From Pseudomonadota bacterium (GTDB lineage: Bacteria > Pseudomonadota > Gammaproteobacteria > Burkholderiales > Burkholderiaceae_C), in NCBI GenBank assembly GCA_021819435.1, contig JAKARB010000012.1, positions 1-64,000 on the forward strand: 64,000 nucleotides of DNA. Direction: 5' to 3'. The position numbers and the translations under genes are program-made. A model generated the notes under the pieces. It was not told where the DNA came from and did no database searches. It saw only the letters and a program-made list of their open reading frames with translations. Shown one piece after another: positions 1 to 64,000 of this stretch. The stretch's first letter is position 1; each line of letters opens with the position of its first letter.

Positions 1-192
1 CCGCTGGTAACGGTTGATGCCGAACAGCCCATACAGCAGCGAACCGCCCAGCGGCAACAGCGCGATCAGCAGCACCCACAGCGTGGCCGATCGAGGGTCA
101 CGCTTGTAGATGACCGCGTGCCCCGCTATGGGGATAGCGACCGCCAGCGACACGAGGGTGGCTGCCCATGTCAGCCCGTTGGGGTCGGACAC
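1..192 (-). CDS. cls: Cardiolipin synthase-like protein, N-terminal part (cut by window edge)
   Basis: Only the first 64 codons are in the window. They encode two hydrophobic helices (about residues 9-26 and 38-57) with the sequence YKRDPRS between them and GLFGINRYQR after, which is the PLDc_N membrane anchor typical of phospholipase D-type cardiolipin synthases. Such enzymes join two phosphatidylglycerols at the inner membrane. The GTG start is chosen because GGGAGG stands just upstream. It begins 16 bases after the clpG stop, so it is most likely the next gene of the heat-resistance operon. The catalytic HKD motifs lie outside the window, so the enzyme class rests on the anchor alone. Confidence 0.7.
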   Translation of the reverse strand, partial: MSDPNGLTWAATLVSLAVAIPIAGHAVIYKRDPRSATLWVLLIALLPLGGSLLYGLFGINRYQR

Positions 193-208
193 GACAGCCT
201 CCCATCGC

Positions 209-3058
209 TCAAGATTCGCCGCCCGCCGGCTTCTTCTTGCGCGTAGCCTTGCTCTCGCCGTTCGGCGGTGCCTCGGCCACGTTCGCGGCATCGGGCTTTT
301 CAGGCTCGGCCGGCTGCGCGGGTGGCTCCTTGCGCTCGAAGACGACGCGTTCGGCCTTGTCGTCCCAGCGTGCGCTGGCGTGATCGGCCTTGCCGATACC
401 GCCACCCAGCATCTCGCGCGCCAGAGCGGTTTCCAGCTCGCTGCGGATCAGCCGCTTGAGCTCGCGCGCGCCGAACTCGGGTTTGTAGCCTTCCTCCGCG
501 AAGTGATCGATCAAGGTCTGATCGAAGGCCAGCGTCACGCCCTGGCTGGCGGCGTTGCGCGCCACGCGATCGAGCTGCAGGCCGACGATATGGCGGATCT
601 CCTCCTTGCCCAGCGCATGGAAGACGATGATTTCATCGATGCGGTTGAGGAACTCGGGGCGGAAATGCCCGCGCAGCACGTCCATCACCTCCGTCTTGGT
701 CTTTTCATACTCCTCGCCGGCGGCACCACGCGCCTTGAGCCGACGCTGGATGATGTCCGAGCCCAGATTCGAGGTGGCGATGATGATGGTGTTGGTGAAA
801 TCCACCACCCGGCCCTTGCCGTCGGTGAGGCGGCCGTCGTCGAACACCTGCAGCAGGATGTTGTAGACGTCGGGGTGCGCCTTTTCGATCTCGTCGAGCA
901 GCAACACGCTGTAGGGCTTGCGGCGCACCTTCTCGGTGAGCTGGCCGCCCTCGTCGTAGCCCACATAACCCGGAGGCGCGCCCACCAGGCGTGCCACGGT
1001 ATGGCGTTCACCGTACTCGGACATGTCGATGCGCAGCAGCGCGCCCTCATCGCCATAGATGGACTCGGCCAGTGCCTTGGCGAGTTCGGTCTTGCCCACA
1101 CCCGTCGGCCCGAGGAACAGGAAGGTGGCCACTGGCTTGCTGCCTTCGCGCAGGCCTGCGCGCGACAGCCGCACGGCATCGGCCACGGCACGTACTGCTT
1201 CGTCCTGTCCCACCAGGCGCTCATGCAGCCGCTGTTCCAGATGCAGCAGCTTCTCGCGTTCTTCCACCGTCAGCTCGTTGACCGGGATGCCGGTCAGCCG
1301 CGAGACGATCTGCGCCACGTGCTCTGCCTTGACCTCGGCGCTGCCCGAGGCGCGCTCGCGCTCCCAATCCTCGACGAGCTTCTTGAGTTCGGCCTCTTTG
1401 GCCTCGATGCGCTTGCCGAGCTCGGCAGCCTTGTCGTACTGCTTGCGCGAAGCCACATAGTCCTGCTCACGCCGCAACTGATGCAGTTCGGACTCCAGCT
1501 CTTGCACCGCCACCGGGCGCGCCGTGGCCGACAGCTTCACGCGTGCGGCCGCCTGGTCGAGCAGGTCGATGGCCTTGTCGGGCAAAAAGCGCGCGGTGAT
1601 GTAACGGTCGGACAACTCGGCGGCGGCGATGATCGCATCCTCGGTGATGCTGACCTTGTGGTGCGCCTCGAAGGTGTCGCGCAGGCCGCGCAAAATCATC
1701 ATGGTCTGCGCTACCGTCGGCTCGGGCACCATCACCGGCTGGAAGCGACGCTCCAGCGCGGCATCCTTTTCGATGTACTTCTGATACTCGTTGAGCGTGG
1801 TGGCGCCGATCAGGTTCAGCTCGCCGCGCGCCATCATCGGCTTGAAGACGTTGGCCACGTCCAGCCCGCCTTCGCCGCCACCTTGGCCGGCACCGACGAT
1901 GGTGTGCACTTCGTCGATGAAGAGAATCAGCTCCCCCTGGTGCTCGGTCACTTCCTTGAGCACCTTCTGCACGCGCTCCTCGAACTCGCCGCGGTACTTG
2001 GCGCCGGCCACCATGGCATTGATGTTGAGTTCGACCAGGCGCTTGTCACGCAGCGTTTCGGGCACTTCGCCTGCGACCATGCGCTGCGCCAGCCCTTCGA
2101 CGATGGCGGTCTTGCCGACGCCGGGTTCGCCGATCAGCACCGGGTTGTTCTTCTTGCGCCGGGCCAGCACTTCGATGGTCGTCTCGATCTCCTGCGCGCG
2201 GCCGATGACCGGATCGAGCTTGCCCTCGCGCGCCATCTTGGTGAGGTCGCGCGAATACTTGTCGAGTTCCGGCGTATTGGTCGGCGTCTCGGCACGGCCG
2301 TCCTCGGCCCCCTTGCCGACCACCTTGCTCACCTGCTGGCGCAGCGCCTGCGGCGTGAGCCCGTAGCGGCGCAGCAGGTTGGCTGCCAAGCCTTCGCCTT
2401 CTTCGGCCAGGCCGATCAGAAAGTGCTCTGGCCCCACATAGGAATGACTCAACTCGTTGGAGGCCACGAAGGCACGGCTGAGCGCATCCTTGACACGTGG
2501 CGACACGCCGATCTCGCCTTCGAACGGCTTGTCGCCACGCTTGGCTTCGGATTCAATCTGCCGCTTGAGGTCATCGACCTTGATCTTGAACTGCCCTAAG
2601 ATGGTCTTGACCACGTCGCTGCCGGTCAGCGCCAGCAGCAGGTGTTCGGTATCGACTTCGGGCCGGCCGAACTCGGCAGCATGTTTGGCGGCTTCCTGCA
2701 ACAGGGCCTCAGACTGTTCGCTGATACGGCTGGCCAGCCCACTGCCGCGGCGGCGCGCCGTGCCCGCCGTTGCGGGAGCGGATTCGCCGAAAGACGCATC
2801 GACCACTTCGTCGGCATCAGCCGCCACGGACGGTGCATCGTCACCGATGCGGAAGAAGTCGCTGCCGAGGAAGTCTTCGAACAAACCGCTGCGCGAGCCA
2901 AACAGAGCCTCCAGCGGCGAGACGGTGCGCTTTTGCTGGCGCGCCAGTTGGCGATAGTGATCGTCACACAACAGCATGGTGCTGTGGCGACCATTGAGAT
3001 TGGCTTCCACCCGCACCGTGGCGGGTTGGCCGCAGACTTGGCATTGTTTTCTGGCCAT
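209..3058 (-). CDS. clpG: ClpG/ClpK stand-alone AAA+ disaggregase
   Basis: This is a 949-residue Hsp100 protein. A zinc-finger-like N terminus (C6, C9, C31) leads into a Clp N domain, about 105-245. The first AAA+ module has Walker A GEPGVGKT near 310 and Walker B LILFIDE near 377. A short middle domain spans about 505-570. The second module has Walker A GPTGVGKT near 650 and [10 protein letters not shown] near 719. I see no IGF/IGL tripeptide in the second module, so it probably does not dock with ClpP. In the ClpK/ClpG family such proteins dissolve heat-aggregated proteins by themselves and give marked heat tolerance. The C-terminal tail is lysine- and proline-rich. It lies between hsp20 and a cls-like gene, the order of the transmissible protein-quality-control locus. 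Confidence 0.93.
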
Positions 3059-3082
3059 GCTGATACTCCGGGAGGGTTAACT

Positions 3083-3115
3083 GGGCGAGGCACCGCAGAT
3101 CAAGGCGCCTCGCCC
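3083..3115 (-). other. Intergenic hairpin between hsp20 and clpG
   Basis: A 9-bp perfect stem (GGGCGAGGC / GCCTCGCCC) with a 15-base loop lies in the 94-base gap between the small heat-shock gene and clpG. No T-run follows on the minus strand, so it is more likely an mRNA-stability or partial-attenuation element than a full terminator. It may set the ratio of Hsp20 to ClpG. Confidence 0.5.
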
Positions 3116-3152
3116 TTCACTTGGTTTTTTGCAAAGGACTAGCAGGTGGGCG

Positions 3153-3722
3153 TCAGCCATTGATCGGGATCGAGCGCCCCTGCTTGGGCGTACTGGCCTC
3201 GCGCTTGTCCATCGTGATCGTGAGCACGCCGTTCTTGAAAGCGGCCTTGATCGTGTCCTGGTTGGCATCGGCCGGCAGGTTCAGAGCGCGCTGAAAGCTG
3301 CCGTAGGAGCGCTCCACCCGGTGGAAACCACCGTCTTTGGTTTCCTGCTCCTGACGCTTTTCACCGCGCACCAGCAACACATCGTTATCGAGCGTGATCT
3401 GAATGTCCTTTTCCTCGACGCCGGGTACTTCCAGGGCGATCGTGTACTGCTTGTCTGTTTCCTGGATGTCCAGCGCCGGCTTCAGCATGCCCGGCCAGTC
3501 CGCCGGCCAGCGCGGCAAGGCCAGCGCCGGGAAACCGAAGCCTCGAAACGCTTCGTCGAACAGGCGATCGATCTCGCGATGCAATTGCAGGATGGGGCTG
3601 ACCGGCCCGCCTGCCGCCGGCAGGTCATTGCGCTGCACCGGCAGCGAGGCGGTGCTCTGTTGTTCTTCCTGCTCCTTTTTGAACCAGTTCCAGGGAGCCA
3701 ATTTCTTGAAGTCAATGTCCAT
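3153..3722 (-). CDS. hsp20: Small heat-shock protein (Hsp20, mobile heat-resistance type)
   Basis: This 189-residue protein starts MDIDFKKLAPWNWFKKE. It has a central alpha-crystallin domain (about 75-170) with the A-x-x-x-N-G-V-L signature (AAFKNGVLTI) and a C-terminal I-P-I motif that mediates oligomer assembly. Such proteins hold unfolding proteins in a form that Hsp100/Hsp70 machines can rescue. The start is taken at the internal ATG because GGAGG sits 7 bases upstream; the frame continues 13 codons further without a good ribosome site. Its position directly upstream of clpG matches sHsp20-GI of LHR/TLQ islands. Confidence 0.92.
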   Translation of the reverse strand: MDIDFKKLAPWNWFKKEQEEQQSTASLPVQRNDLPAAGGPVSPILQLHREIDRLFDEAFRGFGFPALALPRWPADWPGMLKPALDIQETDKQYTIALEVPGVEEKDIQITLDNDVLLVRGEKRQEQETKDGGFHRVERSYGSFQRALNLPADANQDTIKAAFKNGVLTITMDKREASTPKQGRSIPING

Positions 3723-3757
3723 GTCACACCTCCAGAAGAAAAATTGAAGACTCTCGC

Positions 3758-4039
3758 TCACTCCGTTTGCCTGCGGCGACGGACAGCGCGCCCAGACGAC
3801 ACGGAGTGTTCCGCTGACCTTGGCTGCTCATCTGTGCGTATCACCTCCTTCTTTCTGCCTGCTTGGATCTGATCATTGATCCATCGATCGATTTCACTTT
3901 GACGAAACCGCCACGTCCCGCCGACCTTGAAGGCCGGAATCTCCCCGTGCGAGGCGAGCCGGTAAAGCGTCCGCTTGCCGACTTTCAAGTAGGCAGCCAA
4001 CTCGTCGAGTGTGAAGATCGCCAGCTGGCGCGCTGTCAT
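3758..4039 (-). CDS. Helix-turn-helix DNA-binding protein of the heat-resistance operon
   Basis: The product is 93 residues when started at MTARQLAIFT, which has a G-rich ribosome site (GTGGGGGTGG); the frame stays open 31 codons further upstream. Residues about 8-58 form an excisionase/MerR-like helix-turn-helix (TLDELAAYLKVGKRTLYRLA, then a GGTWRFRQSEIDRWI wing). The tail is basic. It is the first gene of the minus-strand operon ahead of hsp20 and clpG, as in known mobile heat-resistance islands, where a small DNA-binding protein opens the cluster. It probably regulates the operon, which is inference from position. Confidence 0.8.
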   Translation of the reverse strand: MTARQLAIFTLDELAAYLKVGKRTLYRLASHGEIPAFKVGGTWRFRQSEIDRWINDQIQAGRKKEVIRTDEQPRSAEHSVSSGRAVRRRRQTE

Positions 4040-4085
4040 ACCACCCCCACAAGTTCCGTCGTCACGCGGCCTCGCCTGAGGAAAT

Positions 4086-4105
4086 TCTTGCAAGACTTTG
4101 CAAGA
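4086..4105. promoter_or_regulatory. Repeated TTGCAAGA motif ahead of the heat-resistance operon
   Basis: TCTTGCAAGA, a perfect 10-bp palindrome, is followed at once by the near copy CTTTGCAAGA. Read on the minus strand this gives CTTGCAAAGTCTTGCAAGA about 50 bases upstream of the chosen start of the regulator gene. The pair could be an operator or part of a heat-inducible promoter; no clear sigma-32 -10 element was identified. Confidence 0.35.
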
Positions 4106-4263
4106 TATTGCGCCTAACATGCCGAAAGTCAAGAGTCAACATCCAGCGATCTGCTGGCCGATTGATGTGACTCAATCGTAAGCAGCCAGGAAACAAATGT
4201 TGGCTGCCACCGCGATGGTGCTCCCCAAGTCATCAATCTGCAGCCATGTGAAAGGGGAAGTCC

Positions 4264-4630
4264 ATGAACGAGATTGCCCGAGTCGGGGTGGATCTGGCCA
4301 AGCGGGTTATCTAGGTGCATGCGGTGGATGCGCGCGTGGTGGTTGCCAAGGCGCTGGCCGCTGACAAGTTTGCGGCCTGGTGCGCGCAGCTGCCTCCCGG
4401 CTGCCTGGTGGCCCTGGAGGCCTGCGGCGGTGCGCATCACTGGGCACGCAAGTTGCGCGGCTATGGGCTGGATGCGCGGCTGATTGCAGGCCACTTCGTC
4501 ACGCCCTACCGCATGGCCGGCAAGGGACGCAAGAACGGTGCGGCCGATGCCGCAGCGATCTGCGAGGCGGCGACCCGCCCGCACATGCGCTTCGTGCCGG
4601 TGAAGCCGCCGGCGCAGACGCTGCTGACCA
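4264..4630 (+). pseudogene. IS110-family transposase remnant
   Basis: The reading begins MNEIARVGVDLAKRVI, the start of the DEDD catalytic domain of IS110-type transposases, and continues LVALEACGGAHHWARKL and GRKNGAADAAAICEA. It is interrupted after codon 16 by TAG at 4312, where relatives have a glutamine codon, and after about codon 122 the similarity stops at a junction with IS66-derived sequence. The rest of the gene, including the serine-containing C-terminal domain, is absent. It is not functional. Confidence 0.8.
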
Positions 4631-4734
4631 GCCATCAGCTACGCAAACCTCCCGATTCACTCACGCAGCTGATTCCTGCTTGCCTAGGGACGACCATGTA
4701 AGCGGCAGATGGTCGGAGTCCTTTGCGACCAGCA

Positions 4735-5290
4735 CCTACGCGAGCAGCCCGGAGGTGGGGATGCCCTTGGCGATGATCTCCGCCGGGACCGGCGCCTGGG
4801 TCAGCGTTCGGCACCTGTGCGCAGGTCCACTTGCCGCGGATGTGGCACTCGACCGTGAACACGCCCGGCGTGTAGTCCAGCTTCTCGCTGATGCGCTTGA
4901 GCGCACAGCCGCACGCGCAGCGGGTGTTCTCGGGCTCGTGGTGGCGGTCCACGCGCGGTAGTCCGCCGGCAAGGCGGTGCGCTTCGGCACCGCGCCATGC
5001 GTAGCCGGCGGCTTCGTCTTGCTCAGCAGTTCTTGATGCTGCGCCTCGGCCGAGGCAATGTAGGCGTCCAGAGCCTTGTCGAACAGCGCGCGTTGTTCGG
5101 CATCGACCTTAACAAGGTGTCCATGAAACCGGCAGCAGCCCACTGCTCGCTCTTCTTGCCGAACTTCAGGCGTCGCAGCTGGGCGATCTCGAACGAGAGC
5201 TTCGCCGTAGGCGCTGACATGGGCGAAAAGCATCCGAGCATCCCCCCCAGGATGGCTCTCATCTCGATACAGAGGTGAATCCTCCGCACT
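4735..5290 (-). pseudogene. IS66-family transposase (TnpC) remnant
   Basis: Pieces of IS66 TnpC are spread over different frames on the minus strand: SFEIAQLRRLKFGKKSEQ near the start, then the zinc-binding region with HEPENTRCACGC and CHIRGKWTCAQ, then IAKGIPTSGLLA followed by a stop and LVAKDSDHLPL. Frame changes, an internal stop and loss of the whole catalytic half show decay. It abuts the IS110 fragment, so two insertions mark the boundary between heat-resistance cargo and the ICE regulatory genes. Confidence 0.75.
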
Positions 5291-5340
5291 ATTCGGCTCC
5301 CTACGATGATATGGACTGATCACATCGGTAGGGAGAAAGC

Positions 5341-6249
5341 ATGAACTTACGCCATCTTCGCTGCTTCATCGCCGTAGCCGAGGAACTGCACTTCGGCCGG
5401 GCTGCTCGACGGCTGCACATCGAACAGTCTCCACTGTCGCGCACGATCCGCCAGATGGAGGCGGATTTAGGGGTGCCGCTGCTCAACCGCTTGCCACGCA
5501 GTGTTCGTCTCACACCGGCGGGACAGGTCTTCCTCGAAGAAGCCCGGCGCGTACTGCTGGCCTTCGAGCAAGCGCAGACCAAGGCACGCGCCGCAGCGAA
5601 CCAGCGGAACACGCTGCGCATTGCACTATCGGGTGACATGGGGCAGGCCCGCTTGTCGGCGTTGCTTGCGCTTTGCCGCGAGGAGGCACCACAGGTCGGC
5701 ATTCGGATATTTGAAGCGCCACTGGCGCAGTTGGTGACTGGACTGCGCAACGACTTGTATGACGCAGGTTTTGCATTGGCTGGTGAAATGGACGCCGGCG
5801 TCGTCGCCATGCCGGTGTGGCGAGACCCGCTGGTGCTGGCTTTGCCCGCCAGGCATCCGCTGCTGGCTTTCAAGGAAGTGCCGCTGGAGGAAGTGGCGAG
5901 CTATCCGCTGGTGCTGTGCGATCCCCAGGTCTGCGAAGGTTGCAGCCGGCAGCGCGAACGGCTGCTCCGCACGGTGGATGCGCAGCCGACGGTAGCCGAG
6001 TACGTCAAGACCCATTCCCTGATGCTGGCCCTCGTGGCCGCCGGCTACGGCGTGGGCTTTTCGAGCGCGGCGCATCTGGCGGGTTGCCATCAGGCCGATG
6101 TCGTCGTGCGGCCGCTGGCCGACGAGACCGCTTCGCTGACGACCTATCTACTGCGACCCGAAGGCGAAATCATGGAGCCGCTGCGGCAGTTCATCGACCG
6201 CGTGGATCGTGTCGGACGCCCGCAAGGCACCGATCAACGCCCGATGTGA
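5341..6249 (+). CDS. LysR-type transcriptional regulator
   Basis: This 302-residue protein has the usual LysR layout: a winged helix-turn-helix in residues 1-60 (LHFGRAARRLHIEQSPLSRTIRQMEADLG) and an effector-binding domain from about 90. An imperfect inverted repeat, CTCCCTACGATG / CATCGGTAGGGAG, spans the 40 bases ahead of the start and includes the ribosome site (AGGGAG), so autoregulation is possible. It stands alone between IS remnants and the ICE regulatory block. In ICEclc a LysR protein (TciR) feeds the activation cascade; whether this gene plays that role cannot be told from the sequence. Confidence 0.88.
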   Translation: MNLRHLRCFIAVAEELHFGRAARRLHIEQSPLSRTIRQMEADLGVPLLNRLPRSVRLTPAGQVFLEEARRVLLAFEQAQTKARAAANQRNTLRIALSGDMGQARLSALLALCREEAPQVGIRIFEAPLAQLVTGLRNDLYDAGFALAGEMDAGVVAMPVWRDPLVLALPARHPLLAFKEVPLEEVASYPLVLCDPQVCEGCSRQRERLLRTVDAQPTVAEYVKTHSLMLALVAAGYGVGFSSAAHLAGCHQADVVVRPLADETASLTTYLLRPEGEIMEPLRQFIDRVDRVGRPQGTDQRPM

Positions 6250-6788
6250 CGCGGGGATTTTGGACGGTACGATTCCTTTTCGGTCTGGACCTTGACCCGA
6301 ATTGCATCGGCGGCCGACCTTTTGCGTCACGGGCATGGATGGCGAATCGGGCCTATCCACCCGGCATCACGCAAGGCACCTTCAAGCTGTCGAGGTCACT
6401 GCAGTGACGCAGAACGCATGAGCCTTTGCTGGATGCAAACCGGCTCAGCCGGAAGACGCATTGGCGCTTTACCCCGCCCGTTTTCCTACGAAAACTTTGC
6501 CCTGGTTTTCCGGTAAAGCGCGGCATCCCTTCCTGATCGAACTTGGATGCGCGGCTTTTCAAACCGTTGCGCCGGTAACAAGATTTTTCGCAGGTGCATT
6601 ATGGTGGAGGTGTAGCGGGCACCGCAAGGAGGTTTGCCCCCTGCGCAACGCTCGGCGACATCGCCGCACCCAACGTCCACCACGATGCCGACCGGCTCGC
6701 GCTTCATCGGGTTCTTTGGGCAATCGCTGCGCCCATGTGGGCCGCGCGCGCTTGCCATGTGTCGATCCGACGATGGGAAGAGCGCGAT
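6250..6788. other. 539-base gap with a nested inverted repeat
   Basis: No convincing gene lies here. GCGCTTTACC at 6464-6473 and GGTAAAGCGC at 6512-6521 form a perfect 10-bp inverted repeat. Inside it GTTTTC / GAAAAC (6480-6485, 6490-6495) make a second stem. The structure could be a cruciform or an RNA hairpin in the leader of the following bisR-like gene. The segment around 6600-6780 probably holds the promoter of that gene, but no clear -35/-10 pair was picked out. Confidence 0.5.
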
Positions 6789-7547
6789 ATGCCGAAATCG
6801 AGCAGCCACGCCTTTGGCGCAAAGACGTACTACCGACCGATCGAGGCGGCCGTCCGCTGGTGCGGTCTCCTGCGCTTCGAGCAGCGTATTCTGGAAGCGC
6901 TGGCGCAGCGTGCCATGCCGGAGCCCGGCGAATTCCCGCGCTGGCCGCTGCTGCGCCTGTATGCCGAGCGCATCTTCGACGCGCTGACGCATGGCGAATT
7001 GCCCGGTGGCAAGGCCGGCATCGTGCTGGACTCGCAGCGGCCGGCGCTCGACGACCCCGAGTTGACCGTGCGCCACGTGGACTTGAAAGCGTGGATGTCG
7101 CAGTTCTACCCCGGCGATCGGCCGGGGTTTTTGTTTGACGGCATCGAACGCGCGGTGCATCCGGCGGTGAGTGTGGACACGCTCAACATCCTGCTGGCCG
7201 ATCGCGAAGCAGCGAAGTCGCAACTTGCCGAACTTGCCCTGGTGCATGAAACGCTGCGCACCGCGCACGAAGCACTGGCGAAGGAACATGCCACGCGCGC
7301 GGCCAACGACGAACAGGCGCGCGAGCCTGGCCTGCGCAGCGAGACGACTTACCTCAACATCATAGGCGGACTGCTGACGCTGCTGCTGGGCAATTCGCCG
7401 TCAGGCGCGGCCTATTCGTCGTTCCGCAGCATGGATGCCGTGGTCAGCGCGCTGATCGCACACCATGAGGGGCGGCCAGGTCTCAGCGAGCGGACGCTGT
7501 GGAGCAAGCTCGCGCAGGCGCGGCGCCACCTGGAGGAGTCGCGCTGA
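6789..7547 (+). CDS. bisR: BisR-like ICE activation factor
   Basis: The 252-residue protein has a helical N-terminal half (RFEQRILEALAQRAM), a predicted coiled coil about 130-180 rich in A, E and L, and a conserved C-terminal block (LLTLLLGNSPSG, then GLSERTLWSKLAQARRHL) that looks helix-turn-helix-like. The start is the ATG after GGGAAG; the frame is open 65 codons further. Size and position just upstream of alpA-parA-shi-parB agree with BisR of ICEclc, a factor of its own family that switches on the alpA promoter and starts transfer competence. Identification rests on synteny and length. Confidence 0.65.
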   Translation: MPKSSSHAFGAKTYYRPIEAAVRWCGLLRFEQRILEALAQRAMPEPGEFPRWPLLRLYAERIFDALTHGELPGGKAGIVLDSQRPALDDPELTVRHVDLKAWMSQFYPGDRPGFLFDGIERAVHPAVSVDTLNILLADREAAKSQLAELALVHETLRTAHEALAKEHATRAANDEQAREPGLRSETTYLNIIGGLLTLLLGNSPSGAAYSSFRSMDAVVSALIAHHEGRPGLSERTLWSKLAQARRHLEESR

Positions 7548-7578
7548 CGACGCGGCCAGCATGATGCCGATGCGGCGC

Positions 7579-7613
7579 ACTGCAATTGCAGTCGCTGCTT
7601 CTGCAATTGCAGT
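7579..7613. promoter_or_regulatory. Tandem palindromes upstream of alpA, candidate BisR operator
   Basis: ACTGCAATTGCAGT (7579-7592) and CTGCAATTGCAG (7601-7612) are palindromes sharing the same 12-base core. Their centres are 21 bp apart, two DNA turns, so two protein dimers would lie on the same face. They stand about 75-110 bases ahead of alpA, upstream of a GTGTATTGAATAC sequence that could hold a -10 element, a good place for an activator. BisR is the natural candidate ligand; this is inference. Confidence 0.6.
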
Positions 7614-7688
7614 GATTTCGGCGACTGTGGTGTATTGAATACGAGGCACTTTCCGAACAGCGCTAGTGAGCGTCAAGGAGTGTCTCTC

Positions 7689-7907
7689 ATGTCTTCGCAG
7701 ACCACCGCGCCGGCAGTGCCGGCCGAGCACCGCATCCTGCGTCGCGCCGAAGTCGAGGCCAAAACCGGCTTCAAGCGCGCGCACATCTACAGCCTGATGA
7801 AAGAAGGCAAGTTCCCCAAGGCGCTGCGCCTGGGCGTGCGCGCCGTGGGCTGGGACTCGGCGGAGGTCGAGCAATGGATCGCCGATCGCCTCAATGAGCG
7901 CGCCTGA
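7689..7907 (+). CDS. alpA: AlpA-family regulator
   Basis: The 72-residue protein consists of one AlpA/excisionase-like helix-turn-helix: RRAEVEAKTGFKRAHIYSLM, then KFPKALRLGVRAVGWDSAEVEQWI. AlpA proteins regulate transcription of mobile elements or act as excisionase-like factors. The start follows AAGGAG by 8 bases; an upstream in-frame ATG at 7635 has no such site. It heads the alpA-parA-shi-parB operon known from ICEclc, whose promoter is the first target of the BisR cascade. Confidence 0.85.
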   Translation: MSSQTTAPAVPAEHRILRRAEVEAKTGFKRAHIYSLMKEGKFPKALRLGVRAVGWDSAEVEQWIADRLNERA

Positions 7908-7947
7908 CGCTTTTCCTCGGTACATGCCATTCAACCGGGAGAAGCCC

Positions 7948-8814
7948 ATGCAGGTGGTGTCCATCATTTCGACCAAGGGCGGCGTCGGCAAGACCACGAC
8001 GGCGGCCAACCTGGGCGGCTTCGCAGCCGACGCCGGGCTGCGCGTGCTGCTGCTGGACCTGGACGTGCAGCCCACGCTGTCGAGCTACTTCACGCTGGCC
8101 GAGCGCGCGCCGGCCGGCATCTACGAGATGCTGGCCTACAACGAGCAGCGCGCCGAGCAACTGGTGTCGCGCACCGCGTTCGAGCGGCTTGACCTGGTGC
8201 TCTCGAACGACGACCGCGGCGAGCTGAACACGCTGCTGCTGCACGCGCCCGATGGCAGATTGCGGCTGCGCCACCTGCTGCCCACGCTGGCGCCGAGCTA
8301 CGACCTGCTGCTCATCGACACCCAGGGCGCGCGCAGCGTGCTGCTGGAGATGGCGGTGCTGGCCTCGAACTTGGCGCTGTCGCCGGTGACGCCGGAAATC
8401 CTCGCGGCGCGCGAGCTGCGGCGCGGCACGCTGCAACTCATCGAGGACATCGCGCCGTACCGCCACCTCGGCATCGAGCCGCCGCCGCTGCACCTGCTCA
8501 TCAACCGCGTGCATCCGGTGTCGTCCAATGCGCGGCTGATCCAGCAGGCGCTGCGTCAGGTATTCCAGGAGCAGCCTGGCGTGCGCGTGCTGGACACCGA
8601 CGTGCCGGCGATCGAAGCCTATCCGCGCGCCGCGACGCGCGGCCTGCCGGTGCATCGGGTGGAATACCGCCAGCCGGCGGGCCGCACGGCACCCGCCGCA
8701 TTGGAGACCATGCGCGCGCTGGCCGGCGAGCTGTTCCCGGCGTGGCAGGAGCGCTTTGCGCTCGTCACCGGCCGAGGCGACGCGGGAGGGGCCGGCCATG
8801 GCCAGCGCACATGA
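7948..8814 (+). CDS. parA: ParA-family ATPase
   Basis: This 288-residue protein has the deviant Walker A motif KGGVGKTT at about 10-17, LLLDLDVQPT for switch I and LLIDTQG for Walker B. ParA proteins use ATP to position DNA, here probably to keep the excised ICE in dividing cells. The start is set at MQVVSIISTKGG, which has GGGAG upstream; an upstream ATG at 7894 overlapping alpA is also possible. The 3' end overlaps shi. Confidence 0.88.
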   Translation: MQVVSIISTKGGVGKTTTAANLGGFAADAGLRVLLLDLDVQPTLSSYFTLAERAPAGIYEMLAYNEQRAEQLVSRTAFERLDLVLSNDDRGELNTLLLHAPDGRLRLRHLLPTLAPSYDLLLIDTQGARSVLLEMAVLASNLALSPVTPEILAARELRRGTLQLIEDIAPYRHLGIEPPPLHLLINRVHPVSSNARLIQQALRQVFQEQPGVRVLDTDVPAIEAYPRAATRGLPVHRVEYRQPAGRTAPAALETMRALAGELFPAWQERFALVTGRGDAGGAGHGQRT

Positions 8815-9055
8815 CCTGGCCCGCGGCCACAAGCGGCTGCGAGGGCTGATCGAGTTCGCCCTGGGAGAAGGTTGGAAGGTGGTGCGCACCCGCGGCGGGC
8901 ACCTGCTGTTCACGAAGCAAGGCTGCGCGCCGATCTACACCAGCTCGACGGCGAGCGACCACCGCGCCGAGCGGAACGCCCGTGCGCAGCTTCGCCGCGC
9001 CGACCGGCAGGCGGCCCAGGGTGTTGCAGCATCTCAGGAGAACGGCCGTGGCTGA
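8798..9055 (+). CDS. shi: Shi, small HicA-like protein
   Basis: This 85-residue protein lies between parA and parB, overlapping both, as shi does in ICEclc. It contains GWKVVRTRGGHLLFT, which fits the core of HicA/YcfA proteins: a dsRNA-binding-like fold in which the histidine after the glycines is catalytic for mRNA cleavage. No HicB antitoxin lies next to it. The start follows GGGAGGG. The HicA resemblance is from motif reading only. Confidence 0.75.
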   Translation: MASAHDLARGHKRLRGLIEFALGEGWKVVRTRGGHLLFTKQGCAPIYTSSTASDHRAERNARAQLRRADRQAAQGVAASQENGRG

Positions 9056-10730
9056 CCTGACGCCGCAGGACATGGCCGCCAAGCTGCTGGCCTCGGGCTT
9101 CGAGCGCAACGGCCCTTCGGTCGCGGCCCTGAGCGACCCCATCGCCGACACGCCGATGGTGGTAACGCTGGACCAGTTGCGCCCCTACGACCACGACCCG
9201 CGCGTGACGCGCAACCCGGCCTACGAGGACATCAAGGCCTCGATCCGCGAACGCGGGCTCGATGCGCCGCCCGCGATCACGCGCCGGCCCGGCGAATCGC
9301 ACTACATCATCCGCAACGGCGGCAACACGCGCCTGGCGATCCTGCGCGAGCTGTGGAGCGAGACGAAAGACGAACGGTTCTTCCGCATCCCCTGCCTGTT
9401 CCGCCCGTGGCCGCAGCGCGGCGAAGTGGTGATGCTGACCGGGCACCTGGCCGAGAACGAGTTGCGCGGCGGGCTCAGCTTCATCGAGCGGGCCTTGGGC
9501 GTGGAGAAGGCGCGCGAGTTCTACGAGCAGGAAATGGGGCGGGACAGCGGCCAGCCGCTGTCGCAGAGCGAGCTGGCGCGGCGGCTTACGGCCGATGGCT
9601 TCCCGCTGCCGCAGTCGCACATCAGCCGCATGCAGGACGCCGTGCACTACCTGCTGCCGGCGATCCCCACGCTGCTGTACGGCGGGCTTGGCCGGCATCA
9701 GGTTGAACGGCTCGCAGTGCTGCGCAAGGCCTGCGAACGCACCTGGGAGCGGCGTGCCCTGGGACGCAACCTGTCGATGGACTTCGCTACGCTGTTCCAG
9801 GACGTGCTCGCGCAGTTCGACACGCAGCCCGACAACTTCTCACCGCAGCGGGTGCAGGACGAGCTGGTCGGCCAGATGGCCGAGCTGCTGGAGGCGGACT
9901 ACGACACGCTGGCCTTAGAGATCGACGACACGGAGAGCCGCCAGCGTGCGTTGACCAGCGATCCCGCGCCGTCGCAGGCGGCAAGACCTGTGGCACCGAC
10001 CGCACCCGAGCCGCCGCGGCCACCGTCACCGCCTTCGTCGCCGGCAGGCCCTACGGTGCAGTCGTCGGAGCCTCGTACTTCCGCGCCGGCGGGCGCCGGC
10101 CTGGCTGCACCGGCCGTCGGCGCCGAGGGCTTGCAGCAGGACGGCGGGCTGCGCGACGAGCGCCTGCAGGGTCATATCGTGTCGCCCGCGCCGACCACCG
10201 AACGCCTGCAATCCATCCAGCGCATGGTGGCCGATCAGATGGGCGACAAGCTGCCCGACTTCGAGGCCGACGCGCTGCGCGCGATCCCCGTGCAGGCGGG
10301 CGGGCTCTACCCCATCTCGGACGTCTGGTACATCGAGCCCGGCCTGGACGTGCCGGATCGGCTGCGGATGCACATCGCGCAGTTCGCGCGCGAGATCGCC
10401 GAGGAAGCCGACGTGGCCGGGCAGGTCGAGCCCAGCGAAGGCGGCATCGGCTTCGTCTGCGTGGCGCCCCCGGCGGTGCGCGCATTGCCACCGTTCGCGC
10501 GTGCGGTGCTGACCTTGCTGCATGCGCTATGCGCCGCGCCCCGACCCGCAGCCGGCCTCGATGGCGCCCGGCTGGCCGACGACCTGGCGGCCTTGCTGCA
10601 TGGCGGCGGCGCATATCCGCGCCTGAGCGATGCCGGGCTGGTAAAGCTGTTCCGGCTGCTGCGCCTGGCGCGCCGGTTGCTGGATCTGGAGACCGGCGCG
10701 GCCTCCAGCAACCTCGGCCACGGCGCCTGA
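9048..10730 (+). CDS. parB: ParB-family protein of PFGI-1 class (BisD-like)
   Basis: The 560-residue protein starts at a GTG 8 bases after AGGAG and overlaps shi by 8 bases. Its first third is a ParB/Spo0J nuclease-like domain: VVTLDQLRPYDHDPRVTRNPAYEDIKASI, then IIRNGGNTRLAIL. A helical DNA-binding region follows (QSELARRLTADGFPLPQSHISRM). A proline/alanine-rich linker at about 305-355 leads to a less conserved C-terminal part. In ICEclc the gene at this place, with its downstream neighbour, forms the BisDC activator of transfer genes. A partition role, a regulatory role or both are possible. Confidence 0.82.
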   Translation: MADLTPQDMAAKLLASGFERNGPSVAALSDPIADTPMVVTLDQLRPYDHDPRVTRNPAYEDIKASIRERGLDAPPAITRRPGESHYIIRNGGNTRLAILRELWSETKDERFFRIPCLFRPWPQRGEVVMLTGHLAENELRGGLSFIERALGVEKAREFYEQEMGRDSGQPLSQSELARRLTADGFPLPQSHISRMQDAVHYLLPAIPTLLYGGLGRHQVERLAVLRKACERTWERRALGRNLSMDFATLFQDVLAQFDTQPDNFSPQRVQDELVGQMAELLEADYDTLALEIDDTESRQRALTSDPAPSQAARPVAPTAPEPPRPPSPPSSPAGPTVQSSEPRTSAPAGAGLAAPAVGAEGLQQDGGLRDERLQGHIVSPAPTTERLQSIQRMVADQMGDKLPDFEADALRAIPVQAGGLYPISDVWYIEPGLDVPDRLRMHIAQFAREIAEEADVAGQVEPSEGGIGFVCVAPPAVRALPPFARAVLTLLHALCAAPRPAAGLDGARLADDLAALLHGGGAYPRLSDAGLVKLFRLLRLARRLLDLETGAASSNLGHGA

Positions 10731-10742
10731 GCGGAGGCCATC

Positions 10743-11303
10743 ATGTCGGCACCGCATCCGCTCAACCAGGCCGTCATCGCACAGGCGCTGCACGACCTGC
10801 GCAATGGGCAACTGCGGCGCTGCAAGGCGATGGGCTTCGGCGAGGAGGAACTGGACGCGCTCAAGCACCCCGAACTCGTGAGCATGCTGGTCAACGCCAC
10901 GGTGTCTTGGTGCTCGGTGTCGGTGAACCGAGATGTGCTGAAGCGGCTGCTAAGCCAGGTGCATGACGTGGAGCGCGAGATCGCCACGGTGGACCGGATG
11001 CTGCGCCTGGGCGCCAGCACGGAGATGGTGAGCCGGTTCTACGGCCTGACACACCAGGAGGTCGCCCTGCGCCGCGACATTCTCGGACTGCCCAAGCGCA
11101 AGGGGCGCCATCCGGTGCTGGACGAAGCGCAGGACACGGCGCTGTGGAAGCACTGGCAGGCCGGCATCGCCGAACGCGGCATCGCGCTGGATGACGAAGT
11201 GGCGATGCTGTCGCTGACCATGGACCTGGCCGAGACCTTGAGCCTGCCGATGTCGGTGATCTGGGCGGCGATACGCAACTGGATCGACCAGGGGCTGGTG
11301 TAG
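10743..11303 (+). CDS. bisC: DUF2857 / STY4526-type protein, BisC-like
   Basis: The 186-residue protein is mostly helical and begins HPLNQAVIAQALHDLRNGQL. Its middle has VDRMLRLGASTEMVSRFYGLTHQEVALRR, a helix-turn-helix-like stretch. It belongs to the DUF2857 group of ICE proteins. Its length and position directly after the ParB-like gene match BisC of ICEclc, the FlhC-like partner in the BisDC complex that sustains transfer competence and turns on downstream ICE promoters. It is in the alpA operon, 12 bases after parB. Confidence 0.7.
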   Translation: MSAPHPLNQAVIAQALHDLRNGQLRRCKAMGFGEEELDALKHPELVSMLVNATVSWCSVSVNRDVLKRLLSQVHDVEREIATVDRMLRLGASTEMVSRFYGLTHQEVALRRDILGLPKRKGRHPVLDEAQDTALWKHWQAGIAERGIALDDEVAMLSLTMDLAETLSLPMSVIWAAIRNWIDQGLV

Positions 11304-11306
11304 GTC

Positions 11307-12536
11307 ATGGCGACGGGCGGCGCACCACGGCGCGATGGCCCCGTTGCGCTGTCCGCGTTATTCGACGACGCGCTGCGGCAACTGTTGCCCCCCGCGCAGC
11401 CGGCCGGGCACGGCACGACCACGGCGCAAGCTGCTGCGCCGGCCAGCGAGGGCTTCCTCTACAGCGGCAACCGCCATGAGAGCGTGCCGCTTGCGCTGTT
11501 CCTCGATCGGCGCCTGACGCCGCTGGAGCGCAATGCCTGGCAGGTGTTCCGCCTGCAGCTCAACGACGACGGCGTGACGACCTTCCCGACCTACGACCAG
11601 CTTCGCCCCTACCTCGCCTCGATGCCCTGCGCGGCGCAGGCCTCGCACGAGACCGTGGCGCGCGCCTTGACGCTGCTGCGGCTGACGCGCTGGCTGAGCC
11701 TGGTGCGGCGGCGCCGCGATCCGAAGACCGGCCGCATCCTCGGCAACCTTTATGTCCTGCACGACGAGCCGCTGACGCCCTTCGAGGCGATGCAGCTCGA
11801 CCCCGACTACCTGGGCCTGGTCAGCCAGGCGCTGACCCATGCCGCGAAGGCGGTGCAGATCGTCGGCATGAACACGCTGCGGGAGATCGCCGAAGACCCG
11901 ATGCTCAACGGCCGCACGCTGCCCACGCGCCTGCAGGTGCTGGCACAGCGCATGACACGCAGCGAATGGGCTGATGCGAGTTATCCACAAGACCCTGTGG
12001 ATCACGAATCCGAAGAAGGCCAGGACGGCCTGCTTCGGAATCTCGAAGCCACGTCTTCGGAATCCGAAGCTGGGCCGAAACCCGCGCCAGACGGCTCACT
12101 TCGGAATCCGAAGGAGGACCGTACTGTACGTATGGATCGTATAAATCAAGTACGTACAGTACCGCGCGCGAAGGCGCTGCAACACCTGCGCCTGCCCGAG
12201 CGTCTGTTGCGCCTGAAGGACGAGCAACAAAGCGGCGCGCTGGTGGCCTTGCAGCAGGTGGACGAGTCACTGCGGCAGGCGGTGCTGGACGAATGGGATG
12301 CACGCTGCCGCAACAGCGCGGTGCGCAACCCGGCCGGCTACCTGTTCGGCATCATCCAGAAAGCCATCCGCGGCGAGTTCAAGGCCTGGGCCGGCGAAGG
12401 CGGCTCGCCATCGACGCCGCCACGTCCAGCCGCACCCGCACCCTCTGCACCGCCACCGCCTGCGCCGAACGGCCCTGGCCGCGAGGCGGCGCGGGCCTAC
12501 CTGGCGAAACTGCGTTCGACGCTCGGCGATTCCTGA
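11307..12536 (+). CDS. STY4528-type pathogenicity-island replication protein
   Basis: The 409-residue protein starts 3 bases after the bisC-like gene. Residues about 50-180 hold a replication-initiator-like winged-helix region (PLALFLDRRLTPLERNAWQVFRL, then YLASMPCAAQASHETVARALTLLRLTRWLSLVRRRRD). The C-terminal part (LQQVDESLRQAVLDEWDARCRN, PAGYLFGIIQKAIRGEF) resembles the end of other STY4528 proteins and is followed by a proline-rich linker. The family is annotated as island replication protein. The region coding for the middle, low-complexity part is packed with DNA repeats and DnaA boxes, which may be a built-in origin. Confidence 0.78.
   Translation: MATGGAPRRDGPVALSALFDDALRQLLPPAQPAGHGTTTAQAAAPASEGFLYSGNRHESVPLALFLDRRLTPLERNAWQVFRLQLNDDGVTTFPTYDQLRPYLASMPCAAQASHETVARALTLLRLTRWLSLVRRRRDPKTGRILGNLYVLHDEPLTPFEAMQLDPDYLGLVSQALTHAAKAVQIVGMNTLREIAEDPMLNGRTLPTRLQVLAQRMTRSEWADASYPQDPVDHESEEGQDGLLRNLEATSSESEAGPKPAPDGSLRNPKEDRTVRMDRINQVRTVPRAKALQHLRLPERLLRLKDEQQSGALVALQQVDESLRQAVLDEWDARCRNSAVRNPAGYLFGIIQKAIRGEFKAWAGEGGSPSTPPRPAAPAPSAPPPPAPNGPGREAARAYLAKLRSTLGDS
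11981..12162. other. Candidate replication origin inside the STY4528 gene
   Basis: A perfect DnaA box TTATCCACA (11981-11989) faces an 8-of-9 inverted one, TGTGGATCA (11996-12004). Three palindromes of the form CTTCGGAATCCGAAG follow at 12033-12048, 12055-12069 and 12099-12113, with centres about 2 and 4 helical turns apart, and a half copy is at 12005-12015. GTACTGTACGTA (12121-12132) then faces TACGTACAGTAC (12151-12162) across 18 bases that include TATAAAT. Iteron-like repeats, DnaA boxes and a less GC-rich spot within a replication-protein gene are the usual parts of an origin. Confidence 0.55.
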
Positions 12537-12541
12537 GCAGC

Positions 12542-12725
12542 TATCCCCAGGGGATAGCTGGGACACGAAGCCTTCCAGCCATCGGCTTCGGTGCTGTCAT
12601 GCGTCACATCGTCGCAGCCCGGTGCGGACCTATTCCCAGGGGATAGATGGAACACGCCGCCTTCCGCGCCGTCCGGCTCAGTCGCGTCTTCATCGCCCGT
12701 GACGGCAGCTATCCCCTGGGGATAG
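12542..12725. repeat. Three CTATCCCCAGGGGATAG palindromes
   Basis: Copies lie at 12542-12558 (CTATCCCCAGGGGATAG), 12630-12646 (one change, CTATTCCC) and 12709-12725 (central T). Each is followed by a similar tail of the form TGGAACACG..GCCTTCC, so units about 80-88 bases long were duplicated. They fill the 308-base gap before the PFL_4669-family gene. A fourth copy is upstream of topB. Binding sites for an ICE regulator or partition protein are the simplest reading. Confidence 0.65.
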
Positions 12726-12844
12726 ACGGAACACACGGCCTTCCGGGACGACAACGGGGGACGCACCCGCTGCGGTTTGTTGACTGACGCCCTTCCGGGC
12801 GATGCCGATGCTGGCGGCTCGTTCCCTTACCGCGAGTCGTCATC

Positions 12845-13624
12845 ATGGCCAACGAATCCCAGCCGCCCCTGCAGTTGAATCTCGGATCGCTGCGCAGCGC
12901 GATGTCGCTGACGCTGCACACCCACCACGCTTCACGCATCTGGCATGGCCGAGCGCCCGCCGAGGGCCGGACCGGGATCATCGGCCTGAACGGCTACATC
13001 AGCGTGATGAACAAGATGAAGCGCGGCGCCGAGCAGGACGACCCCTACTCGGACTTCTGGATGCTGCGCATCGAGGACAAGCTGACGCAGACCAAGGCCA
13101 GCTTGCAGGCGCTGCGTGAGCAGGTGGACCAGGCGCTGGCCGACGTGCCGCCCGCGCTGTCGCTGGGCGAGAACATGAACGTGCAGCCTGTGAAGCTGCC
13201 GCTGTTCGTCAATGCGCAACTCGGCTTCATGGCGGTGTACCTGCTGGCCGACTACGACGACCTGGCCCGCAAGCTGATCCTCGCCCACCACACCGCGCTG
13301 ATCGACCGCAGCACGCTGGAACGCTGGCTCAACGACGGCGCGCATGCGCTGCGCAGCCTGTTCTCGCTGGCACAGCAGTACCGCTACTCCGGCGCGACGC
13401 GCGACGACTTCGCCTCGAAGAACGCGGTGGCGCGGGCGGCGCTGGAGAAGTTCGGCGAGTTGCCGCAGGACGTGCTCGAAGGCACGCGCCGCTCGCGCTT
13501 TGCGCCACCGATCGCACGGCGGTCGGGCAAGCCGGGTGCAGCCCCCGATGCGGCACCCAGCGCTGGCGCAGCCGACGTGGCGGACGACGACCACGACCAT
13601 GACGGCGAAGGCACGAAGGCATGA
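12845..13624 (+). CDS. PFL_4669-family ICE protein
   Basis: The 259-residue protein belongs to the ICE family typified by PFL_4669 (LNLGSLRSAMSLTLHTHHASRIWHGR, then GIIGLNGYISVMNKMKRGA). Its function is unknown. The body is helical; the tail is rich in alanine, aspartate and histidine (DVADDDHDHDGEG). It is the first gene of the block PFL_4669-inrR-ssb, and its stop overlaps the next start (ATGA). Confidence 0.82.
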   Translation: MANESQPPLQLNLGSLRSAMSLTLHTHHASRIWHGRAPAEGRTGIIGLNGYISVMNKMKRGAEQDDPYSDFWMLRIEDKLTQTKASLQALREQVDQALADVPPALSLGENMNVQPVKLPLFVNAQLGFMAVYLLADYDDLARKLILAHHTALIDRSTLERWLNDGAHALRSLFSLAQQYRYSGATRDDFASKNAVARAALEKFGELPQDVLEGTRRSRFAPPIARRSGKPGAAPDAAPSAGAADVADDDHDHDGEGTKA

Positions 13625-14172
13625 CAGCATCGTCTTCCACCGGCCAACCGGCGCGCTTCCTGCCGCTGGAACAGGCGGACTTCCAGCGCCTAGAACACGG
13701 CCCCTACCTAAAAGGCCTTTTACAGCCTTTTAAAGGTAAGGGGAGTCTGGAGACCTGGGCCAACCAATGCACGGCACTGCGCGACGACTTGATCGGCCTG
13801 GCGCAGCGGCGCGTGCTGCAACAGGCGCGGGCCTATCCCTTCACGTTGCTCGACGTGCAACTGGCCCAGCAGACCACTGGCGCAGGCACGACCTTCCTGC
13901 GCTGGCGCAACCACGACCGTTCTTCCATGGGCGTGGCGCTGTGGGAATCGCTGCTCGACCGCCCGGCGACGCCGGCCTCGCTGATCGACGACCTGTACGC
14001 GATGGAGCTGCAGCGCATCGCTTTGAACATGCAGATCAGCCTCCTTCACACGCTGGGCCGCCAGGCCCAGGAGTGCGCCAGCAAGGCCGCTCAGGCCGAA
14101 GCGGCTTACCTGCGACGTGTCCACGGGCATGCCGCGTCCGTTCCATCCACCACCCCCAAGGAGTCACCATGA
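13621..14172 (+). CDS. inrR: DUF3158 protein, InrR-like
   Basis: The 183-residue protein overlaps the previous gene by 4 bases and ends where ssb begins. Its sequence (FLPLEQADFQRLEHGPYLKGLLQPF, then LQQARAYPFTLLDVQLAQQTTGAGTTFLRWR) fits DUF3158. In ICEclc the gene just before ssb is inrR, which raises expression of the integrase promoter in competent cells. The name is given by position and size, not by detailed comparison. Confidence 0.68.
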   Translation: MTASSSTGQPARFLPLEQADFQRLEHGPYLKGLLQPFKGKGSLETWANQCTALRDDLIGLAQRRVLQQARAYPFTLLDVQLAQQTTGAGTTFLRWRNHDRSSMGVALWESLLDRPATPASLIDDLYAMELQRIALNMQISLLHTLGRQAQECASKAAQAEAAYLRRVHGHAASVPSTTPKESP

Positions 14173-14618
14173 GCACGCACTTCGTCGGCGAGGGCAACAT
14201 CGGTTCTGCGCCGGACTACCGCGAATTCCCCAACGGCAACGACGAGCCGCGTCGGCTGCTGCGCCTGAACGTCTACTTCGACAACCCGATCCCGAAGAAG
14301 GACGGCGAATTCGAGGACCGCGGCGGCTTCTGGGCGCCGGTGGAGCTGTGGCACCGCGACGCCGACCACTGGAAAGACCTGTACCAGAAGGGCATGCGCG
14401 TGCTGGTAGAAGGCCGCACGGTGAAGGACGAGTGGGAGGACGCCGACGACAACGAGCGCACGACCTTCAAAATCGAGGCCCGCCGCATCGGCATTCTGCC
14501 GTACCGCATCCAGGCCGTGACCCTCAGCGCCAGGACGCTGGAACCCGAGGCCGCAGTACCGCCGCCGAAGGAGACCAAGGGGACGAAGGCGCCGAAGGAA
14601 ACCAAGGCCAAGGGCTGA
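14169..14618 (+). CDS. ssb: ICE single-stranded DNA-binding protein
   Basis: The 149-residue protein has an OB-fold region (VGEGNIGSAPDYREFPNGNDEPRRL, RLNVYFDNPIPKKDGEFEDRGGFWAPVELW, RVLVEGRTVKDEWED) of the kind found in ICE-encoded SSBs, and a lysine-rich tail (TKGTKAPKETKAKG) in place of the acidic tip of the chromosomal SSB. It would coat transferred single strands after arrival. AAGGAG precedes the start, which overlaps the inrR-like stop. Confidence 0.85.
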   Translation: MSTHFVGEGNIGSAPDYREFPNGNDEPRRLLRLNVYFDNPIPKKDGEFEDRGGFWAPVELWHRDADHWKDLYQKGMRVLVEGRTVKDEWEDADDNERTTFKIEARRIGILPYRIQAVTLSARTLEPEAAVPPPKETKGTKAPKETKAKG

Positions 14619-14666
14619 TTCCGAGGGGGCGGCTGTAGCAACCGTCAGACGCCCGCCATGCACCAG

Positions 14667-14683
14667 CTATCCCCAGGGGATAG
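14667..14683. repeat. Fourth CTATCCCCAGGGGATAG palindrome, upstream of topB
   Basis: This copy is identical to the first copy at 12542. It is followed by AGGGTGTTCC, the reverse complement of the GGAACAC tail seen in the other copies, so the unit appears to lie in the opposite orientation. It is 49 bases after ssb and about 210 before topB, in a 275-base gap with no other clear feature. Confidence 0.6.
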
Positions 14684-14893
14684 CGCCAGGGTGTTCCACC
14701 GAATTCCAGCCGCCCTCCCGAAACTACGCCCTCGCTGCGCCAGCCGTTGCAGTGCCGCGCATGCCGCTGCGGCAACGCATCGTCTGCCGATCACAAAGCG
14801 GTGTCTGCGCCGATCGGCTTCCTTGCTGCCGTCCTCCGCTGGCCCGGCCAAGCTGGGGCCATCCGATGAACCGCACACTTCCAAGGAGGCTTC

Positions 14894-16924
14894 ATGCGCG
14901 TGTTCCTGTGCGAGAAGCCGTCCCAGGGCAAGGACATCGCCCGTGTGCTGGGCGCCGGCCAACGCGGCAACGGCTGCTACAGTGGTGCCGGTGTCGTCGT
15001 GACCTGGTGCATCGGTCATCTGGTCGAGGCGGTTCCGCCCGAAGGCTACGGCGAGCAGTACAAGCGCTGGGCCATCGAGCAACTGCCCATTCTTCCCGAG
15101 CGCTGGCGTGTCGAGCCCAAGGCGGCGACCGCGGCGCAGTTCAAGGTCGTGCAGCAGCTCGTCGCCAAGGCGGGCGAGCTGGTGATCGCGACCGACGCTG
15201 ATCGCGAAGGCGAGATGATCGCCCGCGAGATCATCGAGCTGTGCGGCTACCGTGGCCCGATCCAGCGGCTGTGGCTGTCGGCGCTCAACGATGCGTCGAT
15301 CCGCAAGGCGCTGGGTGCACTCAAGCCATCCGCCGAGACGCTGCCGCTGTACTTCTCCGCGCTCGCCCGATCGCGTGCCGACTGGTTGATCGGGATGAAC
15401 CTGAGTCGCCTGTTCACGCTGCTGGGCCGCCAGGCCGGCTACACCGGCGTGCTGTCGGTCGGGCGTGTGCAGACCCCGACCCTCAAGCTGGTCGTAGACC
15501 GTGATCGCGAGATCGCACGCTTCGTCTCGGTGCCGTTCTGGGCCATCGAAGTCGCGCTTTCGCATGCGGGCCAGACCTTCGTCGCAAGCTGGACGCCGCC
15601 GCAGGGCAGTACCGACGAGGCCGGCCGCTGCCTGCAGCAGCCGGTGGCGCAGCAGGCCGGCGAGCGCCTGCGCGCGGCCGGCGCCGCCCAGGTGCTGTCG
15701 GTGGAGACCGAGCGCGTGCGCGAAGGCCCGCCGCTGCCGTTCGACCTCGGCACGCTGCAAGAGGTGTGCTCCAAGCAATTGGGCCTGGACGTGCAGGAAA
15801 CGCTGGACATCGCCCAGGCGCTGTACGAGACGCACAAGGCGACGACGTATCCGCGCTCGGATTCGGGCTACCTGCCCGAGAGCATGCTGGCCGAGGTGCC
15901 GGCCGTCCTCGACAGCCTGGTCAAGACCGATCCCGGTCTGCGGCCGCTGATCGACCGCCTGGATCACCAGCAGCGTTCGCGCGCCTGGAACGACGGCAAG
16001 GTCACGGCGCACCACGGCATCATTCCGACGCTGGAACCGGCCAATCTCTCGGTGATGAGCGAGAAGGAGCTGGCCGTCTACCGGCTGATCCGCGCCCACT
16101 ACCTCGCGCAGTTCCTGCCGCATCACGAGTTCGACCGGACGGTGGCGCAGCTCACGTGCGACGGGCAGTCGCTGGTGGCGGTCGGCAAGCAGATCGCGGT
16201 AGCTGGATGGCGCCAGGTGCTGGCGGCGTCGGTGCCCGACGACACGGACGGCGAGGACGCGCAGCGCGGCCAGGTGTTGCCGCCGCTGCAAGCTAGGACT
16301 TCCTGCCAGGTTGGCCAGGTCGAACTGAAGGCGTTGAAGACGCTGCCGCCCAAGCCCTACACGCAGGGCGAGCTGGTCAAGGCCATGAAGGGCGTCGCCA
16401 AACTCGTGACCGATCCGCGCCTGAAGCAGAAGCTGAAGGACACCACGGGCATCGGCACCGAGGCGACGCGCGCCAACATCATCAGCGGGCTCTTGGCCCG
16501 CGGTTATCTCTTGACGAAGGGCCGTGCCATCCGCGCATCGGATGCGGCCTTCACGTTGATCGACGCGGTGCCGACGGCCATCGCCGACCCAGGCACGACG
16601 GCGGTGTGGGAGCAGGCGTTGGACATGATCGAGGCAGGCCAGATGACGCTGGACACCTTCATCGCCAAGCAATCGAGCTGGGTCGCCCAGCTCGTGCGGC
16701 AGTACCGCGGCGCCACGCTGGACCTCAAGCTGCCGCCCGCGCCGAACTGCCCGCAGTGCGGTTCACCGATGCGCCAGCGCAGCGGCAAGAGCGGCGCGTT
16801 CTGGTCTTGCAGCCGCTACCCGGACTGCAAGGGCACGCAGCCGGTCGAAGATACCGCGGCAGGCAAGCGCGGCGCCTCCCGCCGACCATCCAGCACGCCG
16901 CGTCGGCGCTCCAGGGCGAACTGA
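14894..16924 (+). CDS. topB: DNA topoisomerase III (type IA)
   Basis: The 676-residue enzyme has an N-terminal Toprim domain (FLCEKPSQGKDIARVLG, acidic DADREGE at 101-107). The type IA core includes GRVQTPTLKLV and the active-site tyrosine Y319 in TTYPRSDSGYLPE. A C-terminal CPQCGSPM...FWSCSRYPDCKGT zinc finger and a basic tail complete it. It passes single strands to relax or unlink DNA. ICEs of this family commonly carry it, probably for replication or strand processing. AAGGAGG precedes the start. Confidence 0.93.
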   Translation: MRVFLCEKPSQGKDIARVLGAGQRGNGCYSGAGVVVTWCIGHLVEAVPPEGYGEQYKRWAIEQLPILPERWRVEPKAATAAQFKVVQQLVAKAGELVIATDADREGEMIAREIIELCGYRGPIQRLWLSALNDASIRKALGALKPSAETLPLYFSALARSRADWLIGMNLSRLFTLLGRQAGYTGVLSVGRVQTPTLKLVVDRDREIARFVSVPFWAIEVALSHAGQTFVASWTPPQGSTDEAGRCLQQPVAQQAGERLRAAGAAQVLSVETERVREGPPLPFDLGTLQEVCSKQLGLDVQETLDIAQALYETHKATTYPRSDSGYLPESMLAEVPAVLDSLVKTDPGLRPLIDRLDHQQRSRAWNDGKVTAHHGIIPTLEPANLSVMSEKELAVYRLIRAHYLAQFLPHHEFDRTVAQLTCDGQSLVAVGKQIAVAGWRQVLAASVPDDTDGEDAQRGQVLPPLQARTSCQVGQVELKALKTLPPKPYTQGELVKAMKGVAKLVTDPRLKQKLKDTTGIGTEATRANIISGLLARGYLLTKGRAIRASDAAFTLIDAVPTAIADPGTTAVWEQALDMIEAGQMTLDTFIAKQSSWVAQLVRQYRGATLDLKLPPAPNCPQCGSPMRQRSGKSGAFWSCSRYPDCKGTQPVEDTAAGKRGASRRPSSTPRRRSRAN

Positions 16925-17446
16925 CGCCCACGTCTCCCTCTGCCACGCCGGCTGCTGCCGACGGCGGGGCAAACCTCCCGCTCCCCGCGGGATTCCCCAG
17001 CGCGCGTTCCCTTCTGCAACGGTGTGCGCGTCCTGCTGGCCCGAGACGGCCACAGGGCGAGAAGGTCATTGCTCCATCGAATCGCGCTCGACGCGGTTCC
17101 GCTGATCGAGGTGTTCGCGTCCATCCGCGAGCGGTCTCCTGACGCCTTGGCCCGCAAGGCTGCGAGGTGCCAGGAGACCGCTTGCGGTCGACGGTATTCG
17201 GTGCCGGTGCCCGCCGGTGAAAAAACGGGTTCCCTTTGTGTGTGGATACACGCCAGAGGATGCCGGCCCCAGCCACGAAACGGGCCGGGTGAGATTGCTG
17301 ACGCAGCGAATGGCTTTGACGACGGCCTGGCCTGCTTGCAGCCCACAGGTGGTTTGCTTCCTCTCCAGCCGAAGGTCTGAGTGACCTTCGGCGCTTGTTC
17401 CATCTACGGATTCATCCCCGCTCCGGCACAGTCTTGCGAGACTGCA
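16925..17446. other. 522-base gap with strong hairpins between topB and the ars operon
   Basis: No gene is supported here. CGCGAGCGGTCTCCTG (17126-17141) and CAGGAGACCGCTTGCG (17171-17186) form a 16-bp inverted repeat with one mismatch, and GCCTTG / CAAGGC forms a nested stem between them. CCGAAGGTC / GACCTTCGG (17369-17391) makes a 9-bp hairpin, and CAGTCT / AGACTG (17427-17442) a smaller one just past the last ars gene. The latter two may end transcription from both sides, although T-runs are missing. Confidence 0.5.
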
Positions 17447-18277
17447 TCACAACGTCATGCGGCGGCTAAGCAGCGCAGCACTCGAAGGGCACAAGCTCGC
17501 GGCCTGCCGTGTGGCAAGGATCGCCGCTGGCGCGGCAGTGCGCTCCGCGGGACTAAAGCCCGCACGCTCGAAGAACGGCGCTGCCGTCGTCGTCAGCAAC
17601 CAGGCTTGGCGTCCGCCTTCATCGAAGGCGCGGCGCAGCAATATTGCGAGCATGCCGCTGCCGGTGCCGCGATGGCGTGCTTGTGGCAGAACCACCAGGG
17701 AGCGCACCAGCACGTCCTGGCCCATATGCTCGAAGCCGCCGAAGCCCACGCGCTCACCTGACACGGTGGCATAGGCGAAGAAGCGACGCCCCGGCTCGGT
17801 CAGGTCGGCGGTGGGAAGGCCGGCCTCGTGCAGCGCCAGCGCAAGGTCCGGGTCACTGCCGGCGATCGGCGTGTCCACCAGGAGCGTCGTGCCGTCTTCT
17901 TTGCAAATCTCGCCCGCCGGTCGCTGCGGCAGCAGCTCGATCACCATGTCCGAAGGGCGACACAGCCGCACGCCCAGGGGAGACACCACGATGGGCCGAT
18001 TGATGAGGATCGGGTGCGCCAGCATCTGGTCGATCAACTGGTCGTCGCTCCAATGCGCGGCATCCAGGTTCAGTTCCTTGTAGGGCGTTCCCTTGACGCG
18101 CAACACATCCCGCACGCGCATGCCCATCCGCGCAATCAGCGCCTTCAAGGTCTCGCGGTCGGGCGGTGCTTTCACGTACTCGATGACTGTGGGCTCGATG
18201 CCGCTGGCGCGGATCAGCGCCAGCGTGTTGCGCGACGTGCCGCAGTCCGGGTTGTGGTAGATCGTGACGGTGCTCAT
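17447..18277 (-). CDS. arsC: Arsenate reductase ArsC fused to a GNAT acetyltransferase
   Basis: Residues 1 to about 130 are a glutaredoxin-coupled ArsC: ITIYHNPDCGTSR-like start with catalytic C12, and HPILINRPIVVSPLGVRLCRP with the oxyanion-binding arginines. Residues about 145-276 form a GNAT domain (VVLPQARHRGTGSGMLAILLRRA is the acetyl-CoA pyrophosphate loop; PFFERAGFSP near the end) like ArsN proteins, some of which acetylate the arsenical antibiotic arsinothricin. The two are usually separate genes; here they form one 276-residue chain. The start overlaps the acr3 stop (ATGA). The substrate of the GNAT half is unproven. Confidence 0.85.
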   Translation of the reverse strand: MSTVTIYHNPDCGTSRNTLALIRASGIEPTVIEYVKAPPDRETLKALIARMGMRVRDVLRVKGTPYKELNLDAAHWSDDQLIDQMLAHPILINRPIVVSPLGVRLCRPSDMVIELLPQRPAGEICKEDGTTLLVDTPIAGSDPDLALALHEAGLPTADLTEPGRRFFAYATVSGERVGFGGFEHMGQDVLVRSLVVLPQARHRGTGSGMLAILLRRAFDEGGRQAWLLTTTAAPFFERAGFSPAERTAAPAAILATRQAASLCPSSAALLSRRMTL

Positions 18278-19365
18278 GCCGGATGCCTCACCACATTGCG
18301 CGGGGCCTGTTCGTACCAGTCGCGGGAACGGTTGACCACGCGCACCACCAGCAGCATCACCGGCACCTCGATCAGCACGCCGACCACGGTGGCCAGCGCG
18401 GCGCCGGAGTGGAAGCCGAACAGACTGATGGCGGCCGCCACGGCCAGCTCGAAGAAGTTGGACGCACCGATCAGCGCGGAGGGACAGGCGATGTTGTGCT
18501 TCTCGCCGACACGGCGGTTGAGCCAGTAGGCCAGGCCGGAATTGAAGAACACCTGGATCAGGATCGGCACGGCTAGCATGGCGATGACCAGCGGCTGCTG
18601 CAGGATGGCCTGGCCCTGGAAGGCGAACAGCAGCACCAGGGTCAACAGCAGCGCGGCGATGGACAGTGGGCCGATGCGTTCCAGCGCTCGGTCGAACGCT
18701 GCCTGTCCACGACGCAGCAGCGAGCGGCGCCATACCTGGGCGATGATGACCGGGATGACGATGTAGAGCACCACCGAGATCAGCAGGGTGTCCCACGGCA
18801 CGACGATCGAGGACAGGCCGAGCAGCAGGGCGACGATGGGCGCGAAGGCGAACACCATGATGGTGTCGTTCAAGGCCACCTGCGACAGCGTAAACATCGG
18901 ATCGCCGCCGGTCAGCCGGCTCCAGACGAACACCATCGCCGTGCAGGGCGCGGCGGCCAGCAGGATCAGGCCGGCGACGTAGCTGTCGATCTGATCGGCC
19001 GGCAGCCAGTCGGCGAAGACATGACGGATGAACAGCCAAGCCAGCAGCGCCATCGAGAACGGCTTGACCGCCCAATTGACGAACAGCGTCACGCCGATGC
19101 CGCGCCAGTGCTGGCGGACCTGGCCGAGCGCGCCGAAGTCCACCTTGAGCAGCATGGGGATCACCATGATCCAGATCAGCAGGCCGACCGGGAGGTTGAC
19201 TTGGGCCACTTCCATGCGGCCGACGGCCTGGAATGCGCCGGGCGCGAACTGGCCCAGGGCGATGCCGGCGACGATGCACAGCAGCACCCACACCGTCAGG
19301 TAGCGCTCGAAGATGCTCATCGAGAACGATGGCGTGGCGGCAACGGCTTCGGTCTGTACGGCCAT
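18274..19365 (-). CDS. acr3: Arsenite efflux permease Acr3
   Basis: The 363-residue membrane protein has about ten hydrophobic segments and the Acr3 hallmarks: MSIFERYLTVWVLLCIVAGIALG at the N terminus, the conserved cysteine in AAPCTAMVFVWSRLTGGDP, and FFNSGLAYWLNRRVGEKHNIACPSALIGASNFFELAVA in the C-terminal half. It exports arsenite across the inner membrane. It lies between the two arsenate reductases, 9 bases after arsC2, so it removes the product of both. Confidence 0.95.
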   Translation of the reverse strand: MAVQTEAVAATPSFSMSIFERYLTVWVLLCIVAGIALGQFAPGAFQAVGRMEVAQVNLPVGLLIWIMVIPMLLKVDFGALGQVRQHWRGIGVTLFVNWAVKPFSMALLAWLFIRHVFADWLPADQIDSYVAGLILLAAAPCTAMVFVWSRLTGGDPMFTLSQVALNDTIMVFAFAPIVALLLGLSSIVVPWDTLLISVVLYIVIPVIIAQVWRRSLLRRGQAAFDRALERIGPLSIAALLLTLVLLFAFQGQAILQQPLVIAMLAVPILIQVFFNSGLAYWLNRRVGEKHNIACPSALIGASNFFELAVAAAISLFGFHSGAALATVVGVLIEVPVMLLVVRVVNRSRDWYEQAPRNVVRHPA

Positions 19366-19374
19366 CGCGCTACC

Positions 19375-19872
19375 TCACTGCTTGCCGATGGCGCGCAGCT
19401 CGTGCTGCAGCGACATGGCATCGAGCCGTTGGAGCGGCAGCGACAGGAACAGCTCGATGCGACGCTTGAGCGTCAACGCAGCGTCCATGAACGCCTTACG
19501 CTGCTGTTCCTCGCTGCCTTCGACGGCGGCCGGATCAGGCACGCCCCAATGGGCCGAGACCGGCTTGCCCGGCCAGACGGGGCACACCTCGCCGGCGGCG
19601 TTGTCGCAGACGGTAAAGATGAAATCGAACATCGGCGCGCCGGGCGCCACGAGTTCGTCCCAGCTCTTGCTACGGTAGCCGGTCGTCGGCAGGTGCAGGC
19701 GCTCCAGCGTGGCGAGCGCCAGCGGGTGGACTTCGCCCTTGGGGTGGCTCCCTGCCGAATAGGCGCGGAACCGCCCTTGACCCAGCTCGTCGAGGATGCC
19801 TTCCGCCAGGATGGAACGCGCCGAATTGCCAGTGCAGATGAACAGCGCGTTGTAGGTTTTTTCAGTCGTCAT
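19375..19872 (-). CDS. arsC2: Arsenate reductase, thioredoxin-coupled (LMW phosphatase fold)
   Basis: The 165-residue protein has the P-loop CTGNSARS (catalytic C13, R19), a FDFIFTVCDNAAGEVCPVWPG region with the resolving cysteines, and SAHWGVPDPAAVEG holding the general-acid aspartate. It reduces arsenate to arsenite. This class is unrelated to the glutaredoxin-type ArsC in the same operon, so the cluster carries both kinds. It starts 12 bases after the arsI stop. Confidence 0.93.
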   Translation of the reverse strand: MTTEKTYNALFICTGNSARSILAEGILDELGQGRFRAYSAGSHPKGEVHPLALATLERLHLPTTGYRSKSWDELVAPGAPMFDFIFTVCDNAAGEVCPVWPGKPVSAHWGVPDPAAVEGSEEQQRKAFMDAALTLKRRIELFLSLPLQRLDAMSLQHELRAIGKQ

Positions 19873-19884
19873 GCGCGCCTCGTG

Positions 19885-20349
19885 TCAGCAGCAGGAAGAA
19901 ACCTGCTTCGCGGTAGCCCGGCCATTCCTCGGCGCGCAGCAGGCCGGAGCGGTGCCCGGCGCGGGCGGCGGCGCTTCGTTGAATACGGGGATGTTGCCCA
20001 GCGTGTGGAAGTGCTCCCAGGCCACGCCTTGCGGGTCGGTGATCCAGTGCTTCTCGCTGCGCGCGTAGCAGCAGGTCGTGGTGCCCTCGTCGAGCAGCGC
20101 CATGTCGGCGGCCTGCGCGCGGGCTTTCAGGGCGGCCAGTTCTTCGGCGTCGTCGGTCTGGATGCCCAGGTGGTCGATGCCCGGCTTGCTGCCGCGCGTG
20201 GAGATGGCGAAATTGACCGGCGGGTCTTCGAGCATCCACTTCGCATAGTCGCTCTCGATGCGCGCCGGCTGCGCGGCGAACAGTTGGGAATAGAAGCCGA
20301 TGCTGCGATCCAGGTCATCGACATGCAGGTGGACGTGAAAGCGTTTCAT
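19885..20349 (-). CDS. arsI: ArsI/CadI-type C-As lyase
   Basis: The 154-residue protein of the vicinal-oxygen-chelate fold has metal ligands apparent as H5 or H7 (MKRFHVHLHV), H60 (GIDHLGIQ) and E112 (WEHFHT). The vicinal cysteines C93-C94 in TTCCYA are the ones that bind organoarsenicals in ArsI. The tail carries more cysteines (ACCAPRNG, SSCC). ArsI cleaves the carbon-arsenic bond of trivalent methylarsenicals and aromatic arsenicals. It follows arsR by 13 bases. Confidence 0.87.
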   Translation of the reverse strand: MKRFHVHLHVDDLDRSIGFYSQLFAAQPARIESDYAKWMLEDPPVNFAISTRGSKPGIDHLGIQTDDAEELAALKARAQAADMALLDEGTTTCCYARSEKHWITDPQGVAWEHFHTLGNIPVFNEAPPPAPGTAPACCAPRNGRATAKQVSSCC

Positions 20350-20362
20350 GGGAAGGTTCCTT

Positions 20363-20692
20363 TCAGCAGGTGGTGCAGGCGCGGGTGGATTCGTTGGCCT
20401 CGCACACGCCGCCTTGGCAGCAGTGCTCGGTCAGGTAGCCGAGCAGCCCATTCATGTGGGCGAAGTCGGCGCGGTAGATCAGGTTGCGGCCCTGCTGTTC
20501 GATGCTGACCAGGCCAGCATGGGCCAGCTCCTTCAGGTGGAAGGACAGCGTGTTGCGGGCCACGTCGAGTTGGTCGGCCAGGACGCTGGGCGTGAGCCCT
20601 TCGGGGCCGGCGACGACCAAGGCACGGAACACGCGGAGGCGCTGGGTATGAGCCAGGGCGCCCAGGGCAGAAATGGCTTGGATCTCGTTCAT
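20363..20692 (-). CDS. arsR: ArsR repressor
   Basis: The 109-residue winged-helix protein (LTPSVLADQLDVARNTLSFHLKELAHAGLV is the recognition region) has cysteines C91, C92 and C97 in EHCCQGGVC, the arrangement of the C-terminal arsenite site in ArsR proteins of the Acidithiobacillus type, rather than the CVC site in the DNA-binding helix of plasmid ArsR. Two more cysteines end the chain. The operator abuts its start codon, implying autorepression released by arsenite. No Shine-Dalgarno sequence is visible. Confidence 0.92.
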   Translation of the reverse strand: MNEIQAISALGALAHTQRLRVFRALVVAGPEGLTPSVLADQLDVARNTLSFHLKELAHAGLVSIEQQGRNLIYRADFAHMNGLLGYLTEHCCQGGVCEANESTRACTTC

Positions 20693-20728
20693 TGTTCAAT
20701 GATACAACAGTTATCGAATCATTGAACA
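20693..20728 (-). promoter_or_regulatory. ars operator and promoter
   Basis: TGTTCAATGAT and ATCATTGAACA form a perfect 11-bp inverted repeat with a 14-base spacer, ending one base before the arsR ATG. Read on the minus strand, TTGTTC (20724-20729) can serve as -35, and TGTATC (20701-20706) or TATCAT (20699-20704) as -10. The transcript would then begin at or within a few bases of the ATG, so the arsR mRNA may be leaderless. The repeat covers the promoter, as expected for an ArsR operator. Confidence 0.75.
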
Positions 20729-20760
20729 ACACCCAGCAGCAATCAGGGACGAGGCGGGAA

Positions 20761-20768
20761 CCGATTCC
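20761..20768 (+). promoter_or_regulatory. CCGATTCC box A (candidate operon promoter element)
   Basis: GGGAACCGATTCCCC lies 33 bases past the ars operator and 54 bases ahead of the leader RNA stem. The same box recurs before five other ICE operons at matching distances, here opening the operon of the genes at 20996, 21489 and 22034. Confidence 0.4.
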
Positions 20769-20814
20769 CCCGTGACGCAGAACGCGCCCCGGCGTGATGC
20801 TTTGCGGCACGTGT

Positions 20815-20860
20815 TGCTGACCTGATCAGCACATGCCAGCAGCCTGGGTCTTTCGGCTGC
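20815..20860 (+). ncRNA. radC-type leader RNA, copy A (degenerate)
   Basis: Stem 1 is TGCTGA / TCAGCA (20815-20820, 20826-20831). ACATGCC follows, then stem 2 GCAGCC / GGCTGC (20839-20844, 20855-20860) around a 10-base loop TGGGTCTTTC. The linker lacks part of the ATGCCCAG found in the other copies. It lies about 135 bases ahead of the first gene of its operon. Confidence 0.6.
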
Positions 20861-20995
20861 CGCGGGACTCTCCTCGTGCGACCCACCACCAGTCCGCTTC
20901 GCATCGACCACCGCGGACGGGCGTTTCACGACGCCGATGCCGTTCATGTTCAGCAGCGCCTCTACCCGTGAATCCAACCACCTGGAGCCCATGTC

Positions 20996-21388
20996 ATGAA
21001 CCGTGCCCTGCCTCAAGAGGTACTTGATCAGATCGAGCTGGAACACCAGCACTTCGCCGCCGCGCCGCAAGCCTTCTTCGAGGCGTGGAAGCGCGGTGCA
21101 CGCATCGCCGGAGCCGAATGGTTTGGCGACGGCACCCGCGAAGGCCTGCAGCGTGCCACCACCAAGTGGGATCTGCGGCCGAACCTGCTGATGCTCAACG
21201 ATGCCTTGGGCGTCCTGAGCAGCGGCCAGCGGATGTTCCTGTCCGCGATGGTGAGCTTCTACAACGCCCGCGAGGGTGGCGCGATGCTCAAGCGTTGCGG
21301 CTTCGAGGGTCTGTCCGACCTGGGCGGCCTCGATCTCGAACGGCGCAAGGTCATCGCCGACCTGACGCTGAACTACAACGGCTGGTGA
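20996..21388 (+). CDS. Conserved ICE protein of unknown function
   Basis: The 130-residue soluble protein (LDQIELEHQHFAAAPQAFFEAWKRGARIAGAEW, then RPNLLMLNDALGVLSSGQRMFLSAMVSFYNAREGGAMLKRCGF) is mostly helical and has no motif I recognise. It is the first gene after leader RNA copy A and probably shares a transcript with the next two genes, ending at the terminator at 22761. Confidence 0.75.
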   Translation: MNRALPQEVLDQIELEHQHFAAAPQAFFEAWKRGARIAGAEWFGDGTREGLQRATTKWDLRPNLLMLNDALGVLSSGQRMFLSAMVSFYNAREGGAMLKRCGFEGLSDLGGLDLERRKVIADLTLNYNGW

Positions 21389-21431
21389 GCCGCTTCGGCC
21401 CGCCGACGTTCTTCTTTTCTTCCCACCCCAC

Positions 21432-21474
21432 GAGGGACATGCGTCCCTGTTCGGGGCCATGTCCCTCCTTTTTT
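21432..21474 (+). terminator. Terminator-like hairpin directly ahead of a ribosome site
   Basis: GAGGGACATG / CATGTCCCTC form a 10-bp stem followed by CTTTTTT, the form of an intrinsic terminator. The T-run ends one base before ATAGGAG, the ribosome site of the next gene, so there is no room for a promoter after it. The downstream gene must be reached by read-through or by control of termination. Confidence 0.7.
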
Positions 21475-21488
21475 CATAGGAGTGAATC

Positions 21489-21953
21489 ATGTCCCCAGGC
21501 TTTTCCATCGGTCTGCTCGTGACCAACGACGACATCGATGCGGTCATCCTCGAAGGCTGGCCGGACGGTGTGCCCAAGCCGCGCATGGTGGTGTTCGACT
21601 ACGCCGGCAACGACGTGCTCGATGAATACGTGCTGCGCGTCAGCACCGGAGCCCCGGACGCCGGATTGACCGGCCGCGAGGTGTTCGCGGTCGAGTACGG
21701 CCCCGATTGCCGCTACCCGTCGCCCGCCGAAATCCTCTCGGTACTCGATGCACGCAAGCCGGCCGACGAACCTTCGGCGCTGAGCATCGCCCGCGGCGTG
21801 CACCAGAGCATCCTCGAATTGGATGCGCGGCTTGATCGCCTGGAGCAGGCGCCGACCGGCGATGACTACAACCGCCTGTACCAGCTTGCCAATGGCGGCC
21901 TGCTCGACCTGTTGAAGACGCTGGGCGACCCGTCCTCTACCGCTGCCGACTGA
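21489..21953 (+). CDS. Conserved ICE protein of unknown function
   Basis: The 154-residue protein opens FSIGLLVTNDDIDAVILEGWPDGVPKPRMVVFDYAGNDVLDEY and ends with a helical segment (HQSILELDARLDRLEQAP). I recognise no enzyme motif. It is preceded by a terminator-like hairpin and AGGAG, and lies in the operon after leader RNA copy A. Confidence 0.78.
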   Translation: MSPGFSIGLLVTNDDIDAVILEGWPDGVPKPRMVVFDYAGNDVLDEYVLRVSTGAPDAGLTGREVFAVEYGPDCRYPSPAEILSVLDARKPADEPSALSIARGVHQSILELDARLDRLEQAPTGDDYNRLYQLANGGLLDLLKTLGDPSSTAAD

Positions 21954-21975
21954 CCGGCTGCCACTTCATCCACCC

Positions 21976-22004
21976 GCTGGGGTTCAATCCCCAGCAGGGG
22001 ATTG
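21976..22004 (+). promoter_or_regulatory. Two mutually exclusive hairpins ahead of the gene at 22034
   Basis: GCTGGGG (21976-21982) can pair with CCCCAGC (21989-21995), or CAATCCCC (21985-21992) with GGGGATTG (21997-22004). The two stems share bases and cannot form together, which is the layout of an attenuator or translational switch. No T-run follows the second stem. Confidence 0.5.
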
Positions 22005-22033
22005 CCTCGGCCATCCTCTGCTGGAGAAATCCC

Positions 22034-22750
22034 ATGTCCTACTCGAACAACAATCCCTTTGTCCGCGGTTACGATGGCCTGTCGGTCGAACGGCTGCTCG
22101 CCGTCTCCTATGACGACGACTGCCCGCTGACTTACCTGCCGCTGCATCCCTCGCAGTCGCATCTGCCGGACGGCCAGGTCGAACGGAGGGCCTGCATCTT
22201 CTCGGACGACTTCGTGCTGATCACCGAGGACCAGGCGGTTCCCGATGAACTGGAGGCGCAATGCCGCAGCCACGGGCTCGCCCGCAACGTGGTCTACGCC
22301 GTCATGGCCCAGGAAGAAGGCAAGCCGCTGCACGTCGGCGACACCTACTCCGACGAGGCGGCCCGGGAAGTCGTGCGGCGCCTACGCTATGAAACTGGCT
22401 TCTACAGCCGGTGCTGGGAGATCAGCAGCGGGCACCTCGACGCCGAAGCGCATCGCTTCCTCGCCGAGCTGGCGGACATCGCCACGCCGACGCTGTTCCT
22501 GTTCATCGCTTTCCGCATCCCGTACAGCCCGGCGATCGGCGTGAAGCTGATCGCCACGCCCTGGACGGATGACAACCTGCGCGCGGTCGAAGGCATCACG
22601 GCCAAGCGGCTGATGCAGGAGCACCGCAAGAAGGGCATGCCGGAATCCCTCGTGCACGTGCTGCACCTGGCCGCGCTCGCCGACGTGCGCATGCTGGTCT
22701 TCGATGCCGATGCGCAGGTGCTGGACGGACTGCCGATCTACGACGACTGA
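22034..22750 (+). CDS. Conserved ICE protein of unknown function (possibly DUF5983-like)
   Basis: The 238-residue protein (RGYDGLSVERLLAVSYDDDCPLTYLPLHPSQSHL, VVYAVMAQEEGKPLHVGDTY, YSRCWEISSGHLDAEAHRFL, LVFDADAQVLDGLPIYDD) is acidic, without transmembrane segments. The C-terminal ending resembles ICE proteins grouped as DUF5983, but I am not sure. It is the last gene of its operon; a strong terminator follows 10 bases after the stop. Confidence 0.75.
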   Translation: MSYSNNNPFVRGYDGLSVERLLAVSYDDDCPLTYLPLHPSQSHLPDGQVERRACIFSDDFVLITEDQAVPDELEAQCRSHGLARNVVYAVMAQEEGKPLHVGDTYSDEAAREVVRRLRYETGFYSRCWEISSGHLDAEAHRFLAELADIATPTLFLFIAFRIPYSPAIGVKLIATPWTDDNLRAVEGITAKRLMQEHRKKGMPESLVHVLHLAALADVRMLVFDADAQVLDGLPIYDD

Positions 22751-22760
22751 CACCACCTCA

Positions 22761-22789
22761 CGAGCCTCCACGCGGGGCTCGTTTTTTTT
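22761..22789 (+). terminator. Intrinsic terminator of operon A
   Basis: CGAGCC / GGCTCG stem (22761-22766, 22776-22781) followed by eight T residues, 10 bases after the preceding stop codon. Confidence 0.85.
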
Positions 22790-22813
22790 GAGGAAGTCGG
22801 TGGCGGCGCAGTG

Positions 22814-22821
22814 CCGATTCC
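22814..22821 (+). promoter_or_regulatory. CCGATTCC box B
   Basis: GTGCCGATTCCCTCG stands 25 bases after the operon A terminator and 52 bases before leader RNA copy B, the same spacing as in the other copies. Confidence 0.45.
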
Positions 22822-22865
22822 CTCGCGACGCTGGCCTGCGTCTGCCGCACGCTGATCGCATGTTC

Positions 22866-22915
22866 GCTGGCGTTGCCGGCAAGCATGCCCAGGCAGTCGA
22901 GACCTTCGAGGCTGC
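22866..22915 (+). ncRNA. radC-type leader RNA, copy B
   Basis: Stem 1 GCTGGC / GCCGGC encloses GTT. The linker AAGCATGCCCAG leads to stem 2 GCAGTC / GGCTGC with the 11-base loop GAGACCTTCGA. Bases in both stems differ from other copies but keep pairing, which supports RNA structure. A further small hairpin AAGGGA / TCCCTT (22983-23000) lies near the ribosome site of the next gene. The leader is about 175 bases from stem 1 to the start codon. Confidence 0.75.
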
Positions 22916-23040
22916 GGTGCGGTTCGCCGCGCTGGTTGTTTTTCCTTCCACGGGCGCATGCGCGTCCATCCACCTCACCCCCAAGGGACATGCCTCCCTT
23001 GCGGGCGGGAGTTCCTTGGATTGCCACAAGGAGCTTTTCC

Positions 23041-23838
23041 ATGGATACCCAAGCCATCCGCGCACAGATGCCGACGCTGGTTCGCGGCCACGTGCCTTCC
23101 AACGTCCGCAGCTTCAAGTTCAACATCTTCGACGGCCAGCCCAAGGTTTCGACGCTGGGCGTCCACATCGATCCCAAGCCCTTCGAGGGCAAGGTCATCG
23201 CCACCACCGACGAGGCCATCGTCGTCAAGACGGGCCGGGCCGAGTTCGCGGTGCTCGACAAGGCGCTCGTCACCGACGTGCCCGACGAAGGCGCCAAGGT
23301 GCAGGTCGAACCGTATGCGCGGCGCCGCTTCGACGGCCTGCGCGCGGACACGCCCGAGGAAAGCACCGAGTTCACTGCTGGCGGCCAAGCCTACACGGTG
23401 AAGCGGTTCATCCTGGGCTCGGCGCCGGCCAAGCTGCCGATCGCGGAGCCGCAGTGCCCCGAGTTGCAGGAGCTGATCCACCAACTGGAGCAGTTGCCCG
23501 CGCCCGATGGCTTCCGCCGCATCACGCACCTGCTGGTGGATGCCGGCGCGCGAGACTTCACCGTGGTCGATCCGAGCCCCAGCGACATCATCGCCACGCC
23601 GCCGGCCATCGGCTTCACGGTCGCCTCGGCGAAGTTCCAAGGGCACGTCACCGTGCTCTACGAGCGCGGCCTCGATCTCTACGCGGTGGAACTGCGCCGC
23701 GACGGCGAACTGGTCGAGCGGGTCGATGAAGTGTTCTTCGACACCCTGGGCCAGACGCTGGAGCGGCTGATCGACGACGGCACCTGGCGCCTCATCCGCG
23801 TGCAGCGCCTGTCGGGCCGCAAGCCTGTCTCGCACTGA
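23041..23838 (+). CDS. Conserved ICE protein of unknown function
   Basis: The 265-residue protein (FKFNIFDGQPKVSTLGVHIDPKPFEGKVIATTDEAIVVKTGRAEFAVLDKALV) has a beta-rich N-terminal half and a C-terminal half with LYERGLDLYAVELRRDGELVERVDEVFFDTLGQTLERLI. I recognise no catalytic motif. CAAGGAG precedes the start. It is the first gene after leader RNA copy B. Confidence 0.78.
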   Translation: MDTQAIRAQMPTLVRGHVPSNVRSFKFNIFDGQPKVSTLGVHIDPKPFEGKVIATTDEAIVVKTGRAEFAVLDKALVTDVPDEGAKVQVEPYARRRFDGLRADTPEESTEFTAGGQAYTVKRFILGSAPAKLPIAEPQCPELQELIHQLEQLPAPDGFRRITHLLVDAGARDFTVVDPSPSDIIATPPAIGFTVASAKFQGHVTVLYERGLDLYAVELRRDGELVERVDEVFFDTLGQTLERLIDDGTWRLIRVQRLSGRKPVSH

Positions 23839-23857
23839 CCTCTCTGCGTCCCTATGC

Positions 23858-23884
23858 GGCTTCCCGTCCTCACGGCGGGAAGCC
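23858..23884 (+). promoter_or_regulatory. Intercistronic hairpin before the DUF3085 gene
   Basis: GGCTTCCCG / CGGGAAGCC form a 9-bp perfect stem with a 9-base loop, followed by TTCTTCTT, 20 bases after one stop and 30 before the next start. Confidence 0.6.
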
Positions 23885-23914
23885 TTCTTCTTGCATCCGT
23901 TGGAGACCACTTCC

Positions 23915-24409
23915 ATGACTGTTCGATTCAAGGGCGCCGATCTGCGGCCCGTGCTGACCGAAGCGCTGGCCAACCAGTGCCGCGTCATCCTGGTCAAGGA
24001 CCAGGGCGTCTATTTCATGGCCGAGCGCGGCGAGCGTCGGCCCGATGGGCGACGCAAGACCATCGCCTACGCCGTTGACTGCGACCCGGACGCCGATCCG
24101 TTCGACAACTGGTGGGAACTGGCGCGCGCCGAGTTCGGCGGCGACGACTTCGGCGAGTTCTTCGATCTGCAAGAACCTGTGTTCGCCCGCATCCAGCACA
24201 GCGAGGACGACCTCGAAGTGTCGGCCACGCGACGCACCTGTCGTTGCAGCCCGTGCTCGCGTCACTCGCCGGCCACTGACCCTCCTGCCTCCCAGCCCCC
24301 CGCATGGGGGTTTCTCTTTTTTCAGGACGACCAGCGTCAGGACTCCATATTTTCAATTCCAGGCCCGCTCCGTTATCTGAACAGGCGACGCGGTATCCAC
24401 CACAGGTAG
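23915..24409 (+). CDS. DUF3085-like ICE protein with a frameshifted C terminus
   Basis: The 164-residue frame begins MTVRFKGADLRPVLTEALANQCRVILVKDQGVYFMAERGERR and fits DUF3085. After LEVSATR it reads RTCRCSPCSRHSP and on into unrelated sequence. In another frame the same DNA gives THLSLQPVLASLAGH and stops at 24277-24279, which looks like the natural end. An insertion or deletion near 24225-24235 (GCCACGCGACGCACC) is the likely cause. As written, the frame runs through a terminator and into the 3' end of the opposite-strand permease gene. Confidence 0.65.
   Translation: MTVRFKGADLRPVLTEALANQCRVILVKDQGVYFMAERGERRPDGRRKTIAYAVDCDPDADPFDNWWELARAEFGGDDFGEFFDLQEPVFARIQHSEDDLEVSATRRTCRCSPCSRHSPATDPPASQPPAWGFLFFQDDQRQDSIFSIPGPLRYLNRRRGIHHR
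24296..24322 (+). terminator. Intrinsic terminator of operon B
   Basis: CCCCC / GGGGG stem with a GCAT loop followed by TTTCTCTTTTTT. It lies 18 bases after the stop codon that would end the restored DUF3085 frame, and marks the left edge of the inserted permease gene. Confidence 0.75.
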
Positions 24410-25323
24410 AACACCATGCCGAAAAGCTCGACCAGCGACTGCACCACGATCACCACAGCGGCGATTTCCCACCCGGCGGGCAGCGACAAGGCGAAGGGCA
24501 ACACCACGAAGGAATTGCGCGTGCCCAGGCTGAAGGCGAGCGTTCGTCCTTGATCGGTCGGCAGCGCCATCAGCCAGGCCAGCCCTTTGGCAATCAGCGC
24601 AGCGGCCCCCAGAAAGACTAGGAACAGCGGAACGATCGAAGGGAACAGTCCCACGGCTCCCCAGACCGCATTGACTTGCGCACCGGCGATCATGAAGACG
24701 ACGAGCCCCAACATCGGCACCGGCCACCATGCCAGACGCTCGCGCACGGCCGCGCGCTCCGCTCGGGCTTCGATCCAGCGTTCCGACAAGGCAGCGGCGA
24801 CCAGCGGGATGATGACGACCAGCAATGCAGGCCACACGTCGCCAAAGCTCAGGGCCGATGACAGATCGGCCCCGAGCATGAGCCACAGGTAGGTCGGCAA
24901 TAGCAGCAACTGCAACAGCAGGTTGATCGGGGTGACGGCGATGGCGCGGGGCACATTGCCGCCGCCCAATTGGCTGAACGTGATGAACCAGTCCGTGCAG
25001 GGCACCAGCAGGACCAGCAGCACGCCCAATCGCACGGCCGGATCAGCGGGCAGCCATTGCACCAAGCCCCAAGTCAGCGCCGGCACGACGATGAAGTTTC
25101 CGATCAGTACCGAGGCAACGAACCGATGATCGCGGAACGCTTCGCGCAAATGCAGCAGAGGCACTTGCACAAAGGTCGCGTAGAGCAGCAGCACCAGGGC
25201 CGGCCACAGCAGGGCCTCGAAAGTGGGGTTGACGCCGGGCCACGCGCTGCCGACCAGCAAGCCGGCAATGATGGCCGCCAGATAGACCCATACTTGGCGG
25301 CGTTCGAGAGTAAGACGATCCAA
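24373..25323 (-). CDS. Arsenite-permease-like membrane protein (SBF family)
   Basis: The 316-residue protein has eight to ten hydrophobic segments and belongs to the bile acid:sodium symporter / Acr3-like superfamily. LVPCTDWFITFSQLGGGNVPRAIAVTP carries the conserved cysteine region, and LAFSLGTRNSFVVLPFALSLPAGWE the second conserved half-site. It is often annotated as an arsenic resistance protein; other substrates are possible. The start appears to be TTG. It is the only minus-strand gene between 20.7 and 53 kb, placed exactly between the terminator of operon B and box C, so it looks like cargo. Confidence 0.8.
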   Translation of the reverse strand: MDRLTLERRQVWVYLAAIIAGLLVGSAWPGVNPTFEALLWPALVLLLYATFVQVPLLHLREAFRDHRFVASVLIGNFIVVPALTWGLVQWLPADPAVRLGVLLVLLVPCTDWFITFSQLGGGNVPRAIAVTPINLLLQLLLLPTYLWLMLGADLSSALSFGDVWPALLVVIIPLVAAALSERWIEARAERAAVRERLAWWPVPMLGLVVFMIAGAQVNAVWGAVGLFPSIVPLFLVFLGAAALIAKGLAWLMALPTDQGRTLAFSLGTRNSFVVLPFALSLPAGWEIAAVVIVVQSLVELFGMVFYLWWIPRRLFR

Positions 25324-25499
25324 GAAAACACTACCCCAATCAGTTCGTTCGAGTCGGCACGTGCGGACGCGCCAGACAGGGATTTAGCAAAAGTAAGGCC
25401 AAGAGTTTTCTAGCCTTGCATGTACGAGGGTAGCTCACAAAGGGCATGGGTCAGTCCAACGGTAGTGCGCCGACCACCCAATGCGGGCACCGGCCGGTG

Positions 25500-25507
25500 C
25501 CGATTGC
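25500..25507 (+). promoter_or_regulatory. CCGATTCC-type box C
   Basis: GGTGCCGATTGCCGC, 53 bases ahead of leader RNA copy C. The following GCGTCTG.CGC.ACGCTG also matches the same stretch after box B. Confidence 0.45.
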
Positions 25508-25552
25508 CGCTCGCGCGGGCGCGCGTCTGACGCCACGCTGCCGCCATGTTCC

Positions 25553-25602
25553 GCTGACACCCGTCAGCAGCATGCCCAGGCAGTCTCGATCTTCAAGACT
25601 GC
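25553..25602 (+). ncRNA. radC-type leader RNA, copy C
   Basis: Stem 1 GCTGAC / GTCAGC encloses ACCC. The linker AGCATGCCCAG leads to stem 2 GCAGTC / GACTGC with loop TCGATCTTCAA. Compared with copy B the change GGCTGC to GACTGC turns a G-U pair into A-U, so pairing is kept. Confidence 0.78.
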
Positions 25603-25779
25603 GACGCGGTTCCGACTGCGTTGATCAACCAGTTCGCTCCGGCATCCCAGCACGAACGGCCATCGGTTCTCCCGATGGTGATGCCACCCAAGCTGTTCCT
25701 TCAACCCACGCGGGGGTTCCACACCTTCCCCGCCTTGGGTCGGGTGTGTCTCCGCCTCTTTGTTCTTAGGAGATTCACC

Positions 25780-26334
25780 ATGACCACTTCCACCGAAAAG
25801 TCCTTCTTCGACCTGCACATCACCGGCCTCGGGTATCTCAATCGCATCCGCGAAGTGAAGCCCAAGAAAGGCGATGCGTTCCTGGCCTGCGACATCGCGG
25901 CGCTCAACGGCCCCAGCGATGACGTTGCCTACGTGCGTTTCGACACGCGCGTCTCGGGCTCCGAAGCGCAGCACCTGGTGCGCCGCTGCATCCAAGCGGT
26001 CGATGCCGAGAAGAAGGTGATGATCGGCTTCCGCCTGGGCGACCTGTGGGCCGACACCTTTACCTACTCAAAGGGCAAGCGTGCCGGCGAGCAGGGGGTG
26101 AGCCTCAAGGCCCGCCTGCTGTTCGTCAGTTGGATCAAGGTCGATGGCAAGCTCGTCTACAAGGCCGAGCCCAAGCCGACCGATGCCGACGATCGCGACG
26201 TGCGCAACACGGATGTCCCCGCGACTTCCGCCGAGCCGCAAGCCGCCGCGCCCGAGCCTTCCAGGCCCGCCGCCGAAGCTGCCGATGAAGCCGCTGCCGA
26301 TGCCCCCGCATTGGAAGTTGCCGAGTCGTTCTGA
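25780..26334 (+). CDS. DUF3577 / STY4534-type ICE protein
   Basis: The 184-residue protein starts after AGGAG. FFDLHITGLGYLNRIREVKPKKGDAFLACDIAALNGPSDDVAYVRFDTRVSG is a beta-rich region typical of STY4534 proteins, which are annotated as ICE replication-related. A long tail rich in alanine, proline and glutamate follows residue 135. It is the first gene after leader RNA copy C. Confidence 0.8.
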   Translation: MTTSTEKSFFDLHITGLGYLNRIREVKPKKGDAFLACDIAALNGPSDDVAYVRFDTRVSGSEAQHLVRRCIQAVDAEKKVMIGFRLGDLWADTFTYSKGKRAGEQGVSLKARLLFVSWIKVDGKLVYKAEPKPTDADDRDVRNTDVPATSAEPQAAAPEPSRPAAEAADEAAADAPALEVAESF

Positions 26335-26338
26335 TCCG

Positions 26339-26363
26339 CAAGGCCCCGTCCCCTGGGGCCTTG
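26339..26363 (+). promoter_or_regulatory. Intercistronic hairpin before the DUF3275 gene
   Basis: CAAGGCCCC / GGGGCCTTG form a 9-bp perfect stem followed by TCTTCTT, beginning four bases after the preceding stop codon. It is terminator-like but weak in T residues. Confidence 0.6.
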
Positions 26364-26445
26364 TCTTCTTCCCACTCGCGTGCGCATGCGACCGTCGCCA
26401 TGACGGCCGTGTGCGTGATCGCGGCTTCGTCCGCAGGAGTTCTTC

Positions 26446-27075
26446 ATGATCACCATTCCCGGCCAATTGGCCATCAAGACCATCCACGGCCGCAACGGCG
26501 ACTTCAACGTCGGCCGCCTCGCGACCTCCATCGGCGAGTTCGTCGTGAAGAACGCCGAACTCGACCAGTACGCCGAAGGCAAGTACGAGGGCGATTTCGC
26601 CATCGCGGAAATCCGCCCGTCCACGTACACCGCCAACGGTCGCATGGTCATCGAGATCCGCGCCTTGCTGGGCGGCATGACCTTGTCGGCCATCGACGCC
26701 CTGAGCCGTGACGACGCCAGCCGGCTGAGTCCGCAGGAAGTCGATCCGATCGACGAGGAAGCGCAGACCGCCACGCCGACGCCGACCACCGCCCCCAAGG
26801 CGGCCGGCCGGAAGAAGGCACGCAGTTCGCGCGACCCGCTGGTCGATACCACGCCGTTCGGCAGCGAACCGGCTGTTGCGTCTGCCGATGCTTCGGCCCA
26901 TGCGGACGACGACGGCGACGCGGCCCTGTTCGGCGCGCTCTGGCCGCTGGGCGATGTCGTCAAGCTCGATGCCACCGTGGATCGGCGTGTGCTGCGTCAG
27001 CAGCGCGACCGCCTCGGTGATCTCGGCTACGAGTTTGCTCCGCTGTCCCAGGACTGGCACCTCGCCAGGGTCTGA
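26446..27075 (+). CDS. DUF3275-type ICE protein
   Basis: The 209-residue protein begins MITIPGQLAIKTIHGRNGDFNVGRLATSIGEFVVKNAELDQYAEGKYEGDF, which fits DUF3275. The middle (about 100-160) is low in complexity and rich in alanine, threonine and proline. A conserved end follows (LFGALWPLGDVVKLDATVDRRVLRQQRDRLGDLGYEF). Function unknown. It is the second gene of operon C. Confidence 0.78.
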   Translation: MITIPGQLAIKTIHGRNGDFNVGRLATSIGEFVVKNAELDQYAEGKYEGDFAIAEIRPSTYTANGRMVIEIRALLGGMTLSAIDALSRDDASRLSPQEVDPIDEEAQTATPTPTTAPKAAGRKKARSSRDPLVDTTPFGSEPAVASADASAHADDDGDAALFGALWPLGDVVKLDATVDRRVLRQQRDRLGDLGYEFAPLSQDWHLARV

Positions 27076-27107
27076 TTCCCACCGCCGCCTTGCGCGGCAT
27101 TCCACCA

Positions 27108-27132
27108 CCCACCGGGGTTCCTCCCCGGTGGG
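27108..27132 (+). promoter_or_regulatory. Intercistronic hairpin before the DUF932 gene
   Basis: CCCACCGGGG / CCCCGGTGGG form a perfect 10-bp stem with loop TTCCT. GGTCTCTTTTTCCC and the AAGGAG ribosome site follow. Confidence 0.65.
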
Positions 27133-27168
27133 GCGGGGCTCCGGTCTCTTTTTCCCAAGGAGATCGTC

Positions 27169-27996
27169 ATGCAACTTGCATCCCGCTTCGCTTATCGCTC
27201 GCCAGTGCTGCGCTCAAGTCACCCGCTGTCGGATGAGCAGATTCGCATCGTGGCCCCTTCCATCTTTGCGGACACCCCGCACGAAAGCCGCTCCGAACGG
27301 TACAGCTACATCCCCACGGCGGCTGTGCTGACCGAACTGCGCAAGGAAGGTTTCCAGCCGTTCATGGTGTGCCAGACCCGCGTGCGACACGAGGATCGCC
27401 GCGACTACACCAAGCACATGCTGCGCCTTCGCCACGCCAGTCAGATCAACGGCGCCGAGGCGAACGAGATCATCCTGCTCAATTCGCACGACGGCACCAG
27501 CAGCTACCAGATGCTGGCGGGCATGTTCCGCTTCGTCTGCCAGAACGGGCTGGTGTGCGGCGACACGTTCGCCGACGTGCGCGTGCCTCACAAGGGCAAC
27601 GTCACCGATCACGTGATCGAAGGCGCCTACGAGGTGCTGCACGGCTTCGAGAGGGTGCAGGACTCGCGCGACGCCATGCGTGTCATCACGCTCGACGACG
27701 GCGAGGCCGAAGTCTTCGCCAGATCGGCGCTGACCCTCAAGTACGACGATTCGGGCAAGGCATTGCCCATCACGGAGACCCAGATCCTGCGGCCCCGTCG
27801 CTTCGACGACAACTGCGCCGATCTGTGGTCGGTCTTCAACCGAATCCAGGAGAACCTGGTCAAAGGCGGCCTGGCCGGCCGCGCCGCCAACGGGCGCCAG
27901 CAGCGCACGCGCCCCGTTCAGGGCATCGACCAGAACGTCCGGCTCAACCGGGCGCTATGGCTGCTCGCGGATGGCTTGCGCCAGCTCAAAGCCTGA
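27169..27996 (+). CDS. DUF932 protein
   Basis: The 275-residue protein shows the DUF932 pattern of phage, plasmid and ICE proteins: LSDEQIRIVAPSIFADTPHESRSERYSYIPTAAVLTELRKEGFQP, HMLRLRH, EIILLNSHDGTSSYQMLAGMFRFVCQNGLVCG. Its role is unknown; it often travels with conjugation and anti-defence genes. It ends operon C and a terminator follows 6 bases after the stop. Confidence 0.87.
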   Translation: MQLASRFAYRSPVLRSSHPLSDEQIRIVAPSIFADTPHESRSERYSYIPTAAVLTELRKEGFQPFMVCQTRVRHEDRRDYTKHMLRLRHASQINGAEANEIILLNSHDGTSSYQMLAGMFRFVCQNGLVCGDTFADVRVPHKGNVTDHVIEGAYEVLHGFERVQDSRDAMRVITLDDGEAEVFARSALTLKYDDSGKALPITETQILRPRRFDDNCADLWSVFNRIQENLVKGGLAGRAANGRQQRTRPVQGIDQNVRLNRALWLLADGLRQLKA

Positions 27997-28002
27997 CCCA
28001 CA

Positions 28003-28038
28003 AGCGGATCGTGTCCATGCGGCATGGTCCGCTTTTTT
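28003..28038 (+). terminator. Intrinsic terminator of operon C
   Basis: AGCGGA / TCCGCT stem (28003-28008, 28028-28033) followed by TTTTTCTTT. Confidence 0.78.
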
Positions 28039-28081
28039 CTTTGGTGGGTGAGTCTCAGGCAAATAGGGGTGCGCTGCGCGG

Positions 28082-28089
28082 CGGATTTT
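28082..28089 (+). promoter_or_regulatory. CCGATTCC-like box D
   Basis: GCGGATTTTC is a weaker match, but it is placed 53 bases before leader RNA copy D and 44 bases after the operon C terminator. Confidence 0.3.
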
Positions 28090-28134
28090 CGCTGCCGTAA
28101 ACCACCCGCCTGGGCGCAGGCTACGCTCATGTCC

Positions 28135-28183
28135 GTCGGCGCTGCCGACAACATGCCCAGGTAGCCCAGACCTTCAAGGCTAC
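28135..28183 (+). ncRNA. radC-type leader RNA, copy D
   Basis: Stem 1 GTCGGC / GCCGAC encloses GCT. The linker AACATGCCCAG leads to stem 2 GTAGCC / GGCTAC with loop CAGACCTTCAA. Both stems carry double changes relative to copies B and C that preserve pairing. A perfect GGGCAG / CTGCCC hairpin follows near 28251-28265, before the next gene. Confidence 0.78.
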
Positions 28184-28305
28184 GGTGCGTTGCGACGCAC
28201 GGTCTGATTCTTCGCCACGACGCTCACCGCGTTTTCTTCCATCCCCCTGGGGCAGTGACTGCCCTCGCGGGTGGTGCTGTCTCCGCTCACTTCGAGGACA
28301 TCACC

Positions 28306-28962
28306 ATGCCTGCACCTTCTTCCCCCAAGACGCTCTATCGCATCGACGAATGCCCCGACCTGATGGCCGATGGCGTCGTCGGTGACGAGAACGGCAACCT
28401 GGTCTTCATCTCCCTCTGGGCGCGCGACACCGCCGTCCAGGAATTCCTGGCTCGCCTCACCCTGGGCCGGGACGAACAGGGACTGGATCAGTTCCACGTC
28501 ATCACCGAGCAGGGCGCGAGCATCCCGGTATTCGTCGGCAACGTCGAGAACCTGGAGAAGCGCAGCGCACGCGCCTACCGGCGCACGCTGTTCGGCTCGC
28601 TGACCAACATCTGGCTGTTCGACCGGCGCTGCGTCAAGCCCGACAAGGCCAACGCCAGCGCGCTGGCGCTCCTGCCTCGCGATTCCACGCACCGGCTCGA
28701 CCGGCTGTGGAAGCTGGTGCGGGACACCTGCCCGCTGCCGCTTCTCGATCCATGGCGCGAACCCGTGCTGGAACTGCTGCAGGCGAAGTCGATGCTGACG
28801 CGCCTGCCGTTCGCCCTCGGGGCTCTGGAAGGCCATCGGCTCGCCATCGACGTGCCGACGCTGACCCAGGTGCTGGGCGGCCTGATCCGCAGCGGCGCGC
28901 TCGTCGCCGGCACGCCCGCCAGCCGCATCCCCTCGGCACAACCGCTCGAAGCGGTGGCTTGA
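28306..28962 (+). CDS. Conserved ICE protein of unknown function
   Basis: The 218-residue protein (TLYRIDECPDLMADGVVGDENGNLVFISLWARDTAVQEFLARLTLG, LFGSLTNIWLFDRRCVKPDKANASALALLPRDSTHRLDRLWKLVRDTCPLPLLDPWREPVLELLQ) is soluble and has no motif I can name. It is followed closely by the methyltransferase and helicase genes and may act with them. Confidence 0.76.
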   Translation: MPAPSSPKTLYRIDECPDLMADGVVGDENGNLVFISLWARDTAVQEFLARLTLGRDEQGLDQFHVITEQGASIPVFVGNVENLEKRSARAYRRTLFGSLTNIWLFDRRCVKPDKANASALALLPRDSTHRLDRLWKLVRDTCPLPLLDPWREPVLELLQAKSMLTRLPFALGALEGHRLAIDVPTLTQVLGGLIRSGALVAGTPASRIPSAQPLEAVA

Positions 28963-28973
28963 GGCTCCTTCAC

Positions 28974-28997
28974 CGGACATGCACGCGCGCATGTCCG
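28974..28997 (+). promoter_or_regulatory. Intercistronic hairpin before the methyltransferase gene
   Basis: CGGACATGC / GCATGTCCG form a 9-bp perfect stem with loop ACGCGC, 11 bases after the preceding stop. Confidence 0.6.
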
Positions 28998-29029
28998 CAT
29001 CCCTTCATCTTCAATGCCAGGAGATTCCC

Positions 29030-30148
29030 ATGGCCCTCATGTTCCCGCGGCTCGCCCGCAACTTCGTCAAGAACGGGTACTTCCCCACGGATGAACCCAC
29101 GCTCGAAAGAGCACTCGCAGCGCTGGCGCCCGCCGAATCCTCGAACGGGCCGCTGTGCATCATCGATCCCTGCGCCGGCGAAGGCGTGGCGATCGCCGAA
29201 GCCGCGCACGCCCTCGGGCGCGAGCAGGTCCAGGCCTTTGCCGTCGAGTACGAGGCCGAGCGTGCACGCCATGCCCGGCAACTGGTCGATCGCTGCATCC
29301 ACGGCGACCTGATGGACACGCTGATCAGCCGGCAGAGCTTCGGCCTGCTGTGGCTCAACCCGCCGTATGGCGACCTGACCAAGGACGCCAACGGCAACGT
29401 CGGCTACCAGGGCCAGGGCCGCGCCAGGCTGGAAAAGCTGTTCTACCAGAAGGCGCTGCCGCTGCTGCAATACAGCGGCGTGCTGATCTACATCGTGCCG
29501 CACTACGTGCTCGATGCCGAGCTGGTCGGATGGCTGACCCGGCACTTCGCCGATCTGCGCATCTACCGCGCGGTGGAAGCACAGTTCAAGCAGGTGGTGA
29601 TCTTTGGCCGCCGTGTTCGTCAGCGCGACCAGGCATCGGATTCGGTCAAAGCCACGCGCGCGCTGCTGTTGCAGATCGGGCAAGGCGACGCCGAAGCGGA
29701 GGAACTGCCAGTCGAATGGCCGTTCCTGCCTTACACGGTGCCTGCCAGCCCGGCCGAGCCGGAGCACTTCTACCGCGTGACGATGGAACCCGAGCAGTTC
29801 GCCGAGGAAGTCGGCCGGCTGCAAGGGCTCTGGCCGACGCTCGATACGCACCTGGGCGCCGCGCAGCAATCGCTGCGGCCTCCGGCGCGGGCCTTGTCGC
29901 ACTGGCATCTTGCCTTGGCGCTTGCTGCTGGCGCGATCTCCGGCGTGGTGAAGTCCAAGACGGGCCGCGTGCTCGTCGTCAAGGGCGACACCCACAAGGA
30001 GAAGACGCTGCAGACGGAATACACCGAACGCGACGACGGCTCCGTGGCCGAGACGCGCATCCTGACCGACAAGTTTGTGCCGGTCATCCGTGCCTGGGAC
30101 ATGACCCCAGGCTCGCCGACCTGCGGCGAGGTGTTGACCATCCGCTGA
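29030..30148 (+). CDS. DNA adenine-methyltransferase-like protein (DUF6094 type)
   Basis: The 372-residue protein has a Rossmann SAM site (LCIIDPCAGEGVAIAEAA, motif D46-G52) and the amino-methyltransferase signature NPPY at 110-113 (LLWLNPPYGDLTKD), which is typical of N6-adenine methylation. GVLIYIVPHYVL follows as in phage and ICE methylases. The C-terminal half (about 200-372) is not recognised and could be a target-recognition or partner domain. The start follows AGGAG. No restriction nuclease is adjacent; a large helicase follows. Confidence 0.85.
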   Translation: MALMFPRLARNFVKNGYFPTDEPTLERALAALAPAESSNGPLCIIDPCAGEGVAIAEAAHALGREQVQAFAVEYEAERARHARQLVDRCIHGDLMDTLISRQSFGLLWLNPPYGDLTKDANGNVGYQGQGRARLEKLFYQKALPLLQYSGVLIYIVPHYVLDAELVGWLTRHFADLRIYRAVEAQFKQVVIFGRRVRQRDQASDSVKATRALLLQIGQGDAEAEELPVEWPFLPYTVPASPAEPEHFYRVTMEPEQFAEEVGRLQGLWPTLDTHLGAAQQSLRPPARALSHWHLALALAAGAISGVVKSKTGRVLVVKGDTHKEKTLQTEYTERDDGSVAETRILTDKFVPVIRAWDMTPGSPTCGEVLTIR

Positions 30149-30222
30149 TCGCTGTTCCCTGACGGTTCGCCGTCGATCTGTTCTTCCACTGCGGCTTCGC
30201 GCCGTTCTTCTCTTCCCACCCC

Positions 30223-30262
30223 GGGGCATGCCATCGCCCCCGCAGGGGGAGGTGCATGCCCC
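30223..30262 (+). promoter_or_regulatory. Nested hairpin before the helicase gene
   Basis: GGGGCATGC / GCATGCCCC (9 bp) encloses CCCCC / GGGGG with loop GCA. It ends 8 bases before the TTTGGAG ribosome site. It is the longest of the intercistronic hairpins. Confidence 0.65.
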
Positions 30263-30282
30263 ATCTTCTTTGGAGCATCACC

Positions 30283-32565
30283 ATGTCCCTCGATACCGAC
30301 GTTGTTCCCGCCGCCGATGGCACGCCCGTCCAGGGCGACCTGCTCGAAGCGGCCGCTTCTCCCTTGGCCTTGAGCCTTCAGGATTTCGTCGCCGAGTTCG
30401 GCGACGAGCTACTGGATTCGCTCAACCGCGCCAATCCACCCGTCTACACCGGCCAAGCCCGGCCGCATCGCCAGCTCGTGCTGGCCAGTCTCAAGCGCAA
30501 GCTGTTCCAGGCGCAGGCCGAAGTGGTGCATGCCGTCACCGAACTGCTGGCCGATCGTAGCGAACGCGCCGCGATCGTCAATGGCGAGATGGGCTGCGGC
30601 AAGACCACCGTCGGCATCGCCACGGCCGCCGTGCTGCACGCCGAAGGCTACCGCCGCACCCTGGTGCTGTCGCCGCCCCACCTGGTCTACAAGTGGCGCC
30701 GCGAAATCCAGGAGACGGTGGCCGGTGCCAAGGTCTGGGTGCTCAACGGCCCGGACACGCTGGTCAAGCTCATCAAGCTGCGCGAGCAGTTGGGCATGCA
30801 GGCGCGTGGCCAGGAGTTCTTCGTGCTCGGGCGCGTGCGGATGCGCATGGGTTTCCACTGGAAGCCCGTGTTCAACGTGCGGCACACGAAGCACGGCGAA
30901 GTCGGCGCATGCCCGGACTGCGGCCAGGTCATCACCAACCTCGACGGCGAGCCGATCAACCCGGTCGAACTCGAAGCCGAGGACTACCGCCGCCGGTGCA
31001 GCCATTGCGCCGCACCGCTGTGGACGCTGATGCGACCGCGGAGCCTTTCCGCCAACGACCAGTCCACGGCCGTCTTCAAAGCCTTGCAGCGCATCCCGAC
31101 CATCGGGGAAGTCACCGCGCAGAAGCTGATGCGCAAGTTCGGCGACTCCTTCCTGGCGTCGATGCTCGGCGACAACATCCACGAGTTCATCAACCTCATG
31201 GATGGCAACGGCGAGCTGGTCTTCTCGGATCGTCAGGCGCACCGCATGGAGCGGGCGATGGCGAACATGGAGTTCGGCTTCGGCGAGGGCGGCTACCAGC
31301 CGTCCGAGTTCATCAAGCGCTACCTGCCGCAAGGCGCGTTCGACCTGCTCATCGCCGACGAGGCGCACGAGTACAAGAACGGCGGCAGTGCCCAGGGCCA
31401 GGCCATGGGCGTGCTCGCAGCGAAGGCGCGCAAGACCTTGCTGCTCACCGGCACGCTGATGGGCGGCTACGGCGACGACCTGTTCCACCTGCTGTTCCGA
31501 GCCCTGCCGGGGCGAATGATCGAAGACGGCTACCGCCTGACCAAGAGCGGCAGCATGACCTCGGCCGCGATGGCGTTCATGCGCGATCACGGTGTCCTCA
31601 AGGACATCTATTCCGAGAGCACCGGCACGGCGCACAAGACGGCCAAGGGCAACAAGGTCTCGGTGCGCACGGTCAAGGCGCCGGGCTTCGGCCCGAAAGG
31701 CGTACTGCGTTGCGTGCTGCCGTTCACGGTCTTCCTCAAGTTGAAGGACATCGGCGGCAATGTGCTGCCGCCCTACGACGAGGAGTTCCGCGAGGTGGCG
31801 ATGGACACGGTGCAGGCCGCGGCCTATCGCGATCTCTCGGGTCGGCTGACCACAGCGCTGAAACAGGCGCTGGCGAAGCGCGACACGACGCTGCTCGGTG
31901 TGGTCCTCAACGTGCTGCTGGCCTGGCCGGATTGCTGCTTCCGGTCGGAGACGGTGGTGCACCCGCGCACGCGCCAGACCTTGGCCTTCGTTCCGGCTCA
32001 GTTCAACGAGCTGGAGGTGATACCCAAGGAGCGCGAGCTGATCGAGATCTGCAAGCAGGAGAAGGCTGCGGGTCGCAAGACGCTGGTCTATTCGGTCTAC
32101 ACCGGCACGCGCGACACCACGTCGCGTTTGAAGGTGCTGCTGGAGCAGGAAGGCTTCAAGGTGGCGGTGCTGCGCGCGAGCGTGGATGCCTCCCGCCGCG
32201 AGGACTGGATCGCCGAGCAGTTGGACCGCGGCATCGACGTGCTGGTCACGAACCCGGAGTTGGTCAAGACGGGTCTCGACCTGTTGGAGTTTCCAACGAT
32301 CGTGTTCATGCAGTCGGGCTACAACGTCTACAGCCTGCAGCAGGCGGCCCGGCGCTCATGGCGCATCGGCCAGAAGCAGCCGGTTCGCGTGATCTACCTC
32401 GGCTACGCGGCTTCCTCGCAGATGACCTGCCTGGGGCTGATGGCACGGAAGATCATGGTCTCGCAGAGCACGTCGGGAGACGTGCCCGAATCGGGATTGG
32501 ACGTGCTGAACCAGGACGGTGATTCCGTCGAGGTGGCACTGGCCCGGCAGCTCATCGCGGCCTGA
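30283..32565 (+). CDS. SNF2-type DEAD/DEAH helicase with zinc fingers
   Basis: The 760-residue superfamily 2 ATPase has Walker A NGEMGCGKTTVGIA near 102-109, motif Ia LVLSPPHLVYKWRREI, DEAH box LLIADEAHEYKN near 358, motif III TGTLMGG, and the C-terminal helicase half with VTNPELVKTGLDL and QQAARRSWRIGQKQPVRVIYL, the SNF2-like motif VI. Between the first motifs is a zinc-binding insert (CPDCGQ near 210, CSHC near 239). It probably moves along or remodels DNA. It ends operon D, directly after the methyltransferase. Confidence 0.88.
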   Translation: MSLDTDVVPAADGTPVQGDLLEAAASPLALSLQDFVAEFGDELLDSLNRANPPVYTGQARPHRQLVLASLKRKLFQAQAEVVHAVTELLADRSERAAIVNGEMGCGKTTVGIATAAVLHAEGYRRTLVLSPPHLVYKWRREIQETVAGAKVWVLNGPDTLVKLIKLREQLGMQARGQEFFVLGRVRMRMGFHWKPVFNVRHTKHGEVGACPDCGQVITNLDGEPINPVELEAEDYRRRCSHCAAPLWTLMRPRSLSANDQSTAVFKALQRIPTIGEVTAQKLMRKFGDSFLASMLGDNIHEFINLMDGNGELVFSDRQAHRMERAMANMEFGFGEGGYQPSEFIKRYLPQGAFDLLIADEAHEYKNGGSAQGQAMGVLAAKARKTLLLTGTLMGGYGDDLFHLLFRALPGRMIEDGYRLTKSGSMTSAAMAFMRDHGVLKDIYSESTGTAHKTAKGNKVSVRTVKAPGFGPKGVLRCVLPFTVFLKLKDIGGNVLPPYDEEFREVAMDTVQAAAYRDLSGRLTTALKQALAKRDTTLLGVVLNVLLAWPDCCFRSETVVHPRTRQTLAFVPAQFNELEVIPKERELIEICKQEKAAGRKTLVYSVYTGTRDTTSRLKVLLEQEGFKVAVLRASVDASRREDWIAEQLDRGIDVLVTNPELVKTGLDLLEFPTIVFMQSGYNVYSLQQAARRSWRIGQKQPVRVIYLGYAASSQMTCLGLMARKIMVSQSTSGDVPESGLDVLNQDGDSVEVALARQLIAA

Positions 32566-32578
32566 TCCACCCACCCAT

Positions 32579-32613
32579 GCCGGCGGCCCATCGGGTCGCC
32601 GGCTTCTTTTTTT
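32579..32613 (+). terminator. Intrinsic terminator of operon D
   Basis: GCCGGCG / CGCCGGC stem (extended inside by GCCC / GGGT) followed by TTCTTTTTTT, 13 bases after the helicase stop. Confidence 0.85.
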
Positions 32614-32637
32614 GCCGCGCCATGAATCGGGCGCATG

Positions 32638-32645
32638 CCAGTTCC
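32638..32645 (+). promoter_or_regulatory. CCGATTCC-like box before the pilL operon
   Basis: CATGCCAGTTCCC, 75 bases upstream of the pilL-like start and 24 bases after the operon D terminator. No leader RNA stems follow here. Confidence 0.35.
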
Positions 32646-32712
32646 CTTTGTTTGCTGCCCGAAAGCTCTGCGGCGGCGATGGTGAGGGCTCCGTGTTCCA
32701 GGGAACTGCACC

Positions 32713-33309
32713 ATGCAATCACTCACCTGCGTCGCCCATCGCCTGGTTGTGCCCGCCTTGCTCACCGGCTGCGTGCTCATCACCGGCTGCGCCTCCACGG
32801 GCGTGGCGAATGCCCCGACGGCCACCGCCATGCCACCGGAGCCGGTCTTGTCGGCCAGGGTCATCTACCCGGAACCCGAGCCGACCCTGATCCCGGTCGC
32901 CCGCTACGGGCGCTACACGCTGGTCGAGCTGGTGCCGGAACCCGCGCAGCGCGACCTGACGCGACAGGTGATTGAGGTTTCGATTCCGCCGACCTTCGAT
33001 GCGAACGTCGGCGATGCCCTGCGGCACGTGCTGCTGCGCACCGGCTACCGGCTCTGCGACACGACGGAGGCCGCGGCGCTGTACGCGCTGCCGCTGCCGG
33101 CGGCGCATCTGCGGCTCGGGCCGCTGTCGCTGCGCGATGCCTTGCTGGCACTCGCCGGCCCGGCCTGGGAGCTGTCCGTCGATGACGCAGCGCGCGCGGT
33201 GTGCTTCACGCGCGTGACGGCAGCGCGCTCCGCTGGCCGCGTCGCCGCCGTCCCCGCACCCGGCACGACGGAAGCCGAACCCGCGCAACCCCAGGAGGCC
33301 CAGCCATGA
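32713..33309 (+). CDS. pilL: PilL N-terminal-type lipoprotein of the conjugation machinery
   Basis: The 198-residue protein has a lipobox-containing signal (LLTGCVLITGCAST), so it is probably an outer- or inner-membrane-anchored periplasmic lipoprotein. RYGRYTLVELVPEPAQRDLTRQVIEVSIPPTFDANVGDALRHVLLRTGYRLC is the conserved PilL_N region of PFGI-1-type ICEs, thought to help build the mating channel or pilus. The tail is rich in alanine and proline. It is the first gene of a long overlapping run, and its stop overlaps the next start. Confidence 0.83.
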   Translation: MQSLTCVAHRLVVPALLTGCVLITGCASTGVANAPTATAMPPEPVLSARVIYPEPEPTLIPVARYGRYTLVELVPEPAQRDLTRQVIEVSIPPTFDANVGDALRHVLLRTGYRLCDTTEAAALYALPLPAAHLRLGPLSLRDALLALAGPAWELSVDDAARAVCFTRVTAARSAGRVAAVPAPGTTEAEPAQPQEAQP

Positions 33310-33950
33310 ACATCCCGCAACTTCCCGCCGAAGGCGCCGACCGCGCGCGCTGGCTGAAGATCGCAGCGGCCGCCTGCCTGCTGCTCGTGAGCGTGCTGGC
33401 CGTGGTCAACAGCGTGGGCCTGTCGCGCCTGGCCGAGCAAAGCCAGGCCAGTGCCCAGGATGCCCACGTGCAGGCGCTCAACACGCGCGTCGCGGAACTC
33501 GAACAGCAGTCCGCAACCTCGAAGAACCAGCCCAAGCCCGTCGCCCAACCGGACTTCGAGGCCGCCCGCAAGGCGCTCGACGAACGGCTGTCGCAAGTGG
33601 AGCAGGCCCAAGCCGCGGACAGCCGTGCCGGCGACCTGCAGGCGCTGCAGGCCCGCGTGGGCGACATCGAGGCCCGCCTGAAGAAAGCCGCTGCGCCTGC
33701 CGCGTCGCCCCGGCGCATCGCCGAGGCGGTCAAGCCCAAGGCGCCGGAGCCGCCGTTCAGCGTCGCAGGCCTGGAACTGCGCGGCGGCGAGCGCTTCCTG
33801 TCGATCGCGGGGCCGGGCGTGGCCGCCGTGCGCGAATTGCGACTGCTGCGCGAAGGCGATGCCATCGGCGCCTGGCAATTGCAAGTCATCGAGGCGCACG
33901 CCGCCGTGTTCCGCGTGGACGGCCAGACGCAGCGCATCGCGCTGCCGTAG
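33306..33950 (+). CDS. ICE membrane-anchored coiled-coil protein
   Basis: The 214-residue protein has one transmembrane helix at about 16-38 (AAAACLLLVSVLAVV), a coiled coil about 50-130 rich in A, Q and E, and a small globular C-terminal domain (LELRGGERFLSIAGPGVAAVRELRLLREGDAIGAWQLQVIEAHAAVFRVDGQTQRIALP) that resembles PilP/PilZ-like periplasmic domains of pilus systems. It overlaps pilL by 4 bases and probably works in the inner-membrane/periplasmic part of the mating apparatus. Confidence 0.75.
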   Translation: MNIPQLPAEGADRARWLKIAAAACLLLVSVLAVVNSVGLSRLAEQSQASAQDAHVQALNTRVAELEQQSATSKNQPKPVAQPDFEAARKALDERLSQVEQAQAADSRAGDLQALQARVGDIEARLKKAAAPAASPRRIAEAVKPKAPEPPFSVAGLELRGGERFLSIAGPGVAAVRELRLLREGDAIGAWQLQVIEAHAAVFRVDGQTQRIALP

Positions 33951-33959
33951 GAGCCGGCC

Positions 33960-34682
33960 ATGAAACCAGCCGCGATCGGTCTTGCCGCCATCCTCACCGT
34001 CGTCGCGGGTGCTGCCTCGGCGCAGTCGGCGCCGGTTGCGTCCTCGCGCACGGTTCCCGCCCAGGTTCAGAACAGCATCGACGCCATGCTGGACGAGCGC
34101 CTAGCGCGCGATTGGGGTCTGCGGCTGGAGGAATGGGCGCGCTACCGGCAACTGATGCAGGGGCCGCTGGGCGTCTATTCCCCGAACCTCGATCCGCTCA
34201 CGGCCCTGGGCATCGAGGCGCGCAGCGACGAGGAACGCAACCGCTATGCGGAGCTGCATGTGCAGGCGGAATCGAAGCGCGTGGGCAAGACGCTGGCCTA
34301 CCAGCGGGCCTACGACGCCGCCTGGAAGCGGCTCTATCCGGGCCAGCAGCGTGTGGACATGCCGGGCGCGAAGGCGCCGGGCGCCGGCAACCGGGGTTCG
34401 GGCCGGCTGGCGGTTTTCGTGAAGGCCGAGTGTCCGCCGTGCGAGCAGCGCGCGCGCCAGTTGCAGGCGGCCGGCACAGCCTTCGATCTCTACATGGTCG
34501 GCAGCCGCCAGGACGATGCCCGCATCCGCCAGTGGGCGACCCAGGCCGGCATCGACGCCGGCCGCGTGCGCGCGCGCACCATCACGCTCAATCACGACGC
34601 CGGGCGCTGGCTGTCGCTCGGCCTGCCCGGCGATCTGCCCGCCGTGGTGCGCGAGGTCAATGGCCAATGGCAGCGGCAGTAG
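33960..34682 (+). CDS. TIGR03759-type ICE periplasmic protein with CPPC motif
   Basis: The 240-residue protein has a signal peptide (residues 1-22, ending AASAQS). RDWGLRLEEWARYRQLMQGPLGVYSPNLDPLTALGIEARSDEERNRYAEL is the family-specific region. The C-terminal thioredoxin-like part has C158-P-P-C161 (VFVKAECPPCEQRARQL). It is a periplasmic ICE protein, perhaps involved in thiol chemistry of mating-pair proteins. Its end overlaps the next gene by 16 bases. Confidence 0.82.
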   Translation: MKPAAIGLAAILTVVAGAASAQSAPVASSRTVPAQVQNSIDAMLDERLARDWGLRLEEWARYRQLMQGPLGVYSPNLDPLTALGIEARSDEERNRYAELHVQAESKRVGKTLAYQRAYDAAWKRLYPGQQRVDMPGAKAPGAGNRGSGRLAVFVKAECPPCEQRARQLQAAGTAFDLYMVGSRQDDARIRQWATQAGIDAGRVRARTITLNHDAGRWLSLGLPGDLPAVVREVNGQWQRQ

Positions 34683-35251
34683 CGCTCCGTGCCAGCAGTG
34701 TCGCACTGGCCCTCGGGCTCTGCGCCTGTGCGAGCTTCGCCCTGGCCCAAGAAGTGCCGCCTCCCGCCTATCAGCTTGCCGCGCAGCAGGCGGGCGTGCC
34801 GTCGCCGGTGCTGTATGCGGTCGCGCTGCAGGAGAGCGGCGCCCGGTTGCGCGGTCGCCTGATCCCCTGGCCGTGGACGCTCAACGTCGCCGGGCGGGCC
34901 GAACGCTACGCCACGCGGGTCGATGCCTGCGCAGGCATCCGCCGGGCGCTCGCCCGGGCGCCGGCCAACCGCATCGACGCCGGCCTCGGCCAGGTCAACC
35001 TCGGCTACCACGCGCAGCGTTACGACCACCCCTGCGACCTGCTCGACCCGTACCGCAACCTCGCCATCGCCGCGGAAATCCTGCAGGAGCAGCACATGCC
35101 GGGCGAGGACTGGCTGGTCGCCATCGGCCGCTACCACCGTCCTGCGGGTGGCGCGCCCGCCGCCCGCTACCGCCGCAACGTCCACCAGCACCTGACCCGC
35201 GTGCTGGGGCCGGGCGCCTCCATTCCCTCAGCCCGGAGCCCCATGCCATGA
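34667..35251 (+). CDS. Lytic transglycosylase of the conjugation system
   Basis: The 194-residue protein has a signal peptide (SSVALALGLCACASFALAQ). Its SLT fold carries the catalytic glutamate E56 in VLYAVALQESGARLRG, and IDAGLGQVNLGYHAQRYDHPCDLLDPYRNLAIAAEIL is the second conserved block. It opens peptidoglycan locally so the secretion channel can be assembled. It starts within the previous gene, and its stop overlaps the next start. Confidence 0.86.
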   Translation: MAAAVALRASSVALALGLCACASFALAQEVPPPAYQLAAQQAGVPSPVLYAVALQESGARLRGRLIPWPWTLNVAGRAERYATRVDACAGIRRALARAPANRIDAGLGQVNLGYHAQRYDHPCDLLDPYRNLAIAAEILQEQHMPGEDWLVAIGRYHRPAGGAPAARYRRNVHQHLTRVLGPGASIPSARSPMP

Positions 35252-35802
35252 ATCGCATCCTCCTTGCCGCCGCCGCGGCGATGTTCGCCGCCGTGGCCCA
35301 CGCGCAGGACCGCAGCGCCGCAAACAAGGCCGTCTCCCCGCCGCTGATCGTGGTCGAAGACAAGGGCGGCGCCTCCGCGCTGCCGTACTACCGGGCCTTG
35401 AACCCGCAGGATGCGCAGCCAGGTCAACCGACGATGCCGCAGCCGGCGCCGCGCATCGGTGGCCCTGCGGACGCTGAGGCGGCCATGCTGCCGGTGCGCT
35501 CGGCGCGGCTGTCGCCCGGCGACGAGCCGCGCCGCGTGATCCGCGCGCCGGGCCTGACGCCGCAGTTCTTGGTCGGTGACGACGACCGCTCGCGCGCCTG
35601 GCTCAAGCAGCGGCGCGTGGAGCTGCAGGCACAGCGCGCCGTGGGCCTGGTGGTCAATGTCGCGACGCCCGAGGCACTGGCCGCGCTGCGCCGCCTCGCG
35701 CCGGGTCTGGTGCTGTCCCCGGCCTCGGGCGACGACCTGGCACACCGCCTGGGCATCAAGCACTACCCGGTGCTGATCACCGCCACCGGCATCGAGCCCT
35801 GA
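35248..35802 (+). CDS. TIGR03765-type ICE protein (PFL_4695 family)
   Basis: The 184-residue protein has a signal peptide (residues 1-20, ending VAHAQD). The body (PLIVVEDKGGASALPYYRALNPQ, then LPVRSARLSPGDEPRRVIRAPGLTPQFLVGDDDRSRAWLKQRR, VGLVVNVATPEALAALRRLAPGLVLSPASGDDLAHRLGIKHYPVLIT) resembles TraW/TrbC-type periplasmic proteins of F-like systems in its C-terminal half. It overlaps the transglycosylase stop by 4 bases. Confidence 0.82.
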   Translation: MNRILLAAAAAMFAAVAHAQDRSAANKAVSPPLIVVEDKGGASALPYYRALNPQDAQPGQPTMPQPAPRIGGPADAEAAMLPVRSARLSPGDEPRRVIRAPGLTPQFLVGDDDRSRAWLKQRRVELQAQRAVGLVVNVATPEALAALRRLAPGLVLSPASGDDLAHRLGIKHYPVLITATGIEP

Positions 35803-35830
35803 CGCGGTAGAGCCAGGTGAAGCGCCCACC

Positions 35831-37990
35831 ATGGCCCACTCCCAAGCCGTCGAAGTCTTGCTGCGGCCAGCGGTGGAGCTTTACACCGTCGCGGTCTGTG
35901 CGGGCGCCGCGCTTCTGTGCCTGGTGGCCCCGTGGTCGCTCGCGCTGAGCCCCTTGCTCGGCCTGGGTAGCGCGCTGGCCTTCCTGACCTTCGGTGCGAT
36001 CCGCTTCCGGGACGCCTGGGCGATCCTGCGCTACCGGCGCAACATCCGGCGCCTGCCGCGCTACGTGATGACCAGCCGCGACGTGCCGGTCAGCCAGCAG
36101 CGGCTGTTCGTCGGCCGGGGTTTCCGCTGGGACCAGCGCCACACGCACCGGCTGATGCAGACCTACCGGCCGGAGTTCCGCCGCTATGTCGAACCGACGG
36201 CGATCTACCGGGCGGCCCGGTACTTCGAGGAGCGCCTGGAGTTCGCGCCGTACCCGCTGTCCAAGCTCGCCAAGGCCCTGGCCTGGGACAGCCCGCTCAA
36301 CCCGGCGCGGCCTCTGCCGCCGGTGGGCGGCCTGCCGCGCCTGCACGGCATCGAGCCGCACGAGGTTGACGTCACCCTGCCTTTGGCCGAGCGCGTCGGC
36401 CATTCGCTGGTGCTGGGCACCACCCGCGTCGGCAAGACCCGCTTGGCCGAACTGTTCATCACCCAGGACATCCGCCGCAAGGTGGGCGGCCAGCACGAGG
36501 TCGTGATCGTCTTCGACCCCAAGGGCGACACCGATCTGCTCAAGCGCATGTACGTGGAAGCCAAACGCGCCGGGCGCGAAGGCGAGTTCTACGTCTTCCA
36601 TTTGGGCTGGCCGGACATCAGCGCCCGCTACAACGCCGTGGGGCGGTTCGGGCGCATCAGCGAAGTTGCCACGCGCATCGCGGGCCAGCTCTCCGGTGAA
36701 GGCAATTCGGCCGCCTTCAGGGAGTTCGCGTGGAGGTTTGTCAACATCATCGCCCGTGCTCTGGTCGAGCTGGGGCAGCGGCCCGACTACCTGCTGATCC
36801 AGCGCCACGTCATCAACATCGATGCGCTGTTCATCGAGTACGCCCAGCACTACTTCGCCAGGAGCGAGCCGAAAGCCTGGGAGGTCATCGTCCAGCTCGA
36901 AGCCAAGCTGAACGACAAGAACATCCCGCGCAACATGATCGGGCGGGAGAAGCGCGTCGTCGCGCTGGAGCAGTACCTGTCGCAGGTGCGCATCTACGAC
37001 CCGGTGCTCGACGGCCTGCGCAGCGCGGTGCGCTACGACCGGACGTACTTCGACAAGATCGTCGCATCGCTCCTGCCGCTGCTGGAGAAGCTGACCACCG
37101 GCAAGATCGCGCAGTTGCTGGCGCCGAACTACTCGGACCTGGGCGACCCGCGGCCGATCTTCGACTGGATGCAGATCATCAGGAAGCGGGCCGTGGTCTA
37201 TGTCGGGCTCGATGCGCTGTCGGATGCCGAAGTGGCGGCCGCTGTCGGCAACTCGATGTTCTCCGATCTCGTCTCCGTCGCCGGCCACATCTACAAGTTC
37301 GGCATCGACGATGGTCTGCCGGGCGCGTCGGCCGGCATGAAGGTGCCAATCAACGTGCACGCGGATGAGTTCAACGAACTGATGGGCGACGAGTTCATCC
37401 CGATGGTCAACAAGGGCGGCGGCGCCGGGGTGCAGGTCACGGCCTATACGCAGACCATGAGCGACATTGAGGCCCGCATCGGCAGTCGCGCCAAGGCCGG
37501 CCAGGTCATCGGGAACTTCAACAACCTGTTCATGCTGCGCGTGCGCGAAACCATCACGGCCGAGCTGCTGACACGCCAACTTCCCCAGGTGGAGGTCTAC
37601 ACCACCTCCCTGGTCAGCGGCGCCACCGACAGTTCCGATCCTTCCGGCAACACCGCTTTCACCTCCAACACCCAGGATCGCGTCACCAGTACCAGCGTGC
37701 CGCTGATCGAGCCGGCGCACGTCGTCGGCCTGCCCAAGGGGCAGTGCTTCGCGCTGATCGAGGGCGGCCACCTGTGGAAGGTACGCATGCCCTTGCCGGC
37801 GCCCGACCCCGACGAGGCCATGCCGAAGGATCTGCAGGAGCTGGCCGGCTACATGCGGCAGCACTACGTCGAGGCCGGCGACTGGTGGGACGGCAAGGGC
37901 ATTCCCGGCCTGCAGGATCAGGCGCTGCCCGACGATCTGCTGGCGGACTTCAAGCAGATGGCGAGCGTGGATGAAGGGGCCGCGGCATGA
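35831..37990 (+). CDS. traD: Conjugative coupling factor TraD
   Basis: This 719-residue type IV coupling protein has two N-terminal transmembrane helices (about 15-58), Walker A LGTTRVGKTRLAEL near 195-202, VVIVFDPKGDTDLL near 226, and GGGAGVQVTAYTQTMSDIEARIGSRAKAGQVIGNFNNLFMLRV in the C-terminal nucleotide-binding half. It links the relaxase-DNA complex to the secretion channel. It belongs to the TOL/SXT subgroup of ICE TraD proteins. Its stop overlaps the next start. Confidence 0.93.
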   Translation: MAHSQAVEVLLRPAVELYTVAVCAGAALLCLVAPWSLALSPLLGLGSALAFLTFGAIRFRDAWAILRYRRNIRRLPRYVMTSRDVPVSQQRLFVGRGFRWDQRHTHRLMQTYRPEFRRYVEPTAIYRAARYFEERLEFAPYPLSKLAKALAWDSPLNPARPLPPVGGLPRLHGIEPHEVDVTLPLAERVGHSLVLGTTRVGKTRLAELFITQDIRRKVGGQHEVVIVFDPKGDTDLLKRMYVEAKRAGREGEFYVFHLGWPDISARYNAVGRFGRISEVATRIAGQLSGEGNSAAFREFAWRFVNIIARALVELGQRPDYLLIQRHVINIDALFIEYAQHYFARSEPKAWEVIVQLEAKLNDKNIPRNMIGREKRVVALEQYLSQVRIYDPVLDGLRSAVRYDRTYFDKIVASLLPLLEKLTTGKIAQLLAPNYSDLGDPRPIFDWMQIIRKRAVVYVGLDALSDAEVAAAVGNSMFSDLVSVAGHIYKFGIDDGLPGASAGMKVPINVHADEFNELMGDEFIPMVNKGGGAGVQVTAYTQTMSDIEARIGSRAKAGQVIGNFNNLFMLRVRETITAELLTRQLPQVEVYTTSLVSGATDSSDPSGNTAFTSNTQDRVTSTSVPLIEPAHVVGLPKGQCFALIEGGHLWKVRMPLPAPDPDEAMPKDLQELAGYMRQHYVEAGDWWDGKGIPGLQDQALPDDLLADFKQMASVDEGAAA

Positions 37991-38736
37991 GCGACCCCGC
38001 CGTCGCCGTCCAGCGCCAGCAGGTCCGCCAGCAGGGCCTGATCGCGGGGCTGGTCACGCTGCCGTTCCGGCTGTTCGGCGTGCTGTGCGGCTCGCTGATG
38101 CTGTGCATCGTGATCGAGTGCGTCGGCATGCACTTCTTCTGGCCCGAGCAGGGCTGGCGCCATGCGCAGGGCATGCTGAACTACGAGCTGTCGCAGGTCT
38201 CGGAGCATTTCACGCGCAGCGTGCTGGTGCAGGAGCCGGGGCGCAGTGCGCGGCAGCTCGTCGAGTGGGCCTACCAAGGACTGTTCGTGAAGACCGGGCT
38301 GCTGGACTGGATACGCGATGCCGCCTCGCAATCCCGTGCCGGCACCCGCAGCCAGGTGCAGGACTTCCGCTACTACCTTGGACAGGTCTACGTGCATGTG
38401 GAGAGCTACCTGATCGCCTCGGCCTACACCGTGTTGGTGTTCCTCGTGCGGCTGCTGGTGCTGATCCTGATCCTGCCGCTGTTCGTGATGGCTGCTTTCG
38501 TCGGCCTGGTCGATGGGCTGGTGCGCAGGGACGTGCGCGGCTTCGGCGCCGGGCGCGAATCGGGCTTCGTCTACCACCGGGCCAGGGCGAGCCTGATGCC
38601 GCTGGCGGTGCTGCCCTGGGTCACGTACCTCGCGCTGCCGGTCAGCGTGCATCCGCTGCTGATCCTGCTGCCCAGCGCGGCGCTGCTGGGCGTTGCCGTG
38701 GCCATCTCCGCGGCCACCTTCAAGAAGTACCTGTAG
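37987..38736 (+). CDS. TIGR03747-type ICE membrane protein (PFL_4697 family)
   Basis: The 249-residue protein has at least four hydrophobic segments (LVTLPFRLFGVLCGSLMLCIVIECVGM, YTVLVFLVRLLVLILILPLFVMAAFVGLV, PLAVLPWVTYLALPVSVHPLLILLPSAALLGVAVAI). The sequence after the third, GLVRRDVRGFGAGRESGFVYHRA, is a family hallmark. It always accompanies TraD in this ICE family and is the last gene of the pilL operon. Confidence 0.85.
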   Translation: MSDPAVAVQRQQVRQQGLIAGLVTLPFRLFGVLCGSLMLCIVIECVGMHFFWPEQGWRHAQGMLNYELSQVSEHFTRSVLVQEPGRSARQLVEWAYQGLFVKTGLLDWIRDAASQSRAGTRSQVQDFRYYLGQVYVHVESYLIASAYTVLVFLVRLLVLILILPLFVMAAFVGLVDGLVRRDVRGFGAGRESGFVYHRARASLMPLAVLPWVTYLALPVSVHPLLILLPSAALLGVAVAISAATFKKYL

Positions 38737-38780
38737 GCGCGTCGTTCCTTGCGCTGCCGGAAAGCGGTGGCGGGCCGGTT

Positions 38781-38788
38781 CCGATTGA
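38781..38788 (+). promoter_or_regulatory. CCGATTCC-like box before the RAQPRD operon
   Basis: CCGGTTCCGATTGATTG, 70 bases ahead of the start of the RAQPRD gene, within the 114-base gap after the pilL operon. Confidence 0.35.
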
Positions 38789-38850
38789 TTGCGGCGCCGG
38801 AAGACCGGGCGTTCGAGCATGAGCCATTCGCATCCCCGGAGAACGGCTCG

Positions 38851-39237
38851 ATGGAAACCTTCCGCAGTCCTGCGCATGTCCGGCGCCACGCCATCGCCGC
38901 GCTATTGGCCGCGCTCCTGCTCGCCGCTGCGGGGCTTCAGCCGGCCGTCGCCGCCGATGCAGCCGACAACGCCGCAGAGCGCGAGATGCTCGCCGCGGTG
39001 ACGCGCCAGCTCGAACTGCTGGATCGCCTGGCCGAACGCGGAGCGGCCACCGCGCCGCAGGAACGGTCCCGCTACCACTTCGACTACGCCCGGCTGCGCG
39101 CCGACCTGCAACGCATGCGCGCAGGCGTGCGGGACTACCTCGTTCCCCAGCGCGCGCAGCCGCGCGATCCCGTGCCGCTGGCCGGCGACTACACGCGCAG
39201 CGGCACGGCCCCCGACAAGGAGGCGCCGTCGCCATGA
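38851..39237 (+). CDS. RAQPRD-family ICE protein
   Basis: The 128-residue protein has an N-terminal signal/anchor (AIAALLAALLLAAAGLQPAVA), a helical body (EREMLAAVTRQLELLDRLAERGAATAPQERSRYHFDYARLRADLQRMRAGV) and the name-giving RAQPRDP near its end. It is probably periplasmic. The start is chosen at MET-F after CCCGGAG. It overlaps the next gene by 4 bases. Confidence 0.87.
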   Translation: METFRSPAHVRRHAIAALLAALLLAAAGLQPAVAADAADNAAEREMLAAVTRQLELLDRLAERGAATAPQERSRYHFDYARLRADLQRMRAGVRDYLVPQRAQPRDPVPLAGDYTRSGTAPDKEAPSP

Positions 39238-39473
39238 CGCCGTCCGCCGATCAGGTCGCCGCCTTTCAGGCCAACGGCGGGTTCGCGCCCGCAGCCGTCT
39301 CCACCGTCGTGCTCGGTTTCGTCTTCGCCGTCCTGCTGCTGTGGGGCGTGTGGGCGATGCGCACCGCCTATGTCGGCTGGGCCGAGCACCACCTGACCCA
39401 ACGCCAGTTCCTCGGCGTCATCGTGCGCTTCGTCGCGATGTACCTGGTGCTGGGCTTCTTCCTCCTGTCCTGA
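39234..39473 (+). CDS. TIGR03758-type ICE membrane protein
   Basis: The 79-residue protein has two transmembrane helices (AVSTVVLGFVFAVLLLWGVW and FLGVIVRFVAMYLVLGFFLLS) around LTQRQ. It fits the small inner-membrane proteins that follow RAQPRD in these ICEs and may have a pilin- or TrbC-like structural role. Confidence 0.82.
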   Translation: MTPSADQVAAFQANGGFAPAAVSTVVLGFVFAVLLLWGVWAMRTAYVGWAEHHLTQRQFLGVIVRFVAMYLVLGFFLLS

Positions 39474-39496
39474 CCACCATGAAAGGGTGTATCGCC

Positions 39497-39862
39497 ATGA
39501 ACGCTTCGCTGATTCCTCGTCGCCCCGCTGCGCGCATCGCAGCCATGCTTGCCTCGCTGGGCCTCGCTGTCACGCCGCTTGTCTCGCTGGCGGCCCTGCC
39601 CACCTTGGAAGACCCGTCGCGCGGCACCGGCAGCGGCATCATGCAGACGCTGCAGAACTACGGCTACGACATCGTGCTGCTGATCGCGCTGCTCGTGGTC
39701 GCCTCGATGTTCGTCGGCGTCTGCTACCACGCCTACACGCGCTACGCGGAGATCCACACCGGCCGCGCCACCTGGGGCCAGTTCGGCCTGACGGTGGCGG
39801 TCGGCGCGATCCTCTTGGTCGTCGGCATCTGGCTGCTGACCAAGGCCACCGGCGTGCTGTAA
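39497..39862 (+). CDS. TIGR03745-type ICE membrane protein (PFL_4702 family)
   Basis: The 121-residue protein has a signal peptide (MLASLGLAVTPLVSLAALP) and two further hydrophobic segments (YDIVLLIALLVVASMFVGVCYHAY and FGLTVAVGAILLVVGIWLLT), the layout of VirB2/TrbC pilins. It is a good candidate for the conjugative pilin. AAGGG precedes the start; an alternative ATG lies 6 codons upstream. Confidence 0.82.
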   Translation: MNASLIPRRPAARIAAMLASLGLAVTPLVSLAALPTLEDPSRGTGSGIMQTLQNYGYDIVLLIALLVVASMFVGVCYHAYTRYAEIHTGRATWGQFGLTVAVGAILLVVGIWLLTKATGVL

Positions 39863-39874
39863 GGGCCGGCAACC

Positions 39875-40300
39875 ATGGCCAGCGCCCTGGAGAGCCCGCG
39901 CGACGGGCTCGTGACCTTTATGCCGCATCGCCTGAACCGCCATCCGGTGGTCGTGCGCGGGCTCACGGCCGACGAGCTGTGGGTCTGCGCCGGCTTGTCG
40001 GGCGCGGTCGGGTTCGTGGCCGGCGTGCCGCTGGCCTGGCTGACCCACAGCATTGCGATGGTGCCCACGCTGGTCGTTGCCGGCATCGGCATCGGCGTCT
40101 TCGTGGGCGGCGGTCTGTTGCGGAGGTGGAAGCGCGGCCGGCCTGACACCTGGCTGTACCGCCAGCTTCAGTGGCGGCTCGCGCTGCGCTACCCCGCGCT
40201 GGCGGCCCACGCGGGCGGTGGGCAACTCATCACCCGCTCGGGCTGGTGGTCCACGCGGCGCCTGCGGCCCAACCCGTCCCTGCGTCGAGATAGACCATGA
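39875..40300 (+). CDS. TIGR03750-type conjugal transfer protein (VirB3/TraL-like)
   Basis: The 141-residue protein begins with a cytoplasmic stretch (VTFMPHRLNRHPVVVRGLTADEL), then two adjacent transmembrane helices (LWVCAGLSGAVGFVAGVPLAWL, VPTLVVAGIGIGVFVGGGLL), then a basic segment (RRWKRGRPDTWLYRQLQWRLALR). This is the topology of TraL/VirB3 proteins that anchor the VirB4 ATPase. It overlaps the next gene by 4 bases. Confidence 0.82.
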   Translation: MASALESPRDGLVTFMPHRLNRHPVVVRGLTADELWVCAGLSGAVGFVAGVPLAWLTHSIAMVPTLVVAGIGIGVFVGGGLLRRWKRGRPDTWLYRQLQWRLALRYPALAAHAGGGQLITRSGWWSTRRLRPNPSLRRDRP

Positions 40301-40989
40301 GCCGATTCAAGAACGAGGTCGCGCACCTGCAGGCGCATGTGAAGGCCTTGCGCCTGGCCGGCGCCGCGCTGTTCGTGGTGGCGCTGCTGCTCGGCTTCGG
40401 CTGGTGGAGCGCACCCAAGAGCCTGACCATCCACGTGCCGCCCGACCTGCGCTCGGGCAGCACCCGCAAGTGGTGGGACGTGCCGCCGGAAAGCGTCTAC
40501 GCCTTCACCTTCTACATCTGGCAGCAGGCGCAACGCTGGCCGACTAACGGCGAGCAGGACTACCCGCGCAACCTGCATGGGCTGTCGGCCTACTTCACAC
40601 CGAGCTGCCGGGCTTTCCTGCAACAGGACTACGAGTTCCGGCGCAGCAACGGCGAGTTGCGCCAGCGCGTGCGCGGCATCTACGAGATTCCCGGCCGCGG
40701 CTACGGCGACGATCCCGCCGCGCGCGTGCGCACCGTGTCGGCGAACGACTGGATCGTCACGCTGGACGTGAGCGCCGACGAGTACCTGGGCGCCGAGCAG
40801 GTCAAGCGCGCACTCGTGCGCTACGCGCTGAAGGTCGTGCGCATCGACATCGATCCCGAGCGCAATCCCTTCGGCCTCGTTCTGGACTGCTATGCACGTG
40901 CGCCCGAGCGCATCGAAACCCCGCCGCCCCCGGCGCCAGCCGGCAAGCCCGCCAGCCCCGGTGCCAATCTGCAGGGAGACACCCCATGA
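40297..40989 (+). CDS. TIGR03746-type ICE protein (PFL_4703 family, TraE/VirB8-like)
   Basis: The 230-residue protein has one transmembrane helix at about 22-42 (AALFVVALLLGFGWWS) followed by a periplasmic domain (SLTIHVPPDLRSGSTRKWWDVPPESVYAFTFYIWQQAQRWPTNGEQDYPRNL), as in TraE/VirB8 proteins that nucleate the inner-membrane complex. The tail is rich in proline. It is translationally coupled at both ends. Confidence 0.84.
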   Translation: MSRFKNEVAHLQAHVKALRLAGAALFVVALLLGFGWWSAPKSLTIHVPPDLRSGSTRKWWDVPPESVYAFTFYIWQQAQRWPTNGEQDYPRNLHGLSAYFTPSCRAFLQQDYEFRRSNGELRQRVRGIYEIPGRGYGDDPAARVRTVSANDWIVTLDVSADEYLGAEQVKRALVRYALKVVRIDIDPERNPFGLVLDCYARAPERIETPPPPAPAGKPASPGANLQGDTP

Positions 40990-41903
40990 AGCGCTGCTTC
41001 CTTCCGGCCCTGGCCGGCGTCCTGTTGTGCCTGGGTTTCGTGCCCGCGGGCAATGCCATCGAAATCCTGCGCTGGGAGCGCCTGCCGCTGGCGGTGCCGC
41101 TCGTGGTCGGCCAGGAGCGCGTGGTCTTCATCGAGCGCAACGTGCGCATCGGCGTGCCGGCCGGCGTCGGCGAGCAGTTGCGCGTGCAGAGCGCCGGTGG
41201 CGCGATCTACCTGCGCGCCAGCGCGCCCATCCCGCCCACGCGGCTGCAACTACAGGACGTGGAATCCGGCGCGCTGATCCTGCTCGACATCGCCGCCGAG
41301 CCGGCCAAGGCGGGCCAGCCCGCGCTCGAACCCGTGCGCATCGTCGAGGGTGATGTGCCGGCCATCCGCTACAGCGAGCCGGCCAGCCCCTCGGCCACCG
41401 CGGACGACGATGCGCAGCGCCCGACACCAACCGCCCGCCGCGCAACGCCGGTGGCCGTGGTGTTGACGCGCTACGCGGCGCAAAACCTGTACGCGCCGCT
41501 GCGCACCGTGGAGCCCATGGCCGGCATCGGCCGCGTCAACCTGCGCCGCAACCTCGCGCTGGACACCTTGCTGCCCACGCTGCCGGTGCGCGCGCAGGCG
41601 CTGGCCGCGTGGCGGCTCGAAGACCAGTGGGTGACGGCCGTGAAGCTCACCAACACCTCCGGGCGCTGGCTCGACCTCGATCCGCGTGCGCTGCAGGGCG
41701 ACTTCCTCGCCGCGACCTTTCAGCATCCGACCCTGGGGCCGGCCGGCCGCGCAGCCGACACCACCGTGGTCTATCTCGTCACCCGTGGCCACGGCCTGGC
41801 CGAGTCGCTGCTGCCCAAGGTGGCGCCGATCGACGCGACGGTGAACCTGCCGCCGGCGGCGGCCGCCGGCCAGGCCGAAGGAGGAGCGCGCGATGAAAAG
41901 TAA
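40986..41903 (+). CDS. TIGR03749-type ICE protein (PFL_4704 family, TraK/VirB9-like)
   Basis: The 305-residue protein has a signal peptide (LPALAGVLLCLGFVPAGNA). A beta-rich domain follows (IEILRWERLPLAVPLVVGQERVVFIERNVRIGVP), and a second one begins near VVLTRYAAQNLYAPLRTVEP. The order TraE-, TraK-, TraB-like in this operon supports a TraK/VirB9 role in the outer-membrane core complex. Its end overlaps the next gene by 11 bases. Confidence 0.83.
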   Translation: MKRCFLPALAGVLLCLGFVPAGNAIEILRWERLPLAVPLVVGQERVVFIERNVRIGVPAGVGEQLRVQSAGGAIYLRASAPIPPTRLQLQDVESGALILLDIAAEPAKAGQPALEPVRIVEGDVPAIRYSEPASPSATADDDAQRPTPTARRATPVAVVLTRYAAQNLYAPLRTVEPMAGIGRVNLRRNLALDTLLPTLPVRAQALAAWRLEDQWVTAVKLTNTSGRWLDLDPRALQGDFLAATFQHPTLGPAGRAADTTVVYLVTRGHGLAESLLPKVAPIDATVNLPPAAAAGQAEGGARDEK

Positions 41904-43371
41904 CCCCCTCCTGAAGTGGCTGCTGATCCCGATGGCGCTGGTGCTGGTGTTCGTCGGCATCAAGCTCTTCTCGGGCGAGCGCAGCGCCAGGCCGGTACCT
42001 CCCGGCAGCGCCAACCCGCTCACGCCCGAAGAGATGAAGGCGCTGGGCATCGAGGGCGACACGCCGCGCGATACCGTCGCGACGTTGGTGGCCCAGGTCA
42101 AGCAGTTGCGCAACGAGCTGCAGACGGCGCTCAACGACAACAAGAACCAGAAGACCGAGAACGAACGCATGCGCGCGAGGGAAAGCGCGATCGACCAGCG
42201 CATCCAGTCCGCGCTCGACGGCGAACGCGGCCGCCTGCAGCAGGACCGCGAGCAGTTGGCCGGCGACCGCCAGCAGACCCAGGGCCTGCTGCAAGACCTG
42301 CAGCGGCGCCTGGACGGCCTCTCCGGCAAGAGCGGCCAGGCCGACCTGCCGGTGGGCCTCGGGCTGGAGCAAGGCGACGGCAAGAGCTTCGGCGGCAACC
42401 AGAGCGGCAGTGCGCGCAACACCAACGGCACGCGCTGGGTGGAGCCGGACGATGCGAAACCCTCAGCGAAGAACGGCAGCAGCGGCGGCTTGAATTTCCC
42501 GACCAGCTTCGGGCCGGCGCAGAAGACGCTTTCCGACACGGCCGACGGCGTGGCAAGCACCGTCGCGGATGCGGGCAGCCGCGCCGTGAGCGCCACGGGC
42601 AATTTCGCCAAGCCGGTCTACACGGTGCCGTCGAACTCGACGCTGATGGGCTCGATCGCGATGACGGCGCTGATCGGCCGCGTGCCGATCGACGGCACGG
42701 TCAATGATCCGTATCCCTTCAAGGTGCTGATCGGCCCGGACAACCTGACCGCCAACGGCATCGACATCCCCGACGTGGCCGGCGCGGTGGTCAGCGGCAC
42801 GGCCTCGGGCGACTGGACGCTTTCCTGCGTGCGCGGCCAGATCCGCTCGGTCACGTTCGTCTTCAACGACGGCACGATCCGTACCGTGCCGGAGGACGGC
42901 AATCGGAATCGGAGCAGCGGCAATCAGGGCAACAGCGCGAACAGCACGACGCAGGGCGGCCTGGGCTGGATCAGCGACCCCTACGGCATCCCGTGCGTCT
43001 CGGGCGAGCGGCGCAGCAACGCGCAGCAGTACCTGGGTTCGCAGGCGCTGATCACCGCGGCCGGCGCCGGTGCGGCCTCGCTGATCAAGTCGGACAACGG
43101 CAGCGTGGCCGTGGTCGCCAACAGCAACGGCTCGCTCGGCACCGTCGGTATCAGCGGCAATGAGGCGATGGGCCGCATCCTGGCCGGCGGCGTGCGCGAC
43201 ATGGCCGATTGGGTCAACAAGCTCTACGGGCAGGCCTTCGCCGCGGTCTACGTGCGGCCCGGCGCCAAGGTCGCCGTGCATCTGGAGCAGCCGCTCAACA
43301 TCGACTACGACGCCAAGGGGCGGCGGGTCAATCACCGCATCGGAGACGCCCATGCGTCGGATTTGGATTGA
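41893..43371 (+). CDS. TIGR03752-type ICE protein (PFL_4705 family, TraB/VirB10-like)
   Basis: The 492-residue protein has an N-terminal transmembrane helix (LLKWLLIPMALVLVFVGIKLF), a coiled coil about 55-145 (VAQVKQLRNELQTALNDNKNQKTENERM), a low-complexity linker with many G, S and N, then a VirB10-like domain starting near STLMGSIAMTALIGRVPIDG and ending VYVRPGAKVAVHLEQPLNIDYD. Such proteins span the periplasm and couple the inner-membrane ATPases to the outer pore. Confidence 0.86.
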   Translation: MKSNPLLKWLLIPMALVLVFVGIKLFSGERSARPVPPGSANPLTPEEMKALGIEGDTPRDTVATLVAQVKQLRNELQTALNDNKNQKTENERMRARESAIDQRIQSALDGERGRLQQDREQLAGDRQQTQGLLQDLQRRLDGLSGKSGQADLPVGLGLEQGDGKSFGGNQSGSARNTNGTRWVEPDDAKPSAKNGSSGGLNFPTSFGPAQKTLSDTADGVASTVADAGSRAVSATGNFAKPVYTVPSNSTLMGSIAMTALIGRVPIDGTVNDPYPFKVLIGPDNLTANGIDIPDVAGAVVSGTASGDWTLSCVRGQIRSVTFVFNDGTIRTVPEDGNRNRSSGNQGNSANSTTQGGLGWISDPYGIPCVSGERRSNAQQYLGSQALITAAGAGAASLIKSDNGSVAVVANSNGSLGTVGISGNEAMGRILAGGVRDMADWVNKLYGQAFAAVYVRPGAKVAVHLEQPLNIDYDAKGRRVNHRIGDAHASDLD

Positions 43372-43786
43372 ATCGGCCGCGGCCCTGTGCGCGGTCATGG
43401 TGCTGGGCGGCTGCGCGACCAGCAAGGACGAGCTGCTGCCGCACGGCGATCACACCATGCTCGACGTGTGGAACCAGGAGACGGGCGGCAGCGCCGGTAG
43501 CGGACAGGCGGCGCGGCAACTGCTCGACGCGCGCCAGGGCCTGCGCCGGCCGCTGACCGAGGCCGACGTGCAGGCGGCGCCCGCCGCCGCTGCCGCCTAC
43601 ACGGGCACCGCGGCCAACGAGATTTACCGCCAGTTCCACCGGCTGCCGAACCCGGACCTGGTGATGTACGTGTTCCCGCACCTAGCCGGCACCGACCCGG
43701 TGCCGGTGCCCGGCTACACCACCGTGTTCCCGCTCTACCAGCGCGTGCAGTACGCGATGCCCGGCGAGCGCCTGGAGGACTACTGA
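43352..43786 (+). CDS. TIGR03751-type conjugation lipoprotein (TraV/VirB7-like)
   Basis: The 144-residue protein has a lipobox signal (AALCAVMVLGGCATSKDELLPHG), so the cysteine becomes the lipidated N terminus. The conserved end is NEIYRQFHRLPNPDLVMYVFPHLAGTDPVPVPGYTTVFPLYQRVQYAMPGE. By position after the TraB-like gene it is the TraV/VirB7 counterpart that stabilises the outer core. Its start lies inside the previous gene and its stop overlaps the next start. Confidence 0.85.
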   Translation: MRRIWIESAAALCAVMVLGGCATSKDELLPHGDHTMLDVWNQETGGSAGSGQAARQLLDARQGLRRPLTEADVQAAPAAAAAYTGTAANEIYRQFHRLPNPDLVMYVFPHLAGTDPVPVPGYTTVFPLYQRVQYAMPGERLEDY

Positions 43787-46680
43787 TGGCCTGGTCGTTG
43801 CCCTGGGCACGCAAGGCCGCCACGCCTGCCGGCCCCGACCTGGATGCCGATGACGCCTGGGCGCAGCATGTCTCGACGCTGGCCGCGCACGGTATTCCCG
43901 AGCCCGGCAGCGCGGTGGGCGGCCAGCCGCGCCGGCCGGCCACCGAGGCGGACTTGCAGGCGCTCTACGGCGTGGCGCCGTCCTTCGCCGACCTGCTCCC
44001 CTGGGTGGAGTACCTGCCCGATTCCAAGAGCGTGCTGCTGGAGGACGGCCAGTCGGTGGCGGCCTTCTTCGAGCTGGCGCCGGTCGGCACCGAGGGCCGC
44101 GAGATGGCATGGCTGTGGCAGGCGCGCGATGCGTTGGAGAACGCGCTGCAGGACTCGTTCGACGAACTCGACGAGAACCCCTGGGTGGTGCAGCTCTACG
44201 CCCAGGACGAAGCAACCTGGGACAACTACCTGCGCGGGCTCACGAACTACGTGCGGCCGCGCGCTCAGGGCAGCGCCTTCACCGAGTTCTACCTGCGCTT
44301 CTTCGGGCATCACCTGCGTGCGATCGCCAAGCCCGGCGGCCTGTTCGAGGACACGACGGTGACGCGCCTGCCGTGGCGCGGCCAAGTGCGGCGAGTGCGC
44401 ATGGTGGTCTACCGGCGCGCGAGTGCGTCTGGCGCGTCCCGGCGCGGCCAATCTCCCGAGCAGGCACTGACGACGATCTGCGACCGACTCGCAGGTGGCC
44501 TCGCCAACACGGGCGTGAAGGCCCGGCGCATGGAGGCGAGCGACATCCACGACTGGCTGCTGCGCTGGTTCAACCCGCACCCCACGATGCTTGGCCCCGC
44601 CGCCGCCGACCGCGAACGGTTCTACGCGCTGACCCGCTACCCCGAGGAAGCCGAGCAAGGCGAGATTGAGCTGGCCAGCGGCGACTTCGCGCAGCGCCTG
44701 TTCTTCGGCCAGCCGCGCTCGGACGTGGCGAACGGCACCTGGGTCTTCGACGGCATGCCGCACCGGGTCATCGTGATGGACCGCCTGCGCATGCCGCCCG
44801 CCACGGGCCACGTCACCGGCGAGACGCGCAAGGGCGGCGATGCGGTCAACGCGCTGTTCGACCAGATGCCCGAGGACACGGTGATGTGCCTGACGGTCGT
44901 CGCGACGCCGCAGGACGTGCTCGAAGCGCACCTGAACCACCTGAGCAAGAAGTCGGTCGGCGAGACGCTGGCCTCGGAGCAGACGCGCCGCGACGTGCAG
45001 GAAGCGCGCGGGCTGATCGGCAGCGCGCACAAGTTGTACCGCGGCGCGCTGGCCTTCTACCTGCGCGGGCGCGACCTCGTGCAGCTCGACGCCCGCGGCC
45101 TGCAACTGGTCAACGTCATGCTCAACGCCGGCCTGCAGCCGGTACGCGAGGAAGACGAAGTGGCGCCGCTCAACAGCTACCTGCGCTGGCTGCCGTGCGT
45201 GTTCGACCCGGCCGCCGACAAGCGCCAGTGGTACACGCAACTGATGTTCGCGCAGCATGCGGCGAACCTCGCGCCGGTGTGGGGCCGCAGCCAGGGAACC
45301 GGCAATCCGGGCATCACGTTCTTCAACCGCGGCGGCGGGCCGATCACCTTCGACCCGCTGAACCGGCTCGACCGGCAGATGAACGCGCACTTGTTCTTGT
45401 TCGGCCCCACGGGCTCGGGCAAGTCGGCCACGCTCAACAACATCCTGAATCAGGTGACGGCGATCTACCGGCCGCGCCTGTTCATCGTGGAGGCTGGCAA
45501 CAGCTTCGGGCTGTTCGGCGACTTCGCCACGCGGCTCGGCCTCAAGGTGCATCGCGTGAAGCTCGCACCCGGCGCCGGCGTCAGCCTCGCGCCGTTCGCC
45601 GACGCGCACCGGCTCGTGGATACGCCCAGCCAGGTGCAGACGCTGGATGCCGATGCGCTGGACGAGGACCAGGAGCCCGCAGTGCAGGCGGCGAGCCGCA
45701 GCGAAGAAGTGGACGAACAGCGCGACGTGCTCGGCGAGCTGGAAATCACTGCGCGGCTGATGATCACCGGCGGCGAAGACAAGGAAGAAGCGCGCATGAC
45801 GCGCGCCGACCGCAGCCTGATTCGCCAGTGCATCCTCGATGCGGCCCAGCGCTGCGTAGCCGAGCAGCGCACGGTGCTCACGCGCGACGTGCGCGATGCG
45901 CTGCGCGAGCGCGCCCGCGACACGTCACTGCCCGAAGTTCGGCGCGCGCGCCTGCTGGAGATGGCGGACGCGATGGATATGTTCTGCCAGGGCGTGGACG
46001 GCGAGATGTTCGACCGGCCCGGCACGCCGTGGCCCGAGGCCGACATCACCATCGTGGACCTCGCCACCTTCGCGCGCGAGGGCTACAACGCGCAGCTCTC
46101 CATCGCCTACATCTCGCTGATCAACACGGTCAACAACATCGCAGAGCGGGACCAGTTCCTGGGCCGCCCGATCATCAACGTGACGGACGAAGGCCACATC
46201 ATCACAAAGAACCCGCTGCTCGCGCCCTACGTCGTGAAGATCACGAAGATGTGGCGCAAGCTTGGTGCCTGGTACTGGCTGGCGACGCAGAACATCGACG
46301 ACCTGCCCAAGGCCGCCGAGCCCATGCTCAACATGATCGAGTGGTGGATCTGCCTCTCCATGCCGCCGGACGAGGTGGAGAAGATCGCGCGCTTCCGCGA
46401 GCTGAACGCGGCGCAGAAGGCGTTGATGCTGTCGGCCCGCAAGGAGGCGGGCAAGTTCACCGAGGGCGTGATCCTCTCCAAGAGCATGGAAGTACTGTTC
46501 CGTGCGGTGCCGCCCAGCCTCTACCTGGCGCTGGCTCAGACCGAACCGGAGGAGAAGGCCGAGCGTTTCCAGTTGATGCAGCAGTACGGCATCGGCGAAC
46601 TGGATGCCGCTTTCAAGATCGCCGAGAAGATCGACCGCGCCCGCAGCATCGAGCCGCTAGCGCTCGATGCGCTGGCGTGA
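43786..46680 (+). CDS. traC: VirB4/TraC-like conjugative transfer ATPase (PFL_4706 family)
   Basis: The 964-residue ATPase has Walker A FLFGPTGSGKSATLNN near 540-547 and Walker B PIINVTDEGHII near 797. The N-terminal half fits the VirB4 family (LPDSKSVLLEDGQSVAAFFELAPVG). An acidic insert lies at about 622-645 (ALDEDQEPAVQAASRSEEVDEQ). It energises pilus assembly and substrate transfer from the cytoplasmic side of the inner membrane. The ATG shares its last base with the previous TGA region. Confidence 0.93.
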   Translation: MAWSLPWARKAATPAGPDLDADDAWAQHVSTLAAHGIPEPGSAVGGQPRRPATEADLQALYGVAPSFADLLPWVEYLPDSKSVLLEDGQSVAAFFELAPVGTEGREMAWLWQARDALENALQDSFDELDENPWVVQLYAQDEATWDNYLRGLTNYVRPRAQGSAFTEFYLRFFGHHLRAIAKPGGLFEDTTVTRLPWRGQVRRVRMVVYRRASASGASRRGQSPEQALTTICDRLAGGLANTGVKARRMEASDIHDWLLRWFNPHPTMLGPAAADRERFYALTRYPEEAEQGEIELASGDFAQRLFFGQPRSDVANGTWVFDGMPHRVIVMDRLRMPPATGHVTGETRKGGDAVNALFDQMPEDTVMCLTVVATPQDVLEAHLNHLSKKSVGETLASEQTRRDVQEARGLIGSAHKLYRGALAFYLRGRDLVQLDARGLQLVNVMLNAGLQPVREEDEVAPLNSYLRWLPCVFDPAADKRQWYTQLMFAQHAANLAPVWGRSQGTGNPGITFFNRGGGPITFDPLNRLDRQMNAHLFLFGPTGSGKSATLNNILNQVTAIYRPRLFIVEAGNSFGLFGDFATRLGLKVHRVKLAPGAGVSLAPFADAHRLVDTPSQVQTLDADALDEDQEPAVQAASRSEEVDEQRDVLGELEITARLMITGGEDKEEARMTRADRSLIRQCILDAAQRCVAEQRTVLTRDVRDALRERARDTSLPEVRRARLLEMADAMDMFCQGVDGEMFDRPGTPWPEADITIVDLATFAREGYNAQLSIAYISLINTVNNIAERDQFLGRPIINVTDEGHIITKNPLLAPYVVKITKMWRKLGAWYWLATQNIDDLPKAAEPMLNMIEWWICLSMPPDEVEKIARFRELNAAQKALMLSARKEAGKFTEGVILSKSMEVLFRAVPPSLYLALAQTEPEEKAERFQLMQQYGIGELDAAFKIAEKIDRARSIEPLALDALA

Positions 46681-46693
46681 CGGGGAGTCCACG

Positions 46694-47440
46694 ATGCGCA
46701 TCCCTCGCTTCGCGCCGCCCCGCACCGTCCTTGTCGCCGCGCTGCTGGTGGCCGCGGCCCTGACCACGGCCGCGTGGCTCGCCCTGCGGCCGCCGTCGCC
46801 GCCCGCCGAGCCCGCTTCTCCTTCGGCAGAAGCAACACTTACGCCGGCAACGGCACCAGCCGGCCCGCCCTGGCGCTATGGCCGCGCCGATGCGCGCTTC
46901 ACGGTGGTCGAGTACGCCGACCTCGAATGCCCGTTCTGCCGCGCGTACTTCGCGGTGCTCAAGCGCTGGATCGACGCGCACCCGGAGGTGAGCTGGCAAT
47001 GGCACCACCTACCGTTGCCGTTGCACGAGCCGGCCGCTTCCGCCGGTGCGCGCCTGGTGGAGTGCGTCGGCGAGGCCGGCGGCCAGGCCGCGTTCTGGCA
47101 GGCCGTCGAGTGGGTCTACATGCACACCCGGGGCAACGGCCAGGGCCTGCCCGAGGGTCTGCGCTATCCCGACCTCACGCCGGCCGCGCAGCAATGCCTC
47201 GACAGCGACCGCCCCGATGCGCTGATCCGCGCACAGTCGGCGAGCGCGGCGCAGGAGGGCATCAAGGTCACGCCCACGCTGCGCCTGCAGGATCGCCAGT
47301 CCGGCAAGACGCTGCTGCTGCACGGCCCGGTCGAAGGAGATGCCTTGCTGTCCGCGATCGACCTGCTGGCGGCCAGTGCAGCGGCCGAGCCCGCATCGAA
47401 GGAAATGCCTGCCGAGTCTCTCGGCGACATGCCCAGGTAG
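46694..47440 (+). CDS. DsbA/DsbC-like thiol-disulfide protein of the ICE
   Basis: The 248-residue protein has an N-terminal membrane anchor (VLVAALLVAAALTTAAWLAL), then a thioredoxin fold with C79-P-F-C82 (VVEYADLECPFCRAYFAVLKRWIDAHPEV) and the cis-proline loop GIKVTPTLRL. It probably oxidises or isomerises disulfides in cysteine-rich mating-pair proteins such as the TraU- and TraH-like ones downstream. The coding end overlaps the first stem of leader RNA copy E. Confidence 0.85.
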   Translation: MRIPRFAPPRTVLVAALLVAAALTTAAWLALRPPSPPAEPASPSAEATLTPATAPAGPPWRYGRADARFTVVEYADLECPFCRAYFAVLKRWIDAHPEVSWQWHHLPLPLHEPAASAGARLVECVGEAGGQAAFWQAVEWVYMHTRGNGQGLPEGLRYPDLTPAAQQCLDSDRPDALIRAQSASAAQEGIKVTPTLRLQDRQSGKTLLLHGPVEGDALLSAIDLLAASAAAEPASKEMPAESLGDMPR

Positions 47441-47459
47441 CCACGATCTTCAAGGCTAC
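47411..47459 (+). ncRNA. radC-type leader RNA, copy E (upstream of radC)
   Basis: Stem 1 GCCGAG / CTCGGC encloses TCT and lies inside the last codons of the DsbA-like gene. GACATGCCCAG leads to stem 2 GTAGCC / GGCTAC with loop ACGATCTTCAA. The radC gene starts 176 bases after the second stem. GTCCC.CGGA / TCCGGGAC forms another hairpin close to the radC ribosome site. Confidence 0.8.
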
Positions 47460-47634
47460 GACGCGGCCTGGCCGCGCTGATCGACCCCGTTCGCTTCGCA
47501 TCCCTGGACGCGAACAGCCACTGCGCATGTGGTGGCGGATGCCCGCTCTTCTGCCGCTTGTTCTTCATCGTCCCCCGGAGGGTTTGTCCCTTCCGGGACA
47601 GGCGTCCTCCGACTTCATTCCGTGGAGGTTCGCC

Positions 47635-48129
47635 ATGTCCTATGTCGTCGCCGACTCGCGTCCCGAGTCGCTCAGCCTGATCGCCGCCCAGCACGAAGAC
47701 TGGATTATCCGCCAAGCCATCACCTTGCTGGAACAACGCATCTTCAAGGCCGGCCCGGTGCTGAACAGTCCCGCCGCCGTGCGCGACTACCTGCATCTGA
47801 AGCTGGTCGCGGAGCCCAACGAGGTCTTCGCTGTCGTGTTCCTCAACTGTCAGCACCAAGTTCTCGCCTACGAGCCGATGTTCAAGGGCACGGTCGATCA
47901 AACCTCGGTGTACCCACGGGTGCTGGTGCAGCGCGCCCTGGCCCTCAACGCCTCGGCGGTCATCCTGGCCCACCAGCATCCATCCGGCATGACCGTGCCT
48001 TCGGCCGCCGATCAGGCGCTGACCGACCGGCTCAAGGCCGCCCTGGCGATGGTCGATGTCCGGGTGGTGGATCACTTCATCGTCGGCAAGGGCACGCCGT
48101 ACTCCTTCGCCGAATCCGGCCTGCTGTAG
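47635..48129 (+). CDS. radC: RadC-like JAB-domain protein
   Basis: The 164-residue protein is a short RadC with the JAMM metal site E63, H113-x-H115 (ILAHQHPSGMTVPSAADQALTDRL) and D126. Mobile-element RadC proteins are common in ICEs, but their biochemical role is still unclear; older links to DNA repair are not well supported. It is a single-gene unit: leader RNA upstream, terminator 22 bases after the stop. Confidence 0.93.
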   Translation: MSYVVADSRPESLSLIAAQHEDWIIRQAITLLEQRIFKAGPVLNSPAAVRDYLHLKLVAEPNEVFAVVFLNCQHQVLAYEPMFKGTVDQTSVYPRVLVQRALALNASAVILAHQHPSGMTVPSAADQALTDRLKAALAMVDVRVVDHFIVGKGTPYSFAESGLL

Positions 48130-48151
48130 CGCCGCTGACCGTCTGGTCCCC

Positions 48152-48180
48152 GCGGGAGCCTCGGCTCCCGCTTTTCTTTC
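48152..48180 (+). terminator. Intrinsic terminator of radC
   Basis: GCGGGAGCC / GGCTCCCGC 9-bp stem followed by TTTTCTTTC. Confidence 0.88.
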
Positions 48181-48212
48181 GCCTGTCTGCCCAAAGCGGA
48201 GCGCGCGCGGTG

Positions 48213-48220
48213 CGCATTCC
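48213..48220 (+). promoter_or_regulatory. CCGATTCC-like box before the TIGR03757 operon
   Basis: GGTGCGCATTCCTTGTCGCG, 73 bases upstream of the start at 48286 and 33 bases after the radC terminator. Confidence 0.35.
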
Positions 48221-48285
48221 TTGTCGCGGGTGGACTGCGTTCGGCGTTCGACTAGAGCCTTGCTCTCATTCCCAGGACGCCCGCC

Positions 48286-48732
48286 ATGACGGCTCCCTTC
48301 TTGAAATCCATCCCGCGGCTGCGGGCCACGCGCACCGCCTGCGCGGGAGGGCTGCTGCTGTGTCTGCTCGGCCAGGACGCATCCGCGGCCGACGTGCTGG
48401 TCGTGACCGACAGCCGCCATCCCGTGCAGTCCGCATCCGGCGCGCGCGTGATCGAGCTGGACCTGCCCGAGCGCATCGAGGCGGAACTGGCCGCGGGCCT
48501 GCCAAACGACCCCAGCCGAGCAGCCGCGCTCGTGCAGCAGCGCTTGCGCGATGGCGGCCAGGCACTGCAGCGCCGCATCGGCAGCGCCTATCAGGGCGTC
48601 GCCGATGCCTGGGGCCTGGGTATCGCCAAGGTGCCTGCCGTGGTGGTCGATCGCCGCTACGTGGTCTACGGCGAGCCCGATGTCGCGCGTGCCGTGGCCC
48701 GCATCGAATCCCACCGGAGGGCACAGCCATGA
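48286..48732 (+). CDS. TIGR03757-type ICE protein (PFL_4709 family)
   Basis: The 148-residue protein has a signal peptide (ACAGGLLLCLLGQDASAAD). The body (VLVVTDSRHPVQSASGARVIELDLPERIEAELAAGLPNDPSRAAALVQQRL, then AWGLGIAKVPAVVVDRRYVVYGEPDVARAVARI) resembles the periplasmic TrbC/TraW C-terminal region. It opens the last mating-pair operon and overlaps the TraU-like gene by 4 bases. Confidence 0.84.
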   Translation: MTAPFLKSIPRLRATRTACAGGLLLCLLGQDASAADVLVVTDSRHPVQSASGARVIELDLPERIEAELAAGLPNDPSRAAALVQQRLRDGGQALQRRIGSAYQGVADAWGLGIAKVPAVVVDRRYVVYGEPDVARAVARIESHRRAQP

Positions 48733-49679
48733 ACCGCCTGCTGTCGGCGTCGTCGCGCCGAGCCCGCCTTGCCATCGCTTCGGTGCTGCTCGGCGGCGCC
48801 GCTTCGACGTTCGCGCTGAACACGGCCACCATCGTGTCCTCGGCCCTGTCGCCCGACTGCCTGGAATACCGCGTCGTCGGCATCTGCTACTGGCTGTTCT
48901 GCACCTGGACGGGTTGCACGGTGCGCACCTCGGTGAAGGTGCGCCACTACGTGCCCGACGCCGTGGTATCGAGCTACAGCAACACCGGCGAGAACCCGTG
49001 GATCGAGGTGCGCGCCATGAGCATGCCCAACCCCACGGCGCAGGCCGGCGGCGACGGGACGACGAACCACGACAACGAGAACAGCCTGGCGAAGTTCAAG
49101 AACGCCGACGTGATCGGGCATCCCGGTGGTTCGGTGTTCAGCCAGTTCGCCAGCGCTTCCGGCTACGCGTGCCAGGGCGCAGGCGCGGCCTTCATGCCGT
49201 ACCTGCTGAGCACGCTGGACACGCTGGCCTGGCGCTACAACGTGCCGGAGATGGTGTACCCCGAGGCGCTGATCCCCGGCATGCGCGAGATCGGCGGCCG
49301 CACGACGCTCAACCTGTGGGGCAACGTCTATCCGCGCGGCGGCTTCCTGCACCAGACCGACGACTACAAGAGCGGCGCCGTCGTCGTGCAGCGCGCGGGC
49401 GATGTGGTCACGCGGCGCATGCAGCCGCATGTCTACCAACCGCTGCTCGCGAGTTCGAGCGACGGCTACTGGCCGGCCGGCGCCCTCATGGAGAGCGATG
49501 CCTCCACGGGCAAGTGGCAGGAGCTGACGCCGACCCTCTCCAACTCCTGCGCGGTGTTCCCGCACAGCAATACGCGCGTGCAGGCCCAGCAAGGCGACTA
49601 CGCCTGGGCGCTGTGGCGGCCCTATGCCTGCTGCCAGCGCCGCGGGCAGGTCTTCCTCGGCAGCGTCGATTTCCTCTGA
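48729..49679 (+). CDS. TraU-like ICE protein (TIGR03756, PFL_4710 family)
   Basis: The 316-residue protein has a signal peptide (AIASVLLGGAASTFA) and many cysteines (SPDCLEYRVVGICYWLFCTWTGCTV, GYACQGAG, SNSCAVFPH, YACCQRRGQVF), as in TraU of F-type systems, which need Dsb enzymes for folding. It acts in the periplasm in mating-pair stabilisation. The disulfide-rich make-up fits the DsbA-like protein encoded just upstream. Confidence 0.87.
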   Translation: MNRLLSASSRRARLAIASVLLGGAASTFALNTATIVSSALSPDCLEYRVVGICYWLFCTWTGCTVRTSVKVRHYVPDAVVSSYSNTGENPWIEVRAMSMPNPTAQAGGDGTTNHDNENSLAKFKNADVIGHPGGSVFSQFASASGYACQGAGAAFMPYLLSTLDTLAWRYNVPEMVYPEALIPGMREIGGRTTLNLWGNVYPRGGFLHQTDDYKSGAVVVQRAGDVVTRRMQPHVYQPLLASSSDGYWPAGALMESDASTGKWQELTPTLSNSCAVFPHSNTRVQAQQGDYAWALWRPYACCQRRGQVFLGSVDFL

Positions 49680-49688
49680 GGTGTTCCC

Positions 49689-51092
49689 ATGAAAGCGTCT
49701 CTCTCCCGTTTCGCACAGCGCGCCAGGCCCTACGCGCTCAGCATCGCGCTCGCCTGCGCCGTCACGGCCGCAGCAGGCGTCGCCTGGGCGCAGACCCGCA
49801 TCACTCCCACCGGCGTCGGCGTGAGCGGCAGCGTCATCGGCGACGACGTGCTCTACAGCATCGGCGGCGGCCGGGCCGTGTCCATGGGCGGCGCCGGGAA
49901 CATGCAGAGCATCGGCGTGGGCATCGGCTGGAACAGCAACCTGATCTGCGGCGACATGAGCATCACGACGACGCTGCAGAACCAGTTGAACGGCATCACC
50001 AATGGCTTTCAACAGATCATGAGCAACGTGATCCAGAGCGCGACCAGCGCGGTCGCCTCGCTGCCGGCGCTGATCATCCAGCGCGCCGATCCGGGCCTCT
50101 ACAACCTGCTGACCAACGGCGTGCTGCAGGCTCGGCTCGATTTCGACCGCAGCAAGTTGACGTGCAAGGCAATGGCCAACCGGATGGCGGACATGGCCGG
50201 CGGCCAGGCCGGGTGGGATCAGCTCGCCGAAGGCTTCGCGCTGCGCGATGCGGTGAGCAGCACCGATGCGGTGTCCGCCGTCGAGCAGGCCGAATCGAAC
50301 AAGGGCAACAACGGCGTGCCCTGGGTGGGCGGCGGCAACGCGGGCGGTTCGGGCCAGGGCTCGATCAAGGTGGTCGGCGACGTGACCCGCGCCGGCTACA
50401 ACCTGCTCAACAGCCGCGGCGTTATGGACACGTCGTCCATCCCGCGCGCCTCCTGCGGCAACCGGCTGACCTGCCAAACCTGGTCCTCGCCGCAGGCCGC
50501 CGCCGACTTCGCAACCCGCGTGCTCGGCGAGCGCGAGCAACGCACCTGCGAGACCTGCACCAAGACGCAGACGACGCCCGGCGTCGGCCTCACGCCGGTA
50601 ATCCAGGAAGAGTACGAGACCAAGCTGCAGGCACTGCAGGAGCTTGTGACGGGCGCGAAGCCGACGACGGTGGCGAACCTCGAAGCGGCCGGCAGCAACT
50701 CGCTGCCGATCACGCGCGGCGTGATCGAGGCGCTGCGCGACGAGCCCGATCAAGACCTGCTGGGCAAGCGCCTGGCGTCCGAGGCCGCGCTATCGAGCGT
50801 GCTGGAGAAGGCCCTGCTGTTGCAGCGCACGCTGCTGACTGGCAAGAAGGAGCCGAACGTCGCCGCCAACGAGCTGGCCGTGAAGGCGGTCGATCAGGAG
50901 AACACGGCGCTGGAGCAGGAGATCAACAACCTCAAGACCGAGCTGGAGCTGCGGCGCACGCTGGCCGCCAATTCGGCGATGGCGATCGTGCAGCGCCACG
51001 GCACTCGCGCTGCGGGCTCGCGCGGCATCTTCGAGGGCGACACGACGCGCGACCGGCTCAAGGAAGTGCAGAAGCCGCGGAGCGGGCCATGA
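49689..51092 (+). CDS. TraH-like ICE protein (TIGR03755, PFL_4711 family)
   Basis: The 467-residue protein has a signal peptide (IALACAVTAAAGVAWA), a glycine-rich opening (VGVSGSVIGDDVLYSIGGGRAVSMGGAGNM), cysteines at LICGDM, LTCKAM, CGNRLTCQTW and CETCTK, and a C-terminal coiled coil (ENTALEQEINNLKTELELRRTLAA). TraH-type proteins act with TraF/TraW in pilus assembly at the outer membrane. It is 9 bases after the TraU-like gene and overlaps the next by 4. Confidence 0.85.
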   Translation: MKASLSRFAQRARPYALSIALACAVTAAAGVAWAQTRITPTGVGVSGSVIGDDVLYSIGGGRAVSMGGAGNMQSIGVGIGWNSNLICGDMSITTTLQNQLNGITNGFQQIMSNVIQSATSAVASLPALIIQRADPGLYNLLTNGVLQARLDFDRSKLTCKAMANRMADMAGGQAGWDQLAEGFALRDAVSSTDAVSAVEQAESNKGNNGVPWVGGGNAGGSGQGSIKVVGDVTRAGYNLLNSRGVMDTSSIPRASCGNRLTCQTWSSPQAAADFATRVLGEREQRTCETCTKTQTTPGVGLTPVIQEEYETKLQALQELVTGAKPTTVANLEAAGSNSLPITRGVIEALRDEPDQDLLGKRLASEAALSSVLEKALLLQRTLLTGKKEPNVAANELAVKAVDQENTALEQEINNLKTELELRRTLAANSAMAIVQRHGTRAAGSRGIFEGDTTRDRLKEVQKPRSGP

Positions 51093-51442
51093 CCAGCCGG
51101 GCCTGGCTGCGGCCGGCATGGCTGCTCGGCCGCCGCGTCGGCATCGTGCTGCTGTGGGTGCTGCTGGTGGCGGGCATCGCGGTCGGTGTGAACGTCGTCG
51201 GCCTCCATGTCGTCGGCAGCATCGACGGCTGGGAGCAATGGCTGCGCGAGCACTCGGGCCACTTCCTCGTCTGGCGGCTACTGCTCTACGCAGCGACGGC
51301 CTACGGCTGGTGGTGGATGCGTCGGCGCCTGCGCGAACGTGAGCCGTCGGCCGAGACCCATCAGCGCCTGCTGCGCGTCGAGATCGCGGCCGTCGCCACC
51401 CTCGTGCTGCTCGAAGGCAGCCAGCTACTGCGCAATGGCTGA
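51089..51442 (+). CDS. Small ICE membrane protein
   Basis: The 117-residue protein has three hydrophobic segments (GIVLLWVLLVAGIAVGVNVVGL, FLVWRLLLYAATAYGWWW, IAAVATLVLLEGSQLL) with a basic, arginine-rich loop. No known motif. It is coupled by ATGA to the TraH-like gene and precedes the TraG-like gene by 15 bases, so it is part of the mating-pair operon. Confidence 0.8.
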   Translation: MTSRAWLRPAWLLGRRVGIVLLWVLLVAGIAVGVNVVGLHVVGSIDGWEQWLREHSGHFLVWRLLLYAATAYGWWWMRRRLREREPSAETHQRLLRVEIAAVATLVLLEGSQLLRNG

Positions 51443-51457
51443 GCCCCGGAGAACGCC

Positions 51458-52975
51458 ATGACGCTCAACACAACGGACTACCTGGAGTATTACCTGACCC
51501 TGGTCGGGTGGATCGTCAGCAACGGCATCTGGAGCATCCTCGTGGCCAGCGGCGTGTTCGCGCTGCCGTTCGTGGTCATGGTGGTGCAGGAATGGCTGCG
51601 CGCGCGGGCCGAAGGCGCGGACGAGGGCAACAAGGGCGTGCTGTCCTCGATGCGCATCGAGAACCGCGTGTGGGTGGCGATCGTCGTCATCCTGTTCGCC
51701 GGCATCCCCTTCATTCCGGTCGACCTCAGCACCATCAAGTTCGACACGACGCGCTCCGCGCAATGCCAGGTCAGCGTCCCGCAGCCCACCGACACGGGCT
51801 GGTCGAACGCCTACACCACGCTCAACAACCAGAGCGCGCTGGTGCCGGTGTGGTGGTTCTTCATGCACGCCATCTCGAAGGCGGTGACGGGCGGCGCGGT
51901 GGCGGCGATCCCCTGCGGGACGGATCTGCGTCAGATGCGCATGGACGTGGATGCCACGCGCATCGATGACCCGGTGCTGGCCCAGGAGGTCGGCGACTTC
52001 GTGCATGACTGCTACGGCCCCTCGCGCGCCAAGCTGTTCATGTCTCGGCCCACGCTCTCCGACGAGCAGATGAACGACGTGACCTGGATCGGTTCGAGCT
52101 ACTTCCTGAACAACGCGGGCTTCTACGACACCTACCACTCCAACACGCCACGCACGGCTTGGCCCTACGACGCGACGCGCGATGCAGGGCTGGCCCAGGT
52201 GGATAGCGGCGGGGGCTACCCCACGTGCCGGCAGTGGTGGTCGGACGGCGGCAGCGGCCTGCGCGCGCGCCTGCTGGCCCAGGTCGATCCCGACCTGCTG
52301 ACGCGCATCGGCCGCTGGGCGGGCTTCCTGTCGCAGAGCGAGGTAAACGACTCGGTGATCCGCGCCGTGGTCTCGCCGCGGCAGCAGAAGATGAACCAGG
52401 GCTCGGTCTACACCGACTACGGCGGGCAGATCGAGAAGACGCTGCCCAACGTCGTGACGCGCGGCGCCGGCGACCTCGGGCTGACCATGGGCTCGCTGGG
52501 CTTCTTCCCGGCGATGGACGTGGTGCGCCAGGCGCTGCCGATGGTGCTGTCGCTGCTCAAGATGGCGCTGGTGATCTGCATCCCGCTGGTGCTGGTCTTC
52601 GGCACCTATGAGCTGAAGGCGCTGGTCGCGGTGAGCTGCGTGCAGTTCGCGCTGTTCTTCGTGGACTTCTGGTTCCAGCTCGCGCGCTGGCTGGACAGCA
52701 CGATCCTCGACGCGCTCTATGGCTGGGGGTTCGGCGCGAACCGGCCGCACAGCAACTTCGATCCGCTGATCGGCCTGAACAACGCCTTCGGAGACATGCT
52801 GCTGAACTTCGTCATGGCGACGATGTTCATCGTGCTGCCTACCTTCTGGGTGGCTGCGCTGGGCTGGGTAGGCGTGCGCGCCGGAACGGCAATTCAAGGG
52901 CTGGCGGCAGGAACCAGGGACGCCCAAGCTGCTGGCGGCAGGGGTGCGGGTGTCGCTATGAAAGCAGCGAAGTAA
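51458..52975 (+). CDS. traG: TraG N-terminal-like mating-pair membrane protein
   Basis: The 505-residue protein has several transmembrane helices at each end (WSILVASGVFALPFVVMVV; MALVICIPLVLVFGTYELKALVAVSCVQFALFFVDFWF; MLLNFVMATMFIVLPTFWVAALGWVGV) around a large periplasmic part containing GGGYPTCRQWWSDG. This is the layout of the TraG N-terminal domain involved in mating-pair stabilisation and entry exclusion. It is the last gene of the plus-strand transfer operons. Confidence 0.86.
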   Translation: MTLNTTDYLEYYLTLVGWIVSNGIWSILVASGVFALPFVVMVVQEWLRARAEGADEGNKGVLSSMRIENRVWVAIVVILFAGIPFIPVDLSTIKFDTTRSAQCQVSVPQPTDTGWSNAYTTLNNQSALVPVWWFFMHAISKAVTGGAVAAIPCGTDLRQMRMDVDATRIDDPVLAQEVGDFVHDCYGPSRAKLFMSRPTLSDEQMNDVTWIGSSYFLNNAGFYDTYHSNTPRTAWPYDATRDAGLAQVDSGGGYPTCRQWWSDGGSGLRARLLAQVDPDLLTRIGRWAGFLSQSEVNDSVIRAVVSPRQQKMNQGSVYTDYGGQIEKTLPNVVTRGAGDLGLTMGSLGFFPAMDVVRQALPMVLSLLKMALVICIPLVLVFGTYELKALVAVSCVQFALFFVDFWFQLARWLDSTILDALYGWGFGANRPHSNFDPLIGLNNAFGDMLLNFVMATMFIVLPTFWVAALGWVGVRAGTAIQGLAAGTRDAQAAGGRGAGVAMKAAK

Positions 52976-52980
52976 CGCCT

Positions 52981-53352
52981 CTAGGCTTGCTCGTCTTCTG
53001 GATCGTGGGGGTCGATCCGGTAGTCGTCATGGGTGTAGAGGCCGTACCCGGCAGGGCCGTATCGCCATTCCGGCTTGTGTTCCTCGTCGTAGCTCCCATC
53101 GTCGTTGCGGACTACCCAGGCGCCGACCAGCGCGAACGCAAGCAACAGCGCCAGCCAGAACGCGGTGTAGAGCAGGACACCGATCGCAGCGAGCTTGACG
53201 GCCAGCAGCGCGGCCTTGGCAATGCCAGGCGCCCATCCCCGCGCGAGCAGCCAGCCCTGCGCCCGCCGATCCAGACGCGCGCAGCTTCGCCACGCCCGGC
53301 CCAGTGTCCGGCCGAGGCGTTCTGCGAAGGTGGTCTGTGCGGCGGTCTTCAT
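52981..53352 (-). CDS. DUF3742 membrane protein
   Basis: The 123-residue protein has a basic N terminus (FAERLGRTLGRAWRSCARLDRRAQGWLLARG), one or two hydrophobic helices (AKAALLAVKLAAIGVLLYTAFWLALLLAFALVGAWVV) and an acidic C-terminal tail (YTHDDYRIDPHDPEDEQA). It matches DUF3742, found at this place in PFGI-1-type ICEs. Function unknown. It faces the traG-like gene tail to tail with 5 bases between. Confidence 0.83.
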   Translation of the reverse strand: MKTAAQTTFAERLGRTLGRAWRSCARLDRRAQGWLLARGWAPGIAKAALLAVKLAAIGVLLYTAFWLALLLAFALVGAWVVRNDDGSYDEEHKPEWRYGPAGYGLYTHDDYRIDPHDPEDEQA

Positions 53353-53438
53353 GGTGGCTACCTCATGTTCATCCTGTCGTGTGGCTGTGATCCCTGTCCA
53401 TATCGCGATTGAATCCTGTGCAGTTCTTCAACCGCGGC

Positions 53439-53903
53439 CTAGCCTTTGTCCGTTGCTCGCCAGTCGGCCTTGCTTGCGGCCACCAGCGCCGCCCAATCGT
53501 CCGGCGGGTTGCCGCGGCCCAACATCTTCTCGAACACCGCATAGGGATCGGACTTGCTGCCCGCCGACCGCAAGGTCTGCTCGTCGTTGACCCAGGCGAA
53601 CACGATCGCCTTGGCCTTGGAGTCGTAGCGGAAGAACAGCCGGAACCGCCGCCCGATCTTCGCGCGCCGCCAGTGCCGGTAGGCCGGCCCCAAGGTGTTG
53701 CCCTGGCGGAATTCGTCGCGCGCGGGATCGCTCGGCACGGCATCCATGATCAACTGGCTCAACGCCCGGAACAGCTTGACGTTGCCGTTGCTCTCGAACC
53801 CCTGCGGGTCGTTCTGTTCGGCCCGTTCCGCGGCCGCGTGCAGCTTGCGCAACTGCTCGATCACGCCCTCGTGAAACAGCAGCGTCCAACCGTGCCGCTG
53901 CAT
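53439..53903 (-). CDS. yhaV: YhaV toxin
   Basis: The 154-residue protein of the RelE superfamily opens MQRHGWTLLFHEGVIEQLRKL and carries LGPAYRHWRRAKIGRRFRLFFRYDSKAKAIVFAWVNDE, the conserved YhaV core with its arginine/lysine cluster. YhaV is a ribosome-dependent mRNA-cleaving toxin neutralised by PrlF. Its start overlaps the antitoxin stop by one base, the usual antitoxin-first order. In an ICE it probably stabilises the element. Confidence 0.92.
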   Translation of the reverse strand: MQRHGWTLLFHEGVIEQLRKLHAAAERAEQNDPQGFESNGNVKLFRALSQLIMDAVPSDPARDEFRQGNTLGPAYRHWRRAKIGRRFRLFFRYDSKAKAIVFAWVNDEQTLRSAGSKSDPYAVFEKMLGRGNPPDDWAALVAASKADWRATDKG

Positions 53904-54220
53904 CAGAGCGCCACTTCGCCTTCGATGTCTTCATCGAGGTTCACCGCGTGGTGCGCGTTGGCCAGCATGGCCCGCGCCAGATCGTCCGGCAGGGACTGGA
54001 CGTGTCGCCCGGCCCGGATGTCCGCTTCCAGCAGCCCCAGGAAAGCGCCGATGGCCGGGTCTTCATGGTCGGCGTCGGCGCGGGTCACGACGACTTCGCC
54101 GCCGCGCAGGTCGAACGCCACCTTGCCGCCGGTGTCCACGCCCAGCGCCTGCCGGATGGACTTGGGCAGCGTGATCTGACCCTTGGAGGTCAGTGTCGCG
54201 ACTTCGTGGATTTCGGGCAT
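53903..54220 (-). CDS. prlF: PrlF antitoxin
   Basis: The 105-residue protein has an N-terminal AbrB/SpoVT swapped-hairpin DNA-binding domain (EVATLTSKGQITLPKSIRQALGVDTGGKVAFDL) and a C-terminal toxin-binding tail (GRHVQSLPDDLARAMLANAHHAVNLDEDIEGEVAL). The start at MPEIHEV is supported by AGGAG 7 bases upstream; the frame is open 50 codons further. It probably represses its own promoter through the palindrome at 54250. Confidence 0.92.
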   Translation of the reverse strand: MPEIHEVATLTSKGQITLPKSIRQALGVDTGGKVAFDLRGGEVVVTRADADHEDPAIGAFLGLLEADIRAGRHVQSLPDDLARAMLANAHHAVNLDEDIEGEVAL

Positions 54221-54247
54221 GGCGGCACTCCTGATGGCAATGCCTGA

Positions 54248-54276
54248 ATGGTAAGGAAATTTCCTTACCTTGTCAA
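54248..54276 (-). promoter_or_regulatory. prlF-yhaV promoter with palindromic operator
   Basis: GGTAAGGAAATTTCCTTACC (54250-54269) is a perfect 20-bp palindrome. On the minus strand TTGACA (54271-54276) and TACCAT (54248-54253) are spaced by 17 bases, a good sigma-70 promoter, and the palindrome fills the spacer and touches the -10. An AbrB-fold antitoxin bound here would block RNA polymerase. Confidence 0.78.
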
Positions 54277-54279
54277 TCT

Positions 54280-54533
54280 GGGTGTGCATGGTGCTCCGTC
54301 CGGTCGATGAAACGGCTCCATCGTAGGAGCGGCACAGCCAGCCTTCCCGTATCAATCCGACTTGGGCCAAACCCGCATTGGTTGTGGTCTGGCAGGCGTC
54401 GTTGCCCTATATCCAAAGGTTTCCGTAAAGGCCAAAGGGCTGGGGAAGGGGCAAGGGAATGGGGCCAAGGGGAAAGGCCCTACCCAAAAAGGCCAAAAGG
54501 CTCTCCCGACCGGCCCGCCGTCCGGGGTTCGCC
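54280..54533 (+). other. Region upstream of traI, candidate origin of transfer
   Basis: No gene is supported here. The last 125 bases are a purine-rich tract with direct repeats: CCAAAGG at 54413 and 54432, AAAGGCCAAAGG at 54427 and AAAGGCCAAAAGG at 54488, and the inverted pair GGGCC / GGCCC around 54462-54480. Repeats next to the relaxase gene are where an oriT is expected; ICEclc is known to carry such origins. No nick site can be named. Confidence 0.4.
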
Positions 54534-56381
54534 ATGCTCTCGCTGTTCCAACGCAAACGGGTGCCGCCCGCCGCCAGTGCGCCGACGCCCAAACCTTCCG
54601 CCGAGCCCGGCAAAGGGCTGATGCGGCCGGAGCCGGCCGCATCGCTGCTGGCGACACCCCGCCGGCAGAAGCTGCTGGAACACATCTGGCAGCGCACCTC
54701 GCTCTCGCGCCGGCAGTTCGCCACGCTGTACCTCGCCCCGCTGGAACGCTACGCCGAGTTGGTCCAGCAATTCCCCGCGTCGGAGGCCCATCACCACGCC
54801 TATCCGGGCGGCATGCTGGACCACGGCCTGGAGATCGTCGCCTACGCGCTCAAGCTGCGGCAGTCGCATCTGCTGCCCGCCGGCGCCACGCCGGAGGCGC
54901 AAGCCGCCCAGGCCGAGGCCTGGACGGCCGGCACCGCCTACGCGGCGCTGCTGCACGACATCGGCAAGATCGCGGTCGACCTGCACGTCGAGTACGCAGA
55001 CGGCACGGTCTGGCACCCCTGGCACGGTCCGCTGCGGCGGCCGTACCGCTTCCGCTACCGCAGGGAGCGCGAATACCGGCTGCACAGCGCCGCCACCGGG
55101 CTGCTCTACGCCCGGCTGCTCGATCCGGGCATCTTCGACTGGCTCGCCGGCTATCCCGACCTCTGGGCCGCGCTGCTGTACGTGCTGGCCGGCCAGTACG
55201 AGCACGCCGGCATGCTCGGCGAACTGGTCGTGCAGGCGGACCAGGCATCGGTCGCCCAGGAACTCGGCGGCGATCCGAGCAAGGCCCTGGCAGCGCCCCG
55301 GCACGCACTGCAGCGCAAGCTGCTCGATGGCCTGCGCTACCTCCTGAAGGAAGAGTTCAAGCTGAACCAGCCCCAGGCCTCGGATGGCTGGCTGACCCAG
55401 GACGCGCTCTGGCTGGTGAGCAAGACCGTCTCGGACAAGCTGCGCGCGCATCTGCTGTCGCAGGGCATCGACGGCATCCCGGCCAGCAACACGGCGGTGT
55501 TCAACGTGCTGCAGGATCACGGCATCGCCTTGGCCACGCCGGACGGCAAGGCGATCTGGAAGGCCACCGTCACCAGCGATGCCGGCTGGTCGCACAGCTT
55601 CACCTTTCTGAAGCTGTCTCCGGCCATGGTCTGGGATGCGGCAGACCGGCCGGCACCGTTCGCGGGTCGCGTGCAGGCCGACGAGGAACAAGGGGCGCTG
55701 ACGCCACAGGCACCGGCAGCCGAAGCGCCGGGCCTGGAAAGCGCCGATACCGTGCCACCGAGCACCGCGCCGACCGCGCCCGTGCCCGCCGGCAACGGCG
55801 TGGCTGCGCTGCTCGATCTGCTGAGTGACACGGCCCCACCCGTAGCACCGGAGCCCCCGAGCGACCCCGAGCCGGCCTCGCCACCGTCGCCTACGGTGCT
55901 GCCGCAGGTGAGCCCCGCGCCAACTCGGGATCGGCCGGAGCCTTCCGGCGAGCATTTCATGGCCTGGCTGCGTCAGGGCATCCAGACGCACAAGCTCATC
56001 ATCAACGACGCCAAAGCCCTAGTGCACAGCGTCGCGGGAACGGCCTACCTGGTGAGCCCCGGCGTCTTCCAGCGCTACGCGCAGGAACATCTGCAAATCG
56101 CCGCACTGGCGAAACCGGAGAACCTGGAGGGATGGCAGTGGGTGCAGAAGCGTTTTGAGAAACTGAGTCTGCACCGCAAGCAAGCCAGCGGGCTGAACAT
56201 CTGGACCTGCGAAGTCACGGGGCCGCGCAAATCCAGGCGACTGCACGGCTACCTGCTGAGCGCTCCCGAAGCGCTGTTCCAGGAAATGCCTCCGGACAAT
56301 CCATACCTGCGCCTCCTCACCGAGGCCGTAAAGCGCGAAAATTCAGCCGCCGGTAATAAGAACGACAACGAACAGGGGTAG
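54534..56381 (+). CDS. traI: MobH-type relaxase TraI (PFGI-1 class)
   Basis: The 615-residue relaxase has an HD-hydrolase-like N-terminal domain: SEAHHHAYPGGMLDHGLEIV (H86-H88, D96-H97) and ALLHDIGKIAV (H141-D142), the metal site of MobH enzymes. A proline/alanine-rich linker (about 390-490) leads to the conserved C-terminal domain (GEHFMAWLRQGIQTHKLIINDAKALVHSVAGTAYLVSPGVFQRYAQEH). It nicks oriT and leads the strand into the recipient. The start at MLSLFQRKRV is the family's usual N terminus; in-frame upstream codons have no better site. Confidence 0.93.
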   Translation: MLSLFQRKRVPPAASAPTPKPSAEPGKGLMRPEPAASLLATPRRQKLLEHIWQRTSLSRRQFATLYLAPLERYAELVQQFPASEAHHHAYPGGMLDHGLEIVAYALKLRQSHLLPAGATPEAQAAQAEAWTAGTAYAALLHDIGKIAVDLHVEYADGTVWHPWHGPLRRPYRFRYRREREYRLHSAATGLLYARLLDPGIFDWLAGYPDLWAALLYVLAGQYEHAGMLGELVVQADQASVAQELGGDPSKALAAPRHALQRKLLDGLRYLLKEEFKLNQPQASDGWLTQDALWLVSKTVSDKLRAHLLSQGIDGIPASNTAVFNVLQDHGIALATPDGKAIWKATVTSDAGWSHSFTFLKLSPAMVWDAADRPAPFAGRVQADEEQGALTPQAPAAEAPGLESADTVPPSTAPTAPVPAGNGVAALLDLLSDTAPPVAPEPPSDPEPASPPSPTVLPQVSPAPTRDRPEPSGEHFMAWLRQGIQTHKLIINDAKALVHSVAGTAYLVSPGVFQRYAQEHLQIAALAKPENLEGWQWVQKRFEKLSLHRKQASGLNIWTCEVTGPRKSRRLHGYLLSAPEALFQEMPPDNPYLRLLTEAVKRENSAAGNKNDNEQG

Positions 56382-56407
56382 ACAAGGGGCCACGGCGCGG
56401 GCCGGCT

Positions 56408-56713
56408 TCAGTCCGCAGACTTGGGCGGAGCCGTCTCTCCCAGCTTGGCTTCAGTCAGCGCCATCAAGTGGGCAGAACTGCATTTCAGCGCACGGGCGAT
56501 TTTGAGAATGAGGGGGAGCGTGGGGACATGCTCGCCACGCTCGATCTTTCCCATGTGCGAACGCTCGATTCCTGACAGATGGGCCAGCGTTTCCTGGGCG
56601 ATGCCTTGACTGGTTCTTTCTTCGCGCACGGAGGCCCCAAACGCGATGGCTGGTTCCGCTTCGTAGGTTGTTGTGCCGGTGGGCCGGCCTCTCTGAATCG
56701 AACGCTTTTGCAT
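56408..56713 (-). CDS. XRE-family transcriptional regulator
   Basis: The 101-residue protein has a HTH domain at about 25-82 (FGASVREERTSQGIAQETLAHLSGIERSHMGKIERGEHVPTLPLILKIARAL) preceded by a basic arm (MQKRSIQRGRPTGTTT). It is divergent from the LysR-like gene across a 104-base gap that includes GATATAAACCACGTTAAAC, likely the shared promoter region. It may control the neighbouring traI/int end of the ICE. Confidence 0.85.
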   Translation of the reverse strand: MQKRSIQRGRPTGTTTYEAEPAIAFGASVREERTSQGIAQETLAHLSGIERSHMGKIERGEHVPTLPLILKIARALKCSSAHLMALTEAKLGETAPPKSAD

Positions 56714-56817
56714 TGCCAAAAGCGTCGAGGATTGACACGATATAAACCACGTTAAACTTAACTCACGAGAAGCGACTTCATCGGTCGCCGCGAGTTCACT
56801 GCCTGGGGGAACTGGAC

Positions 56818-57444
56818 GTGAAATCGAGCGATGCCTCCACTGAAATCCGGGTGGCTGTGCTCGGCGAGTGGGTGCCTTCACCGCTTGCCGACTTGCTGGC
56901 GTTACAGCGCGCCGAAGAGCCAGAGACCGCCACTGCTTTGATCGGATGCAGTGTCACGGCGCAGGCGCAGGAACTGCCGCACGATAACTTTGACCTAGCC
57001 CTGTCCACAGCCGCCTGGGAGTGGCCGGGCTGGGTGTGCGAACCGTTGTGGCATGACACGCTGGCGGTCGCCGTCGCCAAGCGCTCGCACCTGCTGTCTT
57101 ACCGTGAAGTGCCTCGCCAAGAACTGCTCAAGCAGCCGTTGATCTGCGCGCAGTCAACGGCCGACGAGCCGTGGCACGCGGTGGCGCAGCGCCTGTTCGA
57201 GGACGAACTGCGGGGCCGCGAGCAGGTGGTCAGCACCTTCGACATGGCCATGACGCTCGTTGCAGCGGGCTACGGCATCGCCTTTGCCCCTGTCGCAAGG
57301 CTGGCCAGCTACCTGTGCCGAGGCATCGCCGCGCGGCCGCTGGCCGGCTCACCGGCCATCGTGATGGCCTATCTGCTGCGTCCCTGCACGTCCTTGACCG
57401 AGCCCCAGGAGCGATTCGCGCGCCGCGCCCGTTCCGTGTCCTGA
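56818..57444 (+). CDS. LysR effector domain without DNA-binding part
   Basis: The 208-residue protein corresponds to residues about 90-300 of a LysR regulator: IRVAVLGEWVPSPLADLLALQRAEEP, LCEPLWHDTLAVAVAKRSHLLSYREVPRQELLKQPLICAQ, FDMAMTLVAAGYGIAFAPVARLASYLCRGIAARPLAGSPAIVMAYLLRP. No helix-turn-helix precedes it. It has its own GTG start with GGGGGA upstream, so it may be made as a stand-alone ligand-sensing or interfering protein rather than being a relic. The full-length LysR at 5341 shares its pattern. Confidence 0.75.
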   Translation: MKSSDASTEIRVAVLGEWVPSPLADLLALQRAEEPETATALIGCSVTAQAQELPHDNFDLALSTAAWEWPGWVCEPLWHDTLAVAVAKRSHLLSYREVPRQELLKQPLICAQSTADEPWHAVAQRLFEDELRGREQVVSTFDMAMTLVAAGYGIAFAPVARLASYLCRGIAARPLAGSPAIVMAYLLRPCTSLTEPQERFARRARSVS

Positions 57445-57466
57445 TGAGGGGCGCAGCGCAAGGCTA

Positions 57467-59320
57467 CTATGCGAACCCCACCACCTTCTCCTGATCCCAC
57501 TCGCTGGCCTTCACGCTCGTGACCACGGCCATGATGATCTTGTCGAGATTGTTGGCGGTGGCGCCCTCCAGGGCCGAGCGGCCGCGCAGCATCGCACGCG
57601 GCTGCAGCAGCGCGTGGTAAATCTGCCAAGGGTCCGCGCCCCGGCTCAGCTTCATGACGGACTGGACCAGCTCGTGTTTGAGCGGGTCGAGGTGCCAGTC
57701 CGGCACCCGCTGGCCGCGGTTGCCCAGGTTCAGTGCCAGCAGGTTGCCCGCCTTGATCTCGTAGCTGATCCACCGGCGCGACTTGCCCGCCATCTTGGCG
57801 AACTCGACGACCGGAAGGTTGTGCGGCGACTCGAAAACATCGACGAGTTCCATCCGCTTGCGTTGAACGTCGGACAGTGGCTGCTCCATCACCGAGCGCG
57901 GCGCCGTGACCGCCGGCAGCCGCTGCGCCGCGGCTGACACCAGCGGCATCGCATCGCCAGGCTTGGTCACGAGCAGGATCGGCGTCGTCGCCGCCCTGGG
58001 CGGTGCGCTGTCAGCGGGATCGCCCCCGATGGCGGGCACGCCTTCCAGGTGAATGGTGAGCGGCATGCTCGCCGCTTCGACCATGTTCTGCTCAAAGAGG
58101 TCGAGGCGGTCGGCCCAATCCTGCATCATGCGGCGGCGCTGCTCCACGTACTCGGCGTGGTTGTACGTGCTGCTGACCTTGTTGGGATCGACGTGGGAGA
58201 GTTGCGCGTCCACCCAGGCTTTCGGATAGCCGAACTCGTTGAGCGCGGTGGACATCGTGGCCCGGATGCCGTGCCCCGTCAGCAGGTCACGGTAGCCCAT
58301 GCGCTTGAGCGCGCCGTTGAGCGTGTTCTCGCTCATGCGCTTCTTCAGGTCGTTGTCGTGCCGGAGCAGATAGCGCTGGGCCGGCTTGAACTCCTCCAGC
58401 ATGTGCCGGACGATCTCGATGGCCTGCACCGACAGCGGCACGATGTACGGTGGAATGTCCTGCGGCCGCTGGCGCTTCCTGCGCATGTCCACCTGCAACT
58501 GCTTCACGACGTCGGGCGGGATGATCCACAACCCCTTGTCGAGGTCGAACTGATCGGGCGTCGCCAGCCGCAACTCGCCCGTGCGCACGCCGGTCAGGCA
58601 CAGCAGCCGCAATCCAAGCTGGGTGCGCAGCCTGCCGCGGTACTTGCGCAGCCGCTGCAACAGCTTCGGCAGATCCTCCATGCGCAGGAACGGGTTGTGG
58701 TTCACGGGCGGCAACGGCACGGCGACCACATCGAGGTCGGACGCCGGGTTTTGCTCCAGCCCCGGCACGATCACCAGCGCGTAGCGGAACAAGTGGTTCA
58801 ACCACGTCCTGACCTTCTCGGCAACGGAGAGCGCCTTGCGCTTCTCGATCTTGGCGATCACGTCCAAGAGGTCGGAGCGCTTGATCTCGTAGATCGAGCG
58901 CTTGCCCAGGTAGGGCAGTACATCCTTGTCGAAGACGCGCGGGAGGATGGAGTGCGTGGTCTGCCGGCCCTTCTTGAGGCTGAGCGCGCGATGGGCAAAC
59001 CACTTCCTGTAGATGACCTCGAAGGTGTGCTCGCCGGCGAGCTTGACCGCGGCGCGCTTCTGCTTGCGGTGAACACGGGGATTGATGCCCTTGGCGACCA
59101 AGGCGCGCGCCTCGTCGCGCAGCGCGCGGGCTTCGAGCAGCGATACCTCGGGATAGGTGCCGAACGACATCCGCTTGGGCTCCTTGAGCCAGTAGTAGCG
59201 GAAGTGCCAAGTCTTACCTCCCGTCGCTGCAACAGCGAGGGAGAGGCCCAACGTGTCGGGGAGGGTGTAGTCCTTGCCGGTGGCTTTGGCGCGTCGAACG
59301 GCCAGGTCGGAAAGTGCCAT
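57467..59320 (-). CDS. int: P4-type tyrosine integrase with long C-terminal extension
   Basis: The 617-residue integrase has a DUF4102-type arm-binding N terminus (LSDLAVRRAKATGKDYTLPDTLGLSLAV), a SAM-like core-binding domain and a catalytic domain with R246 (TGVRTGEL), H350-x-x-R353 (GHGIRATMST), H376 and nucleophile Y386 (SSTYNHAEYVEQRR). Residues 401-617 are extra, as in IntB13 of ICEclc: a linker, a HTH-like part (VVEFAKMAGKSRRWISYEIKAG) and a segment (DPWQIYHALLQPRAMLRGRSALE) that resembles the ParS/MbcA toxin-binding fold. It recombines the ICE with its chromosomal site, in this family usually a tRNA-Gly gene. Confidence 0.93.
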   Translation of the reverse strand: MALSDLAVRRAKATGKDYTLPDTLGLSLAVAATGGKTWHFRYYWLKEPKRMSFGTYPEVSLLEARALRDEARALVAKGINPRVHRKQKRAAVKLAGEHTFEVIYRKWFAHRALSLKKGRQTTHSILPRVFDKDVLPYLGKRSIYEIKRSDLLDVIAKIEKRKALSVAEKVRTWLNHLFRYALVIVPGLEQNPASDLDVVAVPLPPVNHNPFLRMEDLPKLLQRLRKYRGRLRTQLGLRLLCLTGVRTGELRLATPDQFDLDKGLWIIPPDVVKQLQVDMRRKRQRPQDIPPYIVPLSVQAIEIVRHMLEEFKPAQRYLLRHDNDLKKRMSENTLNGALKRMGYRDLLTGHGIRATMSTALNEFGYPKAWVDAQLSHVDPNKVSSTYNHAEYVEQRRRMMQDWADRLDLFEQNMVEAASMPLTIHLEGVPAIGGDPADSAPPRAATTPILLVTKPGDAMPLVSAAAQRLPAVTAPRSVMEQPLSDVQRKRMELVDVFESPHNLPVVEFAKMAGKSRRWISYEIKAGNLLALNLGNRGQRVPDWHLDPLKHELVQSVMKLSRGADPWQIYHALLQPRAMLRGRSALEGATANNLDKIIMAVVTSVKASEWDQEKVVGFA

Positions 59321-59885
59321 GCTTCTAGCTCCTGAACGTGAGTCAGGAACTCGATGCTGGTCACATCACCTGCGCGCCTCTACAAACAATCCGGAAGCGG
59401 TCGTGCCCGCAAAAATGGACACAATCATGGACATAAAAGTCCTGGCTTCAGGCGGATTTCCGTGGACGACAGCAGAACATCAAAGAGAGAAAAAAACCGT
59501 TGCGTGACAACGACTTGCAAACTCTCTTGGATTTCAGCGGACCTCCGCAGAAAGATGCAGTGGAGCGGTGATGGGAAGCCAAAAGCCGGCGCAAACCTTT
59601 GATTTGCAAGGCACCACCCGGCACTGAATGCCGTGGCGTTCCCCCGTTTGTTCCCCCGTTTTGTTTTTTTACCCCCTTGCAGCGGGCTGGGCGAGCTGCC
59701 GGGAGAGGTGTCGCGGTCAAGAGACGAAGCGAAGCCCCAAGTTGTCCCCGCAATCTGTTGACAACCCTGTTGGCAACCAGGGCGCAACGCTCCCCTCACC
59801 CTCGGGAGGGATGGCACTGCTCAGAAAAGCGGCAGCACGGCATGTGGGCACTGCCTCGGGCCCACTTCGAAACCGGTCCGTGCGA
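59321..59885. other. 565-base gap past the integrase: ICE-prophage junction region
   Basis: No gene is supported here. It should contain the integrase promoter (first 100 bases) and the end of the ICE. A tRNA-3'-end-like sequence lies at 59561. GTTCCCCCGTTT is repeated in tandem at 59638 and 59650, followed by a T-rich run. No complete tRNA gene is present. Confidence 0.5.
59561..59577 (-). other. Candidate attachment site (tRNA-Gly 3'-end-like)
   Basis: On the minus strand the sequence reads CTTCCCATCACCGCTCCA, which resembles the last 18 bases of a tRNA-Gly gene ending in CCA, the kind of sequence ICEclc-family integrases use. It is 240 bases upstream of the integrase start. The rest of a tRNA is missing, so this would be the copy at the end without the intact tRNA, or a chance match. 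Confidence 0.35.
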
Positions 59886-60308
59886 TCACCGCCCGAGTAC
59901 CGGCTCTGCATAGCACCGGCACGACCCGCCAGGGCAGTCGGTGGAACACCCAGGGTGTCCGCCGGCCGGCTCCGTGTCCCAAGAGAACAACCGACCGTTG
60001 TTCTTGGCGCACCGCGGGCACACGTCCGAATCGCTGCACGCCCGCCACCTGTACTTCACGGAGCCCGCCAGCCTGGCGCTCGCTCGATCGCGCTCGAAGA
60101 TCGCCCGCCCTTTCGCCTGAAGCTGGCTGTGGTACTCGACCAGGTCAGCAGCGCGCTGCTCTGGCGTCTTGCCGCGCACCTTGGGCCGCTGCACCCGTGT
60201 GGCGCCCGGGTCGTTGGGCAGGTCGAGCGCCATGGGGTTGCGCTGCGCCGGGGGGATGCCGCCGCCCGTCTTCGCCTTCATGCCGAGGATCCGCTTTATC
60301 CAGTCCAT
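59886..60308 (-). CDS. Phage protein with Mu gpF / SPP1 gp7-like zinc-binding end
   Basis: The 140-residue protein has AAGGGAGGG before its ATG. The C-terminal half (YRWRACSDSDVCPRCAKNNGRLFSWDTEPAGGHPG, then CRCYAEPV) matches the end of phage head-morphogenesis proteins, with cysteines and a histidine likely to bind zinc. The usual N-terminal helical domain is absent, so it is either a small stand-alone relative or a trimmed gene. It is the last of the minus-strand prophage genes. Confidence 0.72.
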   Translation of the reverse strand: MDWIKRILGMKAKTGGGIPPAQRNPMALDLPNDPGATRVQRPKVRGKTPEQRAADLVEYHSQLQAKGRAIFERDRASARLAGSVKYRWRACSDSDVCPRCAKNNGRLFSWDTEPAGGHPGCSTDCPGGSCRCYAEPVLGR

Positions 60309-60670
60309 ATGCCCTCCCTTGATGCGAGCGCAGCATAGTGACACGCCGCATTGCACTTTTGGCTCACCCTCCCGCGTTTGAGACGCCGATGGGCTGGACC
60401 TGGTCGAGGGCCTGGGCGGTGGTGCGAAGAAGCGCGAGGAAATGCGCGGAAATCGCGAGCGGTGAGAGGTGGACAGTAGAGTATTAAAGATACTCTACTA
60501 CCGGTTCAGACCCTGAATCGCTACGGCGCGCCGGAGCCAAGTGCGAGCGCGCCCAGGGCCGTTACCGGCGCGCTGGCATCAAGCAGAGGGGCGCGTTTCA
60601 AATTGCACCCTTCCGAAGCCCTCCAGGCTGGCGGCGTGCATGTGTCCCGTTGAGTGCAGCGAACTCGATG
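60309..60670. other. Gap with an inverted repeat in the prophage
   Basis: No convincing gene. AGTAGAGTAT (60475-60484) and ATACTCTACT (60490-60499) form a perfect 10-bp inverted repeat with spacer TAAAG, much less GC-rich than its surroundings. It may be a phage repressor operator or a promoter-proximal site. Nothing else stands out. Confidence 0.45.
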
Positions 60671-60860
60671 TCACCGCCACCCACCCCCTTGGATCTTGGT
60701 CGCGTCGGTGCGCGCCAGCATGCCCAGCAGGTGAGCGCCACGCAGGGAAATGACCCGAACGTCCTGCAGGCCGCCAGGGGTCTGCAGCTTGACGACCGCC
60801 GTCATGCTGGGCGTGAACTCGTCGGCGTGTCGGCTGTAGAGCTTTCGCACGCGAACGGAA
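60671..60860 (-). pseudogene. Phage antirepressor (BRO-N) fragment
   Basis: The readable piece (HADEFTPSMTAVVKLQTPGGLQDVRVISLRGAHLLGMLART) matches the end of a BRO-N domain of phage antirepressors, where the sequence normally continues with KAKAFRRWVL. Here it ends abruptly in ATKIQGGGWR and a stop, and the beginning of the domain is missing because the frame runs back into a terminator hairpin. It is a remnant. Confidence 0.55.
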
Positions 60861-60862
60861 AA

Positions 60863-60893
60863 GGGGGTGTCACTTTGCACCCCCCTTTTGCCG
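60863..60893 (-). terminator. Terminator of the phage XRE gene
   Basis: On the minus strand GGGGGTG-type stem with CACCCCC followed by TTTT begins a few bases after the XRE stop codon. The symmetrical AAAA...TTTT flanks let it act in both directions. Confidence 0.75.
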
Positions 60894-60894
60894 C

Positions 60895-61365
60895 TCAACC
60901 GCCTTCGTGCAGCAGTTCCATGGGCACGCTCAAGGCCTTGGCCAGGGTGGCCAGGATGTCGGCTGTGCCGTCGCGCTTGCGGTTCTCGATCTGGCTCAGG
61001 TAGGGCTTGCTGATGCCCGATTTGGCAGCCAGGGCGTCTTGCGTGAGCTGGCGGTGCTGGCGCCAGGCCTTGATGGGGTGATCGCCCAGCAGTTCGGCCT
61101 GCAGCACGTCAGCCGGGATGCGGGTGCCGTCTTCGGCCTTCTTGGCCTGGGCGAACATCACCGCGTCTTCCAGCGCTTCGGCCTGGTCGGCCAGCTTGTT
61201 CCAGAGTTCGATGGGCACCACGGCAAATTCACGGTCAGCCAGTCGATCTCGCTGATCGGCGCCTTCCACCCCTGCAGCCGTACGGGCGTCTGCGGCGACA
61301 GCTCCGGGCACCACACCGCCAGGTTTTGCCAACCATTCATGGACTCCGCTTCCGCGCCATGCCAT
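60895..61365 (-). CDS. XRE-family regulator / antitoxin-like protein in the prophage
   Basis: The C-terminal half is a HTH_3 domain (WRQHRQLTQDALAAKSGISKPYLSQIENRKRDGTADILATLAKALSVPMELLHEGG) and the preceding DREFAVVPIELWNKLADQAEALEDAVMFAQAKKAEDGTRIPADVL is the conserved N-terminal region of a family of small antitoxin-like regulators. Up to 156 residues are open, but the first 45 do not look conserved and the true start is unclear, possibly a GTG within. No toxin gene is recognisable beside it. Confidence 0.75.
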   Translation of the reverse strand: MAWRGSGVHEWLAKPGGVVPGAVAADARTAAGVEGADQRDRLADREFAVVPIELWNKLADQAEALEDAVMFAQAKKAEDGTRIPADVLQAELLGDHPIKAWRQHRQLTQDALAAKSGISKPYLSQIENRKRDGTADILATLAKALSVPMELLHEGG

Positions 61366-61681
61366 TGAGGGCGCACCTGGCCTTCCCCTCTGGCGTGGTA
61401 GGCCCGGTCGACAGGCCGCCGTGCAGCCTGCAGCGGCCGTTGCGATAGATGCTGGTTAGCTTGCACGGCGTGCCGGCCCGGGTCTTCGCGCCGCAGCATA
61501 GCCCGCGCAGCTCCTCGGGCAATGACGGGCGCTGGGGCGGCGGGTGCTGGTAGCCGGTGGCAGCCCATGCCGCAGAAATCGCATCGGAGAGATCGCAGTG
61601 GCGGCGCCACAGCTCGCGCAATGCTGCGGCCGTCCGATCCACGGCATGAGCTGATGGCTCTGGCGTCCGCCTGCTCGCCAT
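61337..61681 (-). CDS. HGGxSTG-domain phage protein
   Basis: The 114-residue protein carries CGAKTRAGTPCKLTSIYRNGRCRLHGGLSTGPTTPEGKAR, the signature of HGGxSTG proteins common in prophages near DNA-packaging genes. Cysteines C62, C72 and C83 and the histidine probably bind a metal. Its 3' end overlaps the open frame of the XRE gene by 29 bases. It lies 12 bases after the next upstream gene. Confidence 0.75.
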   Translation of the reverse strand: MASRRTPEPSAHAVDRTAAALRELWRRHCDLSDAISAAWAATGYQHPPPQRPSLPEELRGLCCGAKTRAGTPCKLTSIYRNGRCRLHGGLSTGPTTPEGKARCALNGMARKRSP

Positions 61682-61693
61682 GTCCGTATTCGC

Positions 61694-62290
61694 TCAGGCG
61701 GCCCTGGCCTGGCCAGACTGCTGCAGGTCGATGAGCCCTCCCACGGCAAAGAGCTGCTCAAGCTGAGCAATGCCGTGCTGTCGCAGCGACGCACACACCT
61801 TGCTGATCTTCGTCACCTGGCGCTGCGCAGTGCTCTTGGGGATGCCGTGCTCGCCCTCGATGTCTCGGACGCTGCAGAACCGCGCCGCCTTGCTGCCGTC
61901 GGTGACGTTGGCGCGCCACGTGACCAGCATGCGTGCCGGCCGGCTCTCGATGGTCCAGTGAGGCGCGCACCAGTCACAGAGGTAGCTCACGGCCTCCGCC
62001 TTTCTGGCGTCGTGGGCATACCAGGCCTCGATCGCACGCCACTCCGGCTCCGGGAGGTGATCGCGCACCGCAGCCGCAACCATGGCGCACTGGGCGCGGA
62101 CCTCCATTGCGCTGAGGCCGCCGAAGTTCAGCGTTCGGTCGCCTTCGGCCTGATCCTCGAGGACAACGCCTGCCTCGCGCATCAGGTACTCGATCGCCGA
62201 CCAGGTCGGGCTGCGCAAACCGACAGGCAGCACAGCCATGAGGAAGGAGACGCCGATGGCGTGCCGGGCGGAGTTGAAGACAGGAGCCAT
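61694..62290 (-). CDS. Phage protein of unknown function
   Basis: The 198-residue protein (MAPVFNSARHAIGVSFLMAVLPVGLRSPTWSAIEYLMREAGVVL) has a region rich in W and C (CDWCAPHWTIESRPARMLVTW) and a C-terminal part with EGEHGIPKSTAQRQVTKISKVCASLRQHGIAQLEQLF, which looks like a helix-turn-helix, so it may bind DNA. I do not recognise the family. A ribosome site is weak. Confidence 0.65.
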   Translation of the reverse strand: MAPVFNSARHAIGVSFLMAVLPVGLRSPTWSAIEYLMREAGVVLEDQAEGDRTLNFGGLSAMEVRAQCAMVAAAVRDHLPEPEWRAIEAWYAHDARKAEAVSYLCDWCAPHWTIESRPARMLVTWRANVTDGSKAARFCSVRDIEGEHGIPKSTAQRQVTKISKVCASLRQHGIAQLEQLFAVGGLIDLQQSGQARAA

Positions 62291-62321
62291 AGGGTTCGGC
62301 TTGTGAGTGTGAGGTACCTGA

Positions 62322-62957
62322 TCAAGTTGGGGTGCCCGTGTTGGAGCCGCCGGACGCAACACCACCGTGAGTGTGGGTAGCGCCCACGCTTGTCCCGTTG
62401 TGAGTAAGCGAGCCGCCGGAGATCTGCACATTGCCCTGCAGGTGAATCTCCGCTGCCTGGATGACCACCGCACCGGGTTGCAGCCGGATGACAGTGCCAC
62501 CGTCGTCGGTCCGCAGCTCGGCGGCCGTGGTGCTGATGCTGCTGGGCACGTTGGCACGCGACATGGGTCCCAGGATGGCAAAACCGTCCGACAGGTCGTG
62601 CATGCGGGCATTGGCTGGGCGCTGCACGCCGCCTGACTGCCACCAAGCATCCACGGGCCGAGCGCTGAAAACCAGTAGGCACTCATCGCCCTGGCTTACA
62701 GGAAAGGTCAGCAGGCAGCCACCACCACGGGGGAACACCACCGGCACGTCGTGGAGGACCGGCAACGCCACGGACACAGGCGCGCCCCCAGCGTCTTGGC
62801 GGATGCCGCCTACGGCAGGCTGCACGACGGCGGTGCACATATCTGGGTCGAAGGACTGCACGATACCCGGCACAGAGGTCCAGACCTTGGCCTGATGGTG
62901 GGCGATGGCCAGCCGCAGGGACTCTTGCAAGTCGGCCCAGCGCTCTCTACGATCCAT
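62322..62957 (-). CDS. Phage baseplate protein (gp138 N-terminal / gpV type)
   Basis: The 211-residue protein contains VPGIVQSFDPDMCTAVVQPAVGGIRQ, LPVLHDVPVVFPRGGGCLLTFPVSQGDECLLVFSARPVDAWWQSGG and a repetitive beta-helical end (IRLQPGAVVIQAAEIHLQGNVQISGGSLTHNGTSVGATHTHGGV), as in the spike/baseplate assembly proteins of contractile-tailed phages. The start is set at MDRRERW after AAGG. It overlaps the upstream gene's end by 11 bases. Confidence 0.85.
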   Translation of the reverse strand: MDRRERWADLQESLRLAIAHHQAKVWTSVPGIVQSFDPDMCTAVVQPAVGGIRQDAGGAPVSVALPVLHDVPVVFPRGGGCLLTFPVSQGDECLLVFSARPVDAWWQSGGVQRPANARMHDLSDGFAILGPMSRANVPSSISTTAAELRTDDGGTVIRLQPGAVVIQAAEIHLQGNVQISGGSLTHNGTSVGATHTHGGVASGGSNTGTPT

Positions 62958-63882
62958 AAACACCTTTCAGTTGAAGGAAGGCCTGGCTCAATGGTTCGGA
63001 CTGACCGACTCCAGTGCACACCAGGTCCATAAACCACTCCTGACCGCGCGTGTCACCAGAGTAGTTGACAGCCCATACGCGGTAGTCTCCCTCAGGGTTG
63101 AGCCCCGGCCGCAGATCCACGAAGCCAGTTGCCGTCTGGATCTGCATTTCCTGGACGCTCCTTGGCGTCACCCGTACCGTCGTGCCTGCTGAGATGCGTG
63201 AGCTGATGAGACAGCGGATCAAAATCCCATCGATGGTCTGCTGTGGCCAGCCGATCAGACCTGTCTGCCCATTGAGCTCGATCACACCTGCAGTGCCAGC
63301 GCCGTCTACGGGTCGCATGTACAGTCGCCCCAAGGCCACGGACCATGTCAGCCCGAATGTCTCGCAGAGCTGCGTGAGGTAGTCCCTGGCAAATCCATGA
63401 AGCGTGGTCGCGCGTATGCCCCTGGGGGCAAGAAGTGCAGGCAGCACACCCGCCGTAACGCCGTAGGGCTCCATGGCCTTCAAGCAGGCCTTGACGACAT
63501 CGTCAGGTGTCCACCCCGAGGCCAGAGTGGTGCTCACGAACGCCCGCAGGTAGGCCACGTCCCCATCAGCTGCGACCAGCTCCAGGAATGAATCGGTCGC
63601 GTTCTCCCGGCCGATGATGGCTTGGCGGATGTCCCCCGCGAAGATGATTTCAGTGGCCGTGCTGCCATATCCAGCCTTGAGGGTCACCCTCTTGAACTCT
63701 GCTCGCACCTTCGCGGCCGTGGCCGGCGCCACGTTGTATACCCGGATGATGGCGGTGTTCGGGGTTGCCACGTCAGCGGCCGTGATCTTGAACACCACCC
63801 TGAACGACGAAAGGTCTATGGTTCCGTCCCGGGTGTCATCGACAACCAGCGAGCAGGCTCGGAGATACTGCTGCTCGCTCAT
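62947..63882 (-). CDS. Phage baseplate hub-like protein
   Basis: The 311-residue protein (YLRACSLVVDDTRDGTIDLSSFRVVFKITAADVATPNTAIIRVYNVAPATAAKVRAEFKRVTLKAGYG, then TLHGFARDYLTQLCETFGLTWSVALGRLYMRPVD, VIELNGQTGLIGWPQQTIDGI, CLISSRISAGTTVRV) has the layout of baseplate hub proteins preceding the gpV-type protein. It overlaps the upstream gene by 4 bases (ATGA). Confidence 0.75.
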   Translation of the reverse strand: MSEQQYLRACSLVVDDTRDGTIDLSSFRVVFKITAADVATPNTAIIRVYNVAPATAAKVRAEFKRVTLKAGYGSTATEIIFAGDIRQAIIGRENATDSFLELVAADGDVAYLRAFVSTTLASGWTPDDVVKACLKAMEPYGVTAGVLPALLAPRGIRATTLHGFARDYLTQLCETFGLTWSVALGRLYMRPVDGAGTAGVIELNGQTGLIGWPQQTIDGILIRCLISSRISAGTTVRVTPRSVQEMQIQTATGFVDLRPGLNPEGDYRVWAVNYSGDTRGQEWFMDLVCTGVGQSEPLSQAFLQLKGVYGS

Positions 63883-64000
63883 GCGCCGCCTTTCGATTTC
63901 TGGCCGCCGGGCAACTGCACCACATAGGTGATTGAGTTGCGCAATGCGCCGGTGTCGATCAGCGGGACAGTTCCCGTGCGGCCACGCCCGGCCCGGGCCT
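63879..64000 (-). CDS. Phage virion protein, C-terminal fragment (cut by window edge)
   Basis: The last 40 codons are visible: TGTVPLIDTGALRNSITYVVQLPGGQKSKGGA. PLIDTGALRNSITY is typical of the ends of phage virion-morphogenesis or tail-completion proteins (gp10-like / gpS-like). The rest lies outside the window. Its stop overlaps the hub gene's ATG. Confidence 0.6.
   Translation of the reverse strand, partial: ARAGRGRTGTVPLIDTGALRNSITYVVQLPGGQKSKGGA

Follow-up and report, generated by a model that had tools for sequence, protein, structure and literature searches.

Pseudoknotted radC RNAs of an ICEclc-type element as candidate leaders gating translation of replication and transfer genes

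SAM-II and preQ1 are pseudoknotted translational riboswitches. Like them, the radC RNA forms a compact domain with a pseudoknot and precedes a start codon, but it differs in that the Shine-Dalgarno sequence (SD) lies outside its pseudoknot and in that a single element has five copies in front of unrelated genes. In the motif table of the survey that introduced the radC RNA, the columns reportedly read RNA, cis-regulatory and switch. The RNA was described there in 2010 by Weinberg et al. with the row "Y, y, ?, Proteobacteria, RF01754", and the parts of that article describing RF01754 contain no downstream SD hairpin (PMC2864571). In 2020 the CaCoFold paper by Rivas placed radC/RF01754 among the RNAs with covarying pairs missing from database structures (PMC7657543). 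The helices PK1 or P4 described below may be among those pairs, and as missing radC pairs have already been reported, we claim no priority for either helix. Full-text search of open-licence PMC articles found the radC RNA named only in the original description of 2010 and in the CaCoFold paper, and the top matches of further searches included no study of its function since that description.

The articles on ICEclc of P. knackmussii account, as far as their sections on transcription go, for promoters and a DNA motif (Gaillard 2010, PMC2892462; Sulser 2022, PMC9286271). Searching the ICEclc genome (P. knackmussii B13, with the exact published promoter letters), we found five radC RNAs, located before ORF89247, ORF88400, ORF84835, ORF81655 and ORF58432 (radC) in AJ617740-type coordinates; the label ORF89247 denotes position only, as the frame behind that RNA ends near 88.95 kb and its stop mismatches the name. 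Within the transfer-competence regulon, the RNAs thus precede the published units headed by 81655, 84835, 88400 and 89247, in addition to ORF58432. Comparison of about 200 copies suggests that the radC RNA is a pseudoknotted mRNA leader rather than a DNA promoter signal. The best explanation, to which we give an even chance, is that it is an mRNA leader of integrative and conjugative elements (ICEs) which senses a common signal and gates translation of ICE genes.

Five radC RNAs and the genes behind them

The window, a stretch of 64,000 nucleotides at the start of contig JAKARB010000012.1 (assembly GCA_021819435.1), contains the core of an ICEclc/PAPI-type ICE with the ParB-like, DUF2857, STY4528 and PFL_4669 module and type IV secretion genes. 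It encodes a ParA-like ATPase (7894-8814), a PFGI-1 ParB protein (8982-10730), DUF2857 (10743-11303), STY4528 family (11307-12536) and PFL_4669/AcaB family (12845-13624) proteins, the last three on the + strand and identified by family match, and a DNA topoisomerase (14894-16924). Judged by family and gene order, 10743-12536 would correspond to bisC and bisD of ICEclc, and 12845-13624, placed by position as well, to inrR, the gene of a putative InrR-type regulator. After the topoisomerase gene come the RNA-led genes and the type IV secretion genes.

An earlier note had read five sites of about 50 nt as radC-type leaders from shared stems, linker and loop. The family call was borne out by Infernal: in a cmscan search of the window, RF01754 (radC RNA) gave full-length matches at all five sites, each on the + strand, with 74.9-123.7 bits against a gathering cutoff of 40 (E 4.2e-12 to 3.4e-23). 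The RNA is longer than had been proposed, about 150 nt. Copies A (20798-20940, 74.9 bits), C (25535-25684, 117.3 bits) and E (47394-47542, 123.7 bits) have a 3' domain that we call type I, from which the type II domain of copies B (22849-23008, 90.9 bits) and D (28118-28272, 91.7 bits) differs. Both stems, the linker and the loop recur at the five places, except that in copy A the linker is incomplete (ATGCC--AG); nor does the proposed loop form NNGAYCTTCRA extend to copy A, which has GGTC where the others have GAYC. No sixth radC RNA was found in the whole 4.41-Mb genome, where 150 of 580 candidates were scored, and none in 14 control genomes.

All five copies lie upstream of genes on the same strand. 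The first gene after copy A (20996-21388, 130 aa) and that after copy D (28306-28962, 218 aa) gave no match in the family search. Copy B precedes a gene for a 265-aa protein (23041-23838) that belongs to the second largest cluster of RNA-led genes; its start resembles ICEclc ORF84835 and it has a weak KfrB match below the cutoff. Behind copy C lies the gene of a STY4534 family ICE replication protein (25780-26334; 200.3 bits, cutoff 160), and behind copy E radC itself (47635-48129, 164 aa; TIGR00608 above cutoff, PF04002). Copy E overlaps the 3' end of a thioredoxin-like ORF (46667-47440, thioredoxin domain) and stands between that ORF and radC. It is therefore an intercistronic leader, and the proposal that each copy marks the start of an operon may fit copies A-D but fails for copy E. 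A common regulator acting on the RNA of the five copies, as also suggested in the earlier note, is plausible.

Pseudoknots and covariation

Further copies were collected with a model built from 36 sequences (A1). Counting repeats, it matched 186 times in a first set of 100 fetched loci and 43 times in a second set of 30. After removal of a 23.9-bit match in locus L239, 185 of the former were kept; 37 of the latter remained when five repeats from overlapping loci and a same-score second copy on a P. veronii plasmid had been dropped. The resulting 222 sequences, 203 of them unique and 164 remaining after an 8-mer redundancy filter, lean to high scores, as the loci to be fetched were selected from among the matches listed, beginning with the best-scoring. 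Covariation was assessed in alignment A2, made of the best 150 of the 186 matches (131 distinct rows) and including neither the window nor the ICEclc copies. As A2 was aligned with a model containing P5 and lacking PK1 and P4, the counts for the latter two helices are not fitted.

The first pseudoknot, PK1, was spotted by eye in the window and ICEclc copies and joins the P2 loop to a segment after hairpin 3. Its pairing changes in step among copies (CGAUC/GAUCG, AGACC/GGUCU, GGGUC/GACCC, GACC/GGUU). On the + strand of the window it is formed by GGGUC 20846-20850 with GACCC 20880-20884 in copy A, GACC 22901-22904 with GGUU 22934-22937 in copy B, GAUC 25588-25591 with GAUC 25623-25626 in copy C, AGACC 28168-28172 with GGUCU 28201-28205 in copy D, and the loop CGAUC 47444-47448 with GAUCG 47479-47483 in copy E. 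The second pseudoknot is found in type I copies, where P4 pairs GUUCGC with GCGAAC across P5 (GCAUCC/GGAUGC). P4 and P5 lie, respectively, at 20892-20897/20913-20918 and 20901-20905/20936-20940 in copy A, at 25632-25636/25653-25657 and 25642-25646/25680-25684 in copy C, and at 47489-47494/47510-47515 and 47498-47503/47537-47542 in copy E, with hairpin P6 between. Type I copies favour P4 x P5 over the 3' pairing of Rfam's own structure, and the type II copies B and D align poorly in this region. PK1 and P4 are both absent from the structure line of cmscan, in which the 3' end is paired otherwise; the format of this line would not display any pseudoknots that Rfam may annotate. The unpaired segments CCCAGG and CUUCAAG are conserved.

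Covariation, which had been taken as evidence of RNA structure from the five copies, recurred among these relatives. Over the 131 rows of A2, 95.3% of cells were paired in the 47-pair structure, compared with 80.9 ± 0.3% after shuffling and at most 48.4% when the structure was slid, and 917 cells had changes on both sides against 248.5 in shuffles. For PK1 alone, 89.6% of cells in these rows were paired (shuffled 75.2 ± 1.0%, slid at most 44.8%), with 129 both-side changes against 47.6; the number of PK1 pairs with both-side changes, four, was not above shuffles, and the outer pair of PK1 fails in 49 of the 131 rows. In addition, inferred substitutions were reshuffled over a FastTree tree, a test that approximates R-scape. 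With 69 sequences, 11 column pairs reached E<0.05, all 11 within helices (four in P6, two each in P4, P5 and P2, one in P1b), the highest being in P4. With 107 sequences, some of them added by MAFFT, all six pairs with E<0.05 lay in helices and the best PK1 pair ranked seventh (E=0.067). No pair of P1a or P3 reached E<0.05 with either the 69 or the 107 sequences. P4 is significant without prior assumption, and PK1 is supported as a named helix only.

Promoters, transcription starts and mobile contexts

Among the 164 nonredundant copies, 60 had TTGAC 20-27 nt upstream of the model and 67 had a box resembling TGCCGATT (at most two mismatches) 36-39 nt upstream; one had both and 36 had neither. 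A control window of 60 nt far upstream contained TTGAC in 9 of 160 cases. With at most one mismatch, the TGCCGATT box occurred at 20-70 nt in 75 of the 164 copies, compared with 10 of 164 for a control window placed downstream, and in 43 cases it stood exactly 37 nt before the RNA. In the window it is found 37 nt before copies B (22812-22819) and C (25498-25505), and AACCGATT, with two mismatches, 39 nt before copy A (20759-20766), all on the + strand. For the 61 copies with TTGAC, the best-scoring -10 hexamer extends into the first positions of the model, and transcription is predicted to start at model nt 8-14, most often at nt 12 (28 of 61; the spacer was picked by score, so that the exact base is soft). 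P1 begins at nt 11. Starts downstream of the stems, which would have spoken against an RNA, were thus not predicted. With the -10 hexamer reaching into the conserved first nucleotides of the Rfam model and the starts falling near P1, these nucleotides probably belong to the promoter, and the first stem would open the RNA; model positions 1-6 look like part of the promoter rather than of the RNA. All 16 copies of the radC-gene cluster lack either promoter, and all 16 have an upstream frame that is open for at least 80 codons and has its stop inside the RNA, so these copies look internal. Since the same RNA is preceded by two types of promoter, or by none recognised, it is separated from initiation: the radC RNA acts after initiation.

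The coincidence of predicted start and first stem would also suit an mRNA stabiliser, in which the extreme 5' stem shields long ICE transcripts from 5'-end-dependent decay and nothing is switched. In line with it, the published ICEclc data report a rise in read coverage ahead of 73676, 84835 and 89247, where cloned fragments were without promoter activity (PMC2892462, PMC9286271), and 84835 and 89247 have a radC RNA. Against it, our search of ICEclc found none before 73676, the radC copies look internal, and a simple hairpin would suffice for such a role, which the two conserved pseudoknots and the unpaired CCCAGG and CUUCAAG exceed. We regard a pure stabiliser as unlikely, if still a serious candidate. 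The same publications, in their promoter data, describe P88400 and P81655 as bimodal and BisDC-dependent, P58432 as weak and without a drop of read coverage, and for ORF81655 a weak primer-extension product that maps some 250 nt ahead of its start codon (PMC2892462, PMC9286271). For the same ORF we predict a start at model nt 12, in the first stem, at a distance of about 224 nt from the start codon.

RF01754 was present in 3 of 61 relatives (the window genome included), in 2 of 369 genomes of the class sample (the window's own included) and in 133 of 398 Pseudomonadaceae genomes, where at most seven RNA candidates were scored per genome, so that the true number of copies may be higher and the RNA may have been missed in some genomes. 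By blastn, copy E matched eight plasmid records, all five examined of which have RF01754; it had no match in E. coli genomes and phage records. Viral contigs searched with one strict pattern gave none, and no radC RNA was found in the 17 chance loci checked out of 116. The RNA-led genes form seven clusters of at least six members that BLAST at 1e-6 does not join. Furthermore, 11 of the 203 unique RNAs have in common a long hairpin on their 3' side, behind which lie DUF3987 and integrase genes in seven and an integrase gene in three.

Processive antitermination, known from the put RNA and the EAR element, would have the radC RNA modify RNA polymerase for read-through of long ICE operons. The RNA does precede replication genes, and copy E is internal, before radC and further transfer genes. 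The RNA is, however, also found before integrase or DUF3987-integrase modules, and we consider antitermination doubtful.

A BisD homologue above the cutoff was found in 71 of the 133 RNA-positive and 13 of the 265 RNA-negative Pseudomonadaceae genomes; the RNA therefore travels with BisD-type ICEs more often than not. Thirteen of the 84 BisD-positive Pseudomonadaceae genomes had no RNA, some of these absences possibly being false, and 42 of the 46 genomes in which one RNA copy was found were without BisD. BisD as sole trans partner was rejected, as 62 of the 133 RNA-positive genomes lack a homologue above the cutoff. In ten Pseudomonadaceae genomes with the long-hairpin locus (L240, L263, L280, L286, L288, L290, L291, L293, L294, L298), tallied by hand, BisD was above the cutoff in five and not in five. 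A host signal, or a protein common to both element types, would fit better than BisD alone. CsrA, which an E. ludwigii plasmid encodes among its transfer genes, was set aside because the ANGGA site is not constant by eye.

It is very unlikely that the site is a DNA element, be it a single-stranded-DNA promoter or an operator at which BisDC or some other activator binds, its RNA-like covariation being incidental or arising in DNA. Apart from the overlap of the first Rfam model nucleotides with a -10-like hexamer, this reading can draw on ICEclc, where eight promoters are reported to share a 27-bp motif and the late promoters to need BisDC; "radC" and "secondary structure" each occur 0 times in the main text of that article (PMC9286271). 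Equating the RNA with the published motif was rejected, given five RNAs found and eight motif promoters. We found no radC RNA at the motif-carrying alpA, inrR, ORF67231, traI and intB13 promoters of ICEclc, and our Gibbs search over the eight promoters returned no motif common to all of them. The DNA reading is also opposed by the two promoter types before the same RNA, the 16 radC-cluster copies with neither, and the occurrence of the RNA in genomes where no BisD homologue reaches the cutoff. Moreover, G.U is tolerated in RNA of its own strand, while A.C would be G.T on the opposite strand. Paired positions of A2 held 352 G.U and 69 A.C cells, counted in related sequences and not as independent events; the excess of G.U argues that it is the sense strand that folds, so that the sense strand, and hence RNA, appears to be selected. 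It is mainly on this asymmetry, counted in cells, that structure in single-stranded or other DNA was set aside.

Translation starts downstream of the RNA

An SD-led ORF follows the RNA in 149 of the 164 nonredundant copies, start codon and SD being chosen by a mechanical rule; the median distance from RNA to start codon is 80 nt. The 15 copies without a start by this rule include integrase-element copies; all 15 were left out of the SD tests, as was one leader without an SD match. Transcription attenuation by an intrinsic terminator at the end of the RNA is most improbable: a run of at least four T within 14 nt after the RNA occurs in 21 of 164 copies, yet a rule-based search found terminator-like sites in only 7 of 149 leaders, and attenuation was rejected.

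In the translational reading that we prefer, each site would be the 5' part of an mRNA leader, intercistronic at radC, of an ICEclc-type element. Folding of the nascent RNA would set in with its very first nucleotides and yield a compact domain of P1, P2, P3 and PK1, and in type I copies the second pseudoknot, P4 x P5, would close around hairpin P6. Typically about 80 nt further, many leaders would hold the SD in a hairpin with a coevolving anti-SD. The domain would sense one common signal, either a host metabolite or a protein of host or element, and its binding would rearrange the hairpins further downstream, thereby opening or closing the ribosome-binding site. In this way radC and the genes for replication and transfer would come under joint translational control, after promoters of the BisDC or sigma-70 type have switched transcription on. 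Translational gating, its direction and its signal are what we infer from these leaders. If translation is indeed gated, this would be a second, RNA-level lock on transfer competence beyond BisDC in a large ICE family. With the radC RNA mapped onto the tractable ICEclc, together with promoters, two pseudoknots and the SD hairpin, mutations can be designed to test it. More speculatively, and with rather little probability, the radC RNA could be a new class of switch, a doubly pseudoknotted sensor of a host signal that BisDC-type ICEs have in common with plasmids and small integrase elements. It would keep the translation of their replication and transfer genes in step, however each operon is transcribed.

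An anti-SD/SD hairpin follows the RNA in many leaders, for example in those of STY4534 genes. In copy C, before the start codon at 25780, the anti-SD GGUGUGUCUCC (25743-25753) pairs with GGAGAUUCACC (25769-25779), and in copy E the hairpin spans 47601-47634, directly before the radC start codon at 47635; both are on the + strand and have an SD with an unpaired probability of 0.00. By folding, this probability is 0.00-0.01 in copies A, B, C and E, copy A having a weak SD duplex of its own (-8.2), and 0.22 in copy D, where the SD is partly free. Among 148 leaders, 60 had an SD unpaired with a probability below 0.05. For divergent leaders the count was 19 of 56 (34%), against 63 of 411 intergenic control genes (p=0.0013), and shuffled leaders gave 211 of 1120 (19%). 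Strong predicted occlusion of the SD is therefore only about twofold enriched over control genes. An additional anti-anti-SD pairing looked convincing in STY4534 leaders, and a test including the SD-like core gave p=0.0001, but with the core left out the pairing failed (p=0.43), and a defined switch is therefore not demonstrated. The flanks of the SD hairpin itself coevolve: when the GGAG core is disregarded, the 3' flank of the SD still forms a better duplex with the upstream part of its own leader than with the upstream parts of others (p=0.005, n=59). For a more stringent form of this comparison p was 0.00005, a value biased by locating the partner with the same duplex.

Long-leader loci and type II copies

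In eleven of the loci fetched from other genomes and plasmids, the radC RNA domain was found at the head of a long leader, as in L290 (positions 2938-3533) and L153 (1497-2080), where about 550 nt separate the RNA from the next gene, and with the same layout in L155, L156, L240, L280, L286, L288, L293, L294 and L298. All 11 carry a strong GCCCGTCTCTTTC/GAAAGAGACGGGC hairpin 91-97 nt 3' of the radC RNA domain. Genes for a DUF3987 protein and an integrase lie downstream in seven of these loci and an integrase gene in three, while L298 has neither; the 11 loci look like small integrative elements.

In the type II copies of the window, B (22849-23008) and D (28118-28272), other, putative hairpins replace the domain of crossing P4 and P5 helices, and in copy B these include CCCTTG-like repeats that extend to the start codon. 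Between copies B and C, on the opposite strand, lies a sodium/bile-acid symporter family gene (24373-25323), possibly cargo within the ICE core.

Possible regulators and the inrR promoter

Upstream of ICEclc inrR (locus L196, positions 3373307-3373333 of the P. knackmussii B13 genome) we noted a CGCCGGTTTC...GACGC stretch that by eye resembles the TGCCGATT box preceding radC RNAs. Since about 150 nt separate this stretch from the published inrR start, the latter may not be the start used by the activator BisDC. The InrR-type protein of the window's ICE family (12845-13624) matches Pfam AcaB, a regulator of IncC plasmids, and this match may connect the ICEclc and IncC activation circuits. A csrA gene sits among ICE-type conjugation genes on the E. 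ludwigii CM-TZ4 plasmid (L131, 37765-37962); by binding RNA, its product might regulate the leaders of such elements.
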